Of a DNA stretch of 64,000 bases, positions 1 to 64,000 are shown piece by piece. The translations under genes were made by a program, and so were the position numbers. The DNA comes from Gallionella sp. Lineage in GTDB: Bacteria; Pseudomonadota; Gammaproteobacteria; Burkholderiales; Gallionellaceae. Location: contig JAQTMZ010000004.1 in NCBI GenBank assembly GCA_028714075.1, positions 62,001-126,000 on the forward strand, read 5' to 3'. The stretch's first letter is position 1, and each line of letters starts with the position of its first letter. The notes beneath the pieces are model-generated. The model was not told the DNA's origin and did not search any database. It saw only the letters and a program-made list of their open reading frames with translations.

Positions 1-1690
<1,690 letters not shown>

Positions 1691-1729
1691 GGCGCAATGA
1701 TAACAGGGAGCTTATAAAGATTCAGATTT

Positions 1730-1862
1730 CGTCGTTCCGGCGCAGGCCGGAATCCAGTTTGTCATATAGCTCCGCGTAGCGGACAAAGCCGTATTTTGGT
1801 GTTGTTCTCACTTCGTGAGGGATTTGATAATTGTCTGGGTTCCGGCCTGCGCCGGAATGACG
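1730..1862. repeat. 133-bp element with 28-bp terminal inverted repeats
   Basis: The arms at 1730-1757 and 1835-1862 are reverse complements at about 26 of 28 positions (core TTCCGGCGCAGGCCGGAAT). The segment between them includes TTCTCACTTCGTGAGG. Many proteobacteria carry this kind of extragenic palindromic repeat. A related but diverged arm pair is at 63721-63778. The short ORFs through it, translating as SGAGRNPD and similar, are repeat artefacts. The rest of the interval up to 2050 shows no gene that I can recognise. Confidence 0.75.
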
Positions 1863-2051
1863 GTTGCTGCGACAATTTGACATGAACTCTCCTGCCGCCG
1901 GATAATCTGCCCATGAACTCTCTGCACCCCATCCATCACGCACCAGCCCGTCATGTACAGGTTCGCTTGGTCGCGCGCCTGCGCGCGGTGTGGCATTTCG
2001 CGCGGTGTGGCCCGGAGAGTTAGCGTTCAAGCAGTCGTTAGCAGTTCCCCT

Positions 2052-2083
2052 AAAGGCCACGAATGTTTCTGTGGCCTTTTTTG
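2052..2083 (+). terminator. Intrinsic terminator with no assigned upstream gene
   Basis: AAAGGCCAC, a 10-nt loop, then GTGGCCTTTTTT: a 9-bp stem with a U-tract directly after it. No coding gene lies just upstream on this strand, so it may end an unrecognised small RNA or a leader transcript running into the transporter gene at 2115. Confidence 0.7.
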
Positions 2084-2114
2084 TTGTTGCAGTTTTTTAG
2101 TTTGGAGTAATGCC

Positions 2115-3005
2115 ATGTCGCTTCCTGCCGCATTCGTCTCGGTCATCCTGATCTGGTCTACCACGCCGCTGGCGATCAAGTGGAGTTCGCTCGGCGTCGG
2201 ATTCAGTTTTGCGCTGTTGTCGCGCATGGTGATCGGCACGCTGTTGTGCGCGTTGCTGCTGGCGGTGCTGCGCATCCGCTTTCCGCTGCACCGCAGGGCG
2301 CGCCAGAGCTATCTGGCCAGCGGCCTGAGCATGTTCGGTGCGATGATGCTGACTTACTGGTCGGCGCAATTCGTCAGCTCGGGCATGATCTCGGTGATGT
2401 TCGGGTTGTCGCCGCTGCTCACCAGCCTGGGGGCGGTGTTGTGGTTGAAAGAAGAGGCGATCACGCCCAGCAAACTGGCGGGCATGTTGCTGGGATTGGC
2501 CGGTCTGGTGCTGGTATTTCAGGGCGGGCTGGGACTCGGTACCGGTGCGCTTGCTGGTCTGGCCGTGCTGTTCGTCGCAGTGGTGCTGCAATCGCTGGGG
2601 TTGGTCTGGATCAAGAAGATCGGCGATGACAGCCACCCAATGGCGACGACCTTGGGTACCTTGGCGGTGGCATTGCCGCTGTTTTTTTCGGCCTGGTGGC
2701 TGATCGACGGGCACTGGCCCGTGTCGCTGCCCGAGCGCGCGCTGGCTGCGATTTTGTATCTGGGGGTGTTCGGCTCGGTGCTGGGGTTCGTGCTGTATTA
2801 CTACATGATCAAGCATATGGACACGGGGCGCATCGCGCTGATCATGCTGGTTACACCGGTGCTGGCGCTGCTGCTGGGGCATGGCTTGAACAACGAAGAA
2901 GTGTTGCCGCATGTGTGGTTCGGCACGCTGTGCATCTTGCTCGGGTTGAGCCTGCACCGCTGGGGTATGCAGTGGCTGGTGTATCTGCCGGTGCGCCGCA
3001 GGTAG
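2115..3005 (+). CDS. DMT/EamA-family transporter
   Basis: Inner-membrane protein of 296 residues with about ten hydrophobic segments in two EamA repeats, the size and layout of drug/metabolite exporters. The substrate cannot be inferred. The ATG at 2115 (MSLPAAFVSVIL) was chosen over an upstream start because it places the first membrane helix at the N-terminus and has TTGGAG about 7 nt before it. Typical motifs are the repeat-1 start VILIWSTTPLAIKW and, in repeat 2, YLGVFGSVLGFVLYYY followed by a conserved TPVLALLLG segment. It ends in TAG inside a GTAGGGGCGCG repeat that forms its terminator. It stands alone, and glnE converges on it from the other strand. Confidence 0.9.
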   Translation: MSLPAAFVSVILIWSTTPLAIKWSSLGVGFSFALLSRMVIGTLLCALLLAVLRIRFPLHRRARQSYLASGLSMFGAMMLTYWSAQFVSSGMISVMFGLSPLLTSLGAVLWLKEEAITPSKLAGMLLGLAGLVLVFQGGLGLGTGALAGLAVLFVAVVLQSLGLVWIKKIGDDSHPMATTLGTLAVALPLFFSAWWLIDGHWPVSLPERALAAILYLGVFGSVLGFVLYYYMIKHMDTGRIALIMLVTPVLALLLGHGLNNEEVLPHVWFGTLCILLGLSLHRWGMQWLVYLPVRRR

Positions 3006-3007
3006 TA

Positions 3008-3033
3008 GGGGCGCGATTTATCGCGCCCTTTTT
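3008..3033 (+). terminator. Terminator hairpin of the DMT transporter gene (repeat type)
   Basis: GGGCGCGA, TTTA, TCGCGCCC followed by TTTTTC: an 8-bp GC stem and a U-tract. The motif begins at the transporter's stop codon (GTAGGGGCG), the same arrangement as the repeat at the end of tldD. Confidence 0.8.
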
Positions 3034-3041
3034 CTAGCAAT

Positions 3042-3097
3042 GTAGCGTGCGCTGTGCGCGCGATTCCTGAATCAGGTCGTGCGCACAGCGTACGCTA
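3042..3097. repeat. Long hairpin between convergent genes, overlapping the glnE stop
   Basis: GTAGCGTGCGCTGTGCGC at about 3042-3059 pairs with GCGCACAGCGTACGCTAC at 3080-3097, with 17 of 18 positions complementary, and the loop holds a smaller GATTC/GAATC pair. The glnE stop codon (reverse-strand TAG, 3095-3097) is the outer end of the right arm. It probably acts as a bidirectional terminator between the convergent transporter gene and glnE. Confidence 0.75.
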
Positions 3098-5899
3098 CGC
3101 TGATCCGCCGAACAGTTCCGCCCACAATTCCCGGCTCGCGCGTGTGTCGATTTCTTCATGCGCTATGCGGCATGAAGACTGATTGTTGAGCCGCATACGG
3201 TGCTGGATCTGGCGCAGGTGGCGGTACAGGACGCGGGTCTGTTCGGCAAGATCGGGGCGGATCAAACCGAATTCAGCCGCCATTTTCAGCAATGCCAGGT
3301 TGCCGACATTGGCCGTCAGTTGCGGGTGTTGGTGGGCGTGGGCGAGCACGAGATATTGCACGATGAACTCGATGTCCACCATGCCGCCGCTGTCGTGTTT
3401 GATGTCGAATAATTCGGTGTTGTTGGGATGCCCGTCGCGCATTTTCTGGCGCATCGCGACGATCTCGTTGCGCAATACCGCCGGGTCGCGCTGCTGGCAA
3501 AGCACTTGCTGGCGGATGTCTTCAAACGCGGCGCCGACTGCGGCGTCACCGGCGCAGAAGCGGGCGCGCGTCAGCGCCTGATGTTCCCATACCCAGGCCT
3601 GGCTGCGCTGGTATTCGGCAAATGCCTCAATTGAGCTGACCAGCAAGCCGCTTGCGCCATTCGGGCGCAGGCGCAGGTCGGTTTCGTACAATCGCCCGGA
3701 TGACGTGTAGCTGCCCAGCAGCGAGTTGATGCGCTGGCCCAGCCGCGCATAGATCTCCTGCGCATCGGGATGGTCGTCGTCGTACAGGAAGATCAGATCG
3801 AGATCGGAGGCGTAGCCGAGCTCTTTGCCGCCCAGCTTGCCATACGCGATGATGGCAAACTTCGCGTCTTCGCGATGCTTTTTGCGCGCGCTGTCCCAGC
3901 ACAGCTTCAGCATGTGGCGCAGGATCATGTCGGCGAGATCGCTCAGGTGATCGCTGAGCTTTTCCAGCGGCAGCAGGCCTTGCAGATCCATCGCCAGCAG
4001 ATGGAATATCTGCTCCTGCTGCACATGGTGCAGCGCATCCATCCGGCGTTCCTCATCGCCGGCGCAATCGGCAAAGCGGTTTTGCAGGTCGAGATCGATT
4101 TGTGGCCATTGCGGCGGCTGGTAGATTTCGCGTGCATCCAGCAATTCGTCGAGCAGGGCCGGGTGTTGCGTCAGGTATTCGCCCGCCCAACTGCTGGCCG
4201 CGACCAGTGCGACCAAGCGTTGCATGGCTTGCGGGTATTCGGCGAGGAAGGCGAGATAAGCCGCGCGCCGGCTGATTGCTTCCAGCAAGGCCAGCAACCT
4301 GGACAGCGTCGCATCGGGATCGCCGTGTTGCGCGCTCAACGCGACGAATTGCGGGATCAATTTGTCCAGGCGTTGCCGGCTGAGGTCGGGCAATTGCCGG
4401 TAGCGGCTGCCGCCGCGCAATTGCTGCAGGCGTTGCGCGCTGTCGGCTGCAACGCGGTACCCGAGGCTTTCCAGATGCGCGCCCAATTCTTCGTCGCTAA
4501 CGCCTTCGTGCCAGAACTGCGCGTCGCTTGGCGCTTCTTCCTGTGCGCCGAAAATTTGCCCGAATTGCTGGCTGACCACCGCGCGATGGCGATCAAGCGG
4601 TTCCAGCAGCGCGGCGTAATCCGCGTAGCCCATGGCCTGCGCGATGGCGCTTTGATCTTCCGGCTTTTCCGGCAATTCCTGGGTCTGCTGGTCATCCAGA
4701 TATTGCAGGCGGTGTTCCAGGTTGCGCAGAAAAACATAGGCGGCATCCAGTTCCTCCACTGCCTGCGCGGACAATTGGCCGTTTTTTGCGAGCAGTTGCA
4801 GCGTTTCCCGGGTGGGGCGGATGCGCAGTTGGGCATCGCGTCCGCCGCGTATCAGCTGGAATACCTGCGCGGTAAATTCGATCTCGCGTATGCCGCCCGG
4901 GCCGAGCTTGATGTTGTTGAGCCGGTCGCGGCGCTGCACTTCCTGGCGGATTTGCGCGTGCAGCTTGCGCATCGAATCGATCGCGCCGAAGTCGAGGTAT
5001 TTGCGGAACACGAACGGCTGCGTCAGGCGCGCCAATTCGTTAATATAAAGCTCGCGCAGCGATTCGTTTGTCCTCTCTCCCGCTTGCGGGAGAGAGTTAG
5101 AGAGAGGGGTTTTATGCGGGAGAGGGTTGTTCGCAGGAGCTATCACGCGCGCCTTGATCCATGCATAGCGTTCCCATTCGCGCCCCTGGCTGACCAGATA
5201 TTCTTCCAGCGCGGCGAAGCTGGCCACCAGCGGGCCGCTGTCGCCGTAAGGGCGCAGGCGCATGTCCACGCGGAACACATAGCCGTCGGCGGTGAGTTCA
5301 TTGATGAGATTGATCAGGCGGCGGCCCAGCCGGGTAAAGAATTCATGGTTGCTCAGTTTGCGCGGGCCATCGGTTTCGCCGTCTTCCGGGTAGACGAAAA
5401 TCAAATCGATATCGGATGAAACATTCAGTTCGCAACCACCCAGCTTACCCATGCCGATGATGAGCAACTCCTGCGGCGTTGCGCTCGCTTCGCCCAGCGG
5501 GGTGCCGAATTGCGCCTGCAAGGCTTGCATCAGGCAGGCCTGAGCCTGTTGCACGCATATTTCCGCCAGCGCGGTCATCGCCTGCATCACTTCGTTCAAG
5601 TCGGCCAGCCCGTTGAGGTCGCGCAGGATCAGCTTGATCATCACCTGCTTGCGCAATCTGCGCACGGCGCGCGCCAAGGATATTTCGTCGTTCAGGTCAA
5701 GCCCGGACTGTTGCAGCAATGCCAACATTTCCGCGCGGTTGCATGGTGTGGTGTGATTTTTCTGCAACCAATCCAGCAGCGGGTGGTCTACTTCCAGCAG
5801 GTGTCTGGCATAACGGCTGCAATGCAGCGTTTTTTGCAGCATGTCATCGAAGGTTGTGGGCAGCGAGTCTGTTGCAGTATTCATGGGGGAGCGCTTCAA
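3095..5899 (-). CDS. glnE: Bifunctional glutamine synthetase adenylyltransferase/deadenylylase
   Basis: Adds and removes AMP on glutamine synthetase in response to PII, setting nitrogen assimilation activity in the cytoplasm. At 934 residues it matches the family length. Two nucleotidyltransferase domains are visible: N-terminal GMGKLGGCELNVSSDIDLIF (about residues 148-167) and C-terminal YGKLGGKELGYASDLDLIF (about 685-703), each with the G-x-D-x-D metal-binding core. The start is MKRSPMNT, or the ATG five codons in. Between conserved WIKARV and QPFVFRKYLDFG (roughly residues 245-285) lies an unusual segment, NNPLPHKTPLSNSLPQAGER, encoded by a palindromic repeat. The gene is monocistronic and divergent from yhdP. 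Confidence 0.95.
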   Translation of the reverse strand: MKRSPMNTATDSLPTTFDDMLQKTLHCSRYARHLLEVDHPLLDWLQKNHTTPCNRAEMLALLQQSGLDLNDEISLARAVRRLRKQVMIKLILRDLNGLADLNEVMQAMTALAEICVQQAQACLMQALQAQFGTPLGEASATPQELLIIGMGKLGGCELNVSSDIDLIFVYPEDGETDGPRKLSNHEFFTRLGRRLINLINELTADGYVFRVDMRLRPYGDSGPLVASFAALEEYLVSQGREWERYAWIKARVIAPANNPLPHKTPLSNSLPQAGERTNESLRELYINELARLTQPFVFRKYLDFGAIDSMRKLHAQIRQEVQRRDRLNNIKLGPGGIREIEFTAQVFQLIRGGRDAQLRIRPTRETLQLLAKNGQLSAQAVEELDAAYVFLRNLEHRLQYLDDQQTQELPEKPEDQSAIAQAMGYADYAALLEPLDRHRAVVSQQFGQIFGAQEEAPSDAQFWHEGVSDEELGAHLESLGYRVAADSAQRLQQLRGGSRYRQLPDLSRQRLDKLIPQFVALSAQHGDPDATLSRLLALLEAISRRAAYLAFLAEYPQAMQRLVALVAASSWAGEYLTQHPALLDELLDAREIYQPPQWPQIDLDLQNRFADCAGDEERRMDALHHVQQEQIFHLLAMDLQGLLPLEKLSDHLSDLADMILRHMLKLCWDSARKKHREDAKFAIIAYGKLGGKELGYASDLDLIFLYDDDHPDAQEIYARLGQRINSLLGSYTSSGRLYETDLRLRPNGASGLLVSSIEAFAEYQRSQAWVWEHQALTRARFCAGDAAVGAAFEDIRQQVLCQQRDPAVLRNEIVAMRQKMRDGHPNNTELFDIKHDSGGMVDIEFIVQYLVLAHAHQHPQLTANVGNLALLKMAAEFGLIRPDLAEQTRVLYRHLRQIQHRMRLNNQSSCRIAHEEIDTRASRELWAELFGGSA
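5051..5133. repeat. Palindromic repeat (CTCTCCCGCTTGCGGGAGAG family) inside glnE
   Basis: A perfect 24-bp palindrome lies at 5073-5096. The preceding 19 nt (5052-5070, TCGCGCAGCGATTCGTTTG) recur exactly at 50381-50399, and a diverged reverse copy is at 47863-47880. A second half-site, GCGGGAGAGGGTT, follows at about 5116-5128. The element keeps the glnE frame open. Confidence 0.85.
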
Positions 5900-6000
5900 G
5901 TTAGAATGCGCATTGTCTTATGATTGGAAGTTGGCCGCTAGTCGCTAATTAAATTAACCGGCGGCTGGCAACTAGCGCCCAGTGGCTAAATACTAAATTC

Positions 6001-9000
6001 ATGTTGAATTCTCTTCCCGTCCGCCTGCTTTGGCACAGTTTAAACTGGTTGACGCGACTCGCCATCGTCGCGTCGACAGCTATGGCTGTGCTGGTGGCGC
6101 TGACGATTATCGTGTTGCGCTATTGGCTGCTGCCGGATATAGAGCAGTATCACGGCCGGATCACCGCTTCACTGTCCAGCGCGATCGGTAACCCGGTCAC
6201 CATCGGCAAGATCGAAGGCGATTGGCAGGGTATTCAGCCGCACCTGAATTTCGGCGATGTGCGTATCCTGGACGAGCAACGCCAGGCCGCTCTGGTGCTG
6301 CCCGGCATAAGCGCAAGCGTATCGTGGATGTCCCTGCTCACCGCCGAACTGCGGCTGGCCAGCCTGGAAATCGACGGCCCGGAGCTGCTGATACGCCGTG
6401 ATGCGCAGGGAAAAGTTTACATCGGCGGTGTGGCTATCTCCAACTCCACGCAAAGCGGCGATAACGACCTGGCCAATTGGCTGTTGCACCAGTCGCGCAT
6501 GGTGGTGCGCAATGCCATTATTATTTGGCTCGATGAGCAGCGCGCCGCCCCGCCTTTGATGTTGCAGAATGTGGAGTTGCGCATCGAGAGCCTGCTCAGC
6601 CATCACCGTTTTGCCATGCGTGCCGTGCCGCCGGGCGAGCTGGCGACCCCCCTGGATGTGCGCGGCGATTTTTACGGCAAAAGTTTTGATGCACTGGACG
6701 AGTGGCATGGGCAACTGTACACGCAGCTCGATCACACCGATATCAGCGCATGGCGCTCTTGGCTGGATTTGCCCAAGGAGTTCAGCCGCGGCCGCGGCGC
6801 ATTGCGCGGCTGGCTTGGCCTGGATGGCGGCAGAGTGACGCAGGTCTCCGCCGACCTGGTGTTGCGCGATGTGGTGACCAAGCTGGCCGATGATGCGCCG
6901 GAAATGGTGTTGCTCAATTTGCGCGGACGTTTCATATGGAAAGATTTGGCGGGGGGCATGGAAATTTCCACCCGGAATCTGGCGATGCGCTTGCAGAACG
7001 GCATCGAATTACAGCCCACAGATTTTTATTTTCGTACCGTGGCGGCAAGCAATGTGCGATCCGCCAGCAGCGAGATACGTGCCAACCAGTTGCAATTGGA
7101 AAGCCTCGCCGGGCTGGCCAATTTCCTGCCGCTGGAGGCAGGCCTGCGCGCCCAGCTGGATGCCTATGCGCCAAGGGGAAGGGTATCCAACCTGAACGCG
7201 CAATGGCAGGGTTCTCTCGAAAAACCGGACAGCTACAAAATCAAGGGAAAGTTTGAAAATCTTGCCGTGCGCAAAGTTGGCGGGATGCCGGGTTTTTCCG
7301 GGTTGTCGGTGGATGTGGATGGCAGCGAGGCGAGCGGCAAGCTGGACATTAAATCCCAGCAATTGTCTGTGGATGCGCCGGGAGTGATGCGCGAACCGTT
7401 ATTTTTCGCCACCTTGACCGGACAAGCCGAGTGGCAGCACAAACGCGGGGAATTATTGGTTGACGTCGATAATGTTGCCGTCGCCAACGACGATCTGGCG
7501 GGTAATCTGCATGGCAGTTACCAGACGCAGGCCGGCACGCCGGGCGTGCTGGATTTGACGGTAGCCCTCACACGCGGGGATGTCAGGCGCGCCGCCCGTT
7601 ATACCCCGCTGGTCGCGGTGGACAAGGGAGCCAGCGACTGGCTGCATGACGCAATATTGGCGGGACACACACAGGACTTGCGCATCCGCATCAAGGGTAA
7701 TCTCGGCGATTTTCCGATGGACGGCACGAAAGACGGGGTGTTTGAAATTACCGGGCACGCGCAGGATGTGGTAGTGGAATTCGACAAGGATTGGCCGCGC
7801 ATTGAAAATATTTCCGGTGAATTGCTGATACGCGGCAACAAGCTGGAAGTGAAGTCGCCATCTGCAAGGACGCTGGGGGCGCGTTTGCAGAACTTCACCG
7901 TTACCCTGCCGGACATGAAGAGCGATGACTTGCCGCTGGAGGTAAAGGGTGAGGCGGCAGGAGCGAGCAATTTATTTCTGCAATACATCCAGCAAAGCCC
8001 GGTGCGCGGCTATATAGACGGTTTTACCGACGGCATGAGCGCCAGCGGTGACGGGCATCTGGATTTGTTTGTACATGTTCCGCTGCTGGGCAACAAGCCG
8101 GTAAAAGTGTCGGGTGTCCTGCGCGTGCAGGACAACGATATCGATTTGGGCGAAGGTGTGCCGTTGTTGCGCAAGACGCGCGGCGAGCTGGCGTTCACCG
8201 AATCGAACATGAAGGCCAGTAATGTCGCGGCGGAGATACTGGGCGGGCCAGCCAGCATGAGTGTGCAGACTGGCGATGGCGGAACGGTGCATGCCACCGT
8301 GAAAGGGTTCAGCAATCTCGATATTTTGCGCAGCAGCCAACCACACCCGTTGCTGAATTATTTGCGCGGCGGTGCGGCATGGGATGCCGACATCAACGTG
8401 ACCAAAAAATCCGCACAGGTGGTTATCAATTCCAATTTGCAGGGTATCAGTTCCAGCTTGCCGCAGCCCTTCGCCAAACCGGCTGGGGATGTCCTACCGC
8501 TGCGCCTGGAAAAGAAAAATGTCACCGACGGGCAGGATGTCATTACCGCCCAATTGGGCAAACTGCTCCGCGCACGGCTGGTGCGGCGCGAAGAAGACGG
8601 TGCGATGGTCGTCAAGCGTGGGACGTTAAGATTCGGCGAGCAGGGCAGACCGACGGACAGTCAAGGGGCGCAAGAGCGCAGGGAGGGCGTGCGGATAGTG
8701 GGCAGCTTGCCGGTGTTGTCAATACAGGGATGGGAGGGTTTGACAGGCGATTCCGGAGGCCAAAGCCCGGCGCTGCCGCTTACCACCATAAACCTGTCCA
8801 TCGGGAAACTCACCGGCTATGGGCAGGTCATCAACGAGATACATATCGATGCTGCCAAACGCGGCGACGGAATGGCAGCGCAGTTGTCCAGCAATGTGTT
8901 GGGCGGTGAATTGGTATGGCAGCCGCACGGTTTTGATACGGGCGGCAAACTCATCGCGCGCTTGCGTAATCTGCAACTGCTAAACGAAGAGCAGCCCGCC

Positions 9001-9927
9001 GCCAATTCCGGCAACCACTCATCGCCGGATCATGCCGACCAAGCCAGTGCTGCGCGCCCGGACAACCTGCCCGCGCTGGAAATCGCGATTGAAGATTTGC
9101 AAATAAAAGGCAAGCAAATCGGCCGTTTCGAAATGGTCGGGCATCCGGATGGGCGCGATTGGCGGCTGCGCCGTTTGCACGTCACCAATCCTGACGGCAG
9201 TTTGGTCGGGGACGGCGTCTGGCGTGGCAGCCAGGCCGACGCGCAGACCCAGATCAATCTGCAACTGGAGATCAGTAACGCGGGGAAGATCCTGGCGCGC
9301 TCCGGCTATCCGAACACCGTCAAGAACGGCAGCGGAAAGCTGGCCGCCAATCTGTCGTGGGCCGGCCGGCCGGATGAGTTCAACTACGCCACTCTGGACG
9401 GCACGCTCAAGCTGGATACCGGCAAGGGGCAGTTCCTCAAGATGGAGCCGGGCTTCGGTAAATTGCTCAGCATCCTCAGCTTGCAGGCGTTGCCCAAGCG
9501 CATCGCGCTGGATTTTACCGACGTGTTCAGCGACGGTTTCCAGTTCGACAGCATCAACGGCAATGCGGCAATCCGGCATGGCGTGATGGATACGCAGGAT
9601 TTTCATATCGACGGGTCTTCCGCCAAAGTGACCATGAAGGGCAGCGTTGATTTGAATCACGAAACGCAGAATTTGCGCGTGGCGGTTCTGCCTACCATAG
9701 GCGATAGCGTATCGCTGCTTGGCGCGTTTGCCGCAGGGCCGGTGGTCGGCATCGGCTCGCTCATTGTCAACAAGGTGCTGGGTAATCCGCTCGATAAGTT
9801 GGTGTCGTTTGAATACAATGTCACCGGCACCTGGAGCGACCCGAATGTGGTCAAAGTCGGCGAAGTGCCGGTCAAGCAAGGAGTACCGGGCAAATCAGAA
9901 GTGCCGGGCAAGACAAAAGAAAATTAA
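6001..9927 (+). CDS. yhdP: YhdP-like AsmA-family envelope protein (TIGR02099)
   Basis: A very large (1308-residue) inner-membrane-anchored periplasmic protein of the AsmA-like class. In E. coli, YhdP is one of the bridge-like proteins that move phospholipid to the outer membrane. A single N-terminal helix (about residues 15-40, LAIVASTAMAVLVALTIIVL) is followed by a long, mostly beta-rich periplasmic part. The early segment ITIGKIEGDWQGIQPHLNF-type (here VTIGKIEGDWQGIQPHLNF) is typical of the family, as is the C-terminal part with GQFLKMEPGFGKLLSILSL and AAGPVVGIGSLIVNKVLGNP. A proline/lysine-rich tail follows. No strong Shine-Dalgarno precedes the ATG. It is followed after 23 nt by the nitrilase gene and then tldD, probably one operon. 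Confidence 0.92.
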   Translation: MLNSLPVRLLWHSLNWLTRLAIVASTAMAVLVALTIIVLRYWLLPDIEQYHGRITASLSSAIGNPVTIGKIEGDWQGIQPHLNFGDVRILDEQRQAALVLPGISASVSWMSLLTAELRLASLEIDGPELLIRRDAQGKVYIGGVAISNSTQSGDNDLANWLLHQSRMVVRNAIIIWLDEQRAAPPLMLQNVELRIESLLSHHRFAMRAVPPGELATPLDVRGDFYGKSFDALDEWHGQLYTQLDHTDISAWRSWLDLPKEFSRGRGALRGWLGLDGGRVTQVSADLVLRDVVTKLADDAPEMVLLNLRGRFIWKDLAGGMEISTRNLAMRLQNGIELQPTDFYFRTVAASNVRSASSEIRANQLQLESLAGLANFLPLEAGLRAQLDAYAPRGRVSNLNAQWQGSLEKPDSYKIKGKFENLAVRKVGGMPGFSGLSVDVDGSEASGKLDIKSQQLSVDAPGVMREPLFFATLTGQAEWQHKRGELLVDVDNVAVANDDLAGNLHGSYQTQAGTPGVLDLTVALTRGDVRRAARYTPLVAVDKGASDWLHDAILAGHTQDLRIRIKGNLGDFPMDGTKDGVFEITGHAQDVVVEFDKDWPRIENISGELLIRGNKLEVKSPSARTLGARLQNFTVTLPDMKSDDLPLEVKGEAAGASNLFLQYIQQSPVRGYIDGFTDGMSASGDGHLDLFVHVPLLGNKPVKVSGVLRVQDNDIDLGEGVPLLRKTRGELAFTESNMKASNVAAEILGGPASMSVQTGDGGTVHATVKGFSNLDILRSSQPHPLLNYLRGGAAWDADINVTKKSAQVVINSNLQGISSSLPQPFAKPAGDVLPLRLEKKNVTDGQDVITAQLGKLLRARLVRREEDGAMVVKRGTLRFGEQGRPTDSQGAQERREGVRIVGSLPVLSIQGWEGLTGDSGGQSPALPLTTINLSIGKLTGYGQVINEIHIDAAKRGDGMAAQLSSNVLGGELVWQPHGFDTGGKLIARLRNLQLLNEEQPAANSGNHSSPDHADQASAARPDNLPALEIAIEDLQIKGKQIGRFEMVGHPDGRDWRLRRLHVTNPDGSLVGDGVWRGSQADAQTQINLQLEISNAGKILARSGYPNTVKNGSGKLAANLSWAGRPDEFNYATLDGTLKLDTGKGQFLKMEPGFGKLLSILSLQALPKRIALDFTDVFSDGFQFDSINGNAAIRHGVMDTQDFHIDGSSAKVTMKGSVDLNHETQNLRVAVLPTIGDSVSLLGAFAAGPVVGIGSLIVNKVLGNPLDKLVSFEYNVTGTWSDPNVVKVGEVPVKQGVPGKSEVPGKTKEN

Positions 9928-9950
9928 CCCTCATAAGCAGAAAACAATTT

Positions 9951-10796
9951 ATGTCCCAGAAAAATTTCATCCAGCAACATGCCGCACAAGCCAATGCATT
10001 CAAGGTCGCCGCCATTCAAATGGCCTCAGGTCCGAATGTTGCGGGTAATTTAAGCGAGGCGCGCCGCCTCATCGCAAAAGCCACCGAGCAGGGTGCACGC
10101 CTGGTGGTGCTGCCGGAATTTTTCGCCATCATGGGCATGAACGATCAGGATAAGATCAAGGTGCGCGAGCAGCCGGGGCAGGGGCCGATCCAGTCGTTTC
10201 TCAGCGAGACCGCGCGCCAATACAAGGTCTGGTTGGTGGGTGGATCGATCCCGCTGGCGGCCGGCGCACCGGACAAGGTGTTGAACAGTTGCCTGGTATA
10301 TGACGAGCAGGGCAAACAGGTGGCGCGCTACGACAAGATTCATCTGTTCAATCTGGAGTTGGGCAACGAGCGTTACGACGAAGCCAAAACCATCGAGCCG
10401 GGCAAGCAGGTCGTGGTGGTGGATAGCCCGTTCGGGCGCATCGGCCTGGCGGTTTGTTACGACCTGCGCTTTCCCGAGCTGTTCCGCGCGATGAAACAGG
10501 TGGACATCATCGTGCTGCCCGCCGCGTTTACCGAGACCACCGGCAAGATGCACTGGGAAGTGCTGGTGCGTGCCCGCGCCGTGGAAAACCTGGCATATGT
10601 GATCGCCGCCGCACAAGGCGGCTATCACGTCAACGGGCGCGAAACACACGGCAACAGCATGGTTGTCAATCCGTGGGGCGGCGTGCTGGACAGGCTGGCG
10701 CGCGGCTCCGGTGTGGTGCTTGCCGAAGTGAACCCGTCCTACCAGGCCAGCCTGCGCGCCAGTTTGCCCGCGCTGACGCACCGCGTTTTATTCTAG
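9951..10796 (+). CDS. Carbon-nitrogen hydrolase (Nit1/deaminated-glutathione amidase-like)
   Basis: Cytoplasmic nitrilase-superfamily amidase of 281 residues. The Glu-Lys-Cys triad is visible: LPEFF (about residue 55), YDKIHLF (about 128) and [10 protein letters not shown] (about 168). The second Glu region, [14 protein letters not shown], is also typical. The closest known subgroup is the Nit1/YbeM type, which repairs deaminated glutathione, but substrate assignment within this superfamily from sequence is uncertain. It lies between yhdP and tldD with short gaps (23 and 10 nt), an order common in betaproteobacteria, which suggests cotranscription. Confidence 0.9.
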
Positions 10797-10806
10797 TCGC
10801 CAACCA

Positions 10807-12267
10807 ATGATAAATACCTCACAGCAAACCTTCGACACATTATTCGCCACCGCCCAGCAATCGCTGCTGACTCCGCATTCCATCGAGACACGCAACATCG
10901 AACAGGTGTTTGCCAGCATGATGGCGCACCGCCTCGATTACGCCGATTTGTATTTCCAGTACAGCCGCGCCGAGAGCTGGTCGCTGGAGGAGGGTATCGT
11001 CAAATCCGGCAGCTTCAGCATCGATCAGGGGGTCGGGGTGCGCGCGGTGAGCGGCGAGAAAACCGCTTTCGCCTATTCCGACGACATCAGCATGAACGCG
11101 CTGGAAAGTGCGGCGCAGGCCACGCGCGCGATTGCCAAGCAGGGTGGCGAACAGACCGTACCGATACTGCATCACGGTTCGCGGCGTGAAATCTATTTGC
11201 CGCAGGATCCGATTGCCAGCATCAAGGATGCGGAAAAAGTCGCGCTGCTGGAGCGGCTCGAAGGCTATGCGCGCGCGCTCGACCCGCGTGTGGTGCAGGT
11301 GATGGCGGGGCTGGCGGGCGAATATGAAGTGGTGATGGTGGCGCGCAGCGACGGCCTGATGAATGCCGACATTCGCCCACTGGTGCGCCTGTCGCTGCAG
11401 GTCATCATCGAGAGCAACGGCAAGCGCGAACAAGGTTCGGCGGGCGGCGGCGGACGCTTCGATTACGGCTATTTCGACGACGCGATGCTGCGTAAGTATG
11501 CCGCACAGGCGGTGCATCAGGCGGTGATCAACCTGGATGCCGCACCGGCCCCGGCGGGCAACATGACCGTGGTGCTGGGCAACGGCTGGCCGGGCATTTT
11601 GCTGCACGAAGCGATCGGACACGGCCTGGAAGGCGACTTCAACCGCAAGGGCAGCTCGGCATTTTCCGGCCGCATCGGCGAGCGCGTCGCGGCAGAGGGT
11701 GTGACGGTGGTGGATGACGGCACGCTGGCGAGCCGGCGCGGCTCGTTGCAGATGGACGACGAGGGTAATCCCACGCAATGCACCACACTGATCGAGAACG
11801 GCATCCTCAAAGGCTATTTGCAGGACTCGCTCAACGCGCGGCTGATGGGCGTGCCGGTCACCGGCAATGCGCGGCGCGAATCCTACGCGCACCTGCCGAT
11901 GCCGCGCATGACCAACACCTATATGCTCAACGGCAACAAAGACCCGCAGGAAATCATCGCCTCGGTGAAGCACGGCCTGTACGCGGTGAATTTCGGCGGC
12001 GGGCAAGTGGATATCACCAGCGGCAAATTCGTGTTCTCCACCACCGAAGCCTACCTGATCGAAGACGGCAAGATCACCCATCCGGTCAAAGGCGCGACGC
12101 TGATCGGCAACGGCCCCGACGTGCTGACGCGCATCTCGATGATCGGCAACGACATGGCGCTCGACCCCGGCGTCGGTACCTGCGGCAAGGAAGGCCAGAG
12201 CGTGCCGGTCGGCGTGGGGCAGCCGACGGTGCGAATCGATAGGCTGACGGTGGGCGGGACGGCGTAG
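10807..12267 (+). CDS. tldD: Metalloprotease subunit TldD
   Basis: TldD pairs with TldE (PmbA) to form a cytoplasmic zinc protease that trims unfolded peptides and matures some modified peptides; in E. coli it processes microcin B17 and the antitoxin CcdA. The protein has 486 residues, near the usual 480. The metal-binding HExxxH is at about residue 267 ([12 protein letters not shown]), and a later conserved Cys-containing segment [18 protein letters not shown] is at the C-terminus. No tldE is in this window. The TAG stop sits within a palindromic repeat that doubles as the likely terminator. Confidence 0.95.
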
Positions 12268-12292
12268 GGGCGTATGGCAATACGCCCTTTCA
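12264..12292 (+). terminator. tldD stop codon plus terminator hairpin (repeat type)
   Basis: GGGCGTA, TGGCAA, TACGCCC then TTTC. The 24 nt from 12264 to 12287 are identical to 57485-57508 inside miaA. The stop codon TAG (12265-12267) is part of the repeat. Confidence 0.75.
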
Positions 12293-12319
12293 CAATTCTG
12301 CCCGCCAGCGCATTTTCGT

Positions 12320-12348
12320 TTGAAGCCCCCACCCCTTTCGGATACAAT
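12320..12348 (+). promoter_or_regulatory. Sigma-70 promoter of the tRNA-like remnant and thrS
   Basis: TTGAAG (12320-12325), a 17-nt spacer, TACAAT (12343-12348), then GCGCGTCC, a GC-rich discriminator like those of stable RNA promoters. A transcript would start about 7 nt later, just before the tRNA remnant. Confidence 0.6.
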
Positions 12349-12361
12349 GCGCGTCCTTAAA

Positions 12362-12427
12362 GGCATGTAGCTCAGCCTGTTAGAGTGTTACCCATAGATC
12401 GTTGGTTCGAACCTGCCAACATTTCGA
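12362..12427 (+). pseudogene. Degenerate tRNA remnant (tRNA-Val position) upstream of thrS
   Basis: It starts like a tRNA: acceptor GGCATGT, then a D-arm AGCTCAGCCTGTTAGAG. Only about 14 nt then separate the D-arm from GTTGGTTCGAACCTGCCAAC, so an anticodon stem-loop is missing, and the T-loop is 10 nt where 7 is normal. The 3' acceptor strand (ACATTTC) pairs only partly and there is no CCA. In several betaproteobacteria a tRNA-Val(GAC) gene sits at this place before thrS (from memory). Reading it as a decayed tRNA fits, although a local assembly error is possible. Confidence 0.6.
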
Positions 12428-12454
12428 GTGCGGCGTTGCCGCACTTTGTATTTT
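12428..12454 (+). terminator. Hairpin between the tRNA remnant and thrS
   Basis: GTGCGGC, GTT, GCCGCAC followed by TTTGTATTTT: a 7-bp GC stem with a broken U-tract. It is 12 nt upstream of the thrS start, so it could end the tRNA transcript or attenuate thrS. Confidence 0.55.
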
Positions 12455-12466
12455 CGGAATAGCAAT

Positions 12467-14380
12467 ATGCCAGTAATAACTTTGCCGGATGGTTCGCAAC
12501 GCAGTTATGCGCAACCTGTTACCGTCGCCGACGTTGCGCTCAGCATCGGCGCGGGCTTGGCGCGCGCCGCGCTGGCGGGCAAGGTGGACGGCAAGGTGGT
12601 GGATACCTCGCATCTGATTGCGCAGGATGCCGCCTTGGCGATCATCACCGACAAAAATACGGAAGGCGTCGAGATCATCCGCCATTCCACCGCACACTTG
12701 CTGGCGCATGCGGTGAAAGAGCTGTTTCCCGATGCGCAGGTGACCATCGGGCCGGTGATCGAAAACGGCTTCTTTTACGATTTTTCCTACAAGCGCCCGT
12801 TCACGCCGGAAGACCTGGCGGCGATCGAGAAGCGCATGGGCGAGATCGCCAAGACGGATTTGCCGGTGGCGCGCCGCGTGCTGCCGCGCGACGAGGCGGT
12901 GGCGTATTTCAAGCATATCGGCGAGCACTACAAGGCCGAGATCATCGAGTCGATTCCGGCGGATCAGGATGTGTCGCTCTACAGCGAAGGCGAGTTCACC
13001 GACCTGTGCCGCGGCCCGCATGTGCCGTCTACCGGCAAGCTGAAGGCCTTCAAGCTGATGAAGCTGGCCGGCGCCTACTGGCGCGGCGATTCGAAAAACG
13101 AAATGTTGCAGCGCATTTACGGCACGGCCTGGGCGAAGAAGGAAGAGCTGGATGCCTATCTGCACCAGCTCGAAGAAGCCGAGAAGCGCGATCACCGCAA
13201 GCTGGGCAAGCAACTGGAATTGTTCCACATGCAGGACTCGTCGCCGGGCATGGTGTTCTGGCACCCCAAAGGCTGGACGCTGTGGCAGGAAGTCGAACAG
13301 TACATGCGCCGCAAGTTTCGCGAGCACGATTATAAAGAGGTGCGCACGCCGACCATCATGGATCGCACGCTGTGGGAGAAATCCGGCCACTGGGAAAACT
13401 ACCACGACAACATGTTCACCACCGCTTCGGAAAACCGCGACTACGCGGTGAAGCCGATGAACTGCCCCGGGCATGTGCAGATTTTCAACCACGGCCTGCA
13501 CAGCTACCGCGACCTGCCGCTGCGTCTGGCGGAATTCGGTTCCTGCCACCGCAACGAGACCTCCGGTTCGCTGCACGGCCTGATGCGGGTGCGCGGCTTC
13601 ACCCAGGACGATGCGCATATTTTCTGTACCGAAAACCAGGTGCAGCCCGAGGTGTCGCGCTTTATCGTGATGCTGAACGAGGTGTACGGGGACTTTGGTT
13701 TCAACGAGGTGCTGGTCAAGCTGTCCACTCGCCCGGAGAAGCGCGTAGGCTCGGATGAAACCTGGGACAAGGCCGAGGCGGGGCTGGCAGCGGCGTTGCA
13801 ACAGAATGGGCTGGCTTATGATGTCCAGCCGGGCGAAGGCGCATTCTACGGCCCCAAGGTCGAATTCACGCTGAAGGACAGCCTCGGGCGCCTGTGGCAG
13901 TGCGGTACGATCCAGCTGGATTTCAACCTGCCGGTGCGGCTGGATGCCGAGTTCGTCGATGAGGACAACAGCCGCAAACCCCCGGTGATGCTGCATCGCG
14001 CGATACTCGGTTCGATGGAGCGCTTCATCGGTATCCTGATCGAGCACCATGCCGGTGCGTTCCCGTTATGGCTGGCACCGGTGCAGGCGGTGGTGATGAA
14101 TATCTCCCAGGCGCAGGAAGAATATGCGACGCAAGTTGCGCAAGCATTGCGCGATGCCGGGCTGCGTGTGCAACTTGATTTGCGCAACGAGAAGATTACC
14201 TATAAAATACGTGAACATAGCTTGCAGAAATTACCTTACCAGCTGATCATCGGCGATAAGGAAGTGGCTGGAAAATTGGTGGCCGTGCGTGCCCGCAGTG
14301 GTGAAGATCTCGGACAGATGATGCTGGAAGGTTTGCTTCAGCGTTTTAAATCCGAGATTAAGGCGGGTAGCACGGCTTAG
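12467..14380 (+). CDS. thrS: Threonine-tRNA ligase
   Basis: Charges tRNA-Thr and edits mischarged Ser-tRNA-Thr. It has 637 residues, close to the E. coli 642. The order is TGS domain (residues 1-62, [14 protein letters not shown]), the editing domain with [11 protein letters not shown] (about residue 73), the class II catalytic core with zinc-binding [10 protein letters not shown], motif 2 [15 protein letters not shown] and motif 3 [17 protein letters not shown], then the C-terminal anticodon-binding domain. The ATG at 12467 is chosen over an upstream in-frame start at 12428, which lies inside a hairpin and would add residues unlike the family. It leads the translation block thrS-infC-rpmI-rplT-pheST-ihfA. 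Confidence 0.96.
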
Positions 14381-14467
14381 TATTGGGCGTCTCCAGAACT
14401 TCAAAACTGCAAGCCAGACATGGCGCGATGAGGTTTTGATTTACAGAGATTCCCAATTTATTCAAGT

Positions 14468-14482
14468 GGAGATATTGCAATA
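14468..14482 (+). promoter_or_regulatory. infC ribosome-binding site with AUA start codon
   Basis: GGAG at 14468-14471, 8 nt, then ATA at 14480. An in-frame ATT at 14474 is only 2 nt from the Shine-Dalgarno, too close. The first ATG (14513) would drop conserved N-terminal residues and has no Shine-Dalgarno. Confidence 0.7.
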
Positions 14483-15004
14483 GCACAAGATAAATCGCAG
14501 CGCATCAATGAGATGATTACCGCACCGCAAGTGCGGCTGATTGGTGTCGAAAAGGAACCCCTCGGGATTGTTGCCATCGCGGAAGCGTTGCGTTTGGCGG
14601 GTGAAGCAGAACTGGATTTGGTGGAGATTTCGCCGCTGGCGGATCCGCCAGTATGCCGTATCATGGATATCGGCAAATTCAAATATGCCGAAAGCAAGAA
14701 ACAGCACGAGGCCAAGCTCAAGCAGAAACAGGTGCAGATCAAGGAAATCAAGTTTCGCCCGGGTACGGACGAAGGCGACTACAACATCAAGTTGCGTAAC
14801 CTGATCAAGTTTCTGGAAGACGGCAACAAGACCAAAATCACGTTGCGCTTTCGCGGCCGCGAAATGGCCCATCAGGAAATCGGTATGCGTTTGATTCAAC
14901 GCGTCAGGGATGATCTGGAAGAGCATAGCGTGGTCGAGCAGTTTCCCAAGATGGAAGGCCGCCAGATGGTGATGGTGTTATCGCCCAAGGCCAAGAAAAA
15001 ATAG
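14480..15004 (+). CDS. infC: Translation initiation factor IF-3
   Basis: Binds the 30S subunit and enforces fidelity of start codon and initiator tRNA selection. It has 174 residues when begun at the ATA codon (14480): (M)[21 protein letters not shown] matches the usual IF-3 N-terminus, and the RIN motif lies upstream of the first ATG. The linker helix [17 protein letters not shown] and the C-terminal domain ([18 protein letters not shown]) are canonical. IF-3 genes normally use a non-standard start (AUU in E. coli) so that IF-3 represses its own translation. AUA here is a rarer version of the same device. Confidence 0.93.
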
Positions 15005-15014
15005 CGAATTTAAT

Positions 15015-15136
15015 TGCGTCGACAGCAAGGGGATGGTCGATGCGATGTAGCAAGCAGTTCCCCGATAAAAAGTGGTGTATGGGTCATCAAGTTTTTCCAG
15101 TCGGAAAACACCTGGCATCATAAATTTAAGGAGCAA
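15015..15136 (+). promoter_or_regulatory. Structured rpmI-rplT leader (candidate L20 autoregulatory site)
   Basis: The 134-nt gap between infC and rpmI holds potential stems, GGTGT/ACACC enclosing TTTTTCC/GGAAAA (about 15073-15113) and GGGGA/TTCCCC (about 15029-15064). In E. coli, L20 represses rpmI-rplT through a structured mRNA region upstream of rpmI. I infer a similar role here from position only. Confidence 0.3.
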
Positions 15137-15138
15137 TC

Positions 15139-15336
15139 ATGCCCAAGATGAAAACCAAAAGCGGAGCGGCCAAGCGTTTCAAGATCCGCGCAGGTGGTAG
15201 CGTCAAACGCTCACAAGCGTTCAAGCGCCACATCCTGACCAAAAAAACCACCAAGAACAAACGTCAGTTGCGCGGCACAACTGAAGTCCACGCAACCAAT
15301 ACAGCATCGGTTCGCGCCATGATGCCTTACGCATAA
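15139..15336 (+). CDS. rpmI: 50S ribosomal protein L35
   Basis: A basic 65-residue ribosomal protein starting [20 protein letters not shown], the family's standard N-terminus and length. AAGGAG lies 8 nt before the ATG. It is 10 nt upstream of rplT, and the pair is a conserved operon. Confidence 0.98.
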
Positions 15337-15346
15337 GGAGTAGACC

Positions 15347-15706
15347 ATGCCAAGAGTAAAACGTGGAGTAATAGCACGCGCCAGCCATAAAAAAGTATTG
15401 GCTCTAGCCAAGGGTTATCGCGGTCGCCGCAAGAACGTCTACCGCATCGCCAAGCAGGCGGTGATGAAAGCCGGACAATATTCCTATCGCGATCGTCGCC
15501 AGAAAAAGCGCCAGTTCCGCACTTTGTGGATTGCGCGTATCAATGCGGCAGCGCGTGAGCAAGGCCTGACCTACAGCGTGTTCATGAATGGGCTGAAGAA
15601 GGCGGACATTCAGGTTGACCGCAAGGTGTTGTCGGACATAGCCGTGTTCGATAAGCCCGCGTTTGCGCAATTCGTGGCGCAAGCAAAAGCCAGCCTCGGC
15701 GTTTAA
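15347..15706 (+). CDS. rplT: 50S ribosomal protein L20
   Basis: A 119-residue 23S rRNA-binding protein needed early in 50S assembly and, in E. coli, the repressor of its own operon. The start [20 protein letters not shown] and the core [17 protein letters not shown] are typical. An AAGGAG Shine-Dalgarno in the gap follows rpmI. A strong hairpin separates it from pheS. Confidence 0.98.
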
Positions 15707-15728
15707 GCCAAGCCTCGCGGTTTATTGA

Positions 15729-16772
<1,044 letters not shown>

Positions 16773-16782
16773 TGATACAGCC

Positions 16783-19212
16783 ATGAAATTTTCCGAGAAT
16801 TGGTTAAGAACCTGGGTGAATCCAGAGATGCCCAGCGAGGCGTTAGGGCATTTGCTGACCATGGCCGGGCTGGAAGTCGAAGCACTGGAAGCCGTCGCTC
16901 CCGCATTCAATAACGTGGTGGTGGCCGAAGTGCTGGAAGTGGTCAAACATCCCAATGCGGATCGCTTGAACGTGTGCCAGGTGAATGTCGGCGAGGCACA
17001 GCCGCTGACCATCGTCTGCGGCGCGGCAAATGTGGCTGTCGGCGTGAAAGTGCCGTGCGCGCGCATCGGCGCGCTGCTGCCCCCAAATAGCGAGAATGAA
17101 AAAGGTTTCGCCATCAAGCAGGCCAAGGTGCGCAACGTCGAGTCGTTCGGCATGTTGTGCTCCGCAAAAGAACTGGGGCTGGCCGAAGAAAGCCAAGGCC
17201 TGTGGCTGCTGCCGAGCGATGCGCCGGTGGGCAAGACGCTGCGCGAGTATCTGGAACTGGACGACAAATTGTTCACGCTGAAACTCACGCCGAACCGCAG
17301 CGATTGCTCCGGGATGCTCGGCATTGCACGCGAAGTCGCGGCGCTGACCGGCAGCGCGCTCAAGCCGTTGGATCTTCAAATCCAGCCGGTCATCCTTTCC
17401 GAACAATTGCCGGTGCATGTGGCCGATGCGCAGGCCTGCCCGCTGTATTGCGGTCGCCTGGTGCGCGGCGTGAACGCCGCCGCGCCTACACCGGCCTGGA
17501 TGCTGCGCCGTCTGGAGCGCAGCGGCCTGCGCGGTATCAGCGCGGTGGTGGACATCACCAACTACGTGATGCTGGAAATGGGCCAGCCGCTGCACGCCTT
17601 CGATCTGGCGCAACTAACGGGCGGTATCACGGTGCGCAGGGCGCGCAACGGTGAAGCGCTGACGCTGCTCAACGAACAGGCGGTGAAGCTCGACGAAGAA
17701 GTACTGGTCATCGCCGACGATGCGCGGGTACTGGCGCTGGCCGGTATCATGGGCGGGCAGGGCAGCGGCGTGGAAACTACTACCCAAGACGTGTTTGTGG
17801 AGAGCGCGTTTTTCCATCCCGATGCGATTGCCGGCAAGGCGCGCCGTTTCGGGTTGGCGACCGATTCTTCGTTCCGCTTCGAGCGCGGCGTGGATTTTGC
17901 GGCGACGCGCCAAGCGCTGGAGCGCGCGACACAATTGCTGCTGGAAATTTGCGGCGGCAGCGCCGGGGCAATCAGCGAAGTGCGCAACCAGTTACCTGAA
18001 CGGGTGGCAATCACATTGCGCCGTTCGCGTGTCGCGCGGGTGCTCGGTATCGCGCTGGACAATATCCAGATTGCTGATCTTTTGACGCGCCTGCAATTCG
18101 AATTCACCGCGAATAGCCCTCTCCCCAACCCTCTCCCGCAAGCGGGAGAGGGGGCAAACGTGAAGGGCGATGTTGATTTCTGTGTCACACCGCCGAGCTT
18201 TCGTTTCGATCTGTCCATCGAGGCAGACCTGATCGAGGAGCTGGCGCGCCTGCATGGCTATGACAACATCCCCGCACTCGCCCCGCAAGCTGCGCTGACC
18301 ATACTGCCGTACAGCGAACTGCAGCGCCCGCTGGCGCGCATCCAGCAGATGCTTGTTGCGCGCGGCTACCAGGAGATCGTCAGCTATGCGTTTGTCGACG
18401 AGCAGGTTGAACGTGAATTGTGCGGCAACGATAAAGCGGTCGCGCTGCAAAACCCGATCGCCAGTAATCTGGCGGTGATGCGCAGCAGCCTGATCGGCGG
18501 GCTGGTGGGCGCGTTGCGCTTCAACCTGAACCGCAATCAGGCGCGCGTGCGCCTGTTCGAGGCCGGTGCATGTTTTGCCAGGGTAAATGACGAGTATGTG
18601 CAGAGCCAGCGACTATCTGGTTTGGCATATGGCGCGACTCAGCCGGAACAATGGGGCACAGCCGCCAAACCGGTCGATTTTTACGATGTGAAAGCGGATG
18701 TCGAGGCATTGTTCGCCCCGCAAGTCTTGCGTTTCGTTGCGGCAGTCCACCCGGCCTTGCATCCAGGGCGCTCCGCGCAGATTTTTTGCGGAGGGCAGAT
18801 GATCGGCTGGATCGGCGAACTGCACCCGCAGTGGCAGCAACAATACGACATGGTGCAGGCCGCCGTGTGGTTTGAAGTCGAACTCGGTGCGTTGCTTCAG
18901 ACGGCAGTGCCGCGCATGAGCGAAATTGCCAAATTCCTGCCGGTGCGACGCGATCTGGCGGTGCTGGTGGACGAGGCAGTTACTCTGCAGACCTTGCTGG
19001 ACGCCATGCAGCAGGCAGATGTGCCTTACGTGCAAGAAATTGCCCTGTTTGACGTGTATCGCGGCAAAGGTGTAGAGCAAGGCAAAAAAAGCCTTGCATT
19101 CCGTGTGTTATTACAAGATACTAAAAAAACGCTCACGGATTCTGAAATTGAATCAAGTATTGCGCTGTTGGTGGATGTGATGCAACAGCACGGTGCTCAG
19201 ATGCGCATGTAA
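16783..19212 (+). CDS. pheT: Phenylalanine-tRNA ligase beta subunit
   Basis: The beta subunit carries tRNA binding and editing. It has 809 residues, a little above the usual 790-800. In order: MKFSENWLRTWVNP start, EMAP-like tRNA-binding domain (about 40-150), B3/B4 editing domain (ISAVVDITNYVMLEMGQPLHAFD), B5, the catalytic-like domain (AVMRSSLIGGLVGALRFNLNRN) and a C-terminal anticodon-binding FDX domain. Residues about 445-462 (SPLPNPLPQAGEGANVKG) are an insertion encoded by a palindromic repeat, just before the conserved TPPSFRFDLSIEADLIEELA. It is followed after 9 nt by ihfA. Confidence 0.96.
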   Translation: MKFSENWLRTWVNPEMPSEALGHLLTMAGLEVEALEAVAPAFNNVVVAEVLEVVKHPNADRLNVCQVNVGEAQPLTIVCGAANVAVGVKVPCARIGALLPPNSENEKGFAIKQAKVRNVESFGMLCSAKELGLAEESQGLWLLPSDAPVGKTLREYLELDDKLFTLKLTPNRSDCSGMLGIAREVAALTGSALKPLDLQIQPVILSEQLPVHVADAQACPLYCGRLVRGVNAAAPTPAWMLRRLERSGLRGISAVVDITNYVMLEMGQPLHAFDLAQLTGGITVRRARNGEALTLLNEQAVKLDEEVLVIADDARVLALAGIMGGQGSGVETTTQDVFVESAFFHPDAIAGKARRFGLATDSSFRFERGVDFAATRQALERATQLLLEICGGSAGAISEVRNQLPERVAITLRRSRVARVLGIALDNIQIADLLTRLQFEFTANSPLPNPLPQAGEGANVKGDVDFCVTPPSFRFDLSIEADLIEELARLHGYDNIPALAPQAALTILPYSELQRPLARIQQMLVARGYQEIVSYAFVDEQVERELCGNDKAVALQNPIASNLAVMRSSLIGGLVGALRFNLNRNQARVRLFEAGACFARVNDEYVQSQRLSGLAYGATQPEQWGTAAKPVDFYDVKADVEALFAPQVLRFVAAVHPALHPGRSAQIFCGGQMIGWIGELHPQWQQQYDMVQAAVWFEVELGALLQTAVPRMSEIAKFLPVRRDLAVLVDEAVTLQTLLDAMQQADVPYVQEIALFDVYRGKGVEQGKKSLAFRVLLQDTKKTLTDSEIESSIALLVDVMQQHGAQMRM
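18117..18160. repeat. Palindromic repeat (CTCTCCCGC/GCGGGAGAG family) inside pheT
   Basis: A 20-bp palindrome lies at 18131-18150, preceded by CCCTCTCCCCAACC (18117-18130) and followed by GGGGCAAACG. The 14-nt left part is the exact reverse complement of 50484-50497, in front of ctaD. The frame is kept. Confidence 0.85.
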
Positions 19213-19221
19213 GGGAGAAAA

Positions 19222-19533
19222 ATGACAACAACATTAACAAAAGCCGAACTATCTGATTTGCTGTTTGAAAAAGTCGGCCTCAATAAACGCGAAGCCAAGG
19301 ATATGGTGGAAGCGTTCTTCGAAGAAATCCGCGCGCAACTGGAAAAAGGCGAGAGTGTGAAATTATCCGGCTTCGGAAATTTTCAACTGCGCGACAAACC
19401 GCAGCGCCCCGGACGCAACCCCAAGACCGGTGAAGAAATCCCGATCACCGCGCGTCGTGTGGTGACGTTTCATCCCAGCCAGAAGCTGAAGACCATGGTG
19501 GAAAAGTCCTATCATGGAAAACCACAAGCCTAA
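19222..19533 (+). CDS. ihfA: Integration host factor alpha subunit
   Basis: A 103-residue nucleoid protein that bends DNA as a heterodimer with IhfB. Conserved features are [24 protein letters not shown] and the beta-arm region with [14 protein letters not shown], whose proline intercalates DNA, then FHPSQKLK. The gene sits after pheT as in E. coli and overlaps the downstream merR-type gene by 20 nt, implying coupled translation. Confidence 0.96.
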
Positions 19534-19879
19534 TTCCGAGCTCCCGCCGATTCCCGCCAAACGCTATTTCACCATCGGTGAGGTGAGCGAATTATGCGGG
19601 GTCAAGGCCCATGTGCTGCGCTATTGGGAGCAGGAATTCACCCAGCTCAAACCGGTCAAACGCAGCGGTAACCGCCGCTACTATCAGCACCATGAGGTGC
19701 TGCTGATCCGGCGTATCCGCGAGTTGCTGTACGAACAGGGCTTTACCATCAGCGGTGCGCGCAATCGTCTGGAAAATTCCGGCGAGGTTGAAATCCAGGC
19801 TGTCGCGCCTGCGGCAGGGATGAATGTTGCCGCATTGCGCCATGAGATTCGTGAAATTATCGGGCTATTGAGCGCGTAA
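19514..19879 (+). CDS. MerR-family transcriptional regulator
   Basis: A 121-residue regulator. The N-terminal winged helix-turn-helix reads [26 protein letters not shown] (shown here in part: [20 protein letters not shown]), followed by a short helical region with [12 protein letters not shown]. There are no metal-binding cysteines in the C-terminal part, so a metal-sensing role is unlikely. A MerR-type gene directly after ihfA is conserved in betaproteobacteria, but its targets are not known to me. The start at 19514 overlaps the ihfA end. Confidence 0.9.
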
Positions 19880-19911
19880 AAAATACTGCATTTTTTCGGC
19901 TCATGAGCTTA

Positions 19912-19937
19912 TCCGGCCATCAGCCGCTGATTCCGGA
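19912..19937. terminator. Hairpin between convergent merR-type gene and lolD
   Basis: TCCGG, CATCAG, CCG, CTGAT, CCGGA: a nearly continuous 10-bp stem without a U-tract. Its position between convergent genes suggests it ends transcription from both sides. Confidence 0.4.
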
Positions 19938-19941
19938 AATC

Positions 19942-20703
19942 CTACCCCTGTAGCAGTACTCCATCCACCAGCCGCAAACAGCGCTGCATCCGCCCTGCCA
20001 GCTCGAGATCGTGGGTGACCACGATGAAGCTGGTGTTGAATTTCGTGTTGAGTTGCTGCATCAGTTCAAACAGGGCATGCGCGCTGCCGCGATCCAGATT
20101 TCCGGTGGGCTCGTCAGCCAGCACGCAAGCCGGTTCGGTCACCAGCGCGCGCGCCACGGCAACGCGCTGGCGTTCGCCGCCGGATAGCTCCGATGGCAAA
20201 TGCTGGATGCGCTGCGCCAGCCCTACCTGTTCCAGCATTGCGGCGGCGCGCGGTTTGGCCTCGGTGCTTTTCATGCCGCGAATAAACAGCGGCATCGCGA
20301 CATTTTCCAGCGCGGTAAATTCCGGCAGCAGATGATGGAACTGGTACACGAAGCCGAGCGCATGGTTGCGTAATTCGCCGCGCTGCACCTCGTTCATCTG
20401 CTGCACTTCCTGGCCGAGTATCTGCACGCTGCCGCCGCTGCCGCTGTCCAGCCCGCCGAGCAGGTGCAGCAACGTGCTTTTGCCGGAGCCGGACGCGCCG
20501 ACGATGGCGAGGCGTTCGCCGCGCTGTACGTCGAGGTCGATACCCTTGAGCACCGGCACATCCAGCTTGCCGATGACAAAAGTCTTGCGCAGGCCGCGGC
20601 AGGAAATGACCATACCTGTATCCTGCATTTTCGGGAGCGCGGGCGTCTCGCCCGCATGCGGACGGGGACGTCCGCGCTCCCATCCTGGATACTGTTTACT
20701 CAT
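19942..20703 (-). CDS. lolD: Lipoprotein-releasing ABC transporter ATPase LolD
   Basis: ATPase of the LolCDE complex, which extracts lipoproteins from the inner membrane for LolA. It has Walker A GASGSGKS, the Q-loop region [17 protein letters not shown], signature [15 protein letters not shown] and Walker [12 protein letters not shown]. The annotated start (20703) overlaps the lolC stop by 8 nt (ATGAGTAA), giving a 253-residue protein with an extra N-terminus, [17 protein letters not shown], that is encoded by a palindromic repeat. An internal ATG ([10 protein letters not shown], about residue 31) has AGGA 7 nt upstream and gives the usual family length. Which start is used is unclear. Confidence 0.92.
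20633..20681. repeat. 49-bp inverted repeat at the lolC-lolD junction
   Basis: GGGAGCGCGGGCGTC and GACGTCCGCGCTCCC pair at 14 of 15 positions around CTCGCCCGCATGCGGACGGG. It is in frame with the lolD start that overlaps lolC. Confidence 0.8.
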
Positions 20704-21940
20704 ATCTCAGTGCCTCCGCCGGTTGTGTCTTCGATGCGCGGTAGCTCGGGTAGAGGGTCGCCAGCAGGCTGATCACGAAGGATATGCCGGTCACCAGCAT
20801 GACTTCGTGGTAGCGCAGGTCGGATGGCAGTTCGCTGATGTAATACACATCCTTGGCGAGAAATTGCACGCCGAACAGGTGCTCGATGAACGGCACGACT
20901 ACATCCAGGTTGAGCGACAGCGCAATGCCGCCGATGCTGCCGAGCAGCGTGCCGACCAGGCCGATAATCACGCCCTGCACGATGAAAATTTTCATGATGC
21001 TGCGCGGCGAAGCGCCGAGGGTGCGCAGGATCGCGATGTCGGCCTGCTTGTCGGTGACCGCCATCACCAGCGTGGAAACGATATTGAATGCGGCCACCGC
21101 GACGATCAGTGACAGGATGATGAACATCATTTTCTTTTCCATCTGCACCGCGCGGAAATAGTTGCTGTTCTGGTGCGTCCAGTCGTTGGCATACAACTCG
21201 GGCGGCAATTGGCCTTGCAGTTCGCGCGCCACGCGCGGGGCGAGATCGATGTCGCGCAACTTGGCGCTGATACCGGTTACCGCATCGCCGAGCTGGAACA
21301 GTTTCTGCGCATCGTCGAGATGGATCAGCGCGAGGCTGTTGTCGTAGGGAGCCATGCCGATTTCAAAGATACCCGCCACACGGAATTGCTTGAGGCGCGG
21401 CATCATGCCTGCCGGAGTGATTTGCCCCTGCGGGGCGATCAGCATGATCTTGTCCTTGAGCTTGACGCCGAGCGCGCGCGCCAGGTCTGAACCGATCACG
21501 ATGGTAAATTCCCCGCCGCGCAGGTCGCTTAATGCACCCGCTTTCACCTTGCCGGAAAGCTCGGTAATGGCGGTTTCCTGCGCCGGATCGATGCCGCGCA
21601 CCATCACCCCCTGCACGACTTGCCCGAACGACAGCATGCCTTGCCCGGCTATATAGGGCGCTGCGGCGGAGACTTGCGGGTGTTGCGCAACCTTGCCCAG
21701 AACGGCTTGCCAGTCATGCATCCGCCCGCCGTCTGCGACCACCTCCAGATGCGGCGAAGCGCCCAGCATGCGTGCGCGGATTTCTTTCTGGAAGCCATTC
21801 ATCACCGACAGCACCACGATCAGCGCCATCACGCCCAGCGCCATGCCCAGCATGGAGATCAGCGTGATGAACGAGATGAAGTGGTTGCGGCGCTTGGCGC
21901 GCGTGTAGCGCAGCCCGATGAACAGTTCGTATGGTTGCAA
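20696..21940 (-). CDS. lolC: Lipoprotein-releasing ABC transporter permease LolC/LolE
   Basis: Integral membrane subunit of the LolCDE lipoprotein exporter. The first helix follows [22 protein letters not shown], the classic N-terminus. A large periplasmic domain follows, then three C-terminal helices in an FtsX-type domain ([22 protein letters not shown]). About 414 residues. Neither in-frame start is ATG: TTG at 21940 gives the family N-terminus and TTG at 21985 would add 15 residues, and neither has a clear Shine-Dalgarno. Only one permease gene is present, so the complex may be a homodimeric LolC/E (LolF-like) form. Confidence 0.9.
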
Positions 21941-22029
21941 GATTAAGGTTGCCGATGTGATGTGACGGGCGTTAGTGTGCCACAAGCGCGCCGGCTATGA
22001 CAGTGCGTGAAGGTGATAAACTCGCTGCC

Positions 22030-23049
22030 ATGAAAAGCGTCCATCTGGTCATCACCGATTTATTCCTGCCGAAAGAATTTGCCTCCGGGGTATGCGCGGA
22101 TTTGCGTTTGCCTGCGCTGGAAAAGATGCTGGCGCGGGGTGCTTCGCCAGGCTCGGCACGAACGGATGTATCGGGATTGGCGCCGGAAAGCCATCTGTGC
22201 GAATTATTTGGCGTGCCGTGCCGGGCAGGTGCGCCGATTGCGCCTGTTTCCGCCGCTTTTGACGGGCTTGGCGCGGGCTGCTGGTTGCGCGCCGATCCGG
22301 TGCATTTGCGCTTGCAGCGCGAGCAGTTGGTGCTGTTGCCGAATGTGGCGATCAGCGCGGACGAGGCCGCACAAATGTGTGCCAGCCTGAACCGGCATTT
22401 TGCCGGGCAGGGCATGGAATTCTTTGCGCCCCATCCGCAGCGCTGGTACATGAGGCTTGAGCAATTACCGGACATTGAGACAGTGCCGTTGTCGCAGGCT
22501 GCCGGGCGCAACGTGCATGACTTGTTGCCCAAGGGCGTCGAGGCGCTGCGCTGGCATCAGTTGTTCAACGAAATCCAGATGCTGCTGTTTGCCCATCCCG
22601 CGAATGAAGCCCGCGAAGCGCGCGGTGAGCTGCCGGTCAACAGCGTATGGTTGTGGGGCGGCGGCACCGCAAATACACCGCTACAGAAGAATTACCAGAG
22701 TATGAGCGCGGATGAAGCGCTGCCGGAAATGTTTGCGGCTGCCGCGGGTATTCCGTTTGCCGGGTGGCCCGTGCAATGGAGCGATAGCAACGGCGAACAA
22801 TTGCTGGTCTGGAACGGATTGCGCCGAGCCTTGCAGCGCGGTGATCTGGCCGCCTGGCGCGATGTTTTGCAGGGCTTTGAAACAGGCTATGCGCAACCTT
22901 TGTGGCAGGCATTGCGTTCGGGAAAAATCGCGCAGTTGCGCATGGATGTTCTGGGCGGAGATAACATTCGGCAGATATTGTTGACCCGTGCCGACACATG
23001 GGCATTCTGGAGGCGCACCAAGTCGCTTGCCCAATACTCGATGGTATAA
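22030..23049 (+). CDS. RpfE-type / phosphoglycerate-mutase-like conserved protein
   Basis: A 339-residue cytoplasmic protein of a family called RpfE-type regulatory protein or phosphoglycerate mutase-like in beta- and gammaproteobacteria. The characteristic stretches are WLRADPVHLRLQREQLVLL and VNSVWLWGGGTANTPLQKNY. Start MKSVHLVITDLFLP (22030) is chosen over an upstream in-frame start (21997). In related genomes it lies beside recJ and lolCD. Here lolCD is divergent and recJ is not seen. I cannot identify catalytic residues, and its biochemical function is not established to my knowledge. Confidence 0.75.
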   Translation: MKSVHLVITDLFLPKEFASGVCADLRLPALEKMLARGASPGSARTDVSGLAPESHLCELFGVPCRAGAPIAPVSAAFDGLGAGCWLRADPVHLRLQREQLVLLPNVAISADEAAQMCASLNRHFAGQGMEFFAPHPQRWYMRLEQLPDIETVPLSQAAGRNVHDLLPKGVEALRWHQLFNEIQMLLFAHPANEAREARGELPVNSVWLWGGGTANTPLQKNYQSMSADEALPEMFAAAAGIPFAGWPVQWSDSNGEQLLVWNGLRRALQRGDLAAWRDVLQGFETGYAQPLWQALRSGKIAQLRMDVLGGDNIRQILLTRADTWAFWRRTKSLAQYSMV

Positions 23050-23080
23050 AATGCCGCTATTCGAACATTAAGGGATAAAT

Positions 23081-24613
23081 ATGTCTTTTTGGAATACCGC
23101 CATTCAGTTTTTCTGGCGCGAAGAATCTTTACCGGTGTTGATCATCGCGCTGCTTCTGGCGTTCCTGCTGGTGCATTTTCTCAAAGAGGAGCGCAAGAGC
23201 ATCATCAATACGCTCGGCCTGTTTTTTGCCTGCTTGCTCGGGCAGTTTGTCAGCGGCCTGATCCACGCGTTCCAGTTTTCCACCGCAGCCGGCGTATTGC
23301 ACGAAGTCTTCATCATCGGTTCGGGAATTGCGTTGATTCGCTTGAGCGGATTGCTGGTGTTCCGCATCGCGCTGCCACGGGCACGCATGACCACGCCGCG
23401 CATCGCCGAGGATATTTCCGTCATCATCGCTTACCTCGTGTGGGGTCTGGTGCGGTTGCGTTACGCCGGATTGGATCTGGGCAGCATCGTGGCGACTTCG
23501 GCGATGATTACCGCCGTGGTGGCATTTGCCATGCAGGACACGCTGGGTAATATTCTCGGCGGTCTGGCCCTGCAACTGGACAACTCCATCGAGATCGGCG
23601 ACTGGATCAAGGTGGACGATATTTCCGGGCGCGTGGTGGATATCCGCTGGCGCTCCACGCTGGTGGAAACGCGCAACTGGGAAACTGTGGTGTTTCCCAA
23701 CAGCCAGTTGATGAAAAATAAATTTCTGGTACTGGGGCGGCGCACCGATCAGCCGGTGCAGTGGCGGCGCTGGGTGTGGTTCAATGTCAGCCTGAAAACC
23801 ACGCCGACCAAGGTGGTCAGTGCGGTGGAGAATGCTATCTGGCAGGCGGATATCAATAACGTCGCCAAGAGCCCGGCGCCGAGTTGCGTGCTGATGGAAA
23901 TGGACAAGGGTTGTGCGCGCTATGCGTTGCGCTACTGGCTGACCGATCTGGCGGTGGATGACCCGACCGACGCGGCAGTGCGCTGGCATGTGTATACCGC
24001 GCTGGAACGGGCCGGCATCAAGCTTGCCGTCGAAGAGCACAACGTCCATTACGTCAAGGAAAGCGAAAAGTACGAAGAAGCGGTGCATCAACGCGAGACG
24101 CTGCAACGCATCAAGACGCTCAAGCGCGTCGAATTGTTTGCGCAACTGACCGAGGATGAATTGCGCAAGATGGCCGAAAAACTGAAATACGCGCCGTTTG
24201 CCAAGGGCAACGTGATCGCCAGGCAAGGCACGCCGGCGCAGCACTGGCTGTTCATCATCATCAACGGCGAGGCAGAAGTTTATATCGAGGCGCCGAACGG
24301 GGAGAAGCGCGGCCTGAGCGTGCTGTCCAAGGGTGATTTCTTCGGCGAGATGAGCCTGATGACCGGTTCGCCGCGCGTGGCTTCGGTTATCGCCAAGACC
24401 GACGTGGAATGCTACCGTCTCGACAAGGAGGCATTTGAAGAAATATTGCTGGCGCGCCCCGCTATAGCCGAAGAGGTGTCGCATATATTGGTAGGCCGCC
24501 GTGCGCAGCTCGACAGCGCGCTGCAAAACCTGGATGCGGAAACCTTGCATAAGGAAATCCACCAGCAGCACAGTGAAATTTTGGCGACCATCAAGCGGTT
24601 TTTCGGGCTGTAA
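23081..24613 (+). CDS. MscS-family channel with C-terminal cyclic nucleotide-binding domain
   Basis: A 510-residue inner-membrane channel. About four N-terminal hydrophobic segments (residues 15-150) are followed by the MscS pore-beta core AMQDTLGNILGGLALQLDNS and IEIGDWIKVDDISGRVVDI. After a cytoplasmic cage comes a cyclic nucleotide-binding domain (about 350-470) with its phosphate-binding cassette FFGEMSLMTGSPRVASV, in which the key Glu and Arg are both present. This architecture matches bacterial cyclic-nucleotide-gated channels of the MscS superfamily, some of which open with cAMP and lack a mechanosensitive response. A ligand and ion cannot be named from sequence. Confidence 0.88.
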   Translation: MSFWNTAIQFFWREESLPVLIIALLLAFLLVHFLKEERKSIINTLGLFFACLLGQFVSGLIHAFQFSTAAGVLHEVFIIGSGIALIRLSGLLVFRIALPRARMTTPRIAEDISVIIAYLVWGLVRLRYAGLDLGSIVATSAMITAVVAFAMQDTLGNILGGLALQLDNSIEIGDWIKVDDISGRVVDIRWRSTLVETRNWETVVFPNSQLMKNKFLVLGRRTDQPVQWRRWVWFNVSLKTTPTKVVSAVENAIWQADINNVAKSPAPSCVLMEMDKGCARYALRYWLTDLAVDDPTDAAVRWHVYTALERAGIKLAVEEHNVHYVKESEKYEEAVHQRETLQRIKTLKRVELFAQLTEDELRKMAEKLKYAPFAKGNVIARQGTPAQHWLFIIINGEAEVYIEAPNGEKRGLSVLSKGDFFGEMSLMTGSPRVASVIAKTDVECYRLDKEAFEEILLARPAIAEEVSHILVGRRAQLDSALQNLDAETLHKEIHQQHSEILATIKRFFGL

Positions 24614-24662
24614 CAGGCTTTCAATCGTGTATCATTGCGCCGTGTATTAGCAGGGGAAAATT

Positions 24663-25631
24663 ATGAAAGTATCGTTTCTGGATTTTGAAAGCCCCATCGC
24701 CGAGCTGGAAGAGAAAATCGAGCAGCTGCGCTATGTGCAGGATGATTCCGCGCTCGATATTGCCGATGAAATTACGCGCCTGTCCAAGAAGAGCGAAGCG
24801 CTGACCAAGGATGTTTATGCCAAGCTCACGCCCTGGCAAATCTCGCAGGTGTCGCGCCACCCGCAACGCCCTTATACGCTGGATTACATCGAGCATCTAT
24901 TCACCGACTTTGAGGAGCTGCACGGTGACCGCGTATATGCCGACGACAAGGCCATCATCTGCGGTTTGGCGCGTTTTAACGGGCAAAGCGTGATGGTGAT
25001 CGGCCACCAAAAAGGCCGCGACACCAAGGAAAAAATCATACGCAATTTCGGTATGCCGCGCCCCGAAGGCTACCGCAAGGCGATGCGCCTGATGCGGATG
25101 GCGGAAAAATTCGGCATCCCCATCATGACCTTTATCGATACGCCCGGCGCCTATCCAGGCGTCGGTGCGGAAGAGCGCGGCCAGTCCGAAGCGATCGGGC
25201 GCAACCTGTACGAGATGACCGAATTGCGCGTGCCGATCATCTGCACCGTGATCGGCGAGGGCGGCTCCGGCGGCGCGCTGGCGATTGCGGTGGGCGACGT
25301 GTTGCTGATGCTGCAATACAGCACTTATTCGGTGATCTCGCCGGAAGGCTGCGCTTCGATCCTGTGGAAGAGCGCGGAAAAAGCGCCGGATGCCGCAGAG
25401 ACTTTGGGCATTACCGCGACGCGCCTGAAAACCTTGGGGCTGATAGATAAAATCATCAGCGAGCCGCTGGGCGGCGCGCATCGCGATTATGCGATGACCA
25501 TGCAGAACGTTAAAAAAGCGCTGCAAGAGGCGCTGAAAACCGCCCAGAGCAAACCAACGGCCAGCTTGTTGCAGGATCGTTTCAACCGCCTGATGAGTTA
25601 TGGCAAGTTCAAGGAAGCCAAACTCAGCTAA
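24663..25631 (+). CDS. accA: Acetyl-CoA carboxylase carboxyltransferase alpha subunit
   Basis: With AccD it transfers CO2 from biotin to acetyl-CoA, the first committed step of fatty acid synthesis. The 322-residue length is standard. Motifs: N-terminal [19 protein letters not shown], CoA-site [20 protein letters not shown] and [14 protein letters not shown]. The end overlaps the tilS start by 32 nt, in another frame, so the two are probably translationally coupled. Confidence 0.97.
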
Positions 25632-27087
25632 TTTCACCGAGCGGGTCGCGGCACAGATCGCGCCGTTGCTTCCCGCGCACAGCTCAATCCTGATCGGCCT
25701 GAGCGGCGGGGTGGATTCGGTGGTGCTGCTGCATCTGCTGCACAAACTCGCCCCCCGGTTTTCCTGGCAGCTCTCCGCACTGCATGTCCATCACGGCATC
25801 AGCCCGAATGCCGATGCATGGGCGAAATTTTGCGCCGATCTCTGCGCGCGCCACCTTGTTTCCCTGCATATCGAACATGTGGACATCGCGCCGTTGCGCG
25901 CGCATGGCATCGAGGCGGCGGCGCGCAAGCTGCGCCATGCGGCGTTTGCCGGGCAGGACTGCGATTTTGTGGCACTGGCGCACCATGCCGACGATCAGGC
26001 GGAAACCCTGCTGCTGCAACTGTTGCGCGGCGCGGGGACACGCGGCGCGAGCGCCATGCCTGTCCTGAGCATGTCGAAGCGGCCTGTCCCGAGCCTCCTG
26101 AGGTATCGAAGGGCGGAGCGGCCGTTGCCGGCCGGGCGCACGGCAGCCCCCAATTTTGTGCGCCCGCTATTGCACTGCTCGCGGCAGGAAATTCTCGACT
26201 ATGCCGCAGCGCATCAGTTGCACTGGATCGAGGATGAAAGCAACGCCGACGACAGCTATCCGCGCAACTTTTTGCGGCATCGGGTGATGCCGTTGCTGAA
26301 TGAAAAATTTCCCGCTTGCCGCAACACCCTGGCGCGCAGCGCGCAGCATTTCGCCGAGGCAAGTGAACTGCTCGATGACCTGGCGCGACTGGATGCCTAT
26401 GATTTGCTCCCCTCTCCCGCTTGCGGGGGAGGGGCTGGGGGAGAGGGCGGCGAGTCATGCTTGGAAGTATCGCGCCTGCAATCCCTCTCCCAACCCCGTG
26501 CAAAGAATCTGCTGCGCTATTTTTTGTACAGCAGCGGGGCACCGATGCCGCAAGCCGTGCAACTGGACGATATGCTGCAACAATTATGCAACGCGCGGCG
26601 AGATGCGGCGGTATGTATCGGATATGGCGGTGGCGACTGGCAGGTGCGCCGCTATCGGGGCAGGGTGTATGCGCTGCGCGCACCGGGCGGCTTCGACCGG
26701 AACCTTATCTTGTCGTGGCAGGGCGAGGCGGAGCTGGACTGGCCTGCGTTGAATATGCGACTGCGCTTCGATCCCACACAAGCATCCGGCATCAGCCTGA
26801 AAAAATTGCAGCGCGCGCCGGTAACACTGCGCCTGCGGCGCGGCGGCGAAACCCTGCGCCCCCACCCGAATGCCGCGACGCGCACCCTGAAGAACCTGCT
26901 GCAAGAACAGCATATCCCGCCCTGGCAACGCGACCGCCTGCCGCTGCTGTATTGCGGCGAAGAGCTGGTGTGCGTGCCGGGTGTGGCGGTTGCGGCGGAG
27001 TATCAGGCTGCGGCGCAAGAGGAGGGAGTGCAGTTATCGGTAACTGACTACAACAGCCATGCCCCGTTGATAACGGGAACGAATTGA
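25600..27087 (+). CDS. tilS: tRNA(Ile)-lysidine synthase
   Basis: Modifies C34 of tRNA-Ile(CAU) to lysidine so it reads AUA, an essential step in most bacteria. The PP-loop [15 protein letters not shown] is near residue 33, and the catalytic domain continues through [23 protein letters not shown]-terminal domains carry RFDPT and the [22 protein letters not shown] signature. It is 495 residues, longer than the usual 430-460, because of two repeat-coded insertions: about residues 153-184 ([20 protein letters not shown]) and about 270-285 ([17 protein letters not shown]). The ATG at 25600 lies within accA. The infC AUA start makes AUA decoding in this organism of extra interest. Confidence 0.93.
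26056..26118. repeat. CCTGTCC(C/T)GAGC-family repeat inside tilS
   Basis: Two degenerate tandem units of a CCTGTCCTGAGC-CTGTCGAAG-type repeat (26059-26082 and 26083-26112). A third copy is intergenic at 60555-60577 (CCTGTCCTGAGCCTGTCGAA). The tilS frame stays open. Confidence 0.75.
26409..26446. repeat. Palindromic repeat (CTCTCCCGC/GCGGG family) inside tilS
   Basis: CCCCTCTCCCGC, TT, GCGGGGGAGGGG (26409-26434), followed by CTGGGGGAGAGGG. It is the same family as in glnE and pheT and is read in frame. Confidence 0.8.
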
Positions 27088-27333
27088 AGCGACCAGCTTT
27101 TTTCCAGCCGGACTTCGTTGAGGGACTGCTTTCGGGCGATGATTTCAGTAGCTCCAAGGGCAGCACAGTGTGTCAAAAGGAGAACTTTAACCACCTCCGA
27201 ATGGCGGGCTTATCACTCGGGAAGAGGAAAAACTGGTAGCATGAAACCAACCCGCAGGCAGGCGATTAGGCCAATGAGTTAACCATGCCAATTAGCCGAT
27301 ACATAAAATACCTATAATCAGAAATGGTGCGCA

Positions 27334-27723
27334 ATGCTTAAATTTATTTTAATGATGCTGCTAACCATTGCGAGCAGCAGCGCGATGGCGGAGTGGGTGA
27401 AGGTTACCGCTTCCAGCATAGGTGTCAGTGGAGATATTACCGCCTACGCCGATCCCATCATTGTTCCAAAGTATAGCGACAAGGTGAAAATGTGGGAGAT
27501 GTATGATTCCAGACGATCTCATTCGTCGAATACTTCGTCTAAAAAACGCGTTGAATACGACTGCCTGAAAGGGCAAGCCCGACAACTTCAAGCCGCCTAC
27601 TACTCTGAAGGTATGGGTAAAGGTGCCGTACTTATGAGCGTTCCCGACCCAGGCCAATGGGAACCAGTTTTACCTGGCACGGTAAACAAAGAGATGTGGA
27701 AATTTGCCTGTAAGAACCGATAA
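27334..27723 (+). CDS. Secreted Surface-adhesin-E-like protein, copy 1
   Basis: A 129-residue protein with a cleavable signal peptide (MLKFILMMLLTIASSSAMAE, cut after AMA). The mature part has the pattern of the Surface-adhesin E fold: W-x-K/V near the start, AYADP, V-x-MWEMYD, an EYDC cysteine, MGKGAV, WEPVLPGTVNKEMWKFAC. The two cysteines probably pair in the periplasm. Haemophilus protein E binds host proteins, but many environmental bacteria have these domains with unknown roles. A second, diverged copy follows 27 nt later. Confidence 0.7.
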   Translation: MLKFILMMLLTIASSSAMAEWVKVTASSIGVSGDITAYADPIIVPKYSDKVKMWEMYDSRRSHSSNTSSKKRVEYDCLKGQARQLQAAYYSEGMGKGAVLMSVPDPGQWEPVLPGTVNKEMWKFACKNR

Positions 27724-27750
27724 CTGCGGGTGATCTTCTTGCGGATTGCT

Positions 27751-28158
27751 ATGAGTAAACTTATTTTGCTGCTGCTGGCAGTTGTTGGCAGTAGCGCCTT
27801 CGCCGGGACGTGGATTAAAGCGGAGGAGTGGGTCAAGTTGGACATCACCTCGGATTACTTTGTTGTTTATGCCGACCCTACCTCCATAATCAGATCCGGC
27901 AACAAGGTGCAAATGCGCTCGCTGATTGACCACAAGACACCTTTGTCGAAAGCCGGCAAGACTTTTATTTCAGTGAAAGCACAGCATGAATTCGATTGTG
28001 CGGGAGCACAAGTGCGCATGCTTTTTGCCTCTACACATACTGGAAGTATGGGCAGAGGTGAAAGAGTCGCCACCGATTACAAGATAGAAAACTGGGAGCC
28101 AGTCCAGCCGCTTAGCATTGCGGAGGCTCTGTGGAAAATCGCCTGCGGGAAGAAGTAG
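27751..28158 (+). CDS. Secreted Surface-adhesin-E-like protein, copy 2
   Basis: A 135-residue protein, tandem paralogue of the preceding gene. Signal peptide MSKLILLLLAVVGSSAFAG, then WVKLDITSDYFVVYADPTSI, VQMRSLIDHKT, EFDCAGAQVRML, SMGRGERV and WEPVQPLSIAEALWKIACG, aligning motif for motif with copy 1. The ATG at 27751 is chosen because it puts the signal peptide at the N-terminus; a GTG seven codons upstream is also in frame. The low similarity outside the motifs suggests an old duplication. Function unknown. Confidence 0.7.
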   Translation: MSKLILLLLAVVGSSAFAGTWIKAEEWVKLDITSDYFVVYADPTSIIRSGNKVQMRSLIDHKTPLSKAGKTFISVKAQHEFDCAGAQVRMLFASTHTGSMGRGERVATDYKIENWEPVQPLSIAEALWKIACGKK

Positions 28159-28550
28159 GCGCCGGTGAATTTGCTGCCAGCCATTCTTGCGCTGGCTTTG
28201 TCTTTCCCCGCAACAAGGCAGCCCAGCCGGTTGCTGGTCGTGAGTAGATATTGCCGCCACGGTTAATTGCAATCGGGCGGAACCGATATTTTTCTGGGTG
28301 TTGTTTTTGAAAGATGAGCCTTCAAAGTCGGGGCGCTGCTGCCCGATCTAGGCGTGCAAAGACTCATCGATTGTCACCTGTCTTGAGCTTGCGTGCTGGC
28401 TGGTCAAGCCGATATTCGAATTTTCAGCCTTTATGATGTTTACCTCCAAAACGGAGATCATTTATCGGCGTAAGGTTAATACTTTTTAGAGTACCTGAAC
28501 GCAAGCGCGAAGCTTGACTAACTAGATGCGCCATGCGAAGGTTCGGCATC
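28159..28550. other. 392-bp intergenic region
   Basis: No coding gene is supported. It holds only small hairpins (for example CAAGCGCGAAGCTTG near 28503) and GAAGG at 28537-28541, the ribosome-binding site of the next gene. Base composition is more AT-rich than in the flanking genes. Confidence 0.5.
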
Positions 28551-29411
28551 ATGGAAACCAATATCAATATTGCCGAACTGGTGAAAGGGGTAGGCGGGCT
28601 GGTCACGCTGCCGGATGTGTTCATCCGCATCAACCAACTGGTCGAAGACCCCAACAGCAGCACAGCCGACATCGCCAAAGCGGTGAGCCGGGACCCTTCG
28701 TTTACCGTGCGCCTGTTGCGGGTGGCCAATAGCCCGTTTTACGGTTTCCCCTCCAGCATCGATACCGTTTCCAAAGCCGTGTCGGTGATCGGCACCAGCC
28801 AGATCCGCAATCTGGCGCTGTCGATGTCGGTCGCAAGCACCTTTGCCGGTTTGCCCAACAATCTGGTGTCGATGGACAATTTTTGGCATCACAGTCTGTA
28901 TTGCGCATTGGTCGCGCGCATTCTGGCCAGGCAGGCGGGCAAATGCGATCCGGAAGCGTTGTTTACGGCGGGATTGCTGCACGACATCGGCGAGCTGATA
29001 ATTTTTAACCGTTTGCCGGAGCAAGCCAAGGAATCCTTGCTGCTGGTGCTGGATCAAGTGGACGATTTGCCGGTTTACCTGGCCGAACACCAGATCATCG
29101 GTTTCGATCACGCCCAGGTGGGCGGCGAACTGGCGCGCCAGTGGGGGCTGCCCCCGCTGTTGGAGGAATGCATCGCCTACCATCACTCCGTCGCCGGGGC
29201 GCAACGCTATCCGCGGGAGACTGCGCTGGTGCATCTCGCCAACATTCTTGCGCAGATGGCGGAAGTGGATACGCTGGAGCTTGATGATGTCTCGTCTATC
29301 GATCCGCTTGCCTGGAAATTAACCGGGCTTGGCGAAGATGTCATCGAGCTGGTGGTGCGCGAGGCACAGGAAGAAATTATCGAGGCCAAAAAGCTGTTTC
29401 TCGGGAATTGA
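28551..29411 (+). CDS. HDOD-domain signalling protein
   Basis: A 286-residue cytoplasmic protein made almost wholly of an HDOD domain: LVTLPDVFIRINQLVEDPNS at the N-terminus, SRDPSFTVRLLRVANSPFYG, VIGTSQIRNLALSMSV, and the HD-like GLLHDIGELIIFNRLP. HDOD proteins are degenerate HD relatives that act in signalling, motility and stress. The ATG at 28551 has GAAGG 9 nt upstream and is preferred to the ATG at 28533. cheD begins 41 nt downstream, so the pair may be cotranscribed and act together in taxis or surface behaviour. Confidence 0.88.
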   Translation: METNINIAELVKGVGGLVTLPDVFIRINQLVEDPNSSTADIAKAVSRDPSFTVRLLRVANSPFYGFPSSIDTVSKAVSVIGTSQIRNLALSMSVASTFAGLPNNLVSMDNFWHHSLYCALVARILARQAGKCDPEALFTAGLLHDIGELIIFNRLPEQAKESLLLVLDQVDDLPVYLAEHQIIGFDHAQVGGELARQWGLPPLLEECIAYHHSVAGAQRYPRETALVHLANILAQMAEVDTLELDDVSSIDPLAWKLTGLGEDVIELVVREAQEEIIEAKKLFLGN

Positions 29412-29452
29412 CCGGGAACGACCAGCGCAGCGTTTCATACAGAGCAGACATT

Positions 29453-30088
29453 ATGGCTATATCTTCCATTCCGCGCGCGCCGCTTGTTTTGCCGGGGTTC
29501 GAGCATGTTCGGCGCAACTGGAATACTACTTATGAGACTTATGCCGCGCGGCTTCTTCCCGGCGAGTATTACGTCACAATTAACGACGAGGGTGTCTATA
29601 CCACGCTGGGTTCATGCATTTCCGCCTGCATTCGTGACCGGGTTTCCGGCGTCGGCGGCATGAATCATTTCATGTTGCCCGCTTCCGCCGATGCCGACGG
29701 CTGGAAATCGACCAGCCTGAGCGCCGCGACCCGCTACGGCAATTTTGCCATGGAGCACCTGATCAACGTCATCCTGAAAAACGGCGGGCAGCGCCAGAAT
29801 CTGGAAGTCAAACTTTTCGGCGGCGGGCGTATCCTGCAAAATATGACCGATGTCGGTATGCGTAATATCAACTTTGTCCGGGACTACGTCCAGACCGAAG
29901 GACTCAAAGTGGTGGCGGAAGACGTGGGGGATATCTATCCGCGCATGGTGGTCTATTTCCCCGCCACCGGAAAAGTGCGGGTAAAACGGCTGCGTTCCCT
30001 GCACAACAACACCATTGTCGAAGAAGAAATCCGTTATATCAGCACCGTGGAAAGCAAGCCGGTGAGCGGCGAGATCGAGCTGTTTTGA
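29453..30088 (+). CDS. cheD: Chemoreceptor glutamine deamidase CheD
   Basis: Deamidates glutamines in methyl-accepting chemotaxis proteins and in some bacteria interacts with CheC. It has 211 residues from the ATG at 29453 (MAISSIPRAPLVLPGFEHV). The catalytic Cys and preceding Thr are in YTTLGSCISACI, and the His is in GVGGMNHFMLP. KLFGGGRILQNMTDVG and the C-terminal ETKPV-like ESKPVSGEIELF are also usual. No cheA, cheW, cheR, cheB or receptor gene is nearby, so it serves receptors encoded elsewhere. It follows the HDOD gene. Confidence 0.93.
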   Translation: MAISSIPRAPLVLPGFEHVRRNWNTTYETYAARLLPGEYYVTINDEGVYTTLGSCISACIRDRVSGVGGMNHFMLPASADADGWKSTSLSAATRYGNFAMEHLINVILKNGGQRQNLEVKLFGGGRILQNMTDVGMRNINFVRDYVQTEGLKVVAEDVGDIYPRMVVYFPATGKVRVKRLRSLHNNTIVEEEIRYISTVESKPVSGEIELF

Positions 30089-30118
30089 CATTGCGCCATT
30101 ACACCCCTTTAACATGAA

Positions 30119-30145
30119 AACAATCCTGAAGCTCCAGGAATTGTT
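30119..30145 (+). terminator. Hairpin downstream of cheD
   Basis: AACAATCCTG, AAGCT, CCAGGAATTGTT: a near-perfect stem with one bulge and no U-tract. It is a weak candidate terminator. Confidence 0.35.
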
Positions 30146-30191
30146 ATCATGTCCGACCTTGAATTTAATATCGCAATGAATAGGATCGCAA

Positions 30192-30362
30192 ATGGCAAAA
30201 CCAAATTACACCTTCGAGAAGCGTCAAAAAGAGATTGCCAAGAAGAAAAAGCAGGAAGAAAAGCGGCTGAAGAAAATTGCACCGCAGGGTGAGCAACCTC
30301 AGGACGGGCAACCACAGGATGACGCTCTTCCTGCGCCCGTTGATGGGACGCCTGCCGCCTGA
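30192..30362 (+). CDS. Small lysine-rich conserved protein (56 aa)
   Basis: An ATG at 30192 opens a 56-residue protein, MAKPNYTFEKRQKEIAKKKK, followed by QEEKRLKKIAPQ and an acidic/proline tail ending in TPAA. The N-terminal half is a strongly basic helix and the C-terminal half is disordered. I recall similar short proteins beginning MAKPNY-FEKRQ in many betaproteobacteria, without known function. A nucleic-acid-binding role is possible from charge alone. It ends 14 nt before the GspE-type gene. Confidence 0.7.
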   Translation: MAKPNYTFEKRQKEIAKKKKQEEKRLKKIAPQGEQPQDGQPQDDALPAPVDGTPAA

Positions 30363-30376
30363 CTCCCTCCGCTCAT

Positions 30377-32155
30377 ATGAGTAAAGAAGCCGCGCCGCAG
30401 TCCAACGAGCACAAGGTGACGCTGGATGAGTTGCTGCACTTGCTGCTGCAAGACGGCATGGTGTCGCCGGAGGAGGCGGGGATACTTGCCAGGAACCGCA
30501 AGGCTGACCGTTCCAATGTGCATCCGCTGGTGGTGATCGGCGAACAAAAGTGGCGCAGCTTGCTGCCCCCATTCAAGCTGCTCAGCGTTGAGTCCCTTAC
30601 CGAGTGGCTGGCGGCGCGCATCGGTATGCCGTATTTTCACATCGATCCTTTGCAGCTGAATTTCGGCGGCATCGCCAACGTTGTTTCCAAGTCCTATGCC
30701 GAGCGGCTCAAGATCATGCCGGTCAAGGTCGATGGAGGAGAGGTGACCATTGCCACCGCCGAGCCGTTCCTCACCGACTGGGTGGCCGAGCTGGAGCGCA
30801 TCCTCAACCTGAAAATCAAGCTGGTGCTGGCCAGTCCGCTCGACATCAATCATTACTTGCCGGAAATCTACAGCCTCGCCAACTCGGTGCAACTCGCCAA
30901 CAAGGCCAGGGCGGGGCAGGGTGCCGGCGTGCAGAATTTCGAGCAACTGCTCGAGTTGGGCAAGAACAAGAATCTGGATGCCAACGAGCAGCATGTCGTC
31001 ACGCTGGTGGACTGGCTGTTCAAATACGCCTTCGAACAGCGTGCCAGCGACATTCACCTGGAGCCGCGCCGCGACATCGGCATCGTGCGTTTCCGCATCG
31101 ACGGTGTGCTGCATCAGGTCTACCAGCTTCCCGCCACGGTTACCAACGCCATCACCAACCGCATCAAGCTGCTCGGGCGCATGGATATGGTGGAGAAACG
31201 CAGGCCGCAGGATGGCCGCATCAAGACCGTGAGCGACGATGGCGACGAGGTCGAGTTGCGCCTTTCCACCATGCCGACGGCCTTCGGCGAAAAGCTGGTG
31301 ATGCGGATTTTCGACCCGGAAATTCTGGTGAAGAATTTTGCCGATCTCGGTTTTTCGCGCGAACAGACTGCGCTGTGGAGTGACTGGACGCGCCAGCCCA
31401 ACGGCATCATCCTGGTGACCGGGCCGACCGGTTCCGGCAAGACCACCACGCTGTATTCCACGCTGAAGCAGCTCACCACGCCGGAAGTGAATGTCTGTAC
31501 GGTGGAAGACCCGATTGAAATGATCGAACCGGCGTTCAACCAGATGCAGGTACAGCACAACATCGGGCTGAACTTCGCCGACGGCGTGCGCACCCTGCTG
31601 CGGCAGGATCCGGACATCATCATGGTGGGCGAAATCCGCGATGTGGAAACCGCCGAAATGGCAATACAGGCGGCGCTTACCGGGCATCTGGTGCTGTCGT
31701 CGCTGCACACCAACGATGCGCCTTCCGCCATCACGCGCCTGCTCGAACTGGGGGTGCCCGCCTATTTGCTCAATTCGACGCTGCTGGGGGTGATGGCGCA
31801 ACGTCTGGCGCGCACCCTGTGCCCGCATTGCAAAACCAAAGGCGAGATCAGCGACGAGACCTGGCAAGAGCTGGTCAGGCCGTGGAAAGCGGCCAAACCC
31901 GCGCAGGTCTACGTCGCCACCGGCTGCCTCGAATGCCGCATGACCGGCTATCGCGGGCGTACCGGCATTTATGAAATGCTGCCGCTCAGCGCGGAAATGC
32001 AAAAACTGGTGGTTAAGGATGCCGATCTCGCCAAGATCAAGATATTGGCGCAACGCGAAGGCATGAAACCCCTGCGCCTGAGCGGGGCGGAAAAAGTTGC
32101 GGCGGGGCTAACCACGGCGGAGGAAATCATCAAGATCGCGCCGCCCATGGATTAG
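30377..32155 (+). CDS. GspE/PilB-family secretion ATPase
   Basis: A 592-residue hexameric motor ATPase of the type II secretion/type IV pilus class. An N-terminal MshEN-like region (30-130) precedes the core: Walker A GPTGSGKTTTLYSTL (about residue 350), Asp box, Walker B RQDPDIIMVGEIRD, His box GHLVLSSLHTNDAPSA. The zinc module has CPHC and CLEC, followed by GYRGRTGIYEML. No gspF/pilC, gspD/pilQ or prepilin peptidase gene lies next to it. It precedes a two-component pair and the minor pilin operon, so a pilus or secretion role is likely, but it is not clear that it is PilB itself. Confidence 0.92.
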   Translation: MSKEAAPQSNEHKVTLDELLHLLLQDGMVSPEEAGILARNRKADRSNVHPLVVIGEQKWRSLLPPFKLLSVESLTEWLAARIGMPYFHIDPLQLNFGGIANVVSKSYAERLKIMPVKVDGGEVTIATAEPFLTDWVAELERILNLKIKLVLASPLDINHYLPEIYSLANSVQLANKARAGQGAGVQNFEQLLELGKNKNLDANEQHVVTLVDWLFKYAFEQRASDIHLEPRRDIGIVRFRIDGVLHQVYQLPATVTNAITNRIKLLGRMDMVEKRRPQDGRIKTVSDDGDEVELRLSTMPTAFGEKLVMRIFDPEILVKNFADLGFSREQTALWSDWTRQPNGIILVTGPTGSGKTTTLYSTLKQLTTPEVNVCTVEDPIEMIEPAFNQMQVQHNIGLNFADGVRTLLRQDPDIIMVGEIRDVETAEMAIQAALTGHLVLSSLHTNDAPSAITRLLELGVPAYLLNSTLLGVMAQRLARTLCPHCKTKGEISDETWQELVRPWKAAKPAQVYVATGCLECRMTGYRGRTGIYEMLPLSAEMQKLVVKDADLAKIKILAQREGMKPLRLSGAEKVAAGLTTAEEIIKIAPPMD

Positions 32156-32167
32156 ATTAGGGTCGCC

Positions 32168-33705
32168 ATGTCCAAGCAAGCCGAAGCAATACCCACTTAC
32201 AAATCAGCATTCCAAAATATCTGGCTGAAGCAGTTCGGCGTCACCGCACTTTACGCGCTGCTGCTTTATGTTGGCGAGCTCCTGTTCGATAGTGACAATA
32301 TTGTCGGGCATTTTGAGCCGGCGAGCGGATTGGCATTGGCCGTGCTGCTGCTTGGCGGGAAGCGGTATGCCTGGGGCATATTTCTCGGCGCAGTTCTGAT
32401 TCACGCAATTTCGGGCGATTCCTTATGGGGGATTGTTTCCATCGCTTCGTGCGACACTCTGCAAGCGCTTTGCGGCGCATGGCTGCTTACCCGCGATGGC
32501 AGATTTGATTTGCGCCTTCTGTCGTTGCATGACTATCTGCGGTTGATCCTGTTGGGCGGCGCCCTCAGTGTCGCCATCGGAGCCTTGACTGTGAACCTGC
32601 TATTGCTGGCTTCCGGGCTGCTTACTGCAGAAGACTATTTTCATAGCCTGTTCAAATGGTGGATGAGCGACACGCTCGGCGTGATCCTGATTGCCCCGTT
32701 GGTGCTGGTGTGGTGGCAGTCAAAAGACCATTGGCGCAAAGCGAAGCAGGTGATTGAAGCATGCTCGCTGCTTGGCCTGACGATTTTTCTCGGTCAAATA
32801 ATTTTTCTCGGTTGGCTGCACGACAGCATCGGTCATGCGCCTCAAGGCTACTGGATGTTCCTGCTCATCACCTGGATAGCAATGACTCTTGGGACAAGGG
32901 GAACAACGCTCGCCTTGGCCGTTGTGGCAATCCAGGCCTTGTCTGGCGCAATGCGCGGTACCGGCTACTTTGCCGATGATATTGCCACATCCCATCTGAT
33001 GAATTTCTGGTTTTACATGCTGATCCTGTCCATGGTCGGAATGTCCCTTGCCACCTATTTTCATGAAATCAAGCAGGCGAATTTCGCCATATCCCACCGC
33101 GATGCGCTGATACGCGAAATCCATCACCGCATCAAGAATAACCTGCAAGGCATCACCGGATTGCTGCGCCAGCTTGCAAACAGCCATCCTGAAACTGCGG
33201 AATCAATCAATCAAACCATCGGCCAGGTGCAAAGCATCGCGGCGATTCACGGCCTGCAAGAGCGCGCGCCGACAAGCAATGTGCGCCTGCATGAGCTGGC
33301 TGAAGCGTGGCAGCCGGGGTCGGCTCGCTGTGGCAACAGCCTGTCGCGGTCGAAATTCCTCCAGGCTATGCAACGCACATCATTGGCGAAACGGAAGCTG
33401 TACCGATAGCGCTGATACTGAACGAGCTGCTCTCGAATGCCATCAAGCACGGCGGTCAAGTCGGTCAGGCCAAGATTGTGCTCAGGCATGGGCAGCGCCC
33501 TGATTCCACTCAGGTCGCCATCCACAATACCGGCCAGTTGCCGCCGGACTTTAATTGCGACAGCAATGCCAACACCGGGCTGCAGTTGGTAAAATCGTTA
33601 ATGCCAAGCTCTGGCGCCAAGCTATCCTTTCATTGCCATGACCATACTGTAATTACCACACTGGAACTCGAGCCACCCGTTATTTCCCTGGAACAGGAAC
33701 CATGA
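32168..33705 (+). pseudogene. MASE1 sensor histidine kinase, frameshifted
   Basis: The N-terminal 290 residues form a MASE1 membrane sensor of about eight helices (GHFEPASGLALAVLLLGGKR is typical). A HisKA_2/HWE-type phosphoacceptor follows with REIHHRIKNNLQGITGLLRQ; the His is near residue 318. The reading frame is lost after VRLHELAEA at 33305-33307. The ATPase domain (IALILNELLSNAIKHGG, NTGLQLVKSLMP) continues in the -1 frame to 33705. Restoring one G (GAAGCG-GTGGCA) joins the halves, so a 1-nt deletion explains the break. The unshifted product stops at 33409 without an ATPase domain. It overlaps the response regulator by 4 nt. Real decay, sequencing error and recoding are all possible. 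Confidence 0.85.
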
Positions 33706-34298
33706 CCACTACTGAACACACCATATTGCTGGTTGACGATGATCGCCTGGTGCTGTCAACCCTGTCCCGCGGATTGGTGGGGGCGGGTTATAGCGTCAGT
33801 ACCGCAGAATCGGCGGATGATGCGGAAGCTTTCCTGGCGGGCGGAGAGCTACCTGATCTGGTCATCCTCGATGTCAACATGCCCGGCAGAAGCGGGCTGG
33901 AACTGGTGGAACGGTTGCGCTCGTTCGACCATATCCCATTCATGCTGCTGACCGCCTACAGCGATCAGGAGATCGTTGACAGGGCAACCGCAAGCGGCGC
34001 GCTGGGCTACCTGGTAAAACCGGTCGATACGCCGCAACTGTTGCCGACCATCAAGGCTGCGCTGGCACGCGCCAAAGATATCCAGGGGCTGCAAGCTTCC
34101 GCGCAACAGCTGCAAGGGGCGCTCAACAGCGAGCGCGAGATCAGCATCGCTATCGGCATCACCATGGTGCAGTACCGTCTTGGCCGCAAGGCGGCTTTTG
34201 AATTGTTGCGCAAAACCGCGCGCAGCCAGAACCGCAAACTGGCGGAGCTGGCGGCGGACGTGATCAAAGCGAGCGAAACCCTGAACCTCGGTGTTTAG
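33702..34298 (+). CDS. ANTAR-domain response regulator (AmiR/NasT-like)
   Basis: A 198-residue protein: receiver domain (residues 1-120) with acidic pocket DDD near residue 13, phosphoacceptor in VILDVNMPG (about 57), Thr in LLTAYS and Lys in YLVKPV. A helical linker is followed by an ANTAR domain (about 140-195, ISIAIGITMVQYRLGRKAAF and LAELAADVIKASETLN). ANTAR regulators bind two-hairpin RNA motifs and prevent transcription termination. It starts in the ATGA overlap with the kinase gene, so the two form a pair that would convert a membrane signal into antitermination. Confidence 0.92.
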   Translation: MTTTEHTILLVDDDRLVLSTLSRGLVGAGYSVSTAESADDAEAFLAGGELPDLVILDVNMPGRSGLELVERLRSFDHIPFMLLTAYSDQEIVDRATASGALGYLVKPVDTPQLLPTIKAALARAKDIQGLQASAQQLQGALNSEREISIAIGITMVQYRLGRKAAFELLRKTARSQNRKLAELAADVIKASETLNLGV

Positions 34299-34767
34299 TG
34301 CGTAAGTTCCTTGATTTTTACAGCGGCCAGTAGTATGTTGCAAAAAACCTCGGTTTGCCCCTGACCCCGGCGCCGATCTAACGAGACCCAGAACCTGTCT
34401 CCGAATCTTTCCCGTAATGGCTTAGTCCATGCAGCGGGGATTATGAAGAATGCCAACAAGGCAGGAGACATGTATGTTCTGGGTGCTTGCAACCTGTTTT
34501 TCCAACCGACGCGTTTCCGCTCCGCTTATTTTCATTCGGAGCGATTCTTTCGAGCGTAATTTACACCCGCCGAAACAGCGTCGCCTTGCCGTAGCGCACA
34601 CCCAAGCCAAACATTTACGCCCTGCCGGTCAAACACTGACAGCAAAATTGCTACGCCCCTTACGCAAAAATCAGACAAATGTCGTGCGCGCGAGGAGCAC
34701 CAACCTTGCAATTGATTGCGCAAATCGCCGCAACGAGCGCCCAACCATGCCACCTAAGGAGAACACG
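34299..34767 (+). promoter_or_regulatory. 469-bp leader region before the pilin operon
   Basis: No gene is supported. It has two clear hairpins: CCCG/CGGG around ATGG-CTTAGT-CCAT (34411-34438) and CGCTCCG/CGGAGCG with a 12-nt loop followed by ATTCTTTCG (34518-34543). The Shine-Dalgarno AAGGAGA for the first pilin is at 34756-34762. The leader lies directly after an ANTAR antiterminator gene, but I did not find a convincing pair of hexaloops with A1 and G4, the known ANTAR target. Confidence 0.4.
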
Positions 34768-35196
34768 ATGAGAAAGCAACAAGGTTTTTCCCTGATTGAA
34801 CTGATGGTTGTCGTGGCAATTATCGGCATTATTGCGGTGATTGCTGTTCCCAGTTACCAGAGCTATGTGGTCAAGGGCAACCGTGCTGCGGCGCAGGCTT
34901 TCATGGTGGATGTTACCAACCGCGAGAAGCAATATCTGTTGGATGCGCGTGCCTATACAAACAGTTTTGCTACGCTCGGCATATCCGCCCCCGCCGATGT
35001 CAGCAGGCACTATGCCAACATTGCGATCACTTGCACCGACGGCGTTAGTGCTGCCACTGGTTGCACGATCGTGGCGAACAGCCCGCCGACTTTCACCATC
35101 ACTGCCACCCCGACCAGCACCCAGCAAACCGGCGATGGCTGGTTGTCTTTGACCAATGACGGCACAAAAGGCAGCCAATTTAGCGGCAAATGGTGA
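34768..35196 (+). CDS. pilE: PilE-type type IV (minor) pilin
   Basis: A 142-residue class III prepilin. A short leader MRKQQG is cut before FSLIELMVVVAIIGIIAVIA, with the conserved Glu at +5 and an N-terminal helix. The C-terminal part has two cysteines (ITCTDGVSAATGCTIV) and GWLSLTNDGTKGSQFSGKW, typical of PilE-like proteins. It is the first gene of the minor pilin operon. AAGGAGA precedes the ATG; a longer in-frame ORF from 34450 is not used. Whether it is a major or minor pilin cannot be told here. Confidence 0.92.
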   Translation: MRKQQGFSLIELMVVVAIIGIIAVIAVPSYQSYVVKGNRAAAQAFMVDVTNREKQYLLDARAYTNSFATLGISAPADVSRHYANIAITCTDGVSAATGCTIVANSPPTFTITATPTSTQQTGDGWLSLTNDGTKGSQFSGKW

Positions 35197-35203
35197 ACAT
35201 GAA

Positions 35204-35671
35204 ATGAACTCCCGGCGACGCGCTGAATCAGGTTTTACCCTCCCCGAACTGATGATTGTTCTGGCGGTGGCGGGTGTTCTGGCGGCTCTTGCCGTGCCCA
35301 GCTTTCAGTCGCTGACCCAAAGCCAGCAGGCAAAAAACGCCAGCTTTGAATTATTTTCCAACCTCAGTCTGGCCAGAAGCGAGGCCATCAAACGCAATGC
35401 CAATGTCACGGTGGCTCCGCTGGTCGCAGGCGACTGGGGACAAGGCTGGACGATAACCGCGGCTGCCGGAACCATTAAATCCCAGGCGGCACTGAAAGGG
35501 GTGGTTATTACTCTTGGACCTGCCTCCGTAGTTTATGCGAGAACCGGCAGGGCAAGTCCGGCGGCAACTTTTCAGATTGATGTCTCACCTGTCGATACAG
35601 GCTTGCGCCGCTGCATCTATATCGGATTGACCGGGATGCCACGCAGCGTCAAGCAAACGGGAGCCTGCTAG
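35204..35671 (+). CDS. fimT: GspH/FimT-family pseudopilin
   Basis: A 155-residue prepilin-like protein. Leader MNSRRRAESG is cut before FTLPELMIVLAVAGVLAALA, with Pro at +4 and Glu at +5. The GspH domain reads SLARSEAIKRNANVTVAPL and ends with GLRRCIYIGLTGMPRSVKQ, as in FimT, which helps pilus priming and DNA uptake in some species. The ATG at 35204 is 8 nt after the pilE stop. Confidence 0.9.
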   Translation: MNSRRRAESGFTLPELMIVLAVAGVLAALAVPSFQSLTQSQQAKNASFELFSNLSLARSEAIKRNANVTVAPLVAGDWGQGWTITAAAGTIKSQAALKGVVITLGPASVVYARTGRASPAATFQIDVSPVDTGLRRCIYIGLTGMPRSVKQTGAC

Positions 35672-35673
35672 CC

Positions 35674-36228
35674 ATGGTAGCACGCAAAAAAAATGCTGGC
35701 TTCAGCCTGATCGAGATCATGGTCACGGTCGTGATCCTGATGGTCGGCCTGCTGGGGCTGGCCGGATTGCAGGGCAGGGCGTTGACTTCGCAAATGGAGT
35801 CCTACCAGCGTTCGCAGGCGTTGATCCTGCTGAGGGACATGGCGGACCGAATTAGTGCCAACCGCGGGCTTGCTGCGTCTTATGTGGGTAATCTGGGCAC
35901 GGGAGCTGCATGTCCGGCACTGGTGGCTGGCAGTTCGGTTGCCACAGATCGCAACGAATGGTGCAATGCGCTACTGGGTGTCGCCGAAACAAGTGCAGGG
36001 GGGACGAATGTCGGCGCAATGATCGGCGCGCGCGGCTGCGTCACCCAGACTATTGCACCGGCAAGCGGCGTTGCCAGCCAATATCTGGTAGAAGTGGCTT
36101 GGCAGGGTTTGAATAGCACCGCCGCGCCACCGGCATCCTTGACTTGCGGTGCGGGGCAATATGGAGCCGACGCATCCAAACGCCGCGTGATCGCGCTCCC
36201 CGTCAACATCGGATGCCTGACATGCTGA
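35674..36228 (+). CDS. pilV: Type IV pilus minor pilin PilV
   Basis: A 184-residue protein. The leader MVARKKNAG is cut before FSLIEIMVTVVILMVGLLGL, the PilV-type N-terminus, then AGLQGRALTSQMESYQRSQA and RDMADRISANR, all family hallmarks. Cysteines are paired in the C-terminal globular part. Minor pilins V, W and X form the priming tip complex with PilY1. It starts 2 nt after fimT and overlaps pilW by 7 nt. Confidence 0.9.
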   Translation: MVARKKNAGFSLIEIMVTVVILMVGLLGLAGLQGRALTSQMESYQRSQALILLRDMADRISANRGLAASYVGNLGTGAACPALVAGSSVATDRNEWCNALLGVAETSAGGTNVGAMIGARGCVTQTIAPASGVASQYLVEVAWQGLNSTAAPPASLTCGAGQYGADASKRRVIALPVNIGCLTC

Positions 36229-37358
36229 CCCCTTCTTCCCGCATGCAGGTTTTCGTGCAGGCACAGCGCGGCCTGTCGCTGATCGAGATGATGATTTCCA
36301 TCACCATCGGCCTGATCATCCTCTCGGCCATGGCCACGTTGTTCAGCAACCAGAGCAAGGTGCGCAGCGAGCTGGATAAGTCCAATCGCATGATCGACAA
36401 CGGCCGTTATGCACTGGAATTGTTATCCGATAATCTAAGCATGGCGGGCTTCTATGGCAGCTATGTACCCACCACTGGCGTGCCCGCCGCCACCCCCGAT
36501 CCGTGCGACTTGGCGGTACTTACCAATGCGGCAACAAATCTCGATGTGCTGCGCCATCATGTCCAGGGCTTCAATGCGGCAACGGCAATAGTTGGAGCCA
36601 CCGGCGTGTCGGCAGCTTGCGGCGTTTATGCTGCCGTTGCCGCCAACAACATCACACCAAAAACCGGCAGCGATGTGCTGGCGATGCGCCGCGCCAGCAC
36701 ATCGACGCCTGTCGCAGCCGCAAGCGCGGCAGCGGCACCCAACAGCGCCAACACGATTTATCTGCAAGTTTCAAATTGCACGACCGCTACCACTCCATAC
36801 CAGATTGCCGCCGGTGCCCCGGCAACCTCCTTGCTTGACAAGGATTGCACAACCGCTGCAAGTTTGCGCCCCTTCATCACGCAAATCTACCTTGTGACGT
36901 CCGACAACAACGCGGGCGATGGTATTCCCACGCTGAAACGGGTCGAACTCGATCAAGCAACCGGCGCGTTGGTGACCACGCCATTGGTCGAGGGCATCGA
37001 ATACATGCAGGTCGAATATGGCGTGGACGGCGACTCCAATGGCGATGGCATAGTGGATATGGCCGTATTTGACGGCGCGCCAGACAGTTATGTTCAGACT
37101 TGCCCAAATGCCACATGCTGGTCGAGAGTCGTGTCGGTAAAAATCCACATCATCGCCAGAAACATTGACCCGACTCCGGGTTACACCGATACCAAAACCT
37201 ATGTGCTCGGTGCCGCCGGCAACTTTGGACCTTTTAATGCCGCACCCTATAACGCTGCGCCTAATCCGACAACGTACCCCACACTGGCAAATTACAAGCG
37301 CCACGCCTACACCAAGGTGATTCGCCTGGTTAACCCATCAGGAAGGCTGGCACCATGA
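36222..37358 (+). CDS. pilW: Type IV pilus minor pilin PilW
   Basis: 378 residues from the ATG at 36222, inside the end of pilV. Leader to QAQRG, then LSLIEMMISITIGLIILSAM, the PilW N-terminal helix, followed by LFSNQSKVRSELDKSNRMID and NGRYALELLSDNLSMAGFYG, which are characteristic. The large globular part ends with HAYTKVIRLVNPSGRLAP. It overlaps pilX by 4 nt, giving tight translational coupling along the operon. Confidence 0.9.
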   Translation: MLTPSSRMQVFVQAQRGLSLIEMMISITIGLIILSAMATLFSNQSKVRSELDKSNRMIDNGRYALELLSDNLSMAGFYGSYVPTTGVPAATPDPCDLAVLTNAATNLDVLRHHVQGFNAATAIVGATGVSAACGVYAAVAANNITPKTGSDVLAMRRASTSTPVAAASAAAAPNSANTIYLQVSNCTTATTPYQIAAGAPATSLLDKDCTTAASLRPFITQIYLVTSDNNAGDGIPTLKRVELDQATGALVTTPLVEGIEYMQVEYGVDGDSNGDGIVDMAVFDGAPDSYVQTCPNATCWSRVVSVKIHIIARNIDPTPGYTDTKTYVLGAAGNFGPFNAAPYNAAPNPTTYPTLANYKRHAYTKVIRLVNPSGRLAP

Positions 37359-37885
37359 TTTTTTCACGCAAACAACAAGGCAGCACCCTGCTGGTGGCAC
37401 TCATCATGCTGATGCTGCTGACGCTGATTGCGATTTCCGCAATGAACTCGACGACATCCAGCATCCAGGTGGTGGGTAATGCGCAATTTCGCGAAGAAGC
37501 GGGTGCCGCCGCGCAGCAAGGCATCGAGAGCATCATCAGCAGTAATTTCACCATCAGCCCTGCGGCATCGACCGTCCCTGTAACCTTCGGCGTAGCGACT
37601 TACACCGCAGCGGTTGAGACACCCACTTGCATAAGCTCCATCGGACTGACTAACAGCGCTCTCGATCCCACCAACACGAATGATGCTCCCTGCCTCAGCA
37701 GCGGCTCGGCGACCAATACCGGGATCATTAGCGCATCGGGAGTATCGCTGGGAACAGCGCAATCATGGTGCTATGACCAGAAATGGGATATCCGTGCCAC
37801 AGTGGCCGACACCAATACCGGCGCTAACACGGCGGTACATCAGGGCGTATCCATGCGGGTACCGGCAGGCACGGTATGTCCATAG
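37355..37885 (+). CDS. pilX: Type IV pilus minor pilin PilX
   Basis: A 176-residue protein. KQQG precedes STLLVALIMLMLLTLIAISA, the PilX-type hydrophobic segment without the usual Phe at +1, and then MNSTTSSIQVVGNAQFREEA, where the family has a conserved QMAGN/RE-type motif. The C-terminus has SWCYDQKW and CP. It is the fifth gene of the operon, before pilY1. Confidence 0.87.
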   Translation: MIFSRKQQGSTLLVALIMLMLLTLIAISAMNSTTSSIQVVGNAQFREEAGAAAQQGIESIISSNFTISPAASTVPVTFGVATYTAAVETPTCISSIGLTNSALDPTNTNDAPCLSSGSATNTGIISASGVSLGTAQSWCYDQKWDIRATVADTNTGANTAVHQGVSMRVPAGTVCP

Positions 37886-37956
37886 CATTACACTCATTGG
37901 CGGCATAACTTGCCGCAACAGAAGTAACCGATTTTATGCGGTATGGAGGTGTCATC

Positions 37957-40900
37957 ATGAAAACGAAACAACTTATCCTGTCCTCACTGCTGATTCTCCT
38001 GACAAGCCATGCCAGTCAGGCAGAAGATATTGACATTTACAGCGGCACCACGTCGAACGGCGTTCCCAACCTGATGTTCGTCGTGGACAACCCGTCCAGC
38101 CAGAATTCCAACATGGGAGTCTGTACCTATTGGGATGGCACCCTTCCCAGCGAAGGCGACAAGTCTGTCGGGAACGACCAGTGCGCGCTGGCCAATGTCG
38201 TGCATGAAATGTCACCGCTCGGCGCCGGCAGTGCCGTCGTCAATCTCGGCATAACCACCATGTGCGGAATCCACTTTCCACTCACTCCGATAGACAACAA
38301 CCTCCACCCCGGCACACCTTACACAAGGACTTTCAATACGGGGCCATGCAATGCCGCTTCCGACAATATTACCTACACAGTGCCTGCCGGAAGCACCAAC
38401 AAGGATGCCTTCATTATTGCCGTCAAGGCGTTAAAAACCAATAGCGGCAAGTCCGGGCAGGGTTCCGAATTACAGGAAACATGGGCGTATTATACGGGCG
38501 GCAACGACGGCAGTGGCTTAACCGGAAGGGGCATTCTTACCGGCACGACGTATGCCGGTGCCGCCGGTGTCACAACCGGATGCCAGAAGAATTACATCAT
38601 CTATCTGAGCGGCGTAAAAGCCGGTGCGTCCCATGCACAGCAGTACGATGCGACCGAACTGAGCAAACTTACCAGTGCTACAGCCAATGCGGTAGCCAAC
38701 GGCACACTCACCGCCGCGCAGAAAACCACGCTGGATACGATCGTCACACCCGCACTTGAAGCCGGTCAAGGCCGGGAGTGGGCGCGCTTTTTGAGAGCGC
38801 TCGATATCAATACCACTCCCGCCCCGGTAGCCCCTGCTACCACCCCCCCTGAAGGAACCGGCGTGCAATCCATTATCACTTACTCCATCGCGACAGGAGA
38901 CACCGCAGTACCTCCTGCTGCCATCACCAATAATATGGAGGCATATATCAAGGCCGTCTCTACATATGGCGGCGGCAAATACTATCCGGTGGGAACCGAT
39001 TACAACGCGCTCAAGAATGCCATCCTGAAAATACTGAATGAAGTGCAGGCGGTCAACAGCGTGTTTTCTTCATCCAGCCTGCCGGTCAGCGTGAATGCGC
39101 AAGGCACCTACCTGAACCAGATTTACATGGGTATGTTCCGCCCCGATCCGGACGGCAATCCGAGATGGGTGGGCAATCTGAAGCAGTACCATTTCGTCGC
39201 CACGCGCGATATGGTCTCGCAGCTCGTAAGCCTGTCATTGAGCGACAGCCTCGACGCTTCCGCAATCAATCCGGCAACCGGTTTTATCACTCCCAGCGCG
39301 GTCAGTTTCTGGACTTGCGGAGGCAGTCCGAGTGTGCGCGCATGCAGCCCGGTAGCAGATGTCGCGGGCGGTTTCTGGGTCAACGACTCGACGAAGACTG
39401 CTGATAGCGCCGGCAAGGCCTATGACTTGCCGGATGGCGAGTGGGTGGACAAGGGCGGTGCGGCGCAGATAGTACGTCTGGCCAACCTGACAAACAATTA
39501 TGCAACTGCCGCCGGAACGGCCACCAACCCGCGCAAGCTGTACACCTGTACCGGTGCTTGCGCTTCCGGCAATTCGCTGTCCAGCTATCTGTTTTCCAGT
39601 GACCCGGCGGTCAATCCCAGCCTGACCTCCAGTGCATTCGGCATTATCACCCCAGTGAGCATCACCAGCCTGACCCGTTCCGGCAGCACCGCCACCGTCA
39701 CCACCGCCGCTGCGCATGGCGTAACCGATGGTCAGGTCGTCCAGATCAGCGGTGCCAACGAAAGCGAATATAACGGCTCATTCGTCATGACGGTTGTGGA
39801 TGCCACTCACGTCACCTACACCCTCAATGTTGCACCGGCAACGCCCGCAACGGGAACCATTCTGGCCAGCGTACCGGGTGCAGGCGTCGCGATCAGCTCA
39901 TTGACCCGCGTGGGTTCGACCGTAACAGTCACTACCGGAGCCGCCAACGGCTTGTCAGATGGCAACAGCGTCAATATTTCCGGCGTCACACCCACCGCCT
40001 ATAACGGCACCTGGACTGTCAGCGGTTGCGGCGGCGTATGCGGCCTTACATTTAACTTTACCGGCCCCGCCGAAGGCCCGGTCACCCCATCCGGTAGTGG
40101 AACTGCGGCCGTTTCAGGCAAAACCACCCGCACCATCGAGCTAGTCACGGCGGCGCAAGGACAAACTGCCACTCCCGGCCTCGTACGTGCCGGCACAACT
40201 GTCACGGTGCAAACGACTGCCAACCATGGTTTCGCCACCGGCGACCTGGTGACTATCGCCGGTGCTGGCGACAGCGGCTACAACATAGCCTCCCGTGCCA
40301 TCACTGTCACAGGAAACCGGACATTCACCTACACGCTTACCGGCACAACGCCCACCACTCCGGCCACGATAGCGGGCGCCACAGCAAGCCCGGTCACGGT
40401 TGCCCCCGTAAGCATAAGCTCGCTGACCCGGACGCTGGGTGCCGGAGCTGCTGCCACAGCAACAGCCACGACAGCCAGCAGCTTGACTGCTGCTCCTTAT
40501 AACAAAGTCGTGGGTAACAGTTACTCGATCAGCGTCTCGGGCGCCAGCCAATCGGAATACAACGGCACGTTTAACGCCGCCGTCACCAGCGCCACCACCT
40601 TCACCTACCCGATCACTACATCCCCCGCAACGACGGCGACCGGCACCATGATGTTGGGCAGCAATCTGGCTACGGCCGACCTGATCAAATGGATACGCGG
40701 TGATGACAACTTCGGAGACGAAGTTGGCCCGGGCGGCAGTGTCACCATCCGCCCCTCGCTGCATGGCGACGTACTCCACTCCCGTCCGGTTGCGGTCAAC
40801 TACGGCACGTATGCCATCAACATAACCGCAACCTCCGATGCTCTTGGCACCCGCACCGCAACTGCGTCGGCGGCAAATGTCGCTATCATTTCATCTCTGG

Positions 40901-42561
40901 CGGTATCCGCACGAAGTGTCACTTTTGCCAATGGCCAGTCTTGCATGGTGACGGTTGCCTCGGCGACCACGTTTACTTACTCTACTACGAACTGCGGTGC
41001 CTCCGGAACGCAGGCCGCATCGGTTGGTCCGACGGTAGTAGTTTATTATGGCGGCAACGATGGTGTGTTCCGCGCCGTCAACGGCAACCAGACTGCCGCA
41101 ATAACTACCGCAAGCGGTGAAGTGCCTCCAGGCGGCGAGTTGTGGGGGTTCATCCCCAGTGAATTTTTCAGCAAGCTGAAACGGCTGCACGACAACAGCC
41201 CGATACTGGATCTTCCTTCCACGACTTCAGGCATATCGCCGACACCGCAAAAAAAGGATTATTTCGTCGATGGTTCGACCGGTATCTACCAAAAATTGAA
41301 TGCCGACGGCACAACCGCCAAAGCCTACCTTTACCTCACCATGCGCCGCGGAGGCAGGTATATCTATGCTCTGGATGTTACCGCCCCGGCCGATCCGAAG
41401 TACCTGTGGAAAATCACCAATGCGGGCAATTTCACCGAACTCGGCCAGACCTGGTCGGCTCCGAAGGTGGCGCTGATCAAGGGATATTGCGGTGCAGGCG
41501 TCACATGCAGCGCGGTTAACAAGCCAACTCCAGTCCTGATCTTCGGAGCAGGCTATGACCCAACCGAAGATACCGAGCCAGCCGGTACCGATGCCATGGG
41601 TCGCGGGATATACATCGTGGATGCCGAAACCGGGGTTCTGATATGGAGGGCCACCTATGGCGCTGCTTCTAACTGTAGTGCCGCCGGTACAGTACCGGCG
41701 ACCTGCACGATATTGGGGATGAATTACAGCATTCCGGCCGACATCACCCTGATGGATAGCGACTACGACGGATATATAGACCGCCTGTATGCCGTCGATG
41801 TGGGCGGCAATATATGGCGCGTGGATACTCAACGCTCCGCAGTCAACTACACCCCGGACTACTGGCGCGTGAACAAGGTGGCGTCGCTGGGCGGCACCTG
41901 CTGCCCGCTGCGCAAGTTCTTCTATCCGGTTGATGTGGTGCCTGCCGGCAGCTACGACGCGATAATAGCCGGCTCCGGCGACCGCGAACACCCGTTATAT
42001 ACCAATGCCGCCGCCGACAAGCAGAACCGGATTTTCATGCTCAAGGATCTGACCGGCAGCGACGGCAGCGGCCTGACCACCATCGTCAGGACAAAACTGT
42101 TCAATGCCACAAGCGCTACCTACAGTGCGGCTGCGGCGGCCGAAGACGGCACCGCCCCGAACAAAGGCTATTACATCGACCTCCTTAATGGTGAGAAGGT
42201 CGTTAACGCACCCCTGACGGTAGCGGGCTACACCTACCTCGGCACAAACCAGCCTACTGCATCTAATTCGTGCAGCGCAAACCTTGGAATTGCCAGGGGT
42301 TACAGGCTCGGTCCACTGAGTGGCGCCTATACCTCTACCGTGTTTGCCGGAGGCGGGCTGCCACCCTCACCGGTGGCTGGCGTAGTAAGCGTGACGGTAG
42401 CGGGCGAGACTACTCCGTCGCTGGTTCCATTCGTCATAGGCGGCGGCGGCGACCCCGGTTGCGTTGGCGCCGACTGCTCGTCTGCCCTCGGCGGTGCCAA
42501 GCCGTCCATCAATGTTTCAACCAGCCGCACCAGAACTTACTGGTACCAGGAAGTGGATTGA
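37957..42561 (+). CDS. pilY1: PilY1-like type IV pilus tip/biogenesis protein
   Basis: A 1534-residue secreted protein with signal peptide MKTKQLILSSLLILLTSHAS. The N-terminal third resembles the von Willebrand-like part of PilY1 (NVPNLMFVVDNPSS-like start, here NGVPNLMFVVDNPSS). The C-terminal part is a beta-propeller with VVYYGGNDGVFRAVNG, GGRYIYALDVT, and the calcium loop DSDYDGYIDRLYAVD (about residue 1268) then GGNIWRVD. PilY1 sits at the pilus tip, regulates retraction and surface sensing, and needs the minor pilins. The middle holds four tandem beta-rich modules not usual for the family. ATG 37957 has GGAGG 7 nt upstream. A hairpin follows the stop. Confidence 0.92.
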   Translation: MKTKQLILSSLLILLTSHASQAEDIDIYSGTTSNGVPNLMFVVDNPSSQNSNMGVCTYWDGTLPSEGDKSVGNDQCALANVVHEMSPLGAGSAVVNLGITTMCGIHFPLTPIDNNLHPGTPYTRTFNTGPCNAASDNITYTVPAGSTNKDAFIIAVKALKTNSGKSGQGSELQETWAYYTGGNDGSGLTGRGILTGTTYAGAAGVTTGCQKNYIIYLSGVKAGASHAQQYDATELSKLTSATANAVANGTLTAAQKTTLDTIVTPALEAGQGREWARFLRALDINTTPAPVAPATTPPEGTGVQSIITYSIATGDTAVPPAAITNNMEAYIKAVSTYGGGKYYPVGTDYNALKNAILKILNEVQAVNSVFSSSSLPVSVNAQGTYLNQIYMGMFRPDPDGNPRWVGNLKQYHFVATRDMVSQLVSLSLSDSLDASAINPATGFITPSAVSFWTCGGSPSVRACSPVADVAGGFWVNDSTKTADSAGKAYDLPDGEWVDKGGAAQIVRLANLTNNYATAAGTATNPRKLYTCTGACASGNSLSSYLFSSDPAVNPSLTSSAFGIITPVSITSLTRSGSTATVTTAAAHGVTDGQVVQISGANESEYNGSFVMTVVDATHVTYTLNVAPATPATGTILASVPGAGVAISSLTRVGSTVTVTTGAANGLSDGNSVNISGVTPTAYNGTWTVSGCGGVCGLTFNFTGPAEGPVTPSGSGTAAVSGKTTRTIELVTAAQGQTATPGLVRAGTTVTVQTTANHGFATGDLVTIAGAGDSGYNIASRAITVTGNRTFTYTLTGTTPTTPATIAGATASPVTVAPVSISSLTRTLGAGAAATATATTASSLTAAPYNKVVGNSYSISVSGASQSEYNGTFNAAVTSATTFTYPITTSPATTATGTMMLGSNLATADLIKWIRGDDNFGDEVGPGGSVTIRPSLHGDVLHSRPVAVNYGTYAINITATSDALGTRTATASAANVAIISSLAVSARSVTFANGQSCMVTVASATTFTYSTTNCGASGTQAASVGPTVVVYYGGNDGVFRAVNGNQTAAITTASGEVPPGGELWGFIPSEFFSKLKRLHDNSPILDLPSTTSGISPTPQKKDYFVDGSTGIYQKLNADGTTAKAYLYLTMRRGGRYIYALDVTAPADPKYLWKITNAGNFTELGQTWSAPKVALIKGYCGAGVTCSAVNKPTPVLIFGAGYDPTEDTEPAGTDAMGRGIYIVDAETGVLIWRATYGAASNCSAAGTVPATCTILGMNYSIPADITLMDSDYDGYIDRLYAVDVGGNIWRVDTQRSAVNYTPDYWRVNKVASLGGTCCPLRKFFYPVDVVPAGSYDAIIAGSGDREHPLYTNAAADKQNRIFMLKDLTGSDGSGLTTIVRTKLFNATSATYSAAAAAEDGTAPNKGYYIDLLNGEKVVNAPLTVAGYTYLGTNQPTASNSCSANLGIARGYRLGPLSGAYTSTVFAGGGLPPSPVAGVVSVTVAGETTPSLVPFVIGGGGDPGCVGADCSSALGGAKPSINVSTSRTRTYWYQEVD
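39652..40660 (+). repeat. Four tandem beta-rich modules inside pilY1
   Basis: Modules of about 75-95 residues begin near 39652, 39880, 40120 and 40408. Each has S-L-T-R or LVRAG, TVTVTT, HG-(x)4-G-(x)2-V-x-ISGA, YNG, and a terminal T-x-TYTL or equivalent. They diverge in sequence, with copy 2 carrying an extra CGGVCG. They sit between the N-terminal domain and the propeller. Confidence 0.75.
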
Positions 42562-42591
42562 TCCGAAACGGTTTCAATTGATTGATATTGA

Positions 42592-42617
42592 CGGACCCTG
42601 TTGCTCGACAGGGTCCG
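42592..42617 (+). terminator. Hairpin after pilY1
   Basis: CGGACCCTGT, TGCTCG, ACAGGGTCCG: a perfect 10-bp stem. There is no U-tract, only CTATGAATATCTTTCT. Confidence 0.55.
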
Positions 42618-42662
42618 CTATGAATATCTTTCTCCTCGTAAAACCGTCGCGCAAGTTGTTAT

Positions 42663-42690
42663 TTGGAATTTCGGACAACTTTGATACAAT
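42663..42690 (+). promoter_or_regulatory. Probable sigma-70 promoter of acpP
   Basis: TTGGAA (42663-42668), 16 nt, TACAAT (42685-42690). A transcript would begin about 35-40 nt before the acpP ATG, whose ribosome-binding site is GTAGGAGA. Confidence 0.55.
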
Positions 42691-42733
42691 GCCGCAGTTT
42701 TTTTGAAACTTAAACAGGGTAGGAGATAAAAAG

Positions 42734-42967
42734 ATGTCTATTGAACAGCGCGTTAAAAAGATCGTTGCCGAACAACTCGGTGTGAATGAATCGGAAGTCA
42801 AGAATGAATCTTCTTTTGTCAACGATCTGGGTGCGGATTCTCTGGATACCGTTGAGCTGGTGATGGCTCTGGAAGAGGAATTCGAATGCGAAATTCCCGA
42901 TGAAGACGCAGAAAAAATTACCACCGTACAACAAGCCATCGACTACGTTCTGGCACACCAGAAGTAG
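42734..42967 (+). CDS. acpP: Acyl carrier protein
   Basis: A 77-residue acidic protein carrying growing fatty acyl chains. The phosphopantetheine serine is in the invariant [18 protein letters not shown] motif (residue about 37). It is followed by fabF as in most proteobacteria, but here pilY1 lies upstream where fabG is usually found. It has its own promoter. Confidence 0.98.
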
Positions 42968-43017
42968 CCCCTCTTTCCTCCTGTTTCCCCCCATTAATTT
43001 TATTTGGCGGAGTCAGT

Positions 43018-44250
43018 TTGTCTAAACGCAGAGTTGTTATTACCGGGCTGGGGATAGTATCCCCGGTCGGGATAGGGATTTCCACGGTCTGGCAGAATAT
43101 CGTCGCGGGGAAGTCCGGCATCGCCAAAATCACGCACTTTGATGCCAGCACAATGGCAGCGCAGATTGCCGGTGAGGTGAAAAATTTCGATGTCACGCAA
43201 TTCCTTCCCGCCAAGGATGCGCGCCGCATGGATCGCTTCATCCATTTAGGCCTGGTGGCCGGCATGGAGGCGTTCAAGGATTCCGGGCTGGAAGTTACCG
43301 GGCAGAATGCCGAGCGTATCGGCGTAAACATCGGTTCTGGTATCGGCGGCCTGCCGATGATCGAAGACACACACAACGATTTTCTGGCTGCAGGGCCGCG
43401 CAAAATTTCACCGTTTTTCATTCCGGGTACCATCATCAACATGATCTCCGGTAATTTATCCGTGATGTACGGGTTGAAGGGGCCCAATCTGGCGATGGTT
43501 TCTGCCTGTACTACCGGCACGCATTGCATCGGGGAATCGGCGCGTATCGTCGAATATGGCGATGCGGATGTGATGATTGCCGGCGGTTCCGAAGCGACCG
43601 TGAGCGCGTTGGCGGTGGGCGGATTTTCCGCCGCACGGGCACTCAGTACGCGCAATGACGACCCGGCCACCGCCAGCCGCCCTTGGGACAAGGATCGTGA
43701 TGGCTTTGTGATGGGCGAAGGCGCGGGGGTGATGGTGCTGGAAGAATATGAGCACGCCAAGGCGCGCGGCGCGCGGATTTACGCGGAACTGGCCGGTTAC
43801 GGCATGAGTGGCGACGCCTACCATATCACTGCGCCGGATACGGACGGCCCGAAGCGCAGCATGTTGAATGCGTTGCGCAACGCCGGGCTAAATCCGGATG
43901 CGGTGCAGTACGTCAACGCACACGGCACTTCGACGCCGCTGGGCGACAAGAACGAAACCGAGGCGATCAAATTGGCATTCGGCGACCACGCCAAGAAGCT
44001 GGTGGTGAACTCCACCAAGTCGATGACCGGCCACCTGTTGGGCGGTGCAGGCGGAATCGAATCGATATTCTGCGCGCTGGCGGTGCATCACCAGGTTTCT
44101 CCACCGACCATCAACATCTTCGAGCAGGATCCGGAGTGCGATCTGGACTACTGTGCGAATACCGCACGCGCAATGAAGATCGATGTCGCGGTAAACAATA
44201 ACTTCGGCTTTGGCGGAACCAATGGCTCACTGGTGTTCCGCAAGGTCTAA
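43018..44250 (+). CDS. fabF: 3-oxoacyl-[ACP] synthase II
   Basis: Condenses malonyl-ACP with acyl-ACP in fatty acid elongation. It has 410 residues from a TTG start at 43018 (MSKRRVVITGLGIVSPVGIG) with GGCGGAG upstream; no ATG would keep the conserved N-terminus. The catalytic triad is present: Cys in SACTTGTHCIG, His in VNAHGTSTPLGD, His in KSMTGHLLGGAGG. It is followed after 14 nt by pabC. Confidence 0.97.
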   Translation: MSKRRVVITGLGIVSPVGIGISTVWQNIVAGKSGIAKITHFDASTMAAQIAGEVKNFDVTQFLPAKDARRMDRFIHLGLVAGMEAFKDSGLEVTGQNAERIGVNIGSGIGGLPMIEDTHNDFLAAGPRKISPFFIPGTIINMISGNLSVMYGLKGPNLAMVSACTTGTHCIGESARIVEYGDADVMIAGGSEATVSALAVGGFSAARALSTRNDDPATASRPWDKDRDGFVMGEGAGVMVLEEYEHAKARGARIYAELAGYGMSGDAYHITAPDTDGPKRSMLNALRNAGLNPDAVQYVNAHGTSTPLGDKNETEAIKLAFGDHAKKLVVNSTKSMTGHLLGGAGGIESIFCALAVHHQVSPPTINIFEQDPECDLDYCANTARAMKIDVAVNNNFGFGGTNGSLVFRKV

Positions 44251-44264
44251 CCTTTCCTCACGCG

Positions 44265-45089
44265 ATGCTGGTCAACGGAGTACCCGGCAACTCAATCAGT
44301 ATCCGTGATCGCGGTCTGCTCTACGGCGACGGGGTGTTCCGCACTCTGCGCGCTGTCAATGGCAAGGCGCTGCATTGGCCGTTGCATTACCTGAAACTTC
44401 AACATGATTGTGTCAAGCTGGGTATGACCTGCCCGGATGAGGCGTTGCTGTGCGCCGAACTGGATAAAGTGCTCGCGCAACATCCGGATGGCGTGGTGAA
44501 ACTCATCGTCACACGCGGCCAGAGCGGGCGAGGCTATGCGCCGTCCGCCGATGCGGCGCCTACGCGCATCTGGGATTTCTCGCCCATACCGGACTATCCC
44601 GCGGAATGTGCGACGCAAGGCATCAAGGCGCACGTATGCAGCTTGCGCCTGTCCATCCAGCCCCGCCTGGCATGTGTCAAACATCTCAACCGTCTGGAAA
44701 ACGTGCTGGCGGCGGCGGAACTGAACGATGCGCAATTGCATGGTGAGCAGGCTGCCGAAGGCCTGTTGCTGGATGCCGGCGGGTATCTGATCGAAGGCAC
44801 GCGCAGCAACCTGTTTCTGGTGGCGCAGGGACGGCTGGTCACCCCCGATTTATCGCGCTGCGGCGTGGCCGGGATACAGCGCGGGCGGGTCATGGCGTGG
44901 GCGTTGCAGCATGGCATGACGCTGCAAGTGCGCGATGTCGAACTGGAGGAGGCGTTGCAAGCCGACGAGATATTTATCGTGAACAGCGTCATCGGGCTGT
45001 GGCCGATACGCGAACTGGAACAGCGCCATTGGAGCCACTTTCCGGTCGCCGCACAAATTCGCCATGGCCTTGACCGGCAGGACGCATGA
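44265..45089 (+). CDS. pabC: Aminodeoxychorismate lyase
   Basis: A PLP enzyme of the class IV aminotransferase fold that releases 4-aminobenzoate and pyruvate from aminodeoxychorismate, for folate synthesis. It has 274 residues. Conserved: RGLLYGDGVFRTLRAVNG near the N-terminus, the PLP-lysine region CVKHLNRLENVLAAAEL and EGTRSNLFLV. It overlaps mltG by 4 nt. Confidence 0.94.
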   Translation: MLVNGVPGNSISIRDRGLLYGDGVFRTLRAVNGKALHWPLHYLKLQHDCVKLGMTCPDEALLCAELDKVLAQHPDGVVKLIVTRGQSGRGYAPSADAAPTRIWDFSPIPDYPAECATQGIKAHVCSLRLSIQPRLACVKHLNRLENVLAAAELNDAQLHGEQAAEGLLLDAGGYLIEGTRSNLFLVAQGRLVTPDLSRCGVAGIQRGRVMAWALQHGMTLQVRDVELEEALQADEIFIVNSVIGLWPIRELEQRHWSHFPVAAQIRHGLDRQDA

Positions 45090-46066
45090 TGCAACGGCTA
45101 TTCACCCTGATCATTATACTGGCGCTGCTCGCCGCAGCCGGGCTGGGCTACTACGCTTACCGCCCATTGCCGCTGCCCGCTACGCCGTTTGAATTTGAAC
45201 TGAAGCAGGGCAGCAGCCTGAAGAGCGTGGCGCGGGATATGCATCAGGCTGGTCTGCTGGAACAAGACCAGCTGTTTGTCTGGCTGGGGCGCTTGCTGGG
45301 CAAATCGACGCAACTCAAGGCGGGCAATTACGCGCTGGAGCACCCCGTTTCGCCGCTCGAATTGCTGGAAATGTTTACCAAAGGCGACGTCAGCCAAAAT
45401 CAGATGAGCGTGATTGAAGGCTGGACGTTCAAACAGCTACGCGCCGCACTGAATGCCAACCCGGACATCGCGCATGACACCTTGAACCTGACTGATGCGG
45501 AAATATTGCAGCGCATCGGTGCGACAGAAACCCATCCCGAGGGTTTGTTTTTTCCCGATACTTACTACTTTGCCGCTGGCAGCAGCGACCTGGCCATCTT
45601 CAAGCGTGCCTACCGGGTCATGCAGCAGCATCTGCAGGAAGCATGGACCGAGCGTGAAGCGGGTCTGCCTCTGCAAACACCTTATCAGGCGCTGATTCTG
45701 GCTTCCATCGTCGAGAAGGAAACCGGCGCACCCGGCGACCGTACCCTGATCGCCGGAGTGTTCGTAAACCGTTTGCGCAAGGGTATGTTGCTGCAAACCG
45801 ACCCGACCGTGATTTACGGCTTGGGTGACCGGTTTGACGGCAATCTGCGCAAACGTGATTTGCTGGCCGACACCGCTTACAATACCTATACCCGCGGCGG
45901 GTTAACGCCCACGCCAATTGCGTTGCCGGGCATGGCCGCGTTGCATGCGACTCTGCATCCGGCCAAGACCGACGCGCTATACTTTGTGGCGCGCGGTGAT
46001 GGCAGTTCACAATTTTCCAGCAACTTGAATGCGCATAATCGTGCTGTGAACCAATATCAAAAATGA
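45086..46066 (+). CDS. mltG: Endolytic murein transglycosylase MltG
   Basis: An inner-membrane-anchored lytic enzyme that cuts nascent glycan and may set strand length. One N-terminal helix ([20 protein letters not shown]) is followed by a LysM-like region and the YceG catalytic domain with Glu in [14 protein letters not shown]. The C-terminal [19 protein letters not shown] is conserved. It has 326 residues and starts at ATGATG overlapping the pabC stop. It overlaps tmk by 4 nt. Confidence 0.95.
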
Positions 46067-46686
46067 ACAAATTCATAACGTTTGAAGGGGTCGACGGGGC
46101 AGGCAAAAGCACTCATCTGGCGTGGTTTGCCGATGCGCTGCGGCAGCGCGGCTGCGACGTGGTGGTTACGCGCGAACCGGGTGGCACGCCGCTCGGCGAG
46201 CAACTGCGCGAGATACTGCTGCATCAGCCGATGAACATCGGCACCGAGGCGCTGCTGATGTTTGCGGCGCGTCTGGAGCATATCGAACAGGTCATCAAGC
46301 CCGCATTGAGCGCGGGCAAGTGGGTGATTTCGGACCGTTTCAGCGATGCCAGCTTCGCTTATCAGGGCGGCGGCAGGGGGCTGGATTGGGATAAGTTGAG
46401 CCAGCTTGAGCAATGGGTGCATCCCGACCTGCAACCCGACCTGACGCTGTTTTTTGATCTTCCGGTCGAGATAGCGAGGCAGCGCCTAAGGTCTTCTGAT
46501 AATGCAAGGCCGGACAATACTTCACTGGATCGTTTCGAGCAGGAGCAGGCCGATTTCTTCGAACGGGTGCGTGCCGGGTACCATAAACGCGTACGGCAAA
46601 ACCCGCTACGCTATATGGTCATCGATGCGGCACAGCCTATAGATGTAATTAAACAAAAACTTGAAGAAGTAATTATATTGCTTTGA
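46063..46686 (+). CDS. tmk: Thymidylate kinase
   Basis: Phosphorylates dTMP to dTDP. It has 207 residues. P-loop [18 protein letters not shown]-x motif [20 protein letters not shown], and a LID region with [20 protein letters not shown]. It lies in the conserved order mltG-tmk-holB and is translationally coupled to mltG (ATGA overlap). Confidence 0.96.
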
Positions 46687-46687
46687 T

Positions 46688-47701
46688 ATGAAAGAAATAT
46701 ATCCATGGCAAAAAAGTGACTGGGCGCGTTTACAGGAGTTGCGTAAACGCCCGCTGCATGGCCTGCTGTTCAAAGGAACCAAGGGTATCGGCAAGCTCGA
46801 CTTGGCGATGAATTTCGCCCAAAGCCTGCTGTGCCAGCATCCGGATGAAGCCGGTTTTGCTTGCGGCAAATGCCCTTCGTGTCACTGGTTTGGCCAAGGT
46901 TCGCACCCGGATTTTTGTTTGCTGCAACCGGATGCGTTGAGTCTGGATGGCGAGGAAAGCGATGATATTAAGTCCGCATCCGGCAAGAAACCCAGCAAGC
47001 AGATTTCCGTCGACCAGGTGCGCGGGCTGGCCGACTTCTCCGGGATGTCAGCCCATCAGGGCGGCAGGCGCGTGGTCGTCATTCATCCTGCCGAGGCGAT
47101 GAACACCAACGCCGCCAACGCGCTGCTGAAAAACCTCGAAGAACCGCCGCCGGGCTTGCTGTTCATCCTGGTGTCGCACAAGCCGCAGCAGCTGTTGCCG
47201 ACCATCCTGAGCCGCTGCCTGTCGTTCGCGCTGCCCGCTCCCGATGCGGAAAGTGCCGCGCGCTGGCTGGCGCAGCAGGGTGTGAAAAACCCCGCCGAGG
47301 CGCTCGCAGCATCCGGTTTCGCGCCGTTGCAAGCGGTTCAACTGGACGAGCAACTGGGCGGCGAAGAGCGCGATAAATTGCTGCGCGCCGTGCGCCAGCC
47401 CGCCGTGCTGGACGTGTTCGCGCTGGCTGAGGCATTGCAGAAAACCGAGCAGGTAGTGGTCGTGCAATGGCTGCAACAATGGAGCTATGATTTGAGCGCG
47501 ATGAAGCTGGCGGGGAAGCTGCGCTACCATCCCGGCGAAGAAGCCGCAGTCAAGAAACTGGTCGAATCTGTCGCGCCGCTAAATCTGGCGCGGCTGCAAA
47601 GCTATCTGCAAGGCGCGAAGCGCGAAGCGCAGCATACGCTCAACCCCAAGCTGTTTCTGGAGTCGCTGTTGTTCTCCTATCGCCAGCTCATGGTTGAGTA
47701 A
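46688..47701 (+). CDS. holB: DNA polymerase III subunit delta prime
   Basis: A clamp-loader subunit of 337 residues. The P-loop-like GTKGIGKLDLAMNFAQ, the zinc module with CQHPDEAGFACGKCPSC, and sensor 1/SRC motif LPTILSRCL are in place. It starts 1 nt after the tmk stop. Normally pilZ and then tatD follow. Here the gap to tatD holds only repeat DNA. Confidence 0.93.
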   Translation: MKEIYPWQKSDWARLQELRKRPLHGLLFKGTKGIGKLDLAMNFAQSLLCQHPDEAGFACGKCPSCHWFGQGSHPDFCLLQPDALSLDGEESDDIKSASGKKPSKQISVDQVRGLADFSGMSAHQGGRRVVVIHPAEAMNTNAANALLKNLEEPPPGLLFILVSHKPQQLLPTILSRCLSFALPAPDAESAARWLAQQGVKNPAEALAASGFAPLQAVQLDEQLGGEERDKLLRAVRQPAVLDVFALAEALQKTEQVVVVQWLQQWSYDLSAMKLAGKLRYHPGEEAAVKKLVESVAPLNLARLQSYLQGAKREAQHTLNPKLFLESLLFSYRQLMVE

Positions 47702-47893
47702 CGTGCATAGAAAGTAGCCACTCTTCATGATGAAACTCCCCATGCCCGTTCCCTCTCCTCAATCCTCTCCCGAAGAAAAGCCCCCCTCTCCAACTTTCCC
47801 CCGCAAGCGGGAGAAAGGGCAAACGAGAAAGGCAATCTTCAATTCCTGCGGGCGAAGAGGCGAACGAATCGCTATGCGAGTTTTACTTTAACC
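47702..47893. repeat. Repeat-filled gap between holB and tatD
   Basis: 192 bp with no gene. It contains CTTTCCCCCGC, AA, GCGGGAGAAAG (47794-47817), preceded by degenerate CCCTCTCC half-sites, and GAACGAATCGCTATGCGA (47863-47880), the diverged reverse complement of the flank seen in glnE (5052-5070) and before ctaD (50381-50399). Confidence 0.75.
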
Positions 47894-48667
47894 ATGCCAT
47901 TTATCGATTCCCACTGCCATCTTAATTTCCCCGGGCTGGCCGAAAATATGGCCGACGTGCTGGCACAAATGCGGCATAACGACGTGGCTGGCGCGTTATG
48001 CGTTTCGGTTAACCTGGCGGATTTTCCGCAGGTGCTGGCGCTGGCCGAACAGCACCCGAACATCTATGCCTCGGTAGGTGTGCACCCAGATTACGAAGGA
48101 GTTGAGGAGCCGGATGTCGCCCGTCTGGTCGAGCTGGCGCGGCATCCCAGAGTGATCGCGATCGGCGAAACCGGCCTGGATTATTTCCGGCTGAAGGGTG
48201 ATCTGGAGTGGCAGCGCACGCGCTTCCGCAACCATATCGGCGCCGCGCGCGAATGCGGCAAGCCGCTCATCATCCACACACGCGAGGCGGCGGCGGACAC
48301 CCTGCGCATCATGGCAGAGGAAAAGGCCGCCGAAGCGGGCGGGGTGATGCACTGTTTTACCGAAACCTGGGAAGTGGCCGAAGCCGCGCTGGCAATGGGT
48401 TTTTACATTTCTTTCTCCGGCATCACCACCTTCAAGAGCGCCAAACAAATCAAGGATGTGGCGCAACGCGTGCCGCTGGAGCGCATGTTGCTCGAAACTG
48501 ACGCGCCCTATCTCGCCCCCGTTCCGCATCGCGGCAAGCTCAACCAGCCGGCGTATGTGAAACATGTCGCCGAGGAGATTGCCCTGTTGCGCGGTATCGG
48601 CGTAGATGAAGTAGGGCGGCACACCACAGAGAATTTTATGCGTTTATTCCGATTGCAGACGATTTGA
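47894..48667 (+). CDS. tatD: TatD-family metal-dependent hydrolase
   Basis: A 257-residue TIM-barrel hydrolase. Relatives have 3'-5' DNase activity or act on D-aminoacyl-tRNA. Metal ligands are visible: FIDSHCHLNF, GETGLDYFR, IIHTREAAADT, VMHCFTET and LETDAPYLAP. It matches the TatD/YcfH type that follows holB. The stop is followed within 25 nt by the tRNA-Gly promoter. Confidence 0.93.
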   Translation: MPFIDSHCHLNFPGLAENMADVLAQMRHNDVAGALCVSVNLADFPQVLALAEQHPNIYASVGVHPDYEGVEEPDVARLVELARHPRVIAIGETGLDYFRLKGDLEWQRTRFRNHIGAARECGKPLIIHTREAAADTLRIMAEEKAAEAGGVMHCFTETWEVAEAALAMGFYISFSGITTFKSAKQIKDVAQRVPLERMLLETDAPYLAPVPHRGKLNQPAYVKHVAEEIALLRGIGVDEVGRHTTENFMRLFRLQTI

Positions 48668-48692
48668 CAGCAAAAGTTTTCCGGCAAAATTA

Positions 48693-48720
48693 TTGACATG
48701 GATTTGAATATCCCTATAAT
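48693..48720 (+). promoter_or_regulatory. Strong sigma-70 promoter of tRNA-Gly/tRNA-Cys
   Basis: Consensus TTGACA (48693-48698), 16 nt, consensus TATAAT (48715-48720), then GCGCACTC, a GC-rich discriminator typical of stable RNA promoters. The tRNA begins 13 nt later. Confidence 0.88.
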
Positions 48721-48733
48721 GCGCACTCGTTTT

Positions 48734-48809
48734 GCGGGAGTAGCTCAGTTGGTAGAGCGCAACCTTGCCAAGGTTGAGGTCGAGAGTTCGAGACTCTTCT
48801 CCCGCTCCA
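48734..48809 (+). tRNA. tRNA-Gly (GCC)
   Basis: A 76-nt cloverleaf with 7-bp acceptor GCGGGAG/CTCCCGC, discriminator T and encoded CCA. Anticodon arm CAACC-TTGCCAA-GGTTG gives anticodon GCC. The T-arm is GAGAG-TTCGAGA-CTCTT. Confidence 0.97.
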
Positions 48810-48814
48810 CATTC

Positions 48815-48840
48815 AAGGGAAAGCATCCTCGCTTTCCCTT
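48815..48840 (+). terminator. Hairpin between tRNA-Gly and tRNA-Cys
   Basis: AAGGGAAAGC, ATCCTC, GCTTTCCCTT: a 10-bp stem followed by AATCATTT. It may be a processing signal or partial terminator in the tRNA transcript. Confidence 0.55.
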
Positions 48841-48869
48841 AATCATTTAAAGCCAGTGTTCTGCAACAC

Positions 48870-48943
48870 GGCGCGATAGCAAAGCGGTTATGCACCGGAT
48901 TGCAAATCCGATTAGCCCAGTTCGACTCTGGGTCGCGCCTCCA
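48870..48943 (+). tRNA. tRNA-Cys (GCA)
   Basis: 74 nt with acceptor GGCGCGA/TCGCGCC, discriminator T and encoded CCA. The anticodon loop TTGCAAA, within CGGATTGCAAATCCG, gives GCA. D-arm AGCAAAGCGGTTATGC and T-arm GCCCAGTTCGACTCTGGG are as in other proteobacterial tRNA-Cys. Confidence 0.96.
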
Positions 48944-49094
48944 GTCAACTTCGCAGGTTGCTCCAAAATAATCAGAAGTGAAGCGGCATACTCGCTCCGC
49001 CTTGACGGGAAAGTTTACGGAGGGTATGTTGGGCGCCGGTGCTGTAGGTACAAGCAACTCGAGAAACAGAAGTATTCTCAGTGGGGGCTAGGCC

Positions 49095-50372
49095 ATGAAA
49101 CTAATCGATGCGGCAATCCATGATGAATCGGTCATTAAAAAGCGATCCATCCGCCTTTTTTGTTGCAGCCGAAGGGATGGAGCTGCAAGTTTTCGTGAGA
49201 CAGGGCCGATAAGAAAACAATTGCCGCTGTGGTTCGGAATGGTTTTCCTCCTTTTTGTTTCCGGCCTGGCGTGCGCACAATCAATCTGGGATTTTCAGGA
49301 ACCCGTCACCCCGGTTGCCCGTGATTCGATAACGGCGAGCGTGGATTTCATGCGCATCATCATGGGCATCTACGCCGCCGTTTTTGCCATCTTCGCCTAT
49401 TCAATTTTCAAGCACCGCAAAAGCTCGGGCGCCCGACCGGGAGCCTTCACCGGCCCCGGCACCAAGTGGCAATGGGCCTTGGCAATTTCTCCTTTTTTGT
49501 TGCTGATTTACATCGACTACATCTGGATGGGCATTCCCGCTTTCCATGCCATCGCCCAAATGGAAGACACCAGAACCGCTGCCGAAATGGTAGTCAAGGT
49601 AACCGCCAGCCAGTGGAAATGGCAGTACGAATACCCGGAAGAAAATATCAAATTTGTCAGCACCATTGCGACCACGCAAGACCAGATTCATAACAGGGCG
49701 GCCAAGGGTGAGCATTATCTGCAGGAAGTGGACAACCCGCTTATCCTGCCCACCAACAAGAAGATACGCATTCTCCTGACTTCCACCGATGTGATCCACT
49801 CCTGGTGGGTGCCTTCTTTCGGTGTCAAGCGCGATGCCGTTCCCGGCTATCTGCGCGAGATGTGGGTGAATATCGAAAAGCCCGGAATTTATCGCGGCCA
49901 GTGCGCGCAATTATGCGGCAGCGGGCATGCCTTCATGCCGATCGTGGTAGAGGCGATGGCGGAGCCGCAGTTCAAGGAATGGCTTGCGCAGAAGAAGGCG
50001 CAAGGCGCGGCGGCAGAGTCTGCTGCCGGCAAGGCTTGGAGCAGGGAAGAGTTGATGGCGAAAGGAGATGAAATCTACAACCGGATTTGCATCGCCTGCC
50101 ATCAGGCCGGCGGTGCGGGTCTTCCGGGGGCATTTCCCGCGTTGGCGGGAAGCAAGATCGTCAACGGCCCGTTCCTCGACAAGGATGGGCGTCTGATCAA
50201 GGACGGCCATCTGGATCGGGTCATGAACGGCAAGGCGGGCACCGCGATGCAGGCTTTCAAGAACACTTTTTCCGATGTCGAAATTGCCGCGATCGTGACC
50301 TATGAACGCAACTCGTTCGGCAATCACATGGGCGACATGGTACAGCCTGCGCAAGTCAAGGCGTTGCGTTAA
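49095..50372 (+). CDS. ctaC: Cytochrome c oxidase subunit II with fused cytochrome c
   Basis: Takes electrons through its CuA centre and passes them to subunit I. It has 425 residues. A hydrophobic signal (LPLWFGMVFLLFVSGLACAQ) is followed by two membrane helices. The CuA domain has the first His in DVIHSWWVPSFGVKRDAVPG and the remaining ligands in GQCAQLCGSGHAFM. A C-terminal c-type cytochrome domain has ICIACHQ and a distal Met (GTAMQAF), so this is a caa3-type subunit II. The ATG at 49095 leaves about 40 residues before the signal; an internal TTG or the ATG at 49239 may be the real start. It is the first gene of the oxidase cluster. Confidence 0.94.
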   Translation: MKLIDAAIHDESVIKKRSIRLFCCSRRDGAASFRETGPIRKQLPLWFGMVFLLFVSGLACAQSIWDFQEPVTPVARDSITASVDFMRIIMGIYAAVFAIFAYSIFKHRKSSGARPGAFTGPGTKWQWALAISPFLLLIYIDYIWMGIPAFHAIAQMEDTRTAAEMVVKVTASQWKWQYEYPEENIKFVSTIATTQDQIHNRAAKGEHYLQEVDNPLILPTNKKIRILLTSTDVIHSWWVPSFGVKRDAVPGYLREMWVNIEKPGIYRGQCAQLCGSGHAFMPIVVEAMAEPQFKEWLAQKKAQGAAAESAAGKAWSREELMAKGDEIYNRICIACHQAGGAGLPGAFPALAGSKIVNGPFLDKDGRLIKDGHLDRVMNGKAGTAMQAFKNTFSDVEIAAIVTYERNSFGNHMGDMVQPAQVKALR

Positions 50373-50380
50373 CGTGAAAT

Positions 50381-50497
50381 TCGCGCAGCGATTCGTTTGC
50401 TCCCTCGCCCGCTTGCGGGATAACCAGCGACTTGGCTGCGGTCGCTTGCAGCCTAGTCGAATGGCTAGTTGTTTCATCCAGAGGGTTGGGGAGAGGG
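50381..50497. repeat. Repeat-derived ctaC-ctaD spacer containing the ctaD ribosome-binding site
   Basis: It begins with TCGCGCAGCGATTCGTTTG (identical to 5052-5070 in glnE), continues with a partial palindrome CCCGCTTGCGGG (50408-50419), and ends with GGTTGGGGAGAGGG (50484-50497), the reverse complement of 18117-18130 in pheT. AGAGGG is 7 nt from the ctaD ATG, the best Shine-Dalgarno available. Confidence 0.75.
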
Positions 50498-50504
50498 ATA
50501 ACAT

Positions 50505-52088
50505 ATGACCGAAGCCATCACAACGCACGACCATCCGCCCGCCGGCATCATGCGCTGGCTGACCGCGACCAACCACAAGGATCTCGGCATCCTGTACATG
50601 AGTTTCGGCGGCCTCATGTTTTTCATCGGCGGCGCCTTCATCATGGCGGTGCGCGCCGAACTGCTGCTGCCCGGCCTGCAACTGCTTTCGCCGGGCATGT
50701 ACAACCAGCTGTTCACCCTGCATGCGCTGATCATGGTGTTCGGCGCGATCATGCCGTTCGCCACCGGCCTCAACAATTACCTCATCCCGCTGATGATAGG
50801 CGCGCCCGACATGGCGCTGCCACGGGTCAACAACTGGGGGTTCTGGATCCTGCCGTTTGCCGCGGTCTTGCTGCTGATCCCGTTTTTCCTGCAATTCTTC
50901 GGTATCGGCAGCGGCGCCTCGGCGGCGGGCTGGGTGATGCACAACACCTCGCTGGATCTGCAAAGCGGGATCGGGATGGATTTTGCGATCTTCACGATCC
51001 ACTTGCTGGGGCTCTCCTCGCTGACCGGCGCGATCAACGTGGTGGTGACGGTGCTCAACATGCGCGCGCCGGGCATGACGCTGATGAAGATGCCGCTGTT
51101 CGTGTGGGCATGGCTGATCACCGCCTTCATGCTGATCCTGGTCATCCCGGTATTCAGCGCGGCGGCCACCATGCTGCTGACCGACCGGCATTTCGGCACC
51201 CATTTCTTCGATGCCGCCAACGGCGGCGACCCGATCCTGTTGCAGCACCTGATCTGGTTCTTCGGCCACCCGGAGGTGTATATCGTGCTGTTGCCGGCGT
51301 GGGGATTGATCCCGCATATCCTGGCGACTTTTTCGCGCAAGCCGGTCTATGGCTACCGGGCGCAGGTGTATGCGCTGTGGGCGATCTGCTTCCTCAGCTT
51401 TCTGGTGTGGTCGCACCACATGCTGACTTCCGGCCTGCCGCTTGCCGCCGAGGTGTACTTCATGTATGCCACGATGGCGATTTCCATCCCCACGTCGGTG
51501 CTGGTGTTTTGCTGGCTGGGCGCTATCTGGCGCGGTGCAATGACGTTCGAGACGCCGATGCTGTTCGCGCTGGGCTTCGTCGCCCATTTCGGCATGGGGG
51601 CGCTGACCGGCATGATCCTGCCGGATGTCGCGGTCAATGCGCAGTACCACAACAGCTATGTGATCGTGTCGCATTTTCACTACACCTTCTTCGGCGGCGG
51701 CATCTTCGGCATGATGGCCGCGCTGTACTACTGGCTGCCCAAGTTCACCGGCCGCATGTTCGACGAAAAACTCGGCCGGCTGCATTTCTGGCTGACGGTG
51801 ATTTTTTTCAACATGACCTTCATCCCGCAATGGTTTGCCGGGCTGGACGGCATGCCGCGCCACATCGCGGATTACGCGCTCAGATTCTCCGCGATGAACT
51901 TCATCTCCTCGTTGGGTGCTTTCCTGTTAGGGCTCTCGCAACTGCTACTGGTTTACATCGTGGTCAAGTGCGTGCGCAACGGCCCCAAGGCTACCGGGCA
52001 GGTATGGGAGGGCGCGCAGGGGCTGGAGTTCACCCTGCCATCGCCGCCGCCGTACCACACTTTTGAAACGCCGCCGCTGGTCAAATGA
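50505..52088 (+). CDS. ctaD: Cytochrome c oxidase subunit I
   Basis: The catalytic haem-copper subunit that reduces O2 and pumps protons. It has 527 residues and twelve membrane helices. Haem and copper ligands are visible: TLHALIMVFGAIMPF, FFGHPEVYIVLLPAWG with the His-Tyr pair, SHHMLTSG, and SHFHYTFFGGGIFG. It belongs to the large aa3-type group. The upstream ribosome-binding site seems to come from a palindromic repeat. It overlaps the following small gene by 4 nt. Confidence 0.98.
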   Translation: MTEAITTHDHPPAGIMRWLTATNHKDLGILYMSFGGLMFFIGGAFIMAVRAELLLPGLQLLSPGMYNQLFTLHALIMVFGAIMPFATGLNNYLIPLMIGAPDMALPRVNNWGFWILPFAAVLLLIPFFLQFFGIGSGASAAGWVMHNTSLDLQSGIGMDFAIFTIHLLGLSSLTGAINVVVTVLNMRAPGMTLMKMPLFVWAWLITAFMLILVIPVFSAAATMLLTDRHFGTHFFDAANGGDPILLQHLIWFFGHPEVYIVLLPAWGLIPHILATFSRKPVYGYRAQVYALWAICFLSFLVWSHHMLTSGLPLAAEVYFMYATMAISIPTSVLVFCWLGAIWRGAMTFETPMLFALGFVAHFGMGALTGMILPDVAVNAQYHNSYVIVSHFHYTFFGGGIFGMMAALYYWLPKFTGRMFDEKLGRLHFWLTVIFFNMTFIPQWFAGLDGMPRHIADYALRFSAMNFISSLGAFLLGLSQLLLVYIVVKCVRNGPKATGQVWEGAQGLEFTLPSPPPYHTFETPPLVK

Positions 52089-52231
52089 TGAACGAGCCTG
52101 AAGTGACGAATGAACATGAGAAGCGCGAGCGGCGCATGGTGCAATGGGTAGTAGCGCTGGTGCTGTTCGTGGCGGTTATCTATGCCGTTACTTTTATCAA
52201 GCTGCCGGTATGGTTGCCGGCATTGAAGTGA
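52085..52231 (+). CDS. Cytochrome oxidase small assembly protein
   Basis: A 48-residue single-helix protein: charged N-terminus MMNEPEVTNEHEKRERRMVQ, then a membrane segment WVVALVLFVAVIYAVTFIKL. It lies in the ATGA overlap with ctaD and 12 nt before ctaG. Short one-helix proteins at this place are known from betaproteobacterial oxidase operons and are thought to help assembly. The second ATG (52088) could also be the start. Confidence 0.8.
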   Translation: MMNEPEVTNEHEKRERRMVQWVVALVLFVAVIYAVTFIKLPVWLPALK

Positions 52232-52243
52232 AAGGCGGCTGCG

Positions 52244-52774
52244 ATGGATGATGCGCTCAAGCATGCAAACCGGCGGTTGACCATCAAGCTGCTGCTCATG
52301 ATAGTGGCCGCGACCGGATTCGCGTTTGCGCTGGTGCCGTTCTACGACCTGTTGTGCAAGGTGACGGGCCTGAACGGCAAGACCGGCGAGTCGGTGCAAA
52401 TTGCGCAGGCGTCGAAAGTGGATACCGCACGCTGGGTGACGGTGGAATTTACCAGCACCGTGATGCCGGGCATAAGCTGGGAATTCCGCCCTGCACAAAC
52501 CAGGATACGCGTGCATCCCGGCGAAGTCACCAAAATCAGCTACCTGGCCAAAAACCCGACCAACCGGGCGATGGCCGGGCAGGCGGTGCCGAGCGTGAGC
52601 CCAGGGTGGGCGGCGCAGCATTTCAGCAAGATCAGTTGCTTCTGTTTTCAGCGGCAGATACTGAAGCCGGGAGAGGTAAGGGAGATGCCGCTGGTTTTTT
52701 TCGTCAGCCCGGAGCTGCCTGCCGGGGTGCAGGAAATCAGCCTTTCCTACTCCCTGTTTCCCGTTTCCGGATAA
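52244..52774 (+). CDS. ctaG: Cytochrome c oxidase assembly protein CtaG (Cox11)
   Basis: An inner-membrane copper chaperone that delivers copper to CuB of subunit I. It has 176 residues: one N-terminal helix (IKLLLMIVAATGFAFALVPF), then a periplasmic Ig-like domain with the copper-binding KISCFCFQRQIL motif and VFFVSPELP. It is placed between ctaD and ctaE as in other proteobacteria. Confidence 0.96.
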   Translation: MDDALKHANRRLTIKLLLMIVAATGFAFALVPFYDLLCKVTGLNGKTGESVQIAQASKVDTARWVTVEFTSTVMPGISWEFRPAQTRIRVHPGEVTKISYLAKNPTNRAMAGQAVPSVSPGWAAQHFSKISCFCFQRQILKPGEVREMPLVFFVSPELPAGVQEISLSYSLFPVSG

Positions 52775-52784
52775 GGAGAACAGC

Positions 52785-53639
52785 ATGAACGAAACGCGAT
52801 GCGATAACCATTACCATGTGCCGCTCCCCAGCCATTATCCGGTGACGATCAACCTGGGTCTTTTTATTTCGCTGCTGGGGTTCGCGCTGAGGATCAATAC
52901 CATTGCCTCCGGCATTGTTCTTATGCTGGCAGGAATTGCCATGATTCTCTATGGCACATCCGGCTGGATCGGGAAAATCATCTGCGAAGACGAAAGCGGA
53001 AATTACCACCCGTGGGAGGATCGCTCCTTCCGCATCGGCATGGCCTATTTCATCCTTTCCGAACTCGCCTTTTTCGGCGCCTTTCTACTGGCGCTGATGT
53101 ACGTGCGTGTTTTTGCCCTGTCGGAACTGGCGTCCATGGATGCGCATTTCACCCTATGGCCGGATTTCAAGGGTATATGGCCGTCGGGCGGCCCGAAGTC
53201 GCAGGCATTCACCCCGCTGGGGGCATGGGGACTTCCCGCAGTCAACTCGATCCTTATCCTGGCATCGGCCATATCGCTGATCTGGGCACGCAAGGGGCTC
53301 CTGGCCGCCAATCGCGGCCAGATGGTCGCGGGCCTGGCAATTGCGATTGTCCTGGGCGTGGCGTTCCTGTTTCAGCAGGCGATGGAATACCGTCATGCCG
53401 CCGAGCTCGGCGTTACTCTCGCCAGCGGCATTTACGGCACCAATCTTTATATGCTGACCGGCGTGCATGGCGTGCACATGCTGGCGGGAATCATCATGTT
53501 GGCGGTGCTGCTGCTGCGCGCTTTTCACGGACATTTCAACGCCGAAAACCGTGTGGGGCTGGATATGGTCACGTGGTATTGGAATTTCGCGGTGGTGATC
53601 CCCGGACTATTGGTATTCATTTATTTTTACTGGTTGTAA
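52785..53639 (+). CDS. ctaE: Cytochrome c oxidase subunit III
   Basis: A seven-helix accessory subunit that stabilises the oxidase and proton uptake. It has 284 residues. FRIGMAYFILSELAFFGAF carries the conserved Glu, and MLTGVHGVHMLAGI and VTWYWNFAVVIPGLLVFIYF are the C-terminal hallmarks. GGAGA precedes the ATG. It is the last gene of the oxidase cluster. Confidence 0.96.
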   Translation: MNETRCDNHYHVPLPSHYPVTINLGLFISLLGFALRINTIASGIVLMLAGIAMILYGTSGWIGKIICEDESGNYHPWEDRSFRIGMAYFILSELAFFGAFLLALMYVRVFALSELASMDAHFTLWPDFKGIWPSGGPKSQAFTPLGAWGLPAVNSILILASAISLIWARKGLLAANRGQMVAGLAIAIVLGVAFLFQQAMEYRHAAELGVTLASGIYGTNLYMLTGVHGVHMLAGIIMLAVLLLRAFHGHFNAENRVGLDMVTWYWNFAVVIPGLLVFIYFYWL

Positions 53640-53653
53640 TTTCCTCGGGCTAT

Positions 53654-53675
53654 GCCAAGCCCTTACCTGCTTGGC
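53654..53675 (+). terminator. Hairpin after ctaE
   Basis: GCCAAGC, CCTTACCT, GCTTGGC: 7 bp, followed by GCATATTTACTTG without a real U-tract. An overlapping GGGCT/AGCCC alternative exists. Confidence 0.35.
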
Positions 53676-53737
53676 GCATATTTACTTGAATTTGTGCAAA
53701 AGTCTTTCCGCTATTCAAATATAATGCGAACTCAAGA

Positions 53738-53844
53738 GGCGAAAAAAACCGCAGCGCGAAAAATACCCAATCGGTTGACTTGATGCGATCCGTTTATGGA
53801 TTGCCAATCAACTGATGCCGGTTCAATTCCTGCACTCGCCTCCA
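53738..53844 (+). pseudogene. tRNA-like remnant before tRNA-Leu
   Basis: It begins GGCGA and ends with a T-arm-like GCCGGTTCAATTCCTGC, then ACTCGCC-T-CCA, so five acceptor pairs and an encoded CCA survive. The end resembles the 3' end of the tRNA-Cys at 48943 (shared CGCCTCCAG). The 107-nt middle has GATCC/GGATT and GTTGA/TCAAC pairs but no proper D-arm or anticodon arm. A TATAAT-like -10 followed by GCGAACTC (about 53719-53732) matches the tRNA-Gly promoter, so it is probably transcribed with tRNA-Leu. Confidence 0.5.
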
Positions 53845-53851
53845 GATGCCT

Positions 53852-53943
53852 GCCCGGGTGGTGAAATTGGTAGACACAACGGACTTAAAATCCGTCGCAA
53901 CCGTAAAAAGTGCGTGCCGGTTCGACCCCGGCTCCGGGCACCA
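53852..53943 (+). tRNA. tRNA-Leu (TAA)
   Basis: A 92-nt class II tRNA: acceptor GCCCGGG/CTCCGGGC, D-arm GGTGAAATTGGTAGACAC, anticodon arm CGGACTTAAAATCCG giving TAA, a long variable arm, T-arm GCCGGTTCGACCCCGGC, and encoded CCA. In E. coli the order is tRNA-Gly(GCC), tRNA-Cys, tRNA-Leu(UAA). Here the third member is 5 kb away, beyond the oxidase genes. Confidence 0.95.
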
Positions 53944-54048
53944 ACACCAGTAAATACGACACTTTCAGCCGTTTTTTACTTTCAGTAGCGTTTCAATTGG
54001 AAAGATTGCTGGTATATTTGCGACCAACAATAGGCAGGGGCTGGCTAT

Positions 54049-54894
54049 ATGTCGGAAGTCAAGAGTTTGGAATATTGGGTAGGGCTGCTCTCCCACGCGG
54101 ATTTGCCGGTGCTGAAGCAGACGGCGCGCGAATTGGCCGAACTGCGCGAAGACGACAGAAGGTTGACCGCCAATTCCGTTGCAGAGGTTATCGCGCGCGA
54201 TCCCATCATGACCGTCAAGCTGTTGCGCTACCTGCAGAAGCACAAGCACAAGATCCAAACAACCGAAATCGTCCAGGTGGAGCAGGCGTTGCTGATGCTC
54301 GGCCTTGGGACATTTTTCAACAAAATTGCACCCGAGCCCTTGGCCGAGGACATGCTGCGCTCGCATCTAATAGCGCTCCCACGCATGTTGCGCGTTGTGC
54401 ACCGTTCGCATCGCGCTTCCGAATACGCCAAAGACTGGGCGGTGCGGCTACGCGACCTGCATTATGAAGAAGTGCGCATCGCCGCCTTGTTGCACGATAT
54501 CGCCGAGATTTTGATGTGGTGTTTTGCGCCGGATTCGATGTCGGAAATCCGCGAGATGCGGCACAAGGACAGGACGTTGCGCAGTCAAAGTGCCCAGGAA
54601 CTGGTCTTGGGTTTTAATCTTATCGAGTTGCAGAAGGAATTGGTCGTCCGCTGGAGCTTGCCGCAACTGTTGTTCACCCTGATGAATGATTACGGCTCCG
54701 ATAATCCGCGCGTACGCAACGTGGTGCTGGCCGCCAACCTGGCGCGGCATTCCGCCCGGGGTTGGGATGATGCCGCGCTTCCGGATGACTACAAGGATAT
54801 CGGCGGGTTGTTGCGCATGTCGGCTGAAGACGTCATGGAAATGATTTATGTGGATGCCGGCCTAGTGTGCGACATCAACCAGCCGCACCGGTAG
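54049..54894 (+). CDS. HDOD-domain protein
   Basis: A 281-residue cytoplasmic protein. HDOD features: SVAEVIARDPIMTVKLLRYL, VEQALLMLGLGTFF and an HD-like IAALLHDIAEILMWCFAP. It is a second, diverged HDOD protein in the window (the other is at 28.5 kb) and belongs to a subgroup with a long N-terminal LSHADLPVLKQTARELAEL segment. It stands alone between tRNA-Leu and a mobile-looking repeat, and its target is not known. Confidence 0.85.
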   Translation: MSEVKSLEYWVGLLSHADLPVLKQTARELAELREDDRRLTANSVAEVIARDPIMTVKLLRYLQKHKHKIQTTEIVQVEQALLMLGLGTFFNKIAPEPLAEDMLRSHLIALPRMLRVVHRSHRASEYAKDWAVRLRDLHYEEVRIAALLHDIAEILMWCFAPDSMSEIREMRHKDRTLRSQSAQELVLGFNLIELQKELVVRWSLPQLLFTLMNDYGSDNPRVRNVVLAANLARHSARGWDDAALPDDYKDIGGLLRMSAEDVMEMIYVDAGLVCDINQPHR

Positions 54895-54913
54895 ATCGTT
54901 TTTTGAATCAAGG

Positions 54914-55089
54914 GAGCCTCTAAAAATTCAGAGTTCGCCCAAATGCAAGGCGCGGGAAAAGGGGTAAGCAGGCAAGCCGCAAAGCGGATGCTCGCAAAAA
55001 TTTAGCAGCGCCGCATATGTTTTATATGTAAGCAAGAAATTTTTTACGCAACGCAGCAGTTGGGATGAAATCTGGATTTTTAGAGGCTC
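54914..55089. mobile_element. 176-bp MITE-like element with 19-bp terminal inverted repeats
   Basis: GAGCCTCTAAAAATTCAGA (54914-54932) and TCTGGATTTTTAGAGGCTC (55071-55089) are complementary at 18 of 19 positions. The interior is AT-rich (TTTTATATGTAAGCAAGAAA) and has no ORF. No obvious target-site duplication. It ends 2 nt before the ugd stop codon and could act as its terminator. Confidence 0.65.
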
Positions 55090-55091
55090 TC

Positions 55092-56417
55092 TCAGCTTTC
55101 CCGCCCGATCCCGTGATACTCGATGCCTTGCGCAGCAATGCTGGCCGGCTCGAACAGATTCCTCCCATCGAAAATCACCGGCTGTTTCAAAAGTGACTTG
55201 ATGACATTGAAGTCCGGGCTCTTGAAGGCTTTCCACTCCGTGACGATGACCAGCGCATCGGCTTCCTGTAGCGCATCCTTAGGGTTGTCGGCATAGCTCA
55301 GGTCGGCGCGCTTGCCGTAAATGTGCTGGGTTTCTTTCATCGCCGCCGGGTCATAGGCGGTGACGGTCGCACCGCGCGCCCATAACCCTTCCATCACCAC
55401 GCGGCTGGTCGCTTCGCGCATGTCATCGGTACCCGGCTTGAATGCCAGCCCCCACAGGGCGAAGTGTTTACCCTTCAGGTTTTCGCCGAAGCGTTGGGTG
55501 ATTTTTTGCAGCAGCACGGATTTCTGAGCGTCGTTCACTTCTTCCACCGCTTGCAGCACCTTCAATGGCAGACCGTATTCCTCGCCGGTGCGTTGCAACG
55601 CGCGGATGTCCTTGGGGAAGCACGAGCCGCCATAGCCGCAGCCCGCATACAAGAAGTGGTAGCCGATGCGCTGGTCGGAGCCGATACCCTTGCGCACATG
55701 CTCGATGTCGGCGCCGACCTTTTCCGCCAAGTTAGCCAGTTCGTTCATGAACGAGATGCGCGTCGCGAGCATCGCATTGGCGGCATATTTGGTCAGCTCG
55801 GCGGAGCGGATGTCCATTACCATCAGGCGGTCGTGATTGCGCTGAAACGGCGCGTACATGTCGCGCATCACCTTGATCGCCTGCTCATCCTCGGCGCCGA
55901 TGACGATGCGATCCGGGCGGTTGAAGTCGTCGATGGCCGCACCCTCCTTGAGGAATTCCGGGTTGGATACCACGCTGAAACCGGTCTTGATCCCGCGTTT
56001 GGTCAACTCTTCCTGCACCGCCTGCCTGACCTTGTCGGCGGTGCCGACCGGCACGGTAGATTTGTCGACGATCACCTTGTATTCGGTCATGGCGCGGCCA
56101 ATGGCACGGGCGGCGGCGATGACGTATTGCAGGTCGGCCGAGCCATCCTCGCCGGAAGGTGTGCCCACCGCAATCATCTGCACCAGCCCGTGCGCCACGC
56201 TTTCGGCCACATCGGTGGTGAAGCGCAGGCGACCAGCAGCGACATTGCTCTTGATGACGTCTTCCAGGCCGGGTTCGTAGATCGGCACGCCGCCGTTGTT
56301 GAGAATATCGATCTTCTTCGGATCGACATCCAGGCAAATGACATCATTGCCCAGTTCGGCGAGACATGCGCCGGACACCAATCCGACATAGCCGGAACCG
56401 ATTACCGTGATTTTCAT
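55092..56417 (-). CDS. ugd: UDP-glucose 6-dehydrogenase
   Basis: Oxidises UDP-glucose twice to UDP-glucuronate for polysaccharide or lipid A-related sugars. It has 441 residues. The NAD site [20 protein letters not shown] is at the start, with [27 protein letters not shown] and the catalytic Cys in [15 protein letters not shown] (about residue 260). The C-terminal domain has [17 protein letters not shown]. It is not in a visible polysaccharide cluster. On its 3' side is the MITE-like element. Confidence 0.97.
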
Positions 56418-56481
56418 AACGCTAGGCTTTCAAAAAACGAGGCGCGCATTATGCCGCAGAATGACCCGCCACGTCAGCCGC

Positions 56482-56871
56482 CTACGCGTTGGCCAGCGCC
56501 CGTTCGATTTTCGTGTCGGCCTCGCGTGCCAGATTGGCAAGCCCGGCATCGCCGAGCATTTGCATCATTGCGGTCGGCTTGATGAATTCCAGCGAAATCC
56601 GCCCCGGTGCAATCTCGCGGATTACCGCATTGCACGGCAGCAGGCTCGCCACATCGCTGTTCGCGGTGTAGGCCTCATATGCCAGAGTCGGGTTGCATGC
56701 ACCAAGGATCACCGTTGGGATGGTGTCCTTACCGATCTTTTCCTTGATCTTGCTGTGCATGTCGATACGGGTGAGCACGCCGAAGCCCTCGGCACCCAGC
56801 GCCTTGGTCGCGCGTTCGATGGCGTGGTCAAAGGTGTCGCTGATTTCACGCTTGAAATTGATGGCGGTCAT
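56482..56871 (-). CDS. DUF302 family protein
   Basis: A 129-residue cytoplasmic protein with the DUF302 pattern: FDHAIERATKALGAEGFGVL near the start, then KIGKDTIPTVILGACNPTLA and VASLLPCNAVIREIAPGRIS. Two conserved cysteines (GAC, LPC) are present. It is divergent in neither direction from a known partner; it lies downstream of miaA and upstream of ugd on the same strand. Function unknown, with some relatives linked to redox or sulfur genes. Confidence 0.85.
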   Translation of the reverse strand: MTAINFKREISDTFDHAIERATKALGAEGFGVLTRIDMHSKIKEKIGKDTIPTVILGACNPTLAYEAYTANSDVASLLPCNAVIREIAPGRISLEFIKPTAMMQMLGDAGLANLAREADTKIERALANA

Positions 56872-57054
56872 GAATGGTCTCCTTGTGGTGGTTGAAATGG
56901 TCGGCTAGCAATATTTTATGGGTTCTGTGGCTATCAAGACAGCGGTGATTTTATAACCTTGAACATCGGTGCTACCTCACGGGCATTGGAATATTAGAGA
57001 ATGCTAACACAGTGGCTCACCGAATAATAGCGGCGTTCCTGATCTGGCAGGCGG

Positions 57055-58086
57055 CTAAATGCTTTCGGCGATAGTATCGAACACCGTCTGCGCCAGATCG
57101 GGCGCAAGGCAATCCAGTTCGACGTTGTCCGGCGTGGAGCGCAGCCAGGTGAGCTGGCGCTTCGCCAGTTGCCGCGTCGCGGCGAGGCCGGTTTCCAGCA
57201 GTTGCGCCGCATCGATTTCGCCTTCGATGAACTGCCATGCCTGGCGGTAGCCGACGCAGCGCATCGAGGGCAGGTTGGGATGCAGCGGGTATTTGTTGCG
57301 CAGCGCGCGCAGTTCATCCACCAGGCCGAATTCGAGCATCGCCCTGAAGCGCGCGGTGATGCGGGCGTGGAGTTGCGCGCGGTCGGAGGGGGCGAGGGCG
57401 ATGGAGAGAATGCGGTAGGGGAGAGCATCTTCGGCTATGTGGTGCGTACCGAGAGCGGGTGTATTGCCATACGCCTGCGCCTCCGTAGGGGCGTATGGCA
57501 ATACGCCCTTGGGCATGATATTCGCGGGCAGGGGCTGTTTAATCAGCGCGGACATCGGCGATCCGGTGATACGGTAGATTTCCATCGCGCGCTGGATGCG
57601 CTGCGTGTCGTTGGGGGCGAGGCGCGCGGCGGTTTCCGCATCTACCTGGGCGAGCTGCCGGTGCAGGTGCCGGATGCCGTGCTGCGCGATCTCGGCATCG
57701 AGCGCGGCGCGCACCGCCGGGTCGGATGGCGGCAGGGCGCTGAGGCCTTCGCGCAGCGCCTTGAAATACAGCATGGTGCCGCCGACCAGCAGCGGAATCC
57801 TGCCGCGTGCCGTGATGTCCGCCATCAGGCGCAGCGCATCGTGGCGGAACGCGGCGGCGGAATAGGCTTCGGTGGGGTCGATGATGTCGATCAGGTGGTG
57901 CGGCGCGCGGGCGAGGGTGGCGGCGTCCGGCTTGGCGGTGCCGATGTCCATGTCGCGGTACACCAGCGCCGAATCCACGCTGATGAGTTCCACCGGCAGG
58001 CGCTGCGCCAGCTCCACCGCGACCCCGGTCTTGCCGCTGGCGGTGGGTCCCATCAGGAAAATGGCAGGCGGGAATTTCGGGTTCAT
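57055..58086 (-). CDS. miaA: tRNA dimethylallyltransferase
   Basis: Adds a dimethylallyl group to A37 of tRNAs reading UNN codons. It has 343 residues, about 30 more than usual. P-loop [20 protein letters not shown], then [36 protein letters not shown] and [11 protein letters not shown] are canonical. The extra length is at about residues 185-212 ([18 protein letters not shown] and flanks) between SALIKQP and [13 protein letters not shown], and is encoded by an inverted repeat also found at the end of tldD. The C-terminal [17 protein letters not shown] is intact. Confidence 0.95.
57457..57508. repeat. GGGGCGTATGGCAATACGCC-family inverted repeat inside miaA
   Basis: Arms at 57457-57475 and 57489-57507 are complementary at 18 of 19 positions, around TGCGCCTCCGTAG. 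57485-57508 equals 12264-12287 at the tldD end. The miaA frame is maintained through both arms. Confidence 0.85.
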
Positions 58087-58348
58087 GACTTCATGTTCTT
58101 TATATCATTAATAACGCAATGCATTGTAAGTAAACGACATCGAATAAATTATTAGTGGTGTATGAACCGCCACATCAGGGGGTAGTTAATGGGGAATTCT
58201 ACATGGTTTCACCTAGCTGCATCCGTTGGTGCGAATACGCGGTTGCAACTACCGCAGTGGTATGTTTTTGGGAAACGGGCACTTGAAAATATCCAAATCA
58301 GCTCCATCTGCTCGTTCATTCTTTGTGAACTTAACTGAAGGGGTTTGT

Positions 58349-60253
58349 ATGACTGAGAGCACTGCCGCTAATCGTGAAACGATGGGATTTCAAACGGAAG
58401 TTAAGCAGCTTCTGCAATTGATGATCCATTCGCTGTATTCCAACCGCGAGATTTTCCTGCGCGAACTGGTATCCAACGCGTCGGATGCCTGCGACAAATT
58501 GCGCTTCGAGGCGCTGCACAACGCCGCGCTGTTCGAAAACGATTCGGATTTGAAAATCCATATCAGTTACGACGAGGGCGCCAAGACGCTGACGATCAGC
58601 GATAACGGCATCGGCATGAGCCGCGACGAGGTCATCGGTAATCTGGGCACGATCGCCAAATCGGGTACCCAGGAATTTTTTGCCAAAATGACTGGGGATC
58701 AGCAGAAGGATGCGAACCTGATCGGGCAGTTCGGCGTCGGCTTCTATTCCTCATTTATTGTCGCCGACAAAGTCGTGGTCATCACGCGCCGCGCCGGAGA
58801 GAAGGCCGACCAGGGCGTGCGCTGGGAATCGGATGGCGGCGGGGAATTCTCCATCGAAATGCTGGACAGGCCCGCGCGCGGCACGGAAATCACCTTGCAT
58901 CTGCGCGAAGACCAGGACGACCTGCTCAGCGGCCACAAGCTGCGCTCCATCATCCACAAGTATTCGGATCACATCGTCCAGCCCATCCTGATGAAAAAAG
59001 AGGAGTGGGTGGAGGGCAAGCAGGTTATTACCGATGAAGTTGAAACGGTCAACCAGGCTTCCGCGCTTTGGGCGCGTTCCAAGAACGAGATTTCCGAAGA
59101 CGAATACAAGGCGTTCTACAAGCATGTCGGGCACGACTACGAAGACCCGCTGGCGTGGGCGCATGCCCGCGTGGAAGGGTATCAGGAATACACCCAACTG
59201 CTTTATATTCCCGCACGCGCGCCGTTGGATATGTGGCACCGCGATGCGCGCCACGGCATCAAGCTCTACGTGCGCCGCGTGTTCATCATGGATGACGCCA
59301 AACAGCTATTGCCGATGTACTTGCGCTTCGTGCGCGGCGTGGTTGATTCCAGCAACCTGCCGCTGAACGTGTCGCGCGAAATCCTCCAGGAATCGAAGGA
59401 CATCGAAGCGATTCGCGCCGGTTGCACCAAGAAAGTGCTCGGCATGCTCGAAGACATGGCGGCCAACGACAAGGAGAAATACGCCAAGTTCTGGGGCGAA
59501 TTCGGTTTGGTGCTGAAAGAGGGAGTGGGTGAGGATTTTGCCCACAAGGATAGAATTGCCGCCTTGCTACGCTTCGCTTCGACCCATACGGATAGCGATG
59601 CGAAAACCGTGTCGCTGGCCGATTACATCGGGCGCATGAAGGAGGGGCAGGACAAGATTTACTACATCACCGCCGAAACTTTCAATGCCGCAAAGAATAG
59701 CCCGCATCTGGAAGTGTTCCGCAAGAAGGGCATCGAAGTGCTGTTGCTGTCCGAACGCGTGGACGAGTGGGTGGTGGGCTCTTTGACCGAGTTCGACGGC
59801 AAGCAACTGGCCTCCGTCGCCAAAGGCGGGCTTGATCTGGGCAAACTGGAAGACGCAGCCGAGAAACAGGAACAGGAGAAACAGGCCAGCGAGCACAAGG
59901 ATTTGACCGAAAAAATAAAGGCGAGCCTTGCAAAACGCGTCAAGGAAGTCCGGGTGACCCACCGTCTGACCGATTCACCCGCCTGCCTGGTGGCCGACGA
60001 ACATGACATCGGCGGAAACATGGCGCGTATGCTCAAGGCCGCCGGGCAAAAGGCACCCCCTACCAGCCCTATTCTGGAGATCAACCCGAACCATCCGGTG
60101 GTGATGCGCTTGAAGGAAGAGGAGAAGCACTTCGATGATTGGGCGGCGGTGCTGTTCGATCAGGCATTGCTGGCAGAAGGCGGACAACTGGACGACCCGG
60201 CCGGTTTTGTTAAACGGGTCAATCACCTGATGCTCGAAATGCGCGCGGGCTGA
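58349..60253 (+). CDS. htpG: Molecular chaperone HtpG (Hsp90)
   Basis: A dimeric ATP-dependent chaperone. It has 634 residues from the ATG at 58349 ([20 protein letters not shown]), with GAAGGGG 6 nt upstream; an in-frame GTG-region start at 58226 is not family-like. The GHKL ATPase domain has [34 protein letters not shown] and [15 protein letters not shown]. The middle domain carries [15 protein letters not shown] with the catalytic Arg, and the C-terminal dimerisation domain ends normally. It is monocistronic. Confidence 0.97.
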
Positions 60254-60757
60254 TAGATTCGCCAGCTTCTTTCATTTTTCAAATATGCCTCCAAACCATC
60301 CTCAGCCCAAGTGGCGTGGGCGCTCCTCCCCTCTGATAAGCCTGTATTGAGATTCTTGTCGAAGTGGGGGAGGGGTTTGCTTTTGGCTGAAGGCATCGCC
60401 ACGCTTGGCTTACAGCTTTAACCCCTCCCAGCCTCCCCTTGTCAGGTGAGGAACGGTTCAGTTCTCCCCCTGACAAGGGGGAGTTAGAGGGGGTTTTGAG
60501 CCAATTCCGCCTCATACACCCTAAAAAACGCTGTTTGGATTTGCAGGAGCGGGTGCCTGTCCTGAGCCTGTCGAAGCGGCCCGCGAAATACCCGGTCGCG
60601 GGCATGGCCCGCTCCTACAAAATGGTTCTCCACCCCCCCAATTTTAAACAAACACCGACAAGCATACTTCATGGAAATCGGGATAGAATCGGGCTTGCAC
60701 GAAGCGGCCCAATAGCTGTTCAATTATTCAATATCCAATTTTTTCAAGAGACTACGC
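60254..60757. repeat. 504-bp gene-free region dense in palindromic repeats
   Basis: Three structures are visible: CCCCTTGTCAGG pairing with CCTGACAAGGGG in a hairpin at about 60432-60483; an element at 60545-60616 with AGGAGCGGG/CCCGCTCCT ends; and inside it CCTGTCCTGAGCCTGTCGAA (60555-60574), the unit also found in tilS. A TTTGCAGG/CTACAAAA frame surrounds the second. No ORF is convincing. Confidence 0.75.
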
Positions 60758-63686
60758 ATGGAGTATTTACGTGCTTTTCTGCCGTTATGTGTTGCAGGGT
60801 TCGGCATGGCGACAGGAGTCGCGCAGGCCATCGACGAAGAAGGGTTTCTGGGACAAACCAAGCCCCCGCTGGAGCAAACCATGGGGTACGGCCAAAGCGC
60901 GCTCTGGACATTGCCTGAAGTGGCGAACCCAATACCGGCCAGCGCAGCCCACTCCCGCGATGCAAGCCGCCTTGCAGATGCAGCAGGAAGGCCGTTATCT
61001 CGATGCGTTGATCCGGCTCGACGAGGCGCTTAAAAGCGGGCAGGCGAGCGGGGAGGCCGAAGCCGAGATAAATTTGCTGCGCAGCAGTTTTTTGCTGCAA
61101 GGCCATCAGTCCCAGCAGGCGTTAAAAATACTCGCTCCTTTGCTGGGCGACACCCGGCATGCAACGGACGCTTACGTGCTCATCAGTATGGCGCACCTGC
61201 AACAGGGGCACATGCGGGAAGCGCTGGAAGCGGCGCAACATGCGCGAGATTCGGGGGGCGGCATGTTGTCGCATCTGGCGCTGTCCTACGCGATGCAGGG
61301 CGCGGGGCGTCTGGCGGAAGCGCTCGGAGTGATGCATGGCTTCAATAGCCGCGCACCGCAACAAGCGATCGCCCTGGCGCGCGAGGCCGAGCTCGCGCTG
61401 ACGCTCGACCAGATTCAAGCGGCCAGAACGCTGCTGCGCCAAGCGCGGGAAATGGAAGCCACGCAGCCTTATGTCATCGCCGTAAGCGGCCTGACGTGGT
61501 TGATAGACGGGCACGCCAAAGAAGCCAAGGCCGCGTTTGAAACCGCCTTGCAGCGCGACCCCAAAGATGTCAAGGCGTTATTCGGTTTGGGGCTGGCCGA
61601 AATAAAGCTGGGCAACTTCCCGGCCGGACTACAAAAATTGCAGGCGGCGAATGAAGCCGACCCCGGCAACGCGCTAATCCTCACCTACCTGGGACGCGCG
61701 CAACAGCAAGCCGGGCAAACTAACGCGGCAAGGGTGAGCTGGCGCTGGGCGCAACAAGCCGACCCCAAGGACCCCACCCCCTGGCTGTATCAGGCGCAGG
61801 CAGAATTGCAGGCCAACCGTCCGCTGGAGGCGCAAGACAGTTTGCGCGAAGCACAGGCGCGCTCGGCCTACCGGCAAGTCTATCGCGGCGAAAATCTGCT
61901 CAGGGAAGACACGCAACTGTTGCAGGCCAACCTCGCCGAAATACAGCGCAGGTTGGGATTGGAGAGCCTCGCCTTGCACACGCTGGCCGACCCGGTCGGT
62001 GAAAAGAATGCGGCCAGCCTGAGGAACCAGGCCGACCTTTTGCAAGGCCGCCGCTTCGGCGAATCGGCGCGGCGCAGCCTGCTGCTGCAAAGCCTGTTCA
62101 ACGAAAGGCCGGGCAACCTGCCGTCCGCGTTGGACATCTATGGCGACGGTGCGGGGCAAACCGGCGCATCCACCCCGCAGCATGGCGTGGTCAGCGAGCT
62201 TGGGGTGCAGCGCGCGAGCTATAACAATTACGACGAACTGTTCGGCGGGCGCACCCTGCTGGAAGCCGATGCCATCAGTGGCAGCAAGAATACTCACGGC
62301 GAACAAATCCGCTTGGGGGTGGGCAACGACACGCTGGGGCTGGCTGTTGCAGGGCTGCAATTTAAGAGCGACGAATTTGCGCGGTTCGATAGCATCAATA
62401 ATCGCGTGGGGACAGGCACCGTGCAATGGAGACCGGCCCAGTCCACGCAGGCGTTCATGTCGCACCAAACTTTTAATTCGCAGCATGGTGAGACCTTGTT
62501 CCCTGCGGATATTGGGAACGCGGCGCAACCTTTGGCGTTAGTGGATAACAGCAAGGTGACGCGCCTCGGTTTGCGCCATGACTTAACGGAGAATAGCGAA
62601 TTGCGCGCTTTATGGAGCCACCAGTTGACCGATCTAAAATACGATTATTTGGATATTGTTTCAGGTGCTTCACTCTTCACAATACTTGGTAGCAGCAAAG
62701 CGCATAGCGCGGAACTGCAATATCGCCGCAGCGGGGCAGGCTATGCCACGCAATGGGGAATACACCAGTATCGCGCACAAACAATTTTTCTGGGTTCTAC
62801 AGATTTTACGAAAACTTCGCAGCAACTTTATGCGGCCTGGCAGCAGGCACTGAATCCGCAGTGGCAACTCGATGCGCAGCTGGGTTGGTGCAAAATCAAC
62901 AACCATGATAATTTGCAGACGTGGGGTGACAACAGCACTTACTTGGCGCACTGGTTGCCCAAGCTGGGTGTAGTTTACACTCCGGATAGCGTGACGCATG
63001 TGCGCCTTGCCGCATGGCGCGGCATGGGGTTTGGAGAAATTGGTGATGCCGCGCTGGCACCGGCTACCCTGGCAGGTGTTGTGCTGAACCGCCCCAACGA
63101 AAACGGCAAACTGGTGCATGCCGCTGTTTTGGGTGCAGATCGGCAACTGAGTCCTAGTTGGTTACTGACTGCGGAAACGCAGCGACGCAAGACTGGCCTA
63201 CCGGTCATATGGGGAGGGCAGCAAGTTTTATTTGATTGGCATATCGACGAATCCAGATTGGCGTTGCACTGGAAACCTGAGAGCCATCCATGGTTCGTGA
63301 GCCTGGCCTATGAACATGAGCGATTCCTGGCTCCGCCCTTATCACAATACGTTACAAATGATTCAATCCAGGAACAGCGTTTGCGCGCACAACAATTGGA
63401 TATACGCTGGTTTGCCGATGCGCAATGGACGGCGAATCTGGTATTGAGCCATAACCGTGTTGATGGTGCGCTGCAAACAAACTGGTTCTCCACCTTGCTC
63501 CCTTCTCAGGACAGTTTCAACCAGGCGGACGCGAATCTGGACTGGCAATTCGCCAAGTTTGGCTCGCTGACTGCCGGCGTGCGCAACGCCACCGACAGGC
63601 GTTTTCAATACACCAACATAGACGCGCTCAACCCGCGTTTCAGCAATGGGCGGCTGGGGTATGCTAGAGTTAAATTTGCCTGGTGA
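60758..63686 (+). pseudogene. TPR/beta-barrel outer membrane protein, frameshifted near 60949
   Basis: The N-terminal signal peptide, MEYLRAFLPLCVAGFGMATG then VAQA, is in one frame from 60758. The rest continues in another frame from about 60951 (TPAMQAALQMQQEGRYLDAL). An extra C in the CCC run at 60948-60950 explains the shift: GCAGCC-ACTCCC would read on. The body has many TPR units (residues about 65-400 of the joined product, for example AKAAFETALQRDPKDVKALF), then a C-terminal beta-barrel with repeating aromatic strands ending in RLGYARVKFAW. This layout recalls exopolysaccharide export porins such as PgaA or BcsC, but no synthase gene is in the window. Confidence 0.75.
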
Positions 63687-63720
63687 GACCTGTCTTGTTT
63701 GGGATATCCAATTGTTTATC

Positions 63721-63778
63721 ATTCCCGTGAAAGCGGCACCCAGTTTATTGATGTAACTGGACTCCCGCTTTTGTGGGA
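63721..63778. repeat. Diverged inverted repeat downstream of the TPR gene
   Basis: TTCCCGTGAAAGCGG-CACCCAGT pairs imperfectly with ACTGGACTCCCGCTTTTGTGGGA. It resembles the element at 1730-1862 in layout (TTCC...GGAATCCAGT-type arms) and may end transcription from both sides. Confidence 0.5.
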
Positions 63779-63827
63779 GCGACGAAGGTGATGGCTGTTT
63801 GTTGTTACCCCTACGCAGTTCTGCGCG

Positions 63828-64000
63828 CTAACGCACAACCGGATTGGTTTCGGCAAAATGCGGCGTATCGTCGATCACCGCGATATCCGCAATCTTGCTC
63901 TCCAGGGTAATCAGCAGGCTGTTACCCTCGATCCGGGTGTTATAGGAAAGCATCCGGTTAAGGTTGATCGCCAAACGGGTGCGTCCGGCAGACTGGATAA
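63828..64000 (-). CDS. C-terminus of an AMIN-like protein (N-terminus beyond window)
   Basis: The reverse strand is open from the window edge to TAG at 63828-63830: IQSAGRTRLAINLNRMLSYN, then TRIEGNSLLITLE and a tail ending ETNPVVR. The pattern GRTR-x-AINL and YNTRIEGNSLLITLE resembles AMIN domains, found in PilQ secretins and other envelope proteins. Only 57 residues are visible and no secretin follows, so this may be a different AMIN protein or a truncated one. Confidence 0.45.
   Translation of the reverse strand, partial: IQSAGRTRLAINLNRMLSYNTRIEGNSLLITLESKIADIAVIDDTPHFAETNPVVR

What the first reader, a model, noticed from the sequence alone, without database searches (positions are those of the whole stretch)
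3008..60616. Palindromic repeats recur inside conserved enzymes, at stop codons and at ribosome-binding sites
At least five repeat types are mixed into genes: in frame within glnE, pheT, tilS (two) and miaA, at the N-terminus of lolD, as stop codon plus terminator at the DMT gene and tldD, overlapping the glnE stop, and as the likely ribosome-binding site of ctaD. Every intragenic copy keeps its frame, and three of the hosts (pheT, tilS, glnE) are core genes; miaA is widely conserved. The Rickettsia palindromic element is the known precedent for in-frame repeat insertion. Having several unrelated families do the same in a betaproteobacterium would be new to me.
Basis: partly seen in the sequence, partly recalled or inferred. 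Interest (0 to 1): 0.85.

Follow-up and report, generated by a model that had tools for sequence, protein, structure and literature searches.

The report
Palindromic repeats lodged inside core enzymes
In a Gallionella-like bacterium, short palindromic repeats sit in frame inside dozens of genes, many of them for core enzymes, and are missing from many relatives' copies of those genes; they are likely selfish DNA that survives only where the protein has a loop that tolerates extra residues.

Summary
Five intragenic copies in the window (glnE, pheT, tilS twice, miaA) are in-frame insertions: many orthologues have shorter segments there. The lolD copy is probably upstream of the true start. At tldD and glnE, a GTAG-tagged repeat supplies the TAG stop.

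Genome-wide, the main family (F1) has at least 90 places. My gene caller puts 52 inside one open gene, and algC was added by hand. Hosts include murB, murC, murE, murG, mutS, mutL, purL, priA, gatB, folC and coaBC. In a 380-kb sample, seven other families are intragenic in 6 of 56 copies, F1 in 13 of 25.

The most striking result is re-use of sites: the same loops of MurC, PurL, MutS, PheT, MiaA and TilS carry different inserts in different genomes. By their peptides, the MiaA and TilS loops hold unrelated repeat families.

The phenomenon is in print: Rickettsia palindromic elements, and intragenic REPs in several species (PMC3733652). So this is a new variant of a known kind. I did not find this scale in a free-living bacterium, the F1 family, or loops shared by many families in the papers searched. 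Mobility and retention of the peptides are untested.

The parts
5048..5122 (-). In-frame insert in glnE (aa 260-284); F1 hairpin 5073-5096
18115..18165 (+). In-frame F1 insert in pheT (about aa 445-461, SPLPNPLPQAGEGANVKG)
   Evidence: turn between two strands in the model
26059..26133 (+). In-frame insert in tilS, site 1 (aa 159-178), F6-type repeat
26408..26454 (+). In-frame F1 insert in tilS, site 2 (aa 273-285)
57436..57531 (-). In-frame insert in miaA (aa 186-217): a pair of Fm (GTAG-type) REPs
   Evidence: low-confidence coil in the model
20633..20681 (.). Palindrome upstream of the likely lolD start (20613, minus strand); not intragenic
3002..3032 (+). DMT stop codon (TAG, 3003-3005) overlapping by one base a GTAG (3005-3008) with hairpin and T run
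3042..3098 (.). F9 REP pair; its TAG (3095-3097, minus strand) is the glnE stop
12264..12287 (+). Fm REP whose TAG (12265-12267) is the tldD stop
47777..47826 (+). Intergenic F1 copy upstream of a TatD-family gene
50394..50497 (-). F1 copy with nested F12 (50418-50479) upstream of ctaD; its tail GGGGAGAGGG (50488-50497) is the likely ribosome-binding site
1731..1861 (.). F4 (CGTC-tagged) REP pair, intergenic
54911..55092 (.). F5 MITE-like element with inverted ends, abutting the end of the UDP-glucose dehydrogenase gene
60435..60480 (.). F3 palindrome, intergenic
60556..60619 (.). F6 and F8 palindromes, intergenic; F8 also flanks a RAYT-like gene elsewhere in the genome

Best explanation
Several unrelated families of short palindromic repeats, likely mobile and some probably moved by RAYT-type transposases, lie in frame inside conserved enzymes of this Gallionella-like bacterium, and they probably persist only where they landed in a protein loop that tolerates extra residues. 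Shown by calls: the copies are insertions relative to orthologues; inserts in relatives fall at the same places with different sequences, and in MiaA and TilS with peptides of different families; F1 is intragenic far more often than the other families sampled; one family (F8) flanks a RAYT-like gene on both sides. Inferred: insertion happens at many places, out-of-frame or structurally harmful copies are removed by purifying selection, and each enzyme keeps one or a few loops that accept insertions. F1 may be tolerated more often because its full-length consensus has no stop in two sense frames and one antisense frame and only a terminal stop in the third sense frame, and because it encodes Pro/Gly/Ser-rich linker-like peptides. 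Not shown: that the elements move today, what moves F1, and that the peptides stay in the mature proteins.
For: Insertion against orthologues. Census: 52 of 90 F1 places inside one called gene, 45 of those 52 in genes of at least 250 aa, plus algC by hand. 33 of 40 further hosts scanned match an NCBIfam model at E 1e-30, not all above the curated cut-off, besides glnE, pheT and tilS. Site re-use: MiaA, 97 of 120 homologues parsed, 57 empty (7 aa), 39 with 16-68 aa, five peptide motifs from about four families; no other internal site with inserts of 6 aa or more was seen in columns filled in at most 30% of rows. TilS site 1, 112 of 121 parsed, 96 longer than 12 aa, up to 143 aa, eight repeat motifs. 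MurC 3 of 15 and PurL 5 of 15 genes with unlike inserts at one site. PheT 6 of 31, one of them a Sulfuricella (30 of the 80 loci were aligned). Structure: PheT insert is a low-confidence coil between strands 440-443 and 465-469. Frame: of 36 F1 copies with both flanks matching relatives' readings, 26 lie within one relative gene (25 called, plus algC) and none shifts its frame. RAYT flanked by F8. F1 frame openness.
Against: No target-site duplication or exact element end could be fixed. Only two Y1_Tnp hits exist and neither is beside F1, Fm or F9, so the mover of those families is unknown. The three F1 sense frames are not used evenly (18, 17 and 5). F1 48-mers are only slightly more open than random genome 48-mers (about 4.7 against 4.25 of 6 frames), and F6, equally open, had only 5 copies. 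In 4 of 26 hosts the relative has unlike sequence of similar length, and 4 more lie at a terminus. The MiaA model is weak (mean 63) and 89 of 343 residues, conserved stretches included, fall below 50, so low confidence there is not specific to the insert. Rarer inserts occur elsewhere: a 16-aa and two 8-aa ones in pheT after residue 138, and blocks in TilS after residues 95, 324 and 370.
Confidence: 0.75

Rival explanations
1. Targeted insertion: the elements prefer existing palindromes or particular DNA at these sites, so re-use of a loop reflects target choice and nesting rather than survival.
For: F12 sits inside F1 in the ctaD leader of the window and in glnE of G008; the same peptide interrupts the F1 peptide in a miaA homologue. 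Some TilS loops hold tandem copies of one motif. The two MutS inserts at residue 456 share motifs.
Against: Many inserts at a re-used loop are single and unlike each other, and empty orthologues show no repeat peptide there. The PheT site is used in a separate genus.
Confidence: 0.2
2. Functional recruitment: the peptides are kept because they do something useful, such as a linker or a binding segment.
For: Related inserts at one site in several genomes (glnE, miaA).
Against: Unlike sequences, in different frames and lengths, occupy the same loop, and many orthologues lack any. No shared function of the hosts was tested.
Confidence: 0.1
3. Artefact of metagenome assembly or binning.
For: The genome is a draft in 27 contigs with 2.25% contamination; a 9.8-kb contig carries a second pheT.
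Against: Inserts at the same sites occur in separate public records and contigs.
Confidence: 0.03

Closest known systems
Rickettsia palindromic elements (RPE)
   Same: Palindromic repeats of several families in frame inside conserved genes; peptides reported in solvent-exposed regions (PMC3767692 and PMC10969869, passages read).
   Different: A free-living betaproteobacterium and, by name and host, other repeats (RPE sequences were not compared). Here peptides of unlike families share one loop; the R. japonica paper leaned to a common origin for RPE-4, -6 and -7 at shared sites without excluding hotspots.
Intragenic GTAG- and CGTC-tagged REPs (PMC3733652)
   Same: Fm, F8 and F9 carry GTAG and a hairpin, F4 carries CGTC; GTAG giving TAG stops; REPs inside ORFs, many in repair genes; recB in two Xanthomonas hit at about the same site.
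   Different: The F1 consensus has neither tag, though a minority of F1 copies have GTAG at the outer end of the tail, so part of F1 may belong here.
REPIN/RAYT system
   Same: F8 occurs partly in inverted pairs and flanks a RAYT-like gene on both sides.
   Different: No RAYT neighbours F1, Fm or F9; the other RAYT-like gene is flanked by a further GTAG repeat.
MITEs
   Same: F5 (182 nt) has inverted ends; F12 has short inverted ends.
   Different: No target-site duplication established; F12 is found in frame within coding F1 copies.

Membership tests
GTAG-tagged REP | GTAG tetranucleotide next to a hairpin | tested here: met
   Fm, F8 and F9
GTAG-tagged REP | Cognate RAYT flanked by the repeat | tested here: inconclusive
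   Met for F8; only two Y1_Tnp hits in the genome, none beside Fm or F9
GTAG/CGTC REP, for F1 | GTAG or CGTC tag at one end | tested here: inconclusive
   Neither in the consensus of 20 copies. GTAG within 25 nt of the hairpin in 30 of 90 copies against 13% of random places; CGTC in 15 of 90 against 27%. 11 of the GTAG cases lie at the outer end of the CCCTCTCCC tail (my count of offsets); others lie in the long tail or are scattered
CGTC-tagged REP, for F4 | CGTC tag and palindrome | tested here: met
   CGTCATTCCGG...; one window copy reads CGTCGTTCCGG
Rickettsia palindromic element | Palindromic repeat in frame inside conserved ORFs | tested here: met
Rickettsia palindromic element | Sequence kinship with RPE families | not tested
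   no RPE sequence was compared; the ATGAC motif of RPE-4/6/7 is not enriched at F1 (4 of 90)
Rickettsia palindromic element | Peptide kept in the expressed protein | not testable with these tools
   needs proteomics
MITE, for F1 | Target-site duplication | tested here: inconclusive
   25 pairwise rows gave no clear duplication; relatives are too divergent
Rfam RNA family | Match above gathering score | tested here: not met
   only three tRNAs in the window

The most novel reading that the evidence does not exclude
Core enzymes of Gallionella and its kin have a small set of permissive loops that work as landing pads shared by many unrelated palindromic mobile elements, which land, nest and replace one another there and so keep supplying new protein segments. 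One of them, F1, is a palindrome shaped to be translatable in most frames, a transposable element adapted to live inside genes.
Probability: 0.3. Interest if true: 0.82.

Novelty: new variant of a known kind. Interest (0 to 1): 0.63.

Why it matters
It gives a free-living, widely sampled genus in which insertion of palindromic, probably selfish DNA into core enzymes can be followed across many genomes. It bears on the question raised for Rickettsia (PMC3767692): whether different palindromes at one site reflect a hotspot or a common origin. The sites found are natural maps of where MurC, MutS, PurL, MiaA, TilS or PheT tolerate extra residues, and the repeats offer a measurable route by which non-coding mobile DNA becomes protein.

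Tried and rejected
lolD as an intragenic case was dropped. C2:30811, which looked like a gene broken out of frame, proved to match a relative's stop-to-stop reading whose left part is not the called gene. C4:168613 was likewise set aside. C8:16085 and C4:195312 also matched one relative reading on both sides, but on the strand opposite to the called genes, and were set aside on that ground alone. C4:196799 was called intergenic but is an in-frame insert after codon 5 of a phosphomannomutase-like gene (function and the name algC recalled, from no call); it is counted by hand as the 53rd. Two of 27 intragenic copies with both flanks matched did not match one relative reading and were not looked into.

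Limits of the census: only 150 of 1270 first-look candidates were scored, so 90 is a lower bound; I merged the 135 strand hits by hand. Six of the 50 listed exact-core places are not among the 90, the ctaD copy included; eight more of its 58 were not listed. Seven of the 52 hosts' copies lie in ORFs of 186 aa or less and six at a terminus. Of the 13 intragenic F1 copies in the 380-kb sample, one is a weak match (6 mismatches) and two are in ORFs of 120-126 aa. In one search, two rows at C4:59640/59714, where the relative is longer, were dropped from the count.

Rfam gave no repeat match. A fuzzy regular-expression census timed out and was replaced by a mismatch scan. MiaA and TilS motif classes are my own peptide patterns; 11 of 39 long MiaA loops and 28 of 96 long TilS loops were left unclassed, though several look F1-like. 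A pattern for TilS site 2 failed (119 of 121 unparsed).

Papers: full-text search for the peptide NPLPQAGEG found none. Search for F1 DNA strings found 22 papers; the 20 listed are on other subjects by title. Gallionella with palindromic and repeat listed three papers, not opened. Other searches. Ogata 2002 (PMC186582) is not held and I saw nothing of it. Passages only were read of PMC10969869 and PMC3767692; of PMC3733652 passages and section 15.

Full report
What was checked. The window is contig C4:62001-126000 of a 2.83-Mb draft genome in 27 contigs. The nearest named pheT records are Gallionella, Gallionellales or Nitrosomonadales metagenome bins, so I call the organism Gallionella-like. 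Scans of 380 kb of this genome (C4:1-200000 and C3:1-180000) with eight repeat patterns gave 25 F1, 12 Fm, 9 F8, 6 F9, 4 F4, 15 F5, 5 F6 and 2 F3 copies, and none in one block-shuffled control. With a shorter pattern for Fm, 15 copies were found.

The five inserts in four genes. Protein searches in 21 genomes and alignments show the inserts as extra segments. pheT: about 17 aa between FEFTA and the next strand. miaA: 32 aa, a pair of Fm repeats. tilS: two segments. glnE: 25 aa, also present in G007 and G008, which carry a further segment beside it (G007) or inside it (G008). That segment in G008 is F12, a 63-nt imperfect palindrome with ends GGATAA/TTATCC set inside the F1 hairpin. F12 also lies inside the F1 copy upstream of ctaD in the window.

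Genome census. A covariance model of F1 (20 copies) gave 135 strand hits at E 1e-3 in the whole genome, with only 150 of 1270 first-look candidates scored; I merged them to 90 places. Gene calls came from a simple codon-usage caller that I wrote, so starts are approximate. 52 places lie inside one called gene and 38 between genes. 45 of the 52 are in genes of at least 250 aa. There are 47 distinct host ORFs. Of 40 hosts scanned beside glnE, pheT and tilS, 33 match an NCBIfam model at E 1e-30; four short ORFs were not scanned. Named hosts include gatB, murB, murC, murE, murG, mutS, mutL, purL, priA, folC, coaBC, lysA, aroA-cmk, sucB, lnt, a FadE-type acyl-CoA dehydrogenase and an AddA-like helicase (below the curated cut-off). 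The called coding share of the sample is 80-88%, so 52 of 90 is still fewer than random placement would give. In the 380-kb sample F1 is intragenic in 13 of 25 copies and the other families in 6 of 56 (Fisher p 1.2e-4). Three of the 13 are weak or in short ORFs, and the six include both Fm repeats of the single miaA insert.

Empty sites. Against the relatives' stretches I held (1.07 Mb of G007, parts of others), 26 of 47 hosts had one of their two best matches above 45% identity. By my reading of that output, 11 have a cleanly shorter relative (PheT, FadE, an RND permease, FolC, LysA, AnmK, a NuoD-like protein, YbbP, MutS, a FadB-like protein and one unnamed). Six have a repeat in the relative too, 4 lie at a terminus, 4 face unlike sequence, and 1 match was the repeat alone. 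DNA comparisons gave net differences divisible by three in 15 of 18 intragenic rows, which stand for 16 genes. Two exceptions are at gene ends, and for lysA the DNA figure is 46 while the protein alignment gives 15 aa. Of four intergenic insertions, three were not divisible by three. Of 36 copies with both flanks matching relatives' readings, 25 called intragenic copies and algC lie within one relative gene in frame; no gene broken by a shifted frame was found. If frames were not selected, one in three would be expected in frame.

Re-used loops. This is the strongest result. In 31 aligned pheT genes (30 of the 80 loci and the window), 6 have an insert of about 18 aa or more and all six are at the window's site, one of them in Sulfuricella at 61% identity; three others carry 8 or 16 aa of another kind after residue 138. 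In 120 MiaA homologues one internal site holds the inserts of 6 aa or more that the column test could see. There, 57 of 97 parsed loops are empty and 39 are long, with Fm in 14, F1-type peptides in several frames, F12 in 2 and another motif in 2. TilS site 1 ranges from 11 aa to 143 aa in 112 parsed proteins, with eight repeat motifs including the CGTC-type peptide FPRRRES in two; site 2 (after residue 255) has blocks in 22 rows, and a few rows have blocks elsewhere. These family calls rest on peptides, since the DNA of the homologues was not seen. MurC: this genome, G008 and G003 have unlike inserts at one site, and 12 of 15 genes have none. PurL: five of 15 genes have unlike inserts at one site; the one from outside the genus (L369) may not be a repeat. 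MutS: at residue 349 this genome, G008 and G001 differ; at residue 456 this genome and G009 carry inserts of different length that share motifs. The 19 MutS rows come from fewer genomes, because split loci were aligned apart. In MurC, PurL and MutS I did not assign each insert to a repeat family.

Structure. In the AlphaFold model of the window's PheT (29 sequences, mean pLDDT 81) residues 451-461 are below 50 and the insert is a coil joining strands 440-443 and 465-469; four other short segments are also below 50. In the MiaA model (50 of the 120 homologues) residues 184-223 are all below 50 without secondary structure, but the model is weak overall (63) and conserved segments are low too. 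This suggests, and does not prove, flexible loops.

Mobility. Two genes with the Y1_Tnp domain were found. One is flanked on both sides by F8 repeats, the usual REP-RAYT arrangement; the other by a further GTAG repeat. No such gene neighbours F1, Fm or F9. F1 is spread in the order: 60 of 150 genomes, 42 of 91 genera at E 1e-4, this genome included (at most 40 candidates scored per genome). Intragenic placement in those genomes was not examined.

What F1 is. The consensus shows no GTAG or CGTC tag. Yet GTAG lies within 25 nt of the hairpin in 30 of 90 copies against 13% of random places, and in 11 of them it sits at the outer end of the CCCTCTCCC tail (my count). So part of F1 may be a GTAG-type REP, and I leave its membership open. 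Its full-length consensus has no stop in two sense frames, only a terminal stop in the third, and is open in one of three antisense frames. 40 of 52 intragenic copies are in the sense direction, near the three in four that this would give. The peptides are rich in Pro, Gly and Ser. But over the 48-nt core F1 is only slightly more open than random genome DNA, so peptide character or element abundance may matter as much.

What is known. PMC10969869 (passages read) treats Rickettsia elements as the outstanding case and calls a similar process elsewhere conceivable. PMC3733652 (section 15 and passages read) shows that REPs lie inside ORFs in several species, that GTAG REPs supply stop codons, and that N-terminal cases are often mis-annotated starts. 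PMC3767692 (passages read) describes Rickettsia inserts at shared, solvent-exposed sites, leans to a common origin and does not exclude hotspots. So the phenomenon is known in kind. I did not find F1, or unrelated families sharing one loop on this scale, in the searches listed under Tried and rejected; supplements and most subscription papers were not searched.

Verdict. The likely mechanism is insertion of selfish palindromes followed by selection for frame and loop tolerance. The fresh part is the shared landing loops and the scale.

Noticed in passing
G000:C23:6281-8632 (L125): A second pheT, 89% identical and without the insert, on a 9.8-kb contig; likely contamination of the bin by a relative.
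   Followed up: partly
window 50418-50479: F12, an imperfect palindrome with GGATAA/TTATCC-type ends, nested in an F1 copy before ctaD; also nested in F1 in glnE of G008, and its peptide inside the F1 peptide of a MiaA homologue (P0020).
   Followed up: partly
window 54911-55092: F5, a 182-nt MITE-like element with inverted ends, touches the end of the UDP-glucose dehydrogenase gene; 15 end matches in 380 kb, none wholly inside a gene, four overlapping a gene end.
   Followed up: partly
L199 4138-4464; L198 2692-2910: Two RAYT-like genes flanked by REPs, one by F8 and one by a further GTAG family.
   Followed up: partly
G000:C3:127773-138585: Four cell-wall genes (murE, murG, murC, murB) within about 10 kb each carry an F1 insert, with another F1 copy just downstream.
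   Followed up: partly
MutS, MutL, PriA and AddA-like hosts: Several repair or replication genes are among the hosts, as reported for REPs in PMC3733652; enrichment was not tested.
   Followed up: no
TilS homologue P0227: The TilS loop between the AMP and RPLL motifs reaches 143 aa, apparently several repeats stacked together.
   Followed up: no
window pheT aa 103-108: The window's pheT has six further residues (NSENEKG region) that the same-genus orthologues lack; no repeat family recognised.
   Followed up: no
F1 copies in G000: GTAG occurs near the F1 hairpin about 2.5 times as often as at random places, and a sub-type with a TGCA loop starts with CTACCCTCTCCC; F1 may be several families.
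   Followed up: partly
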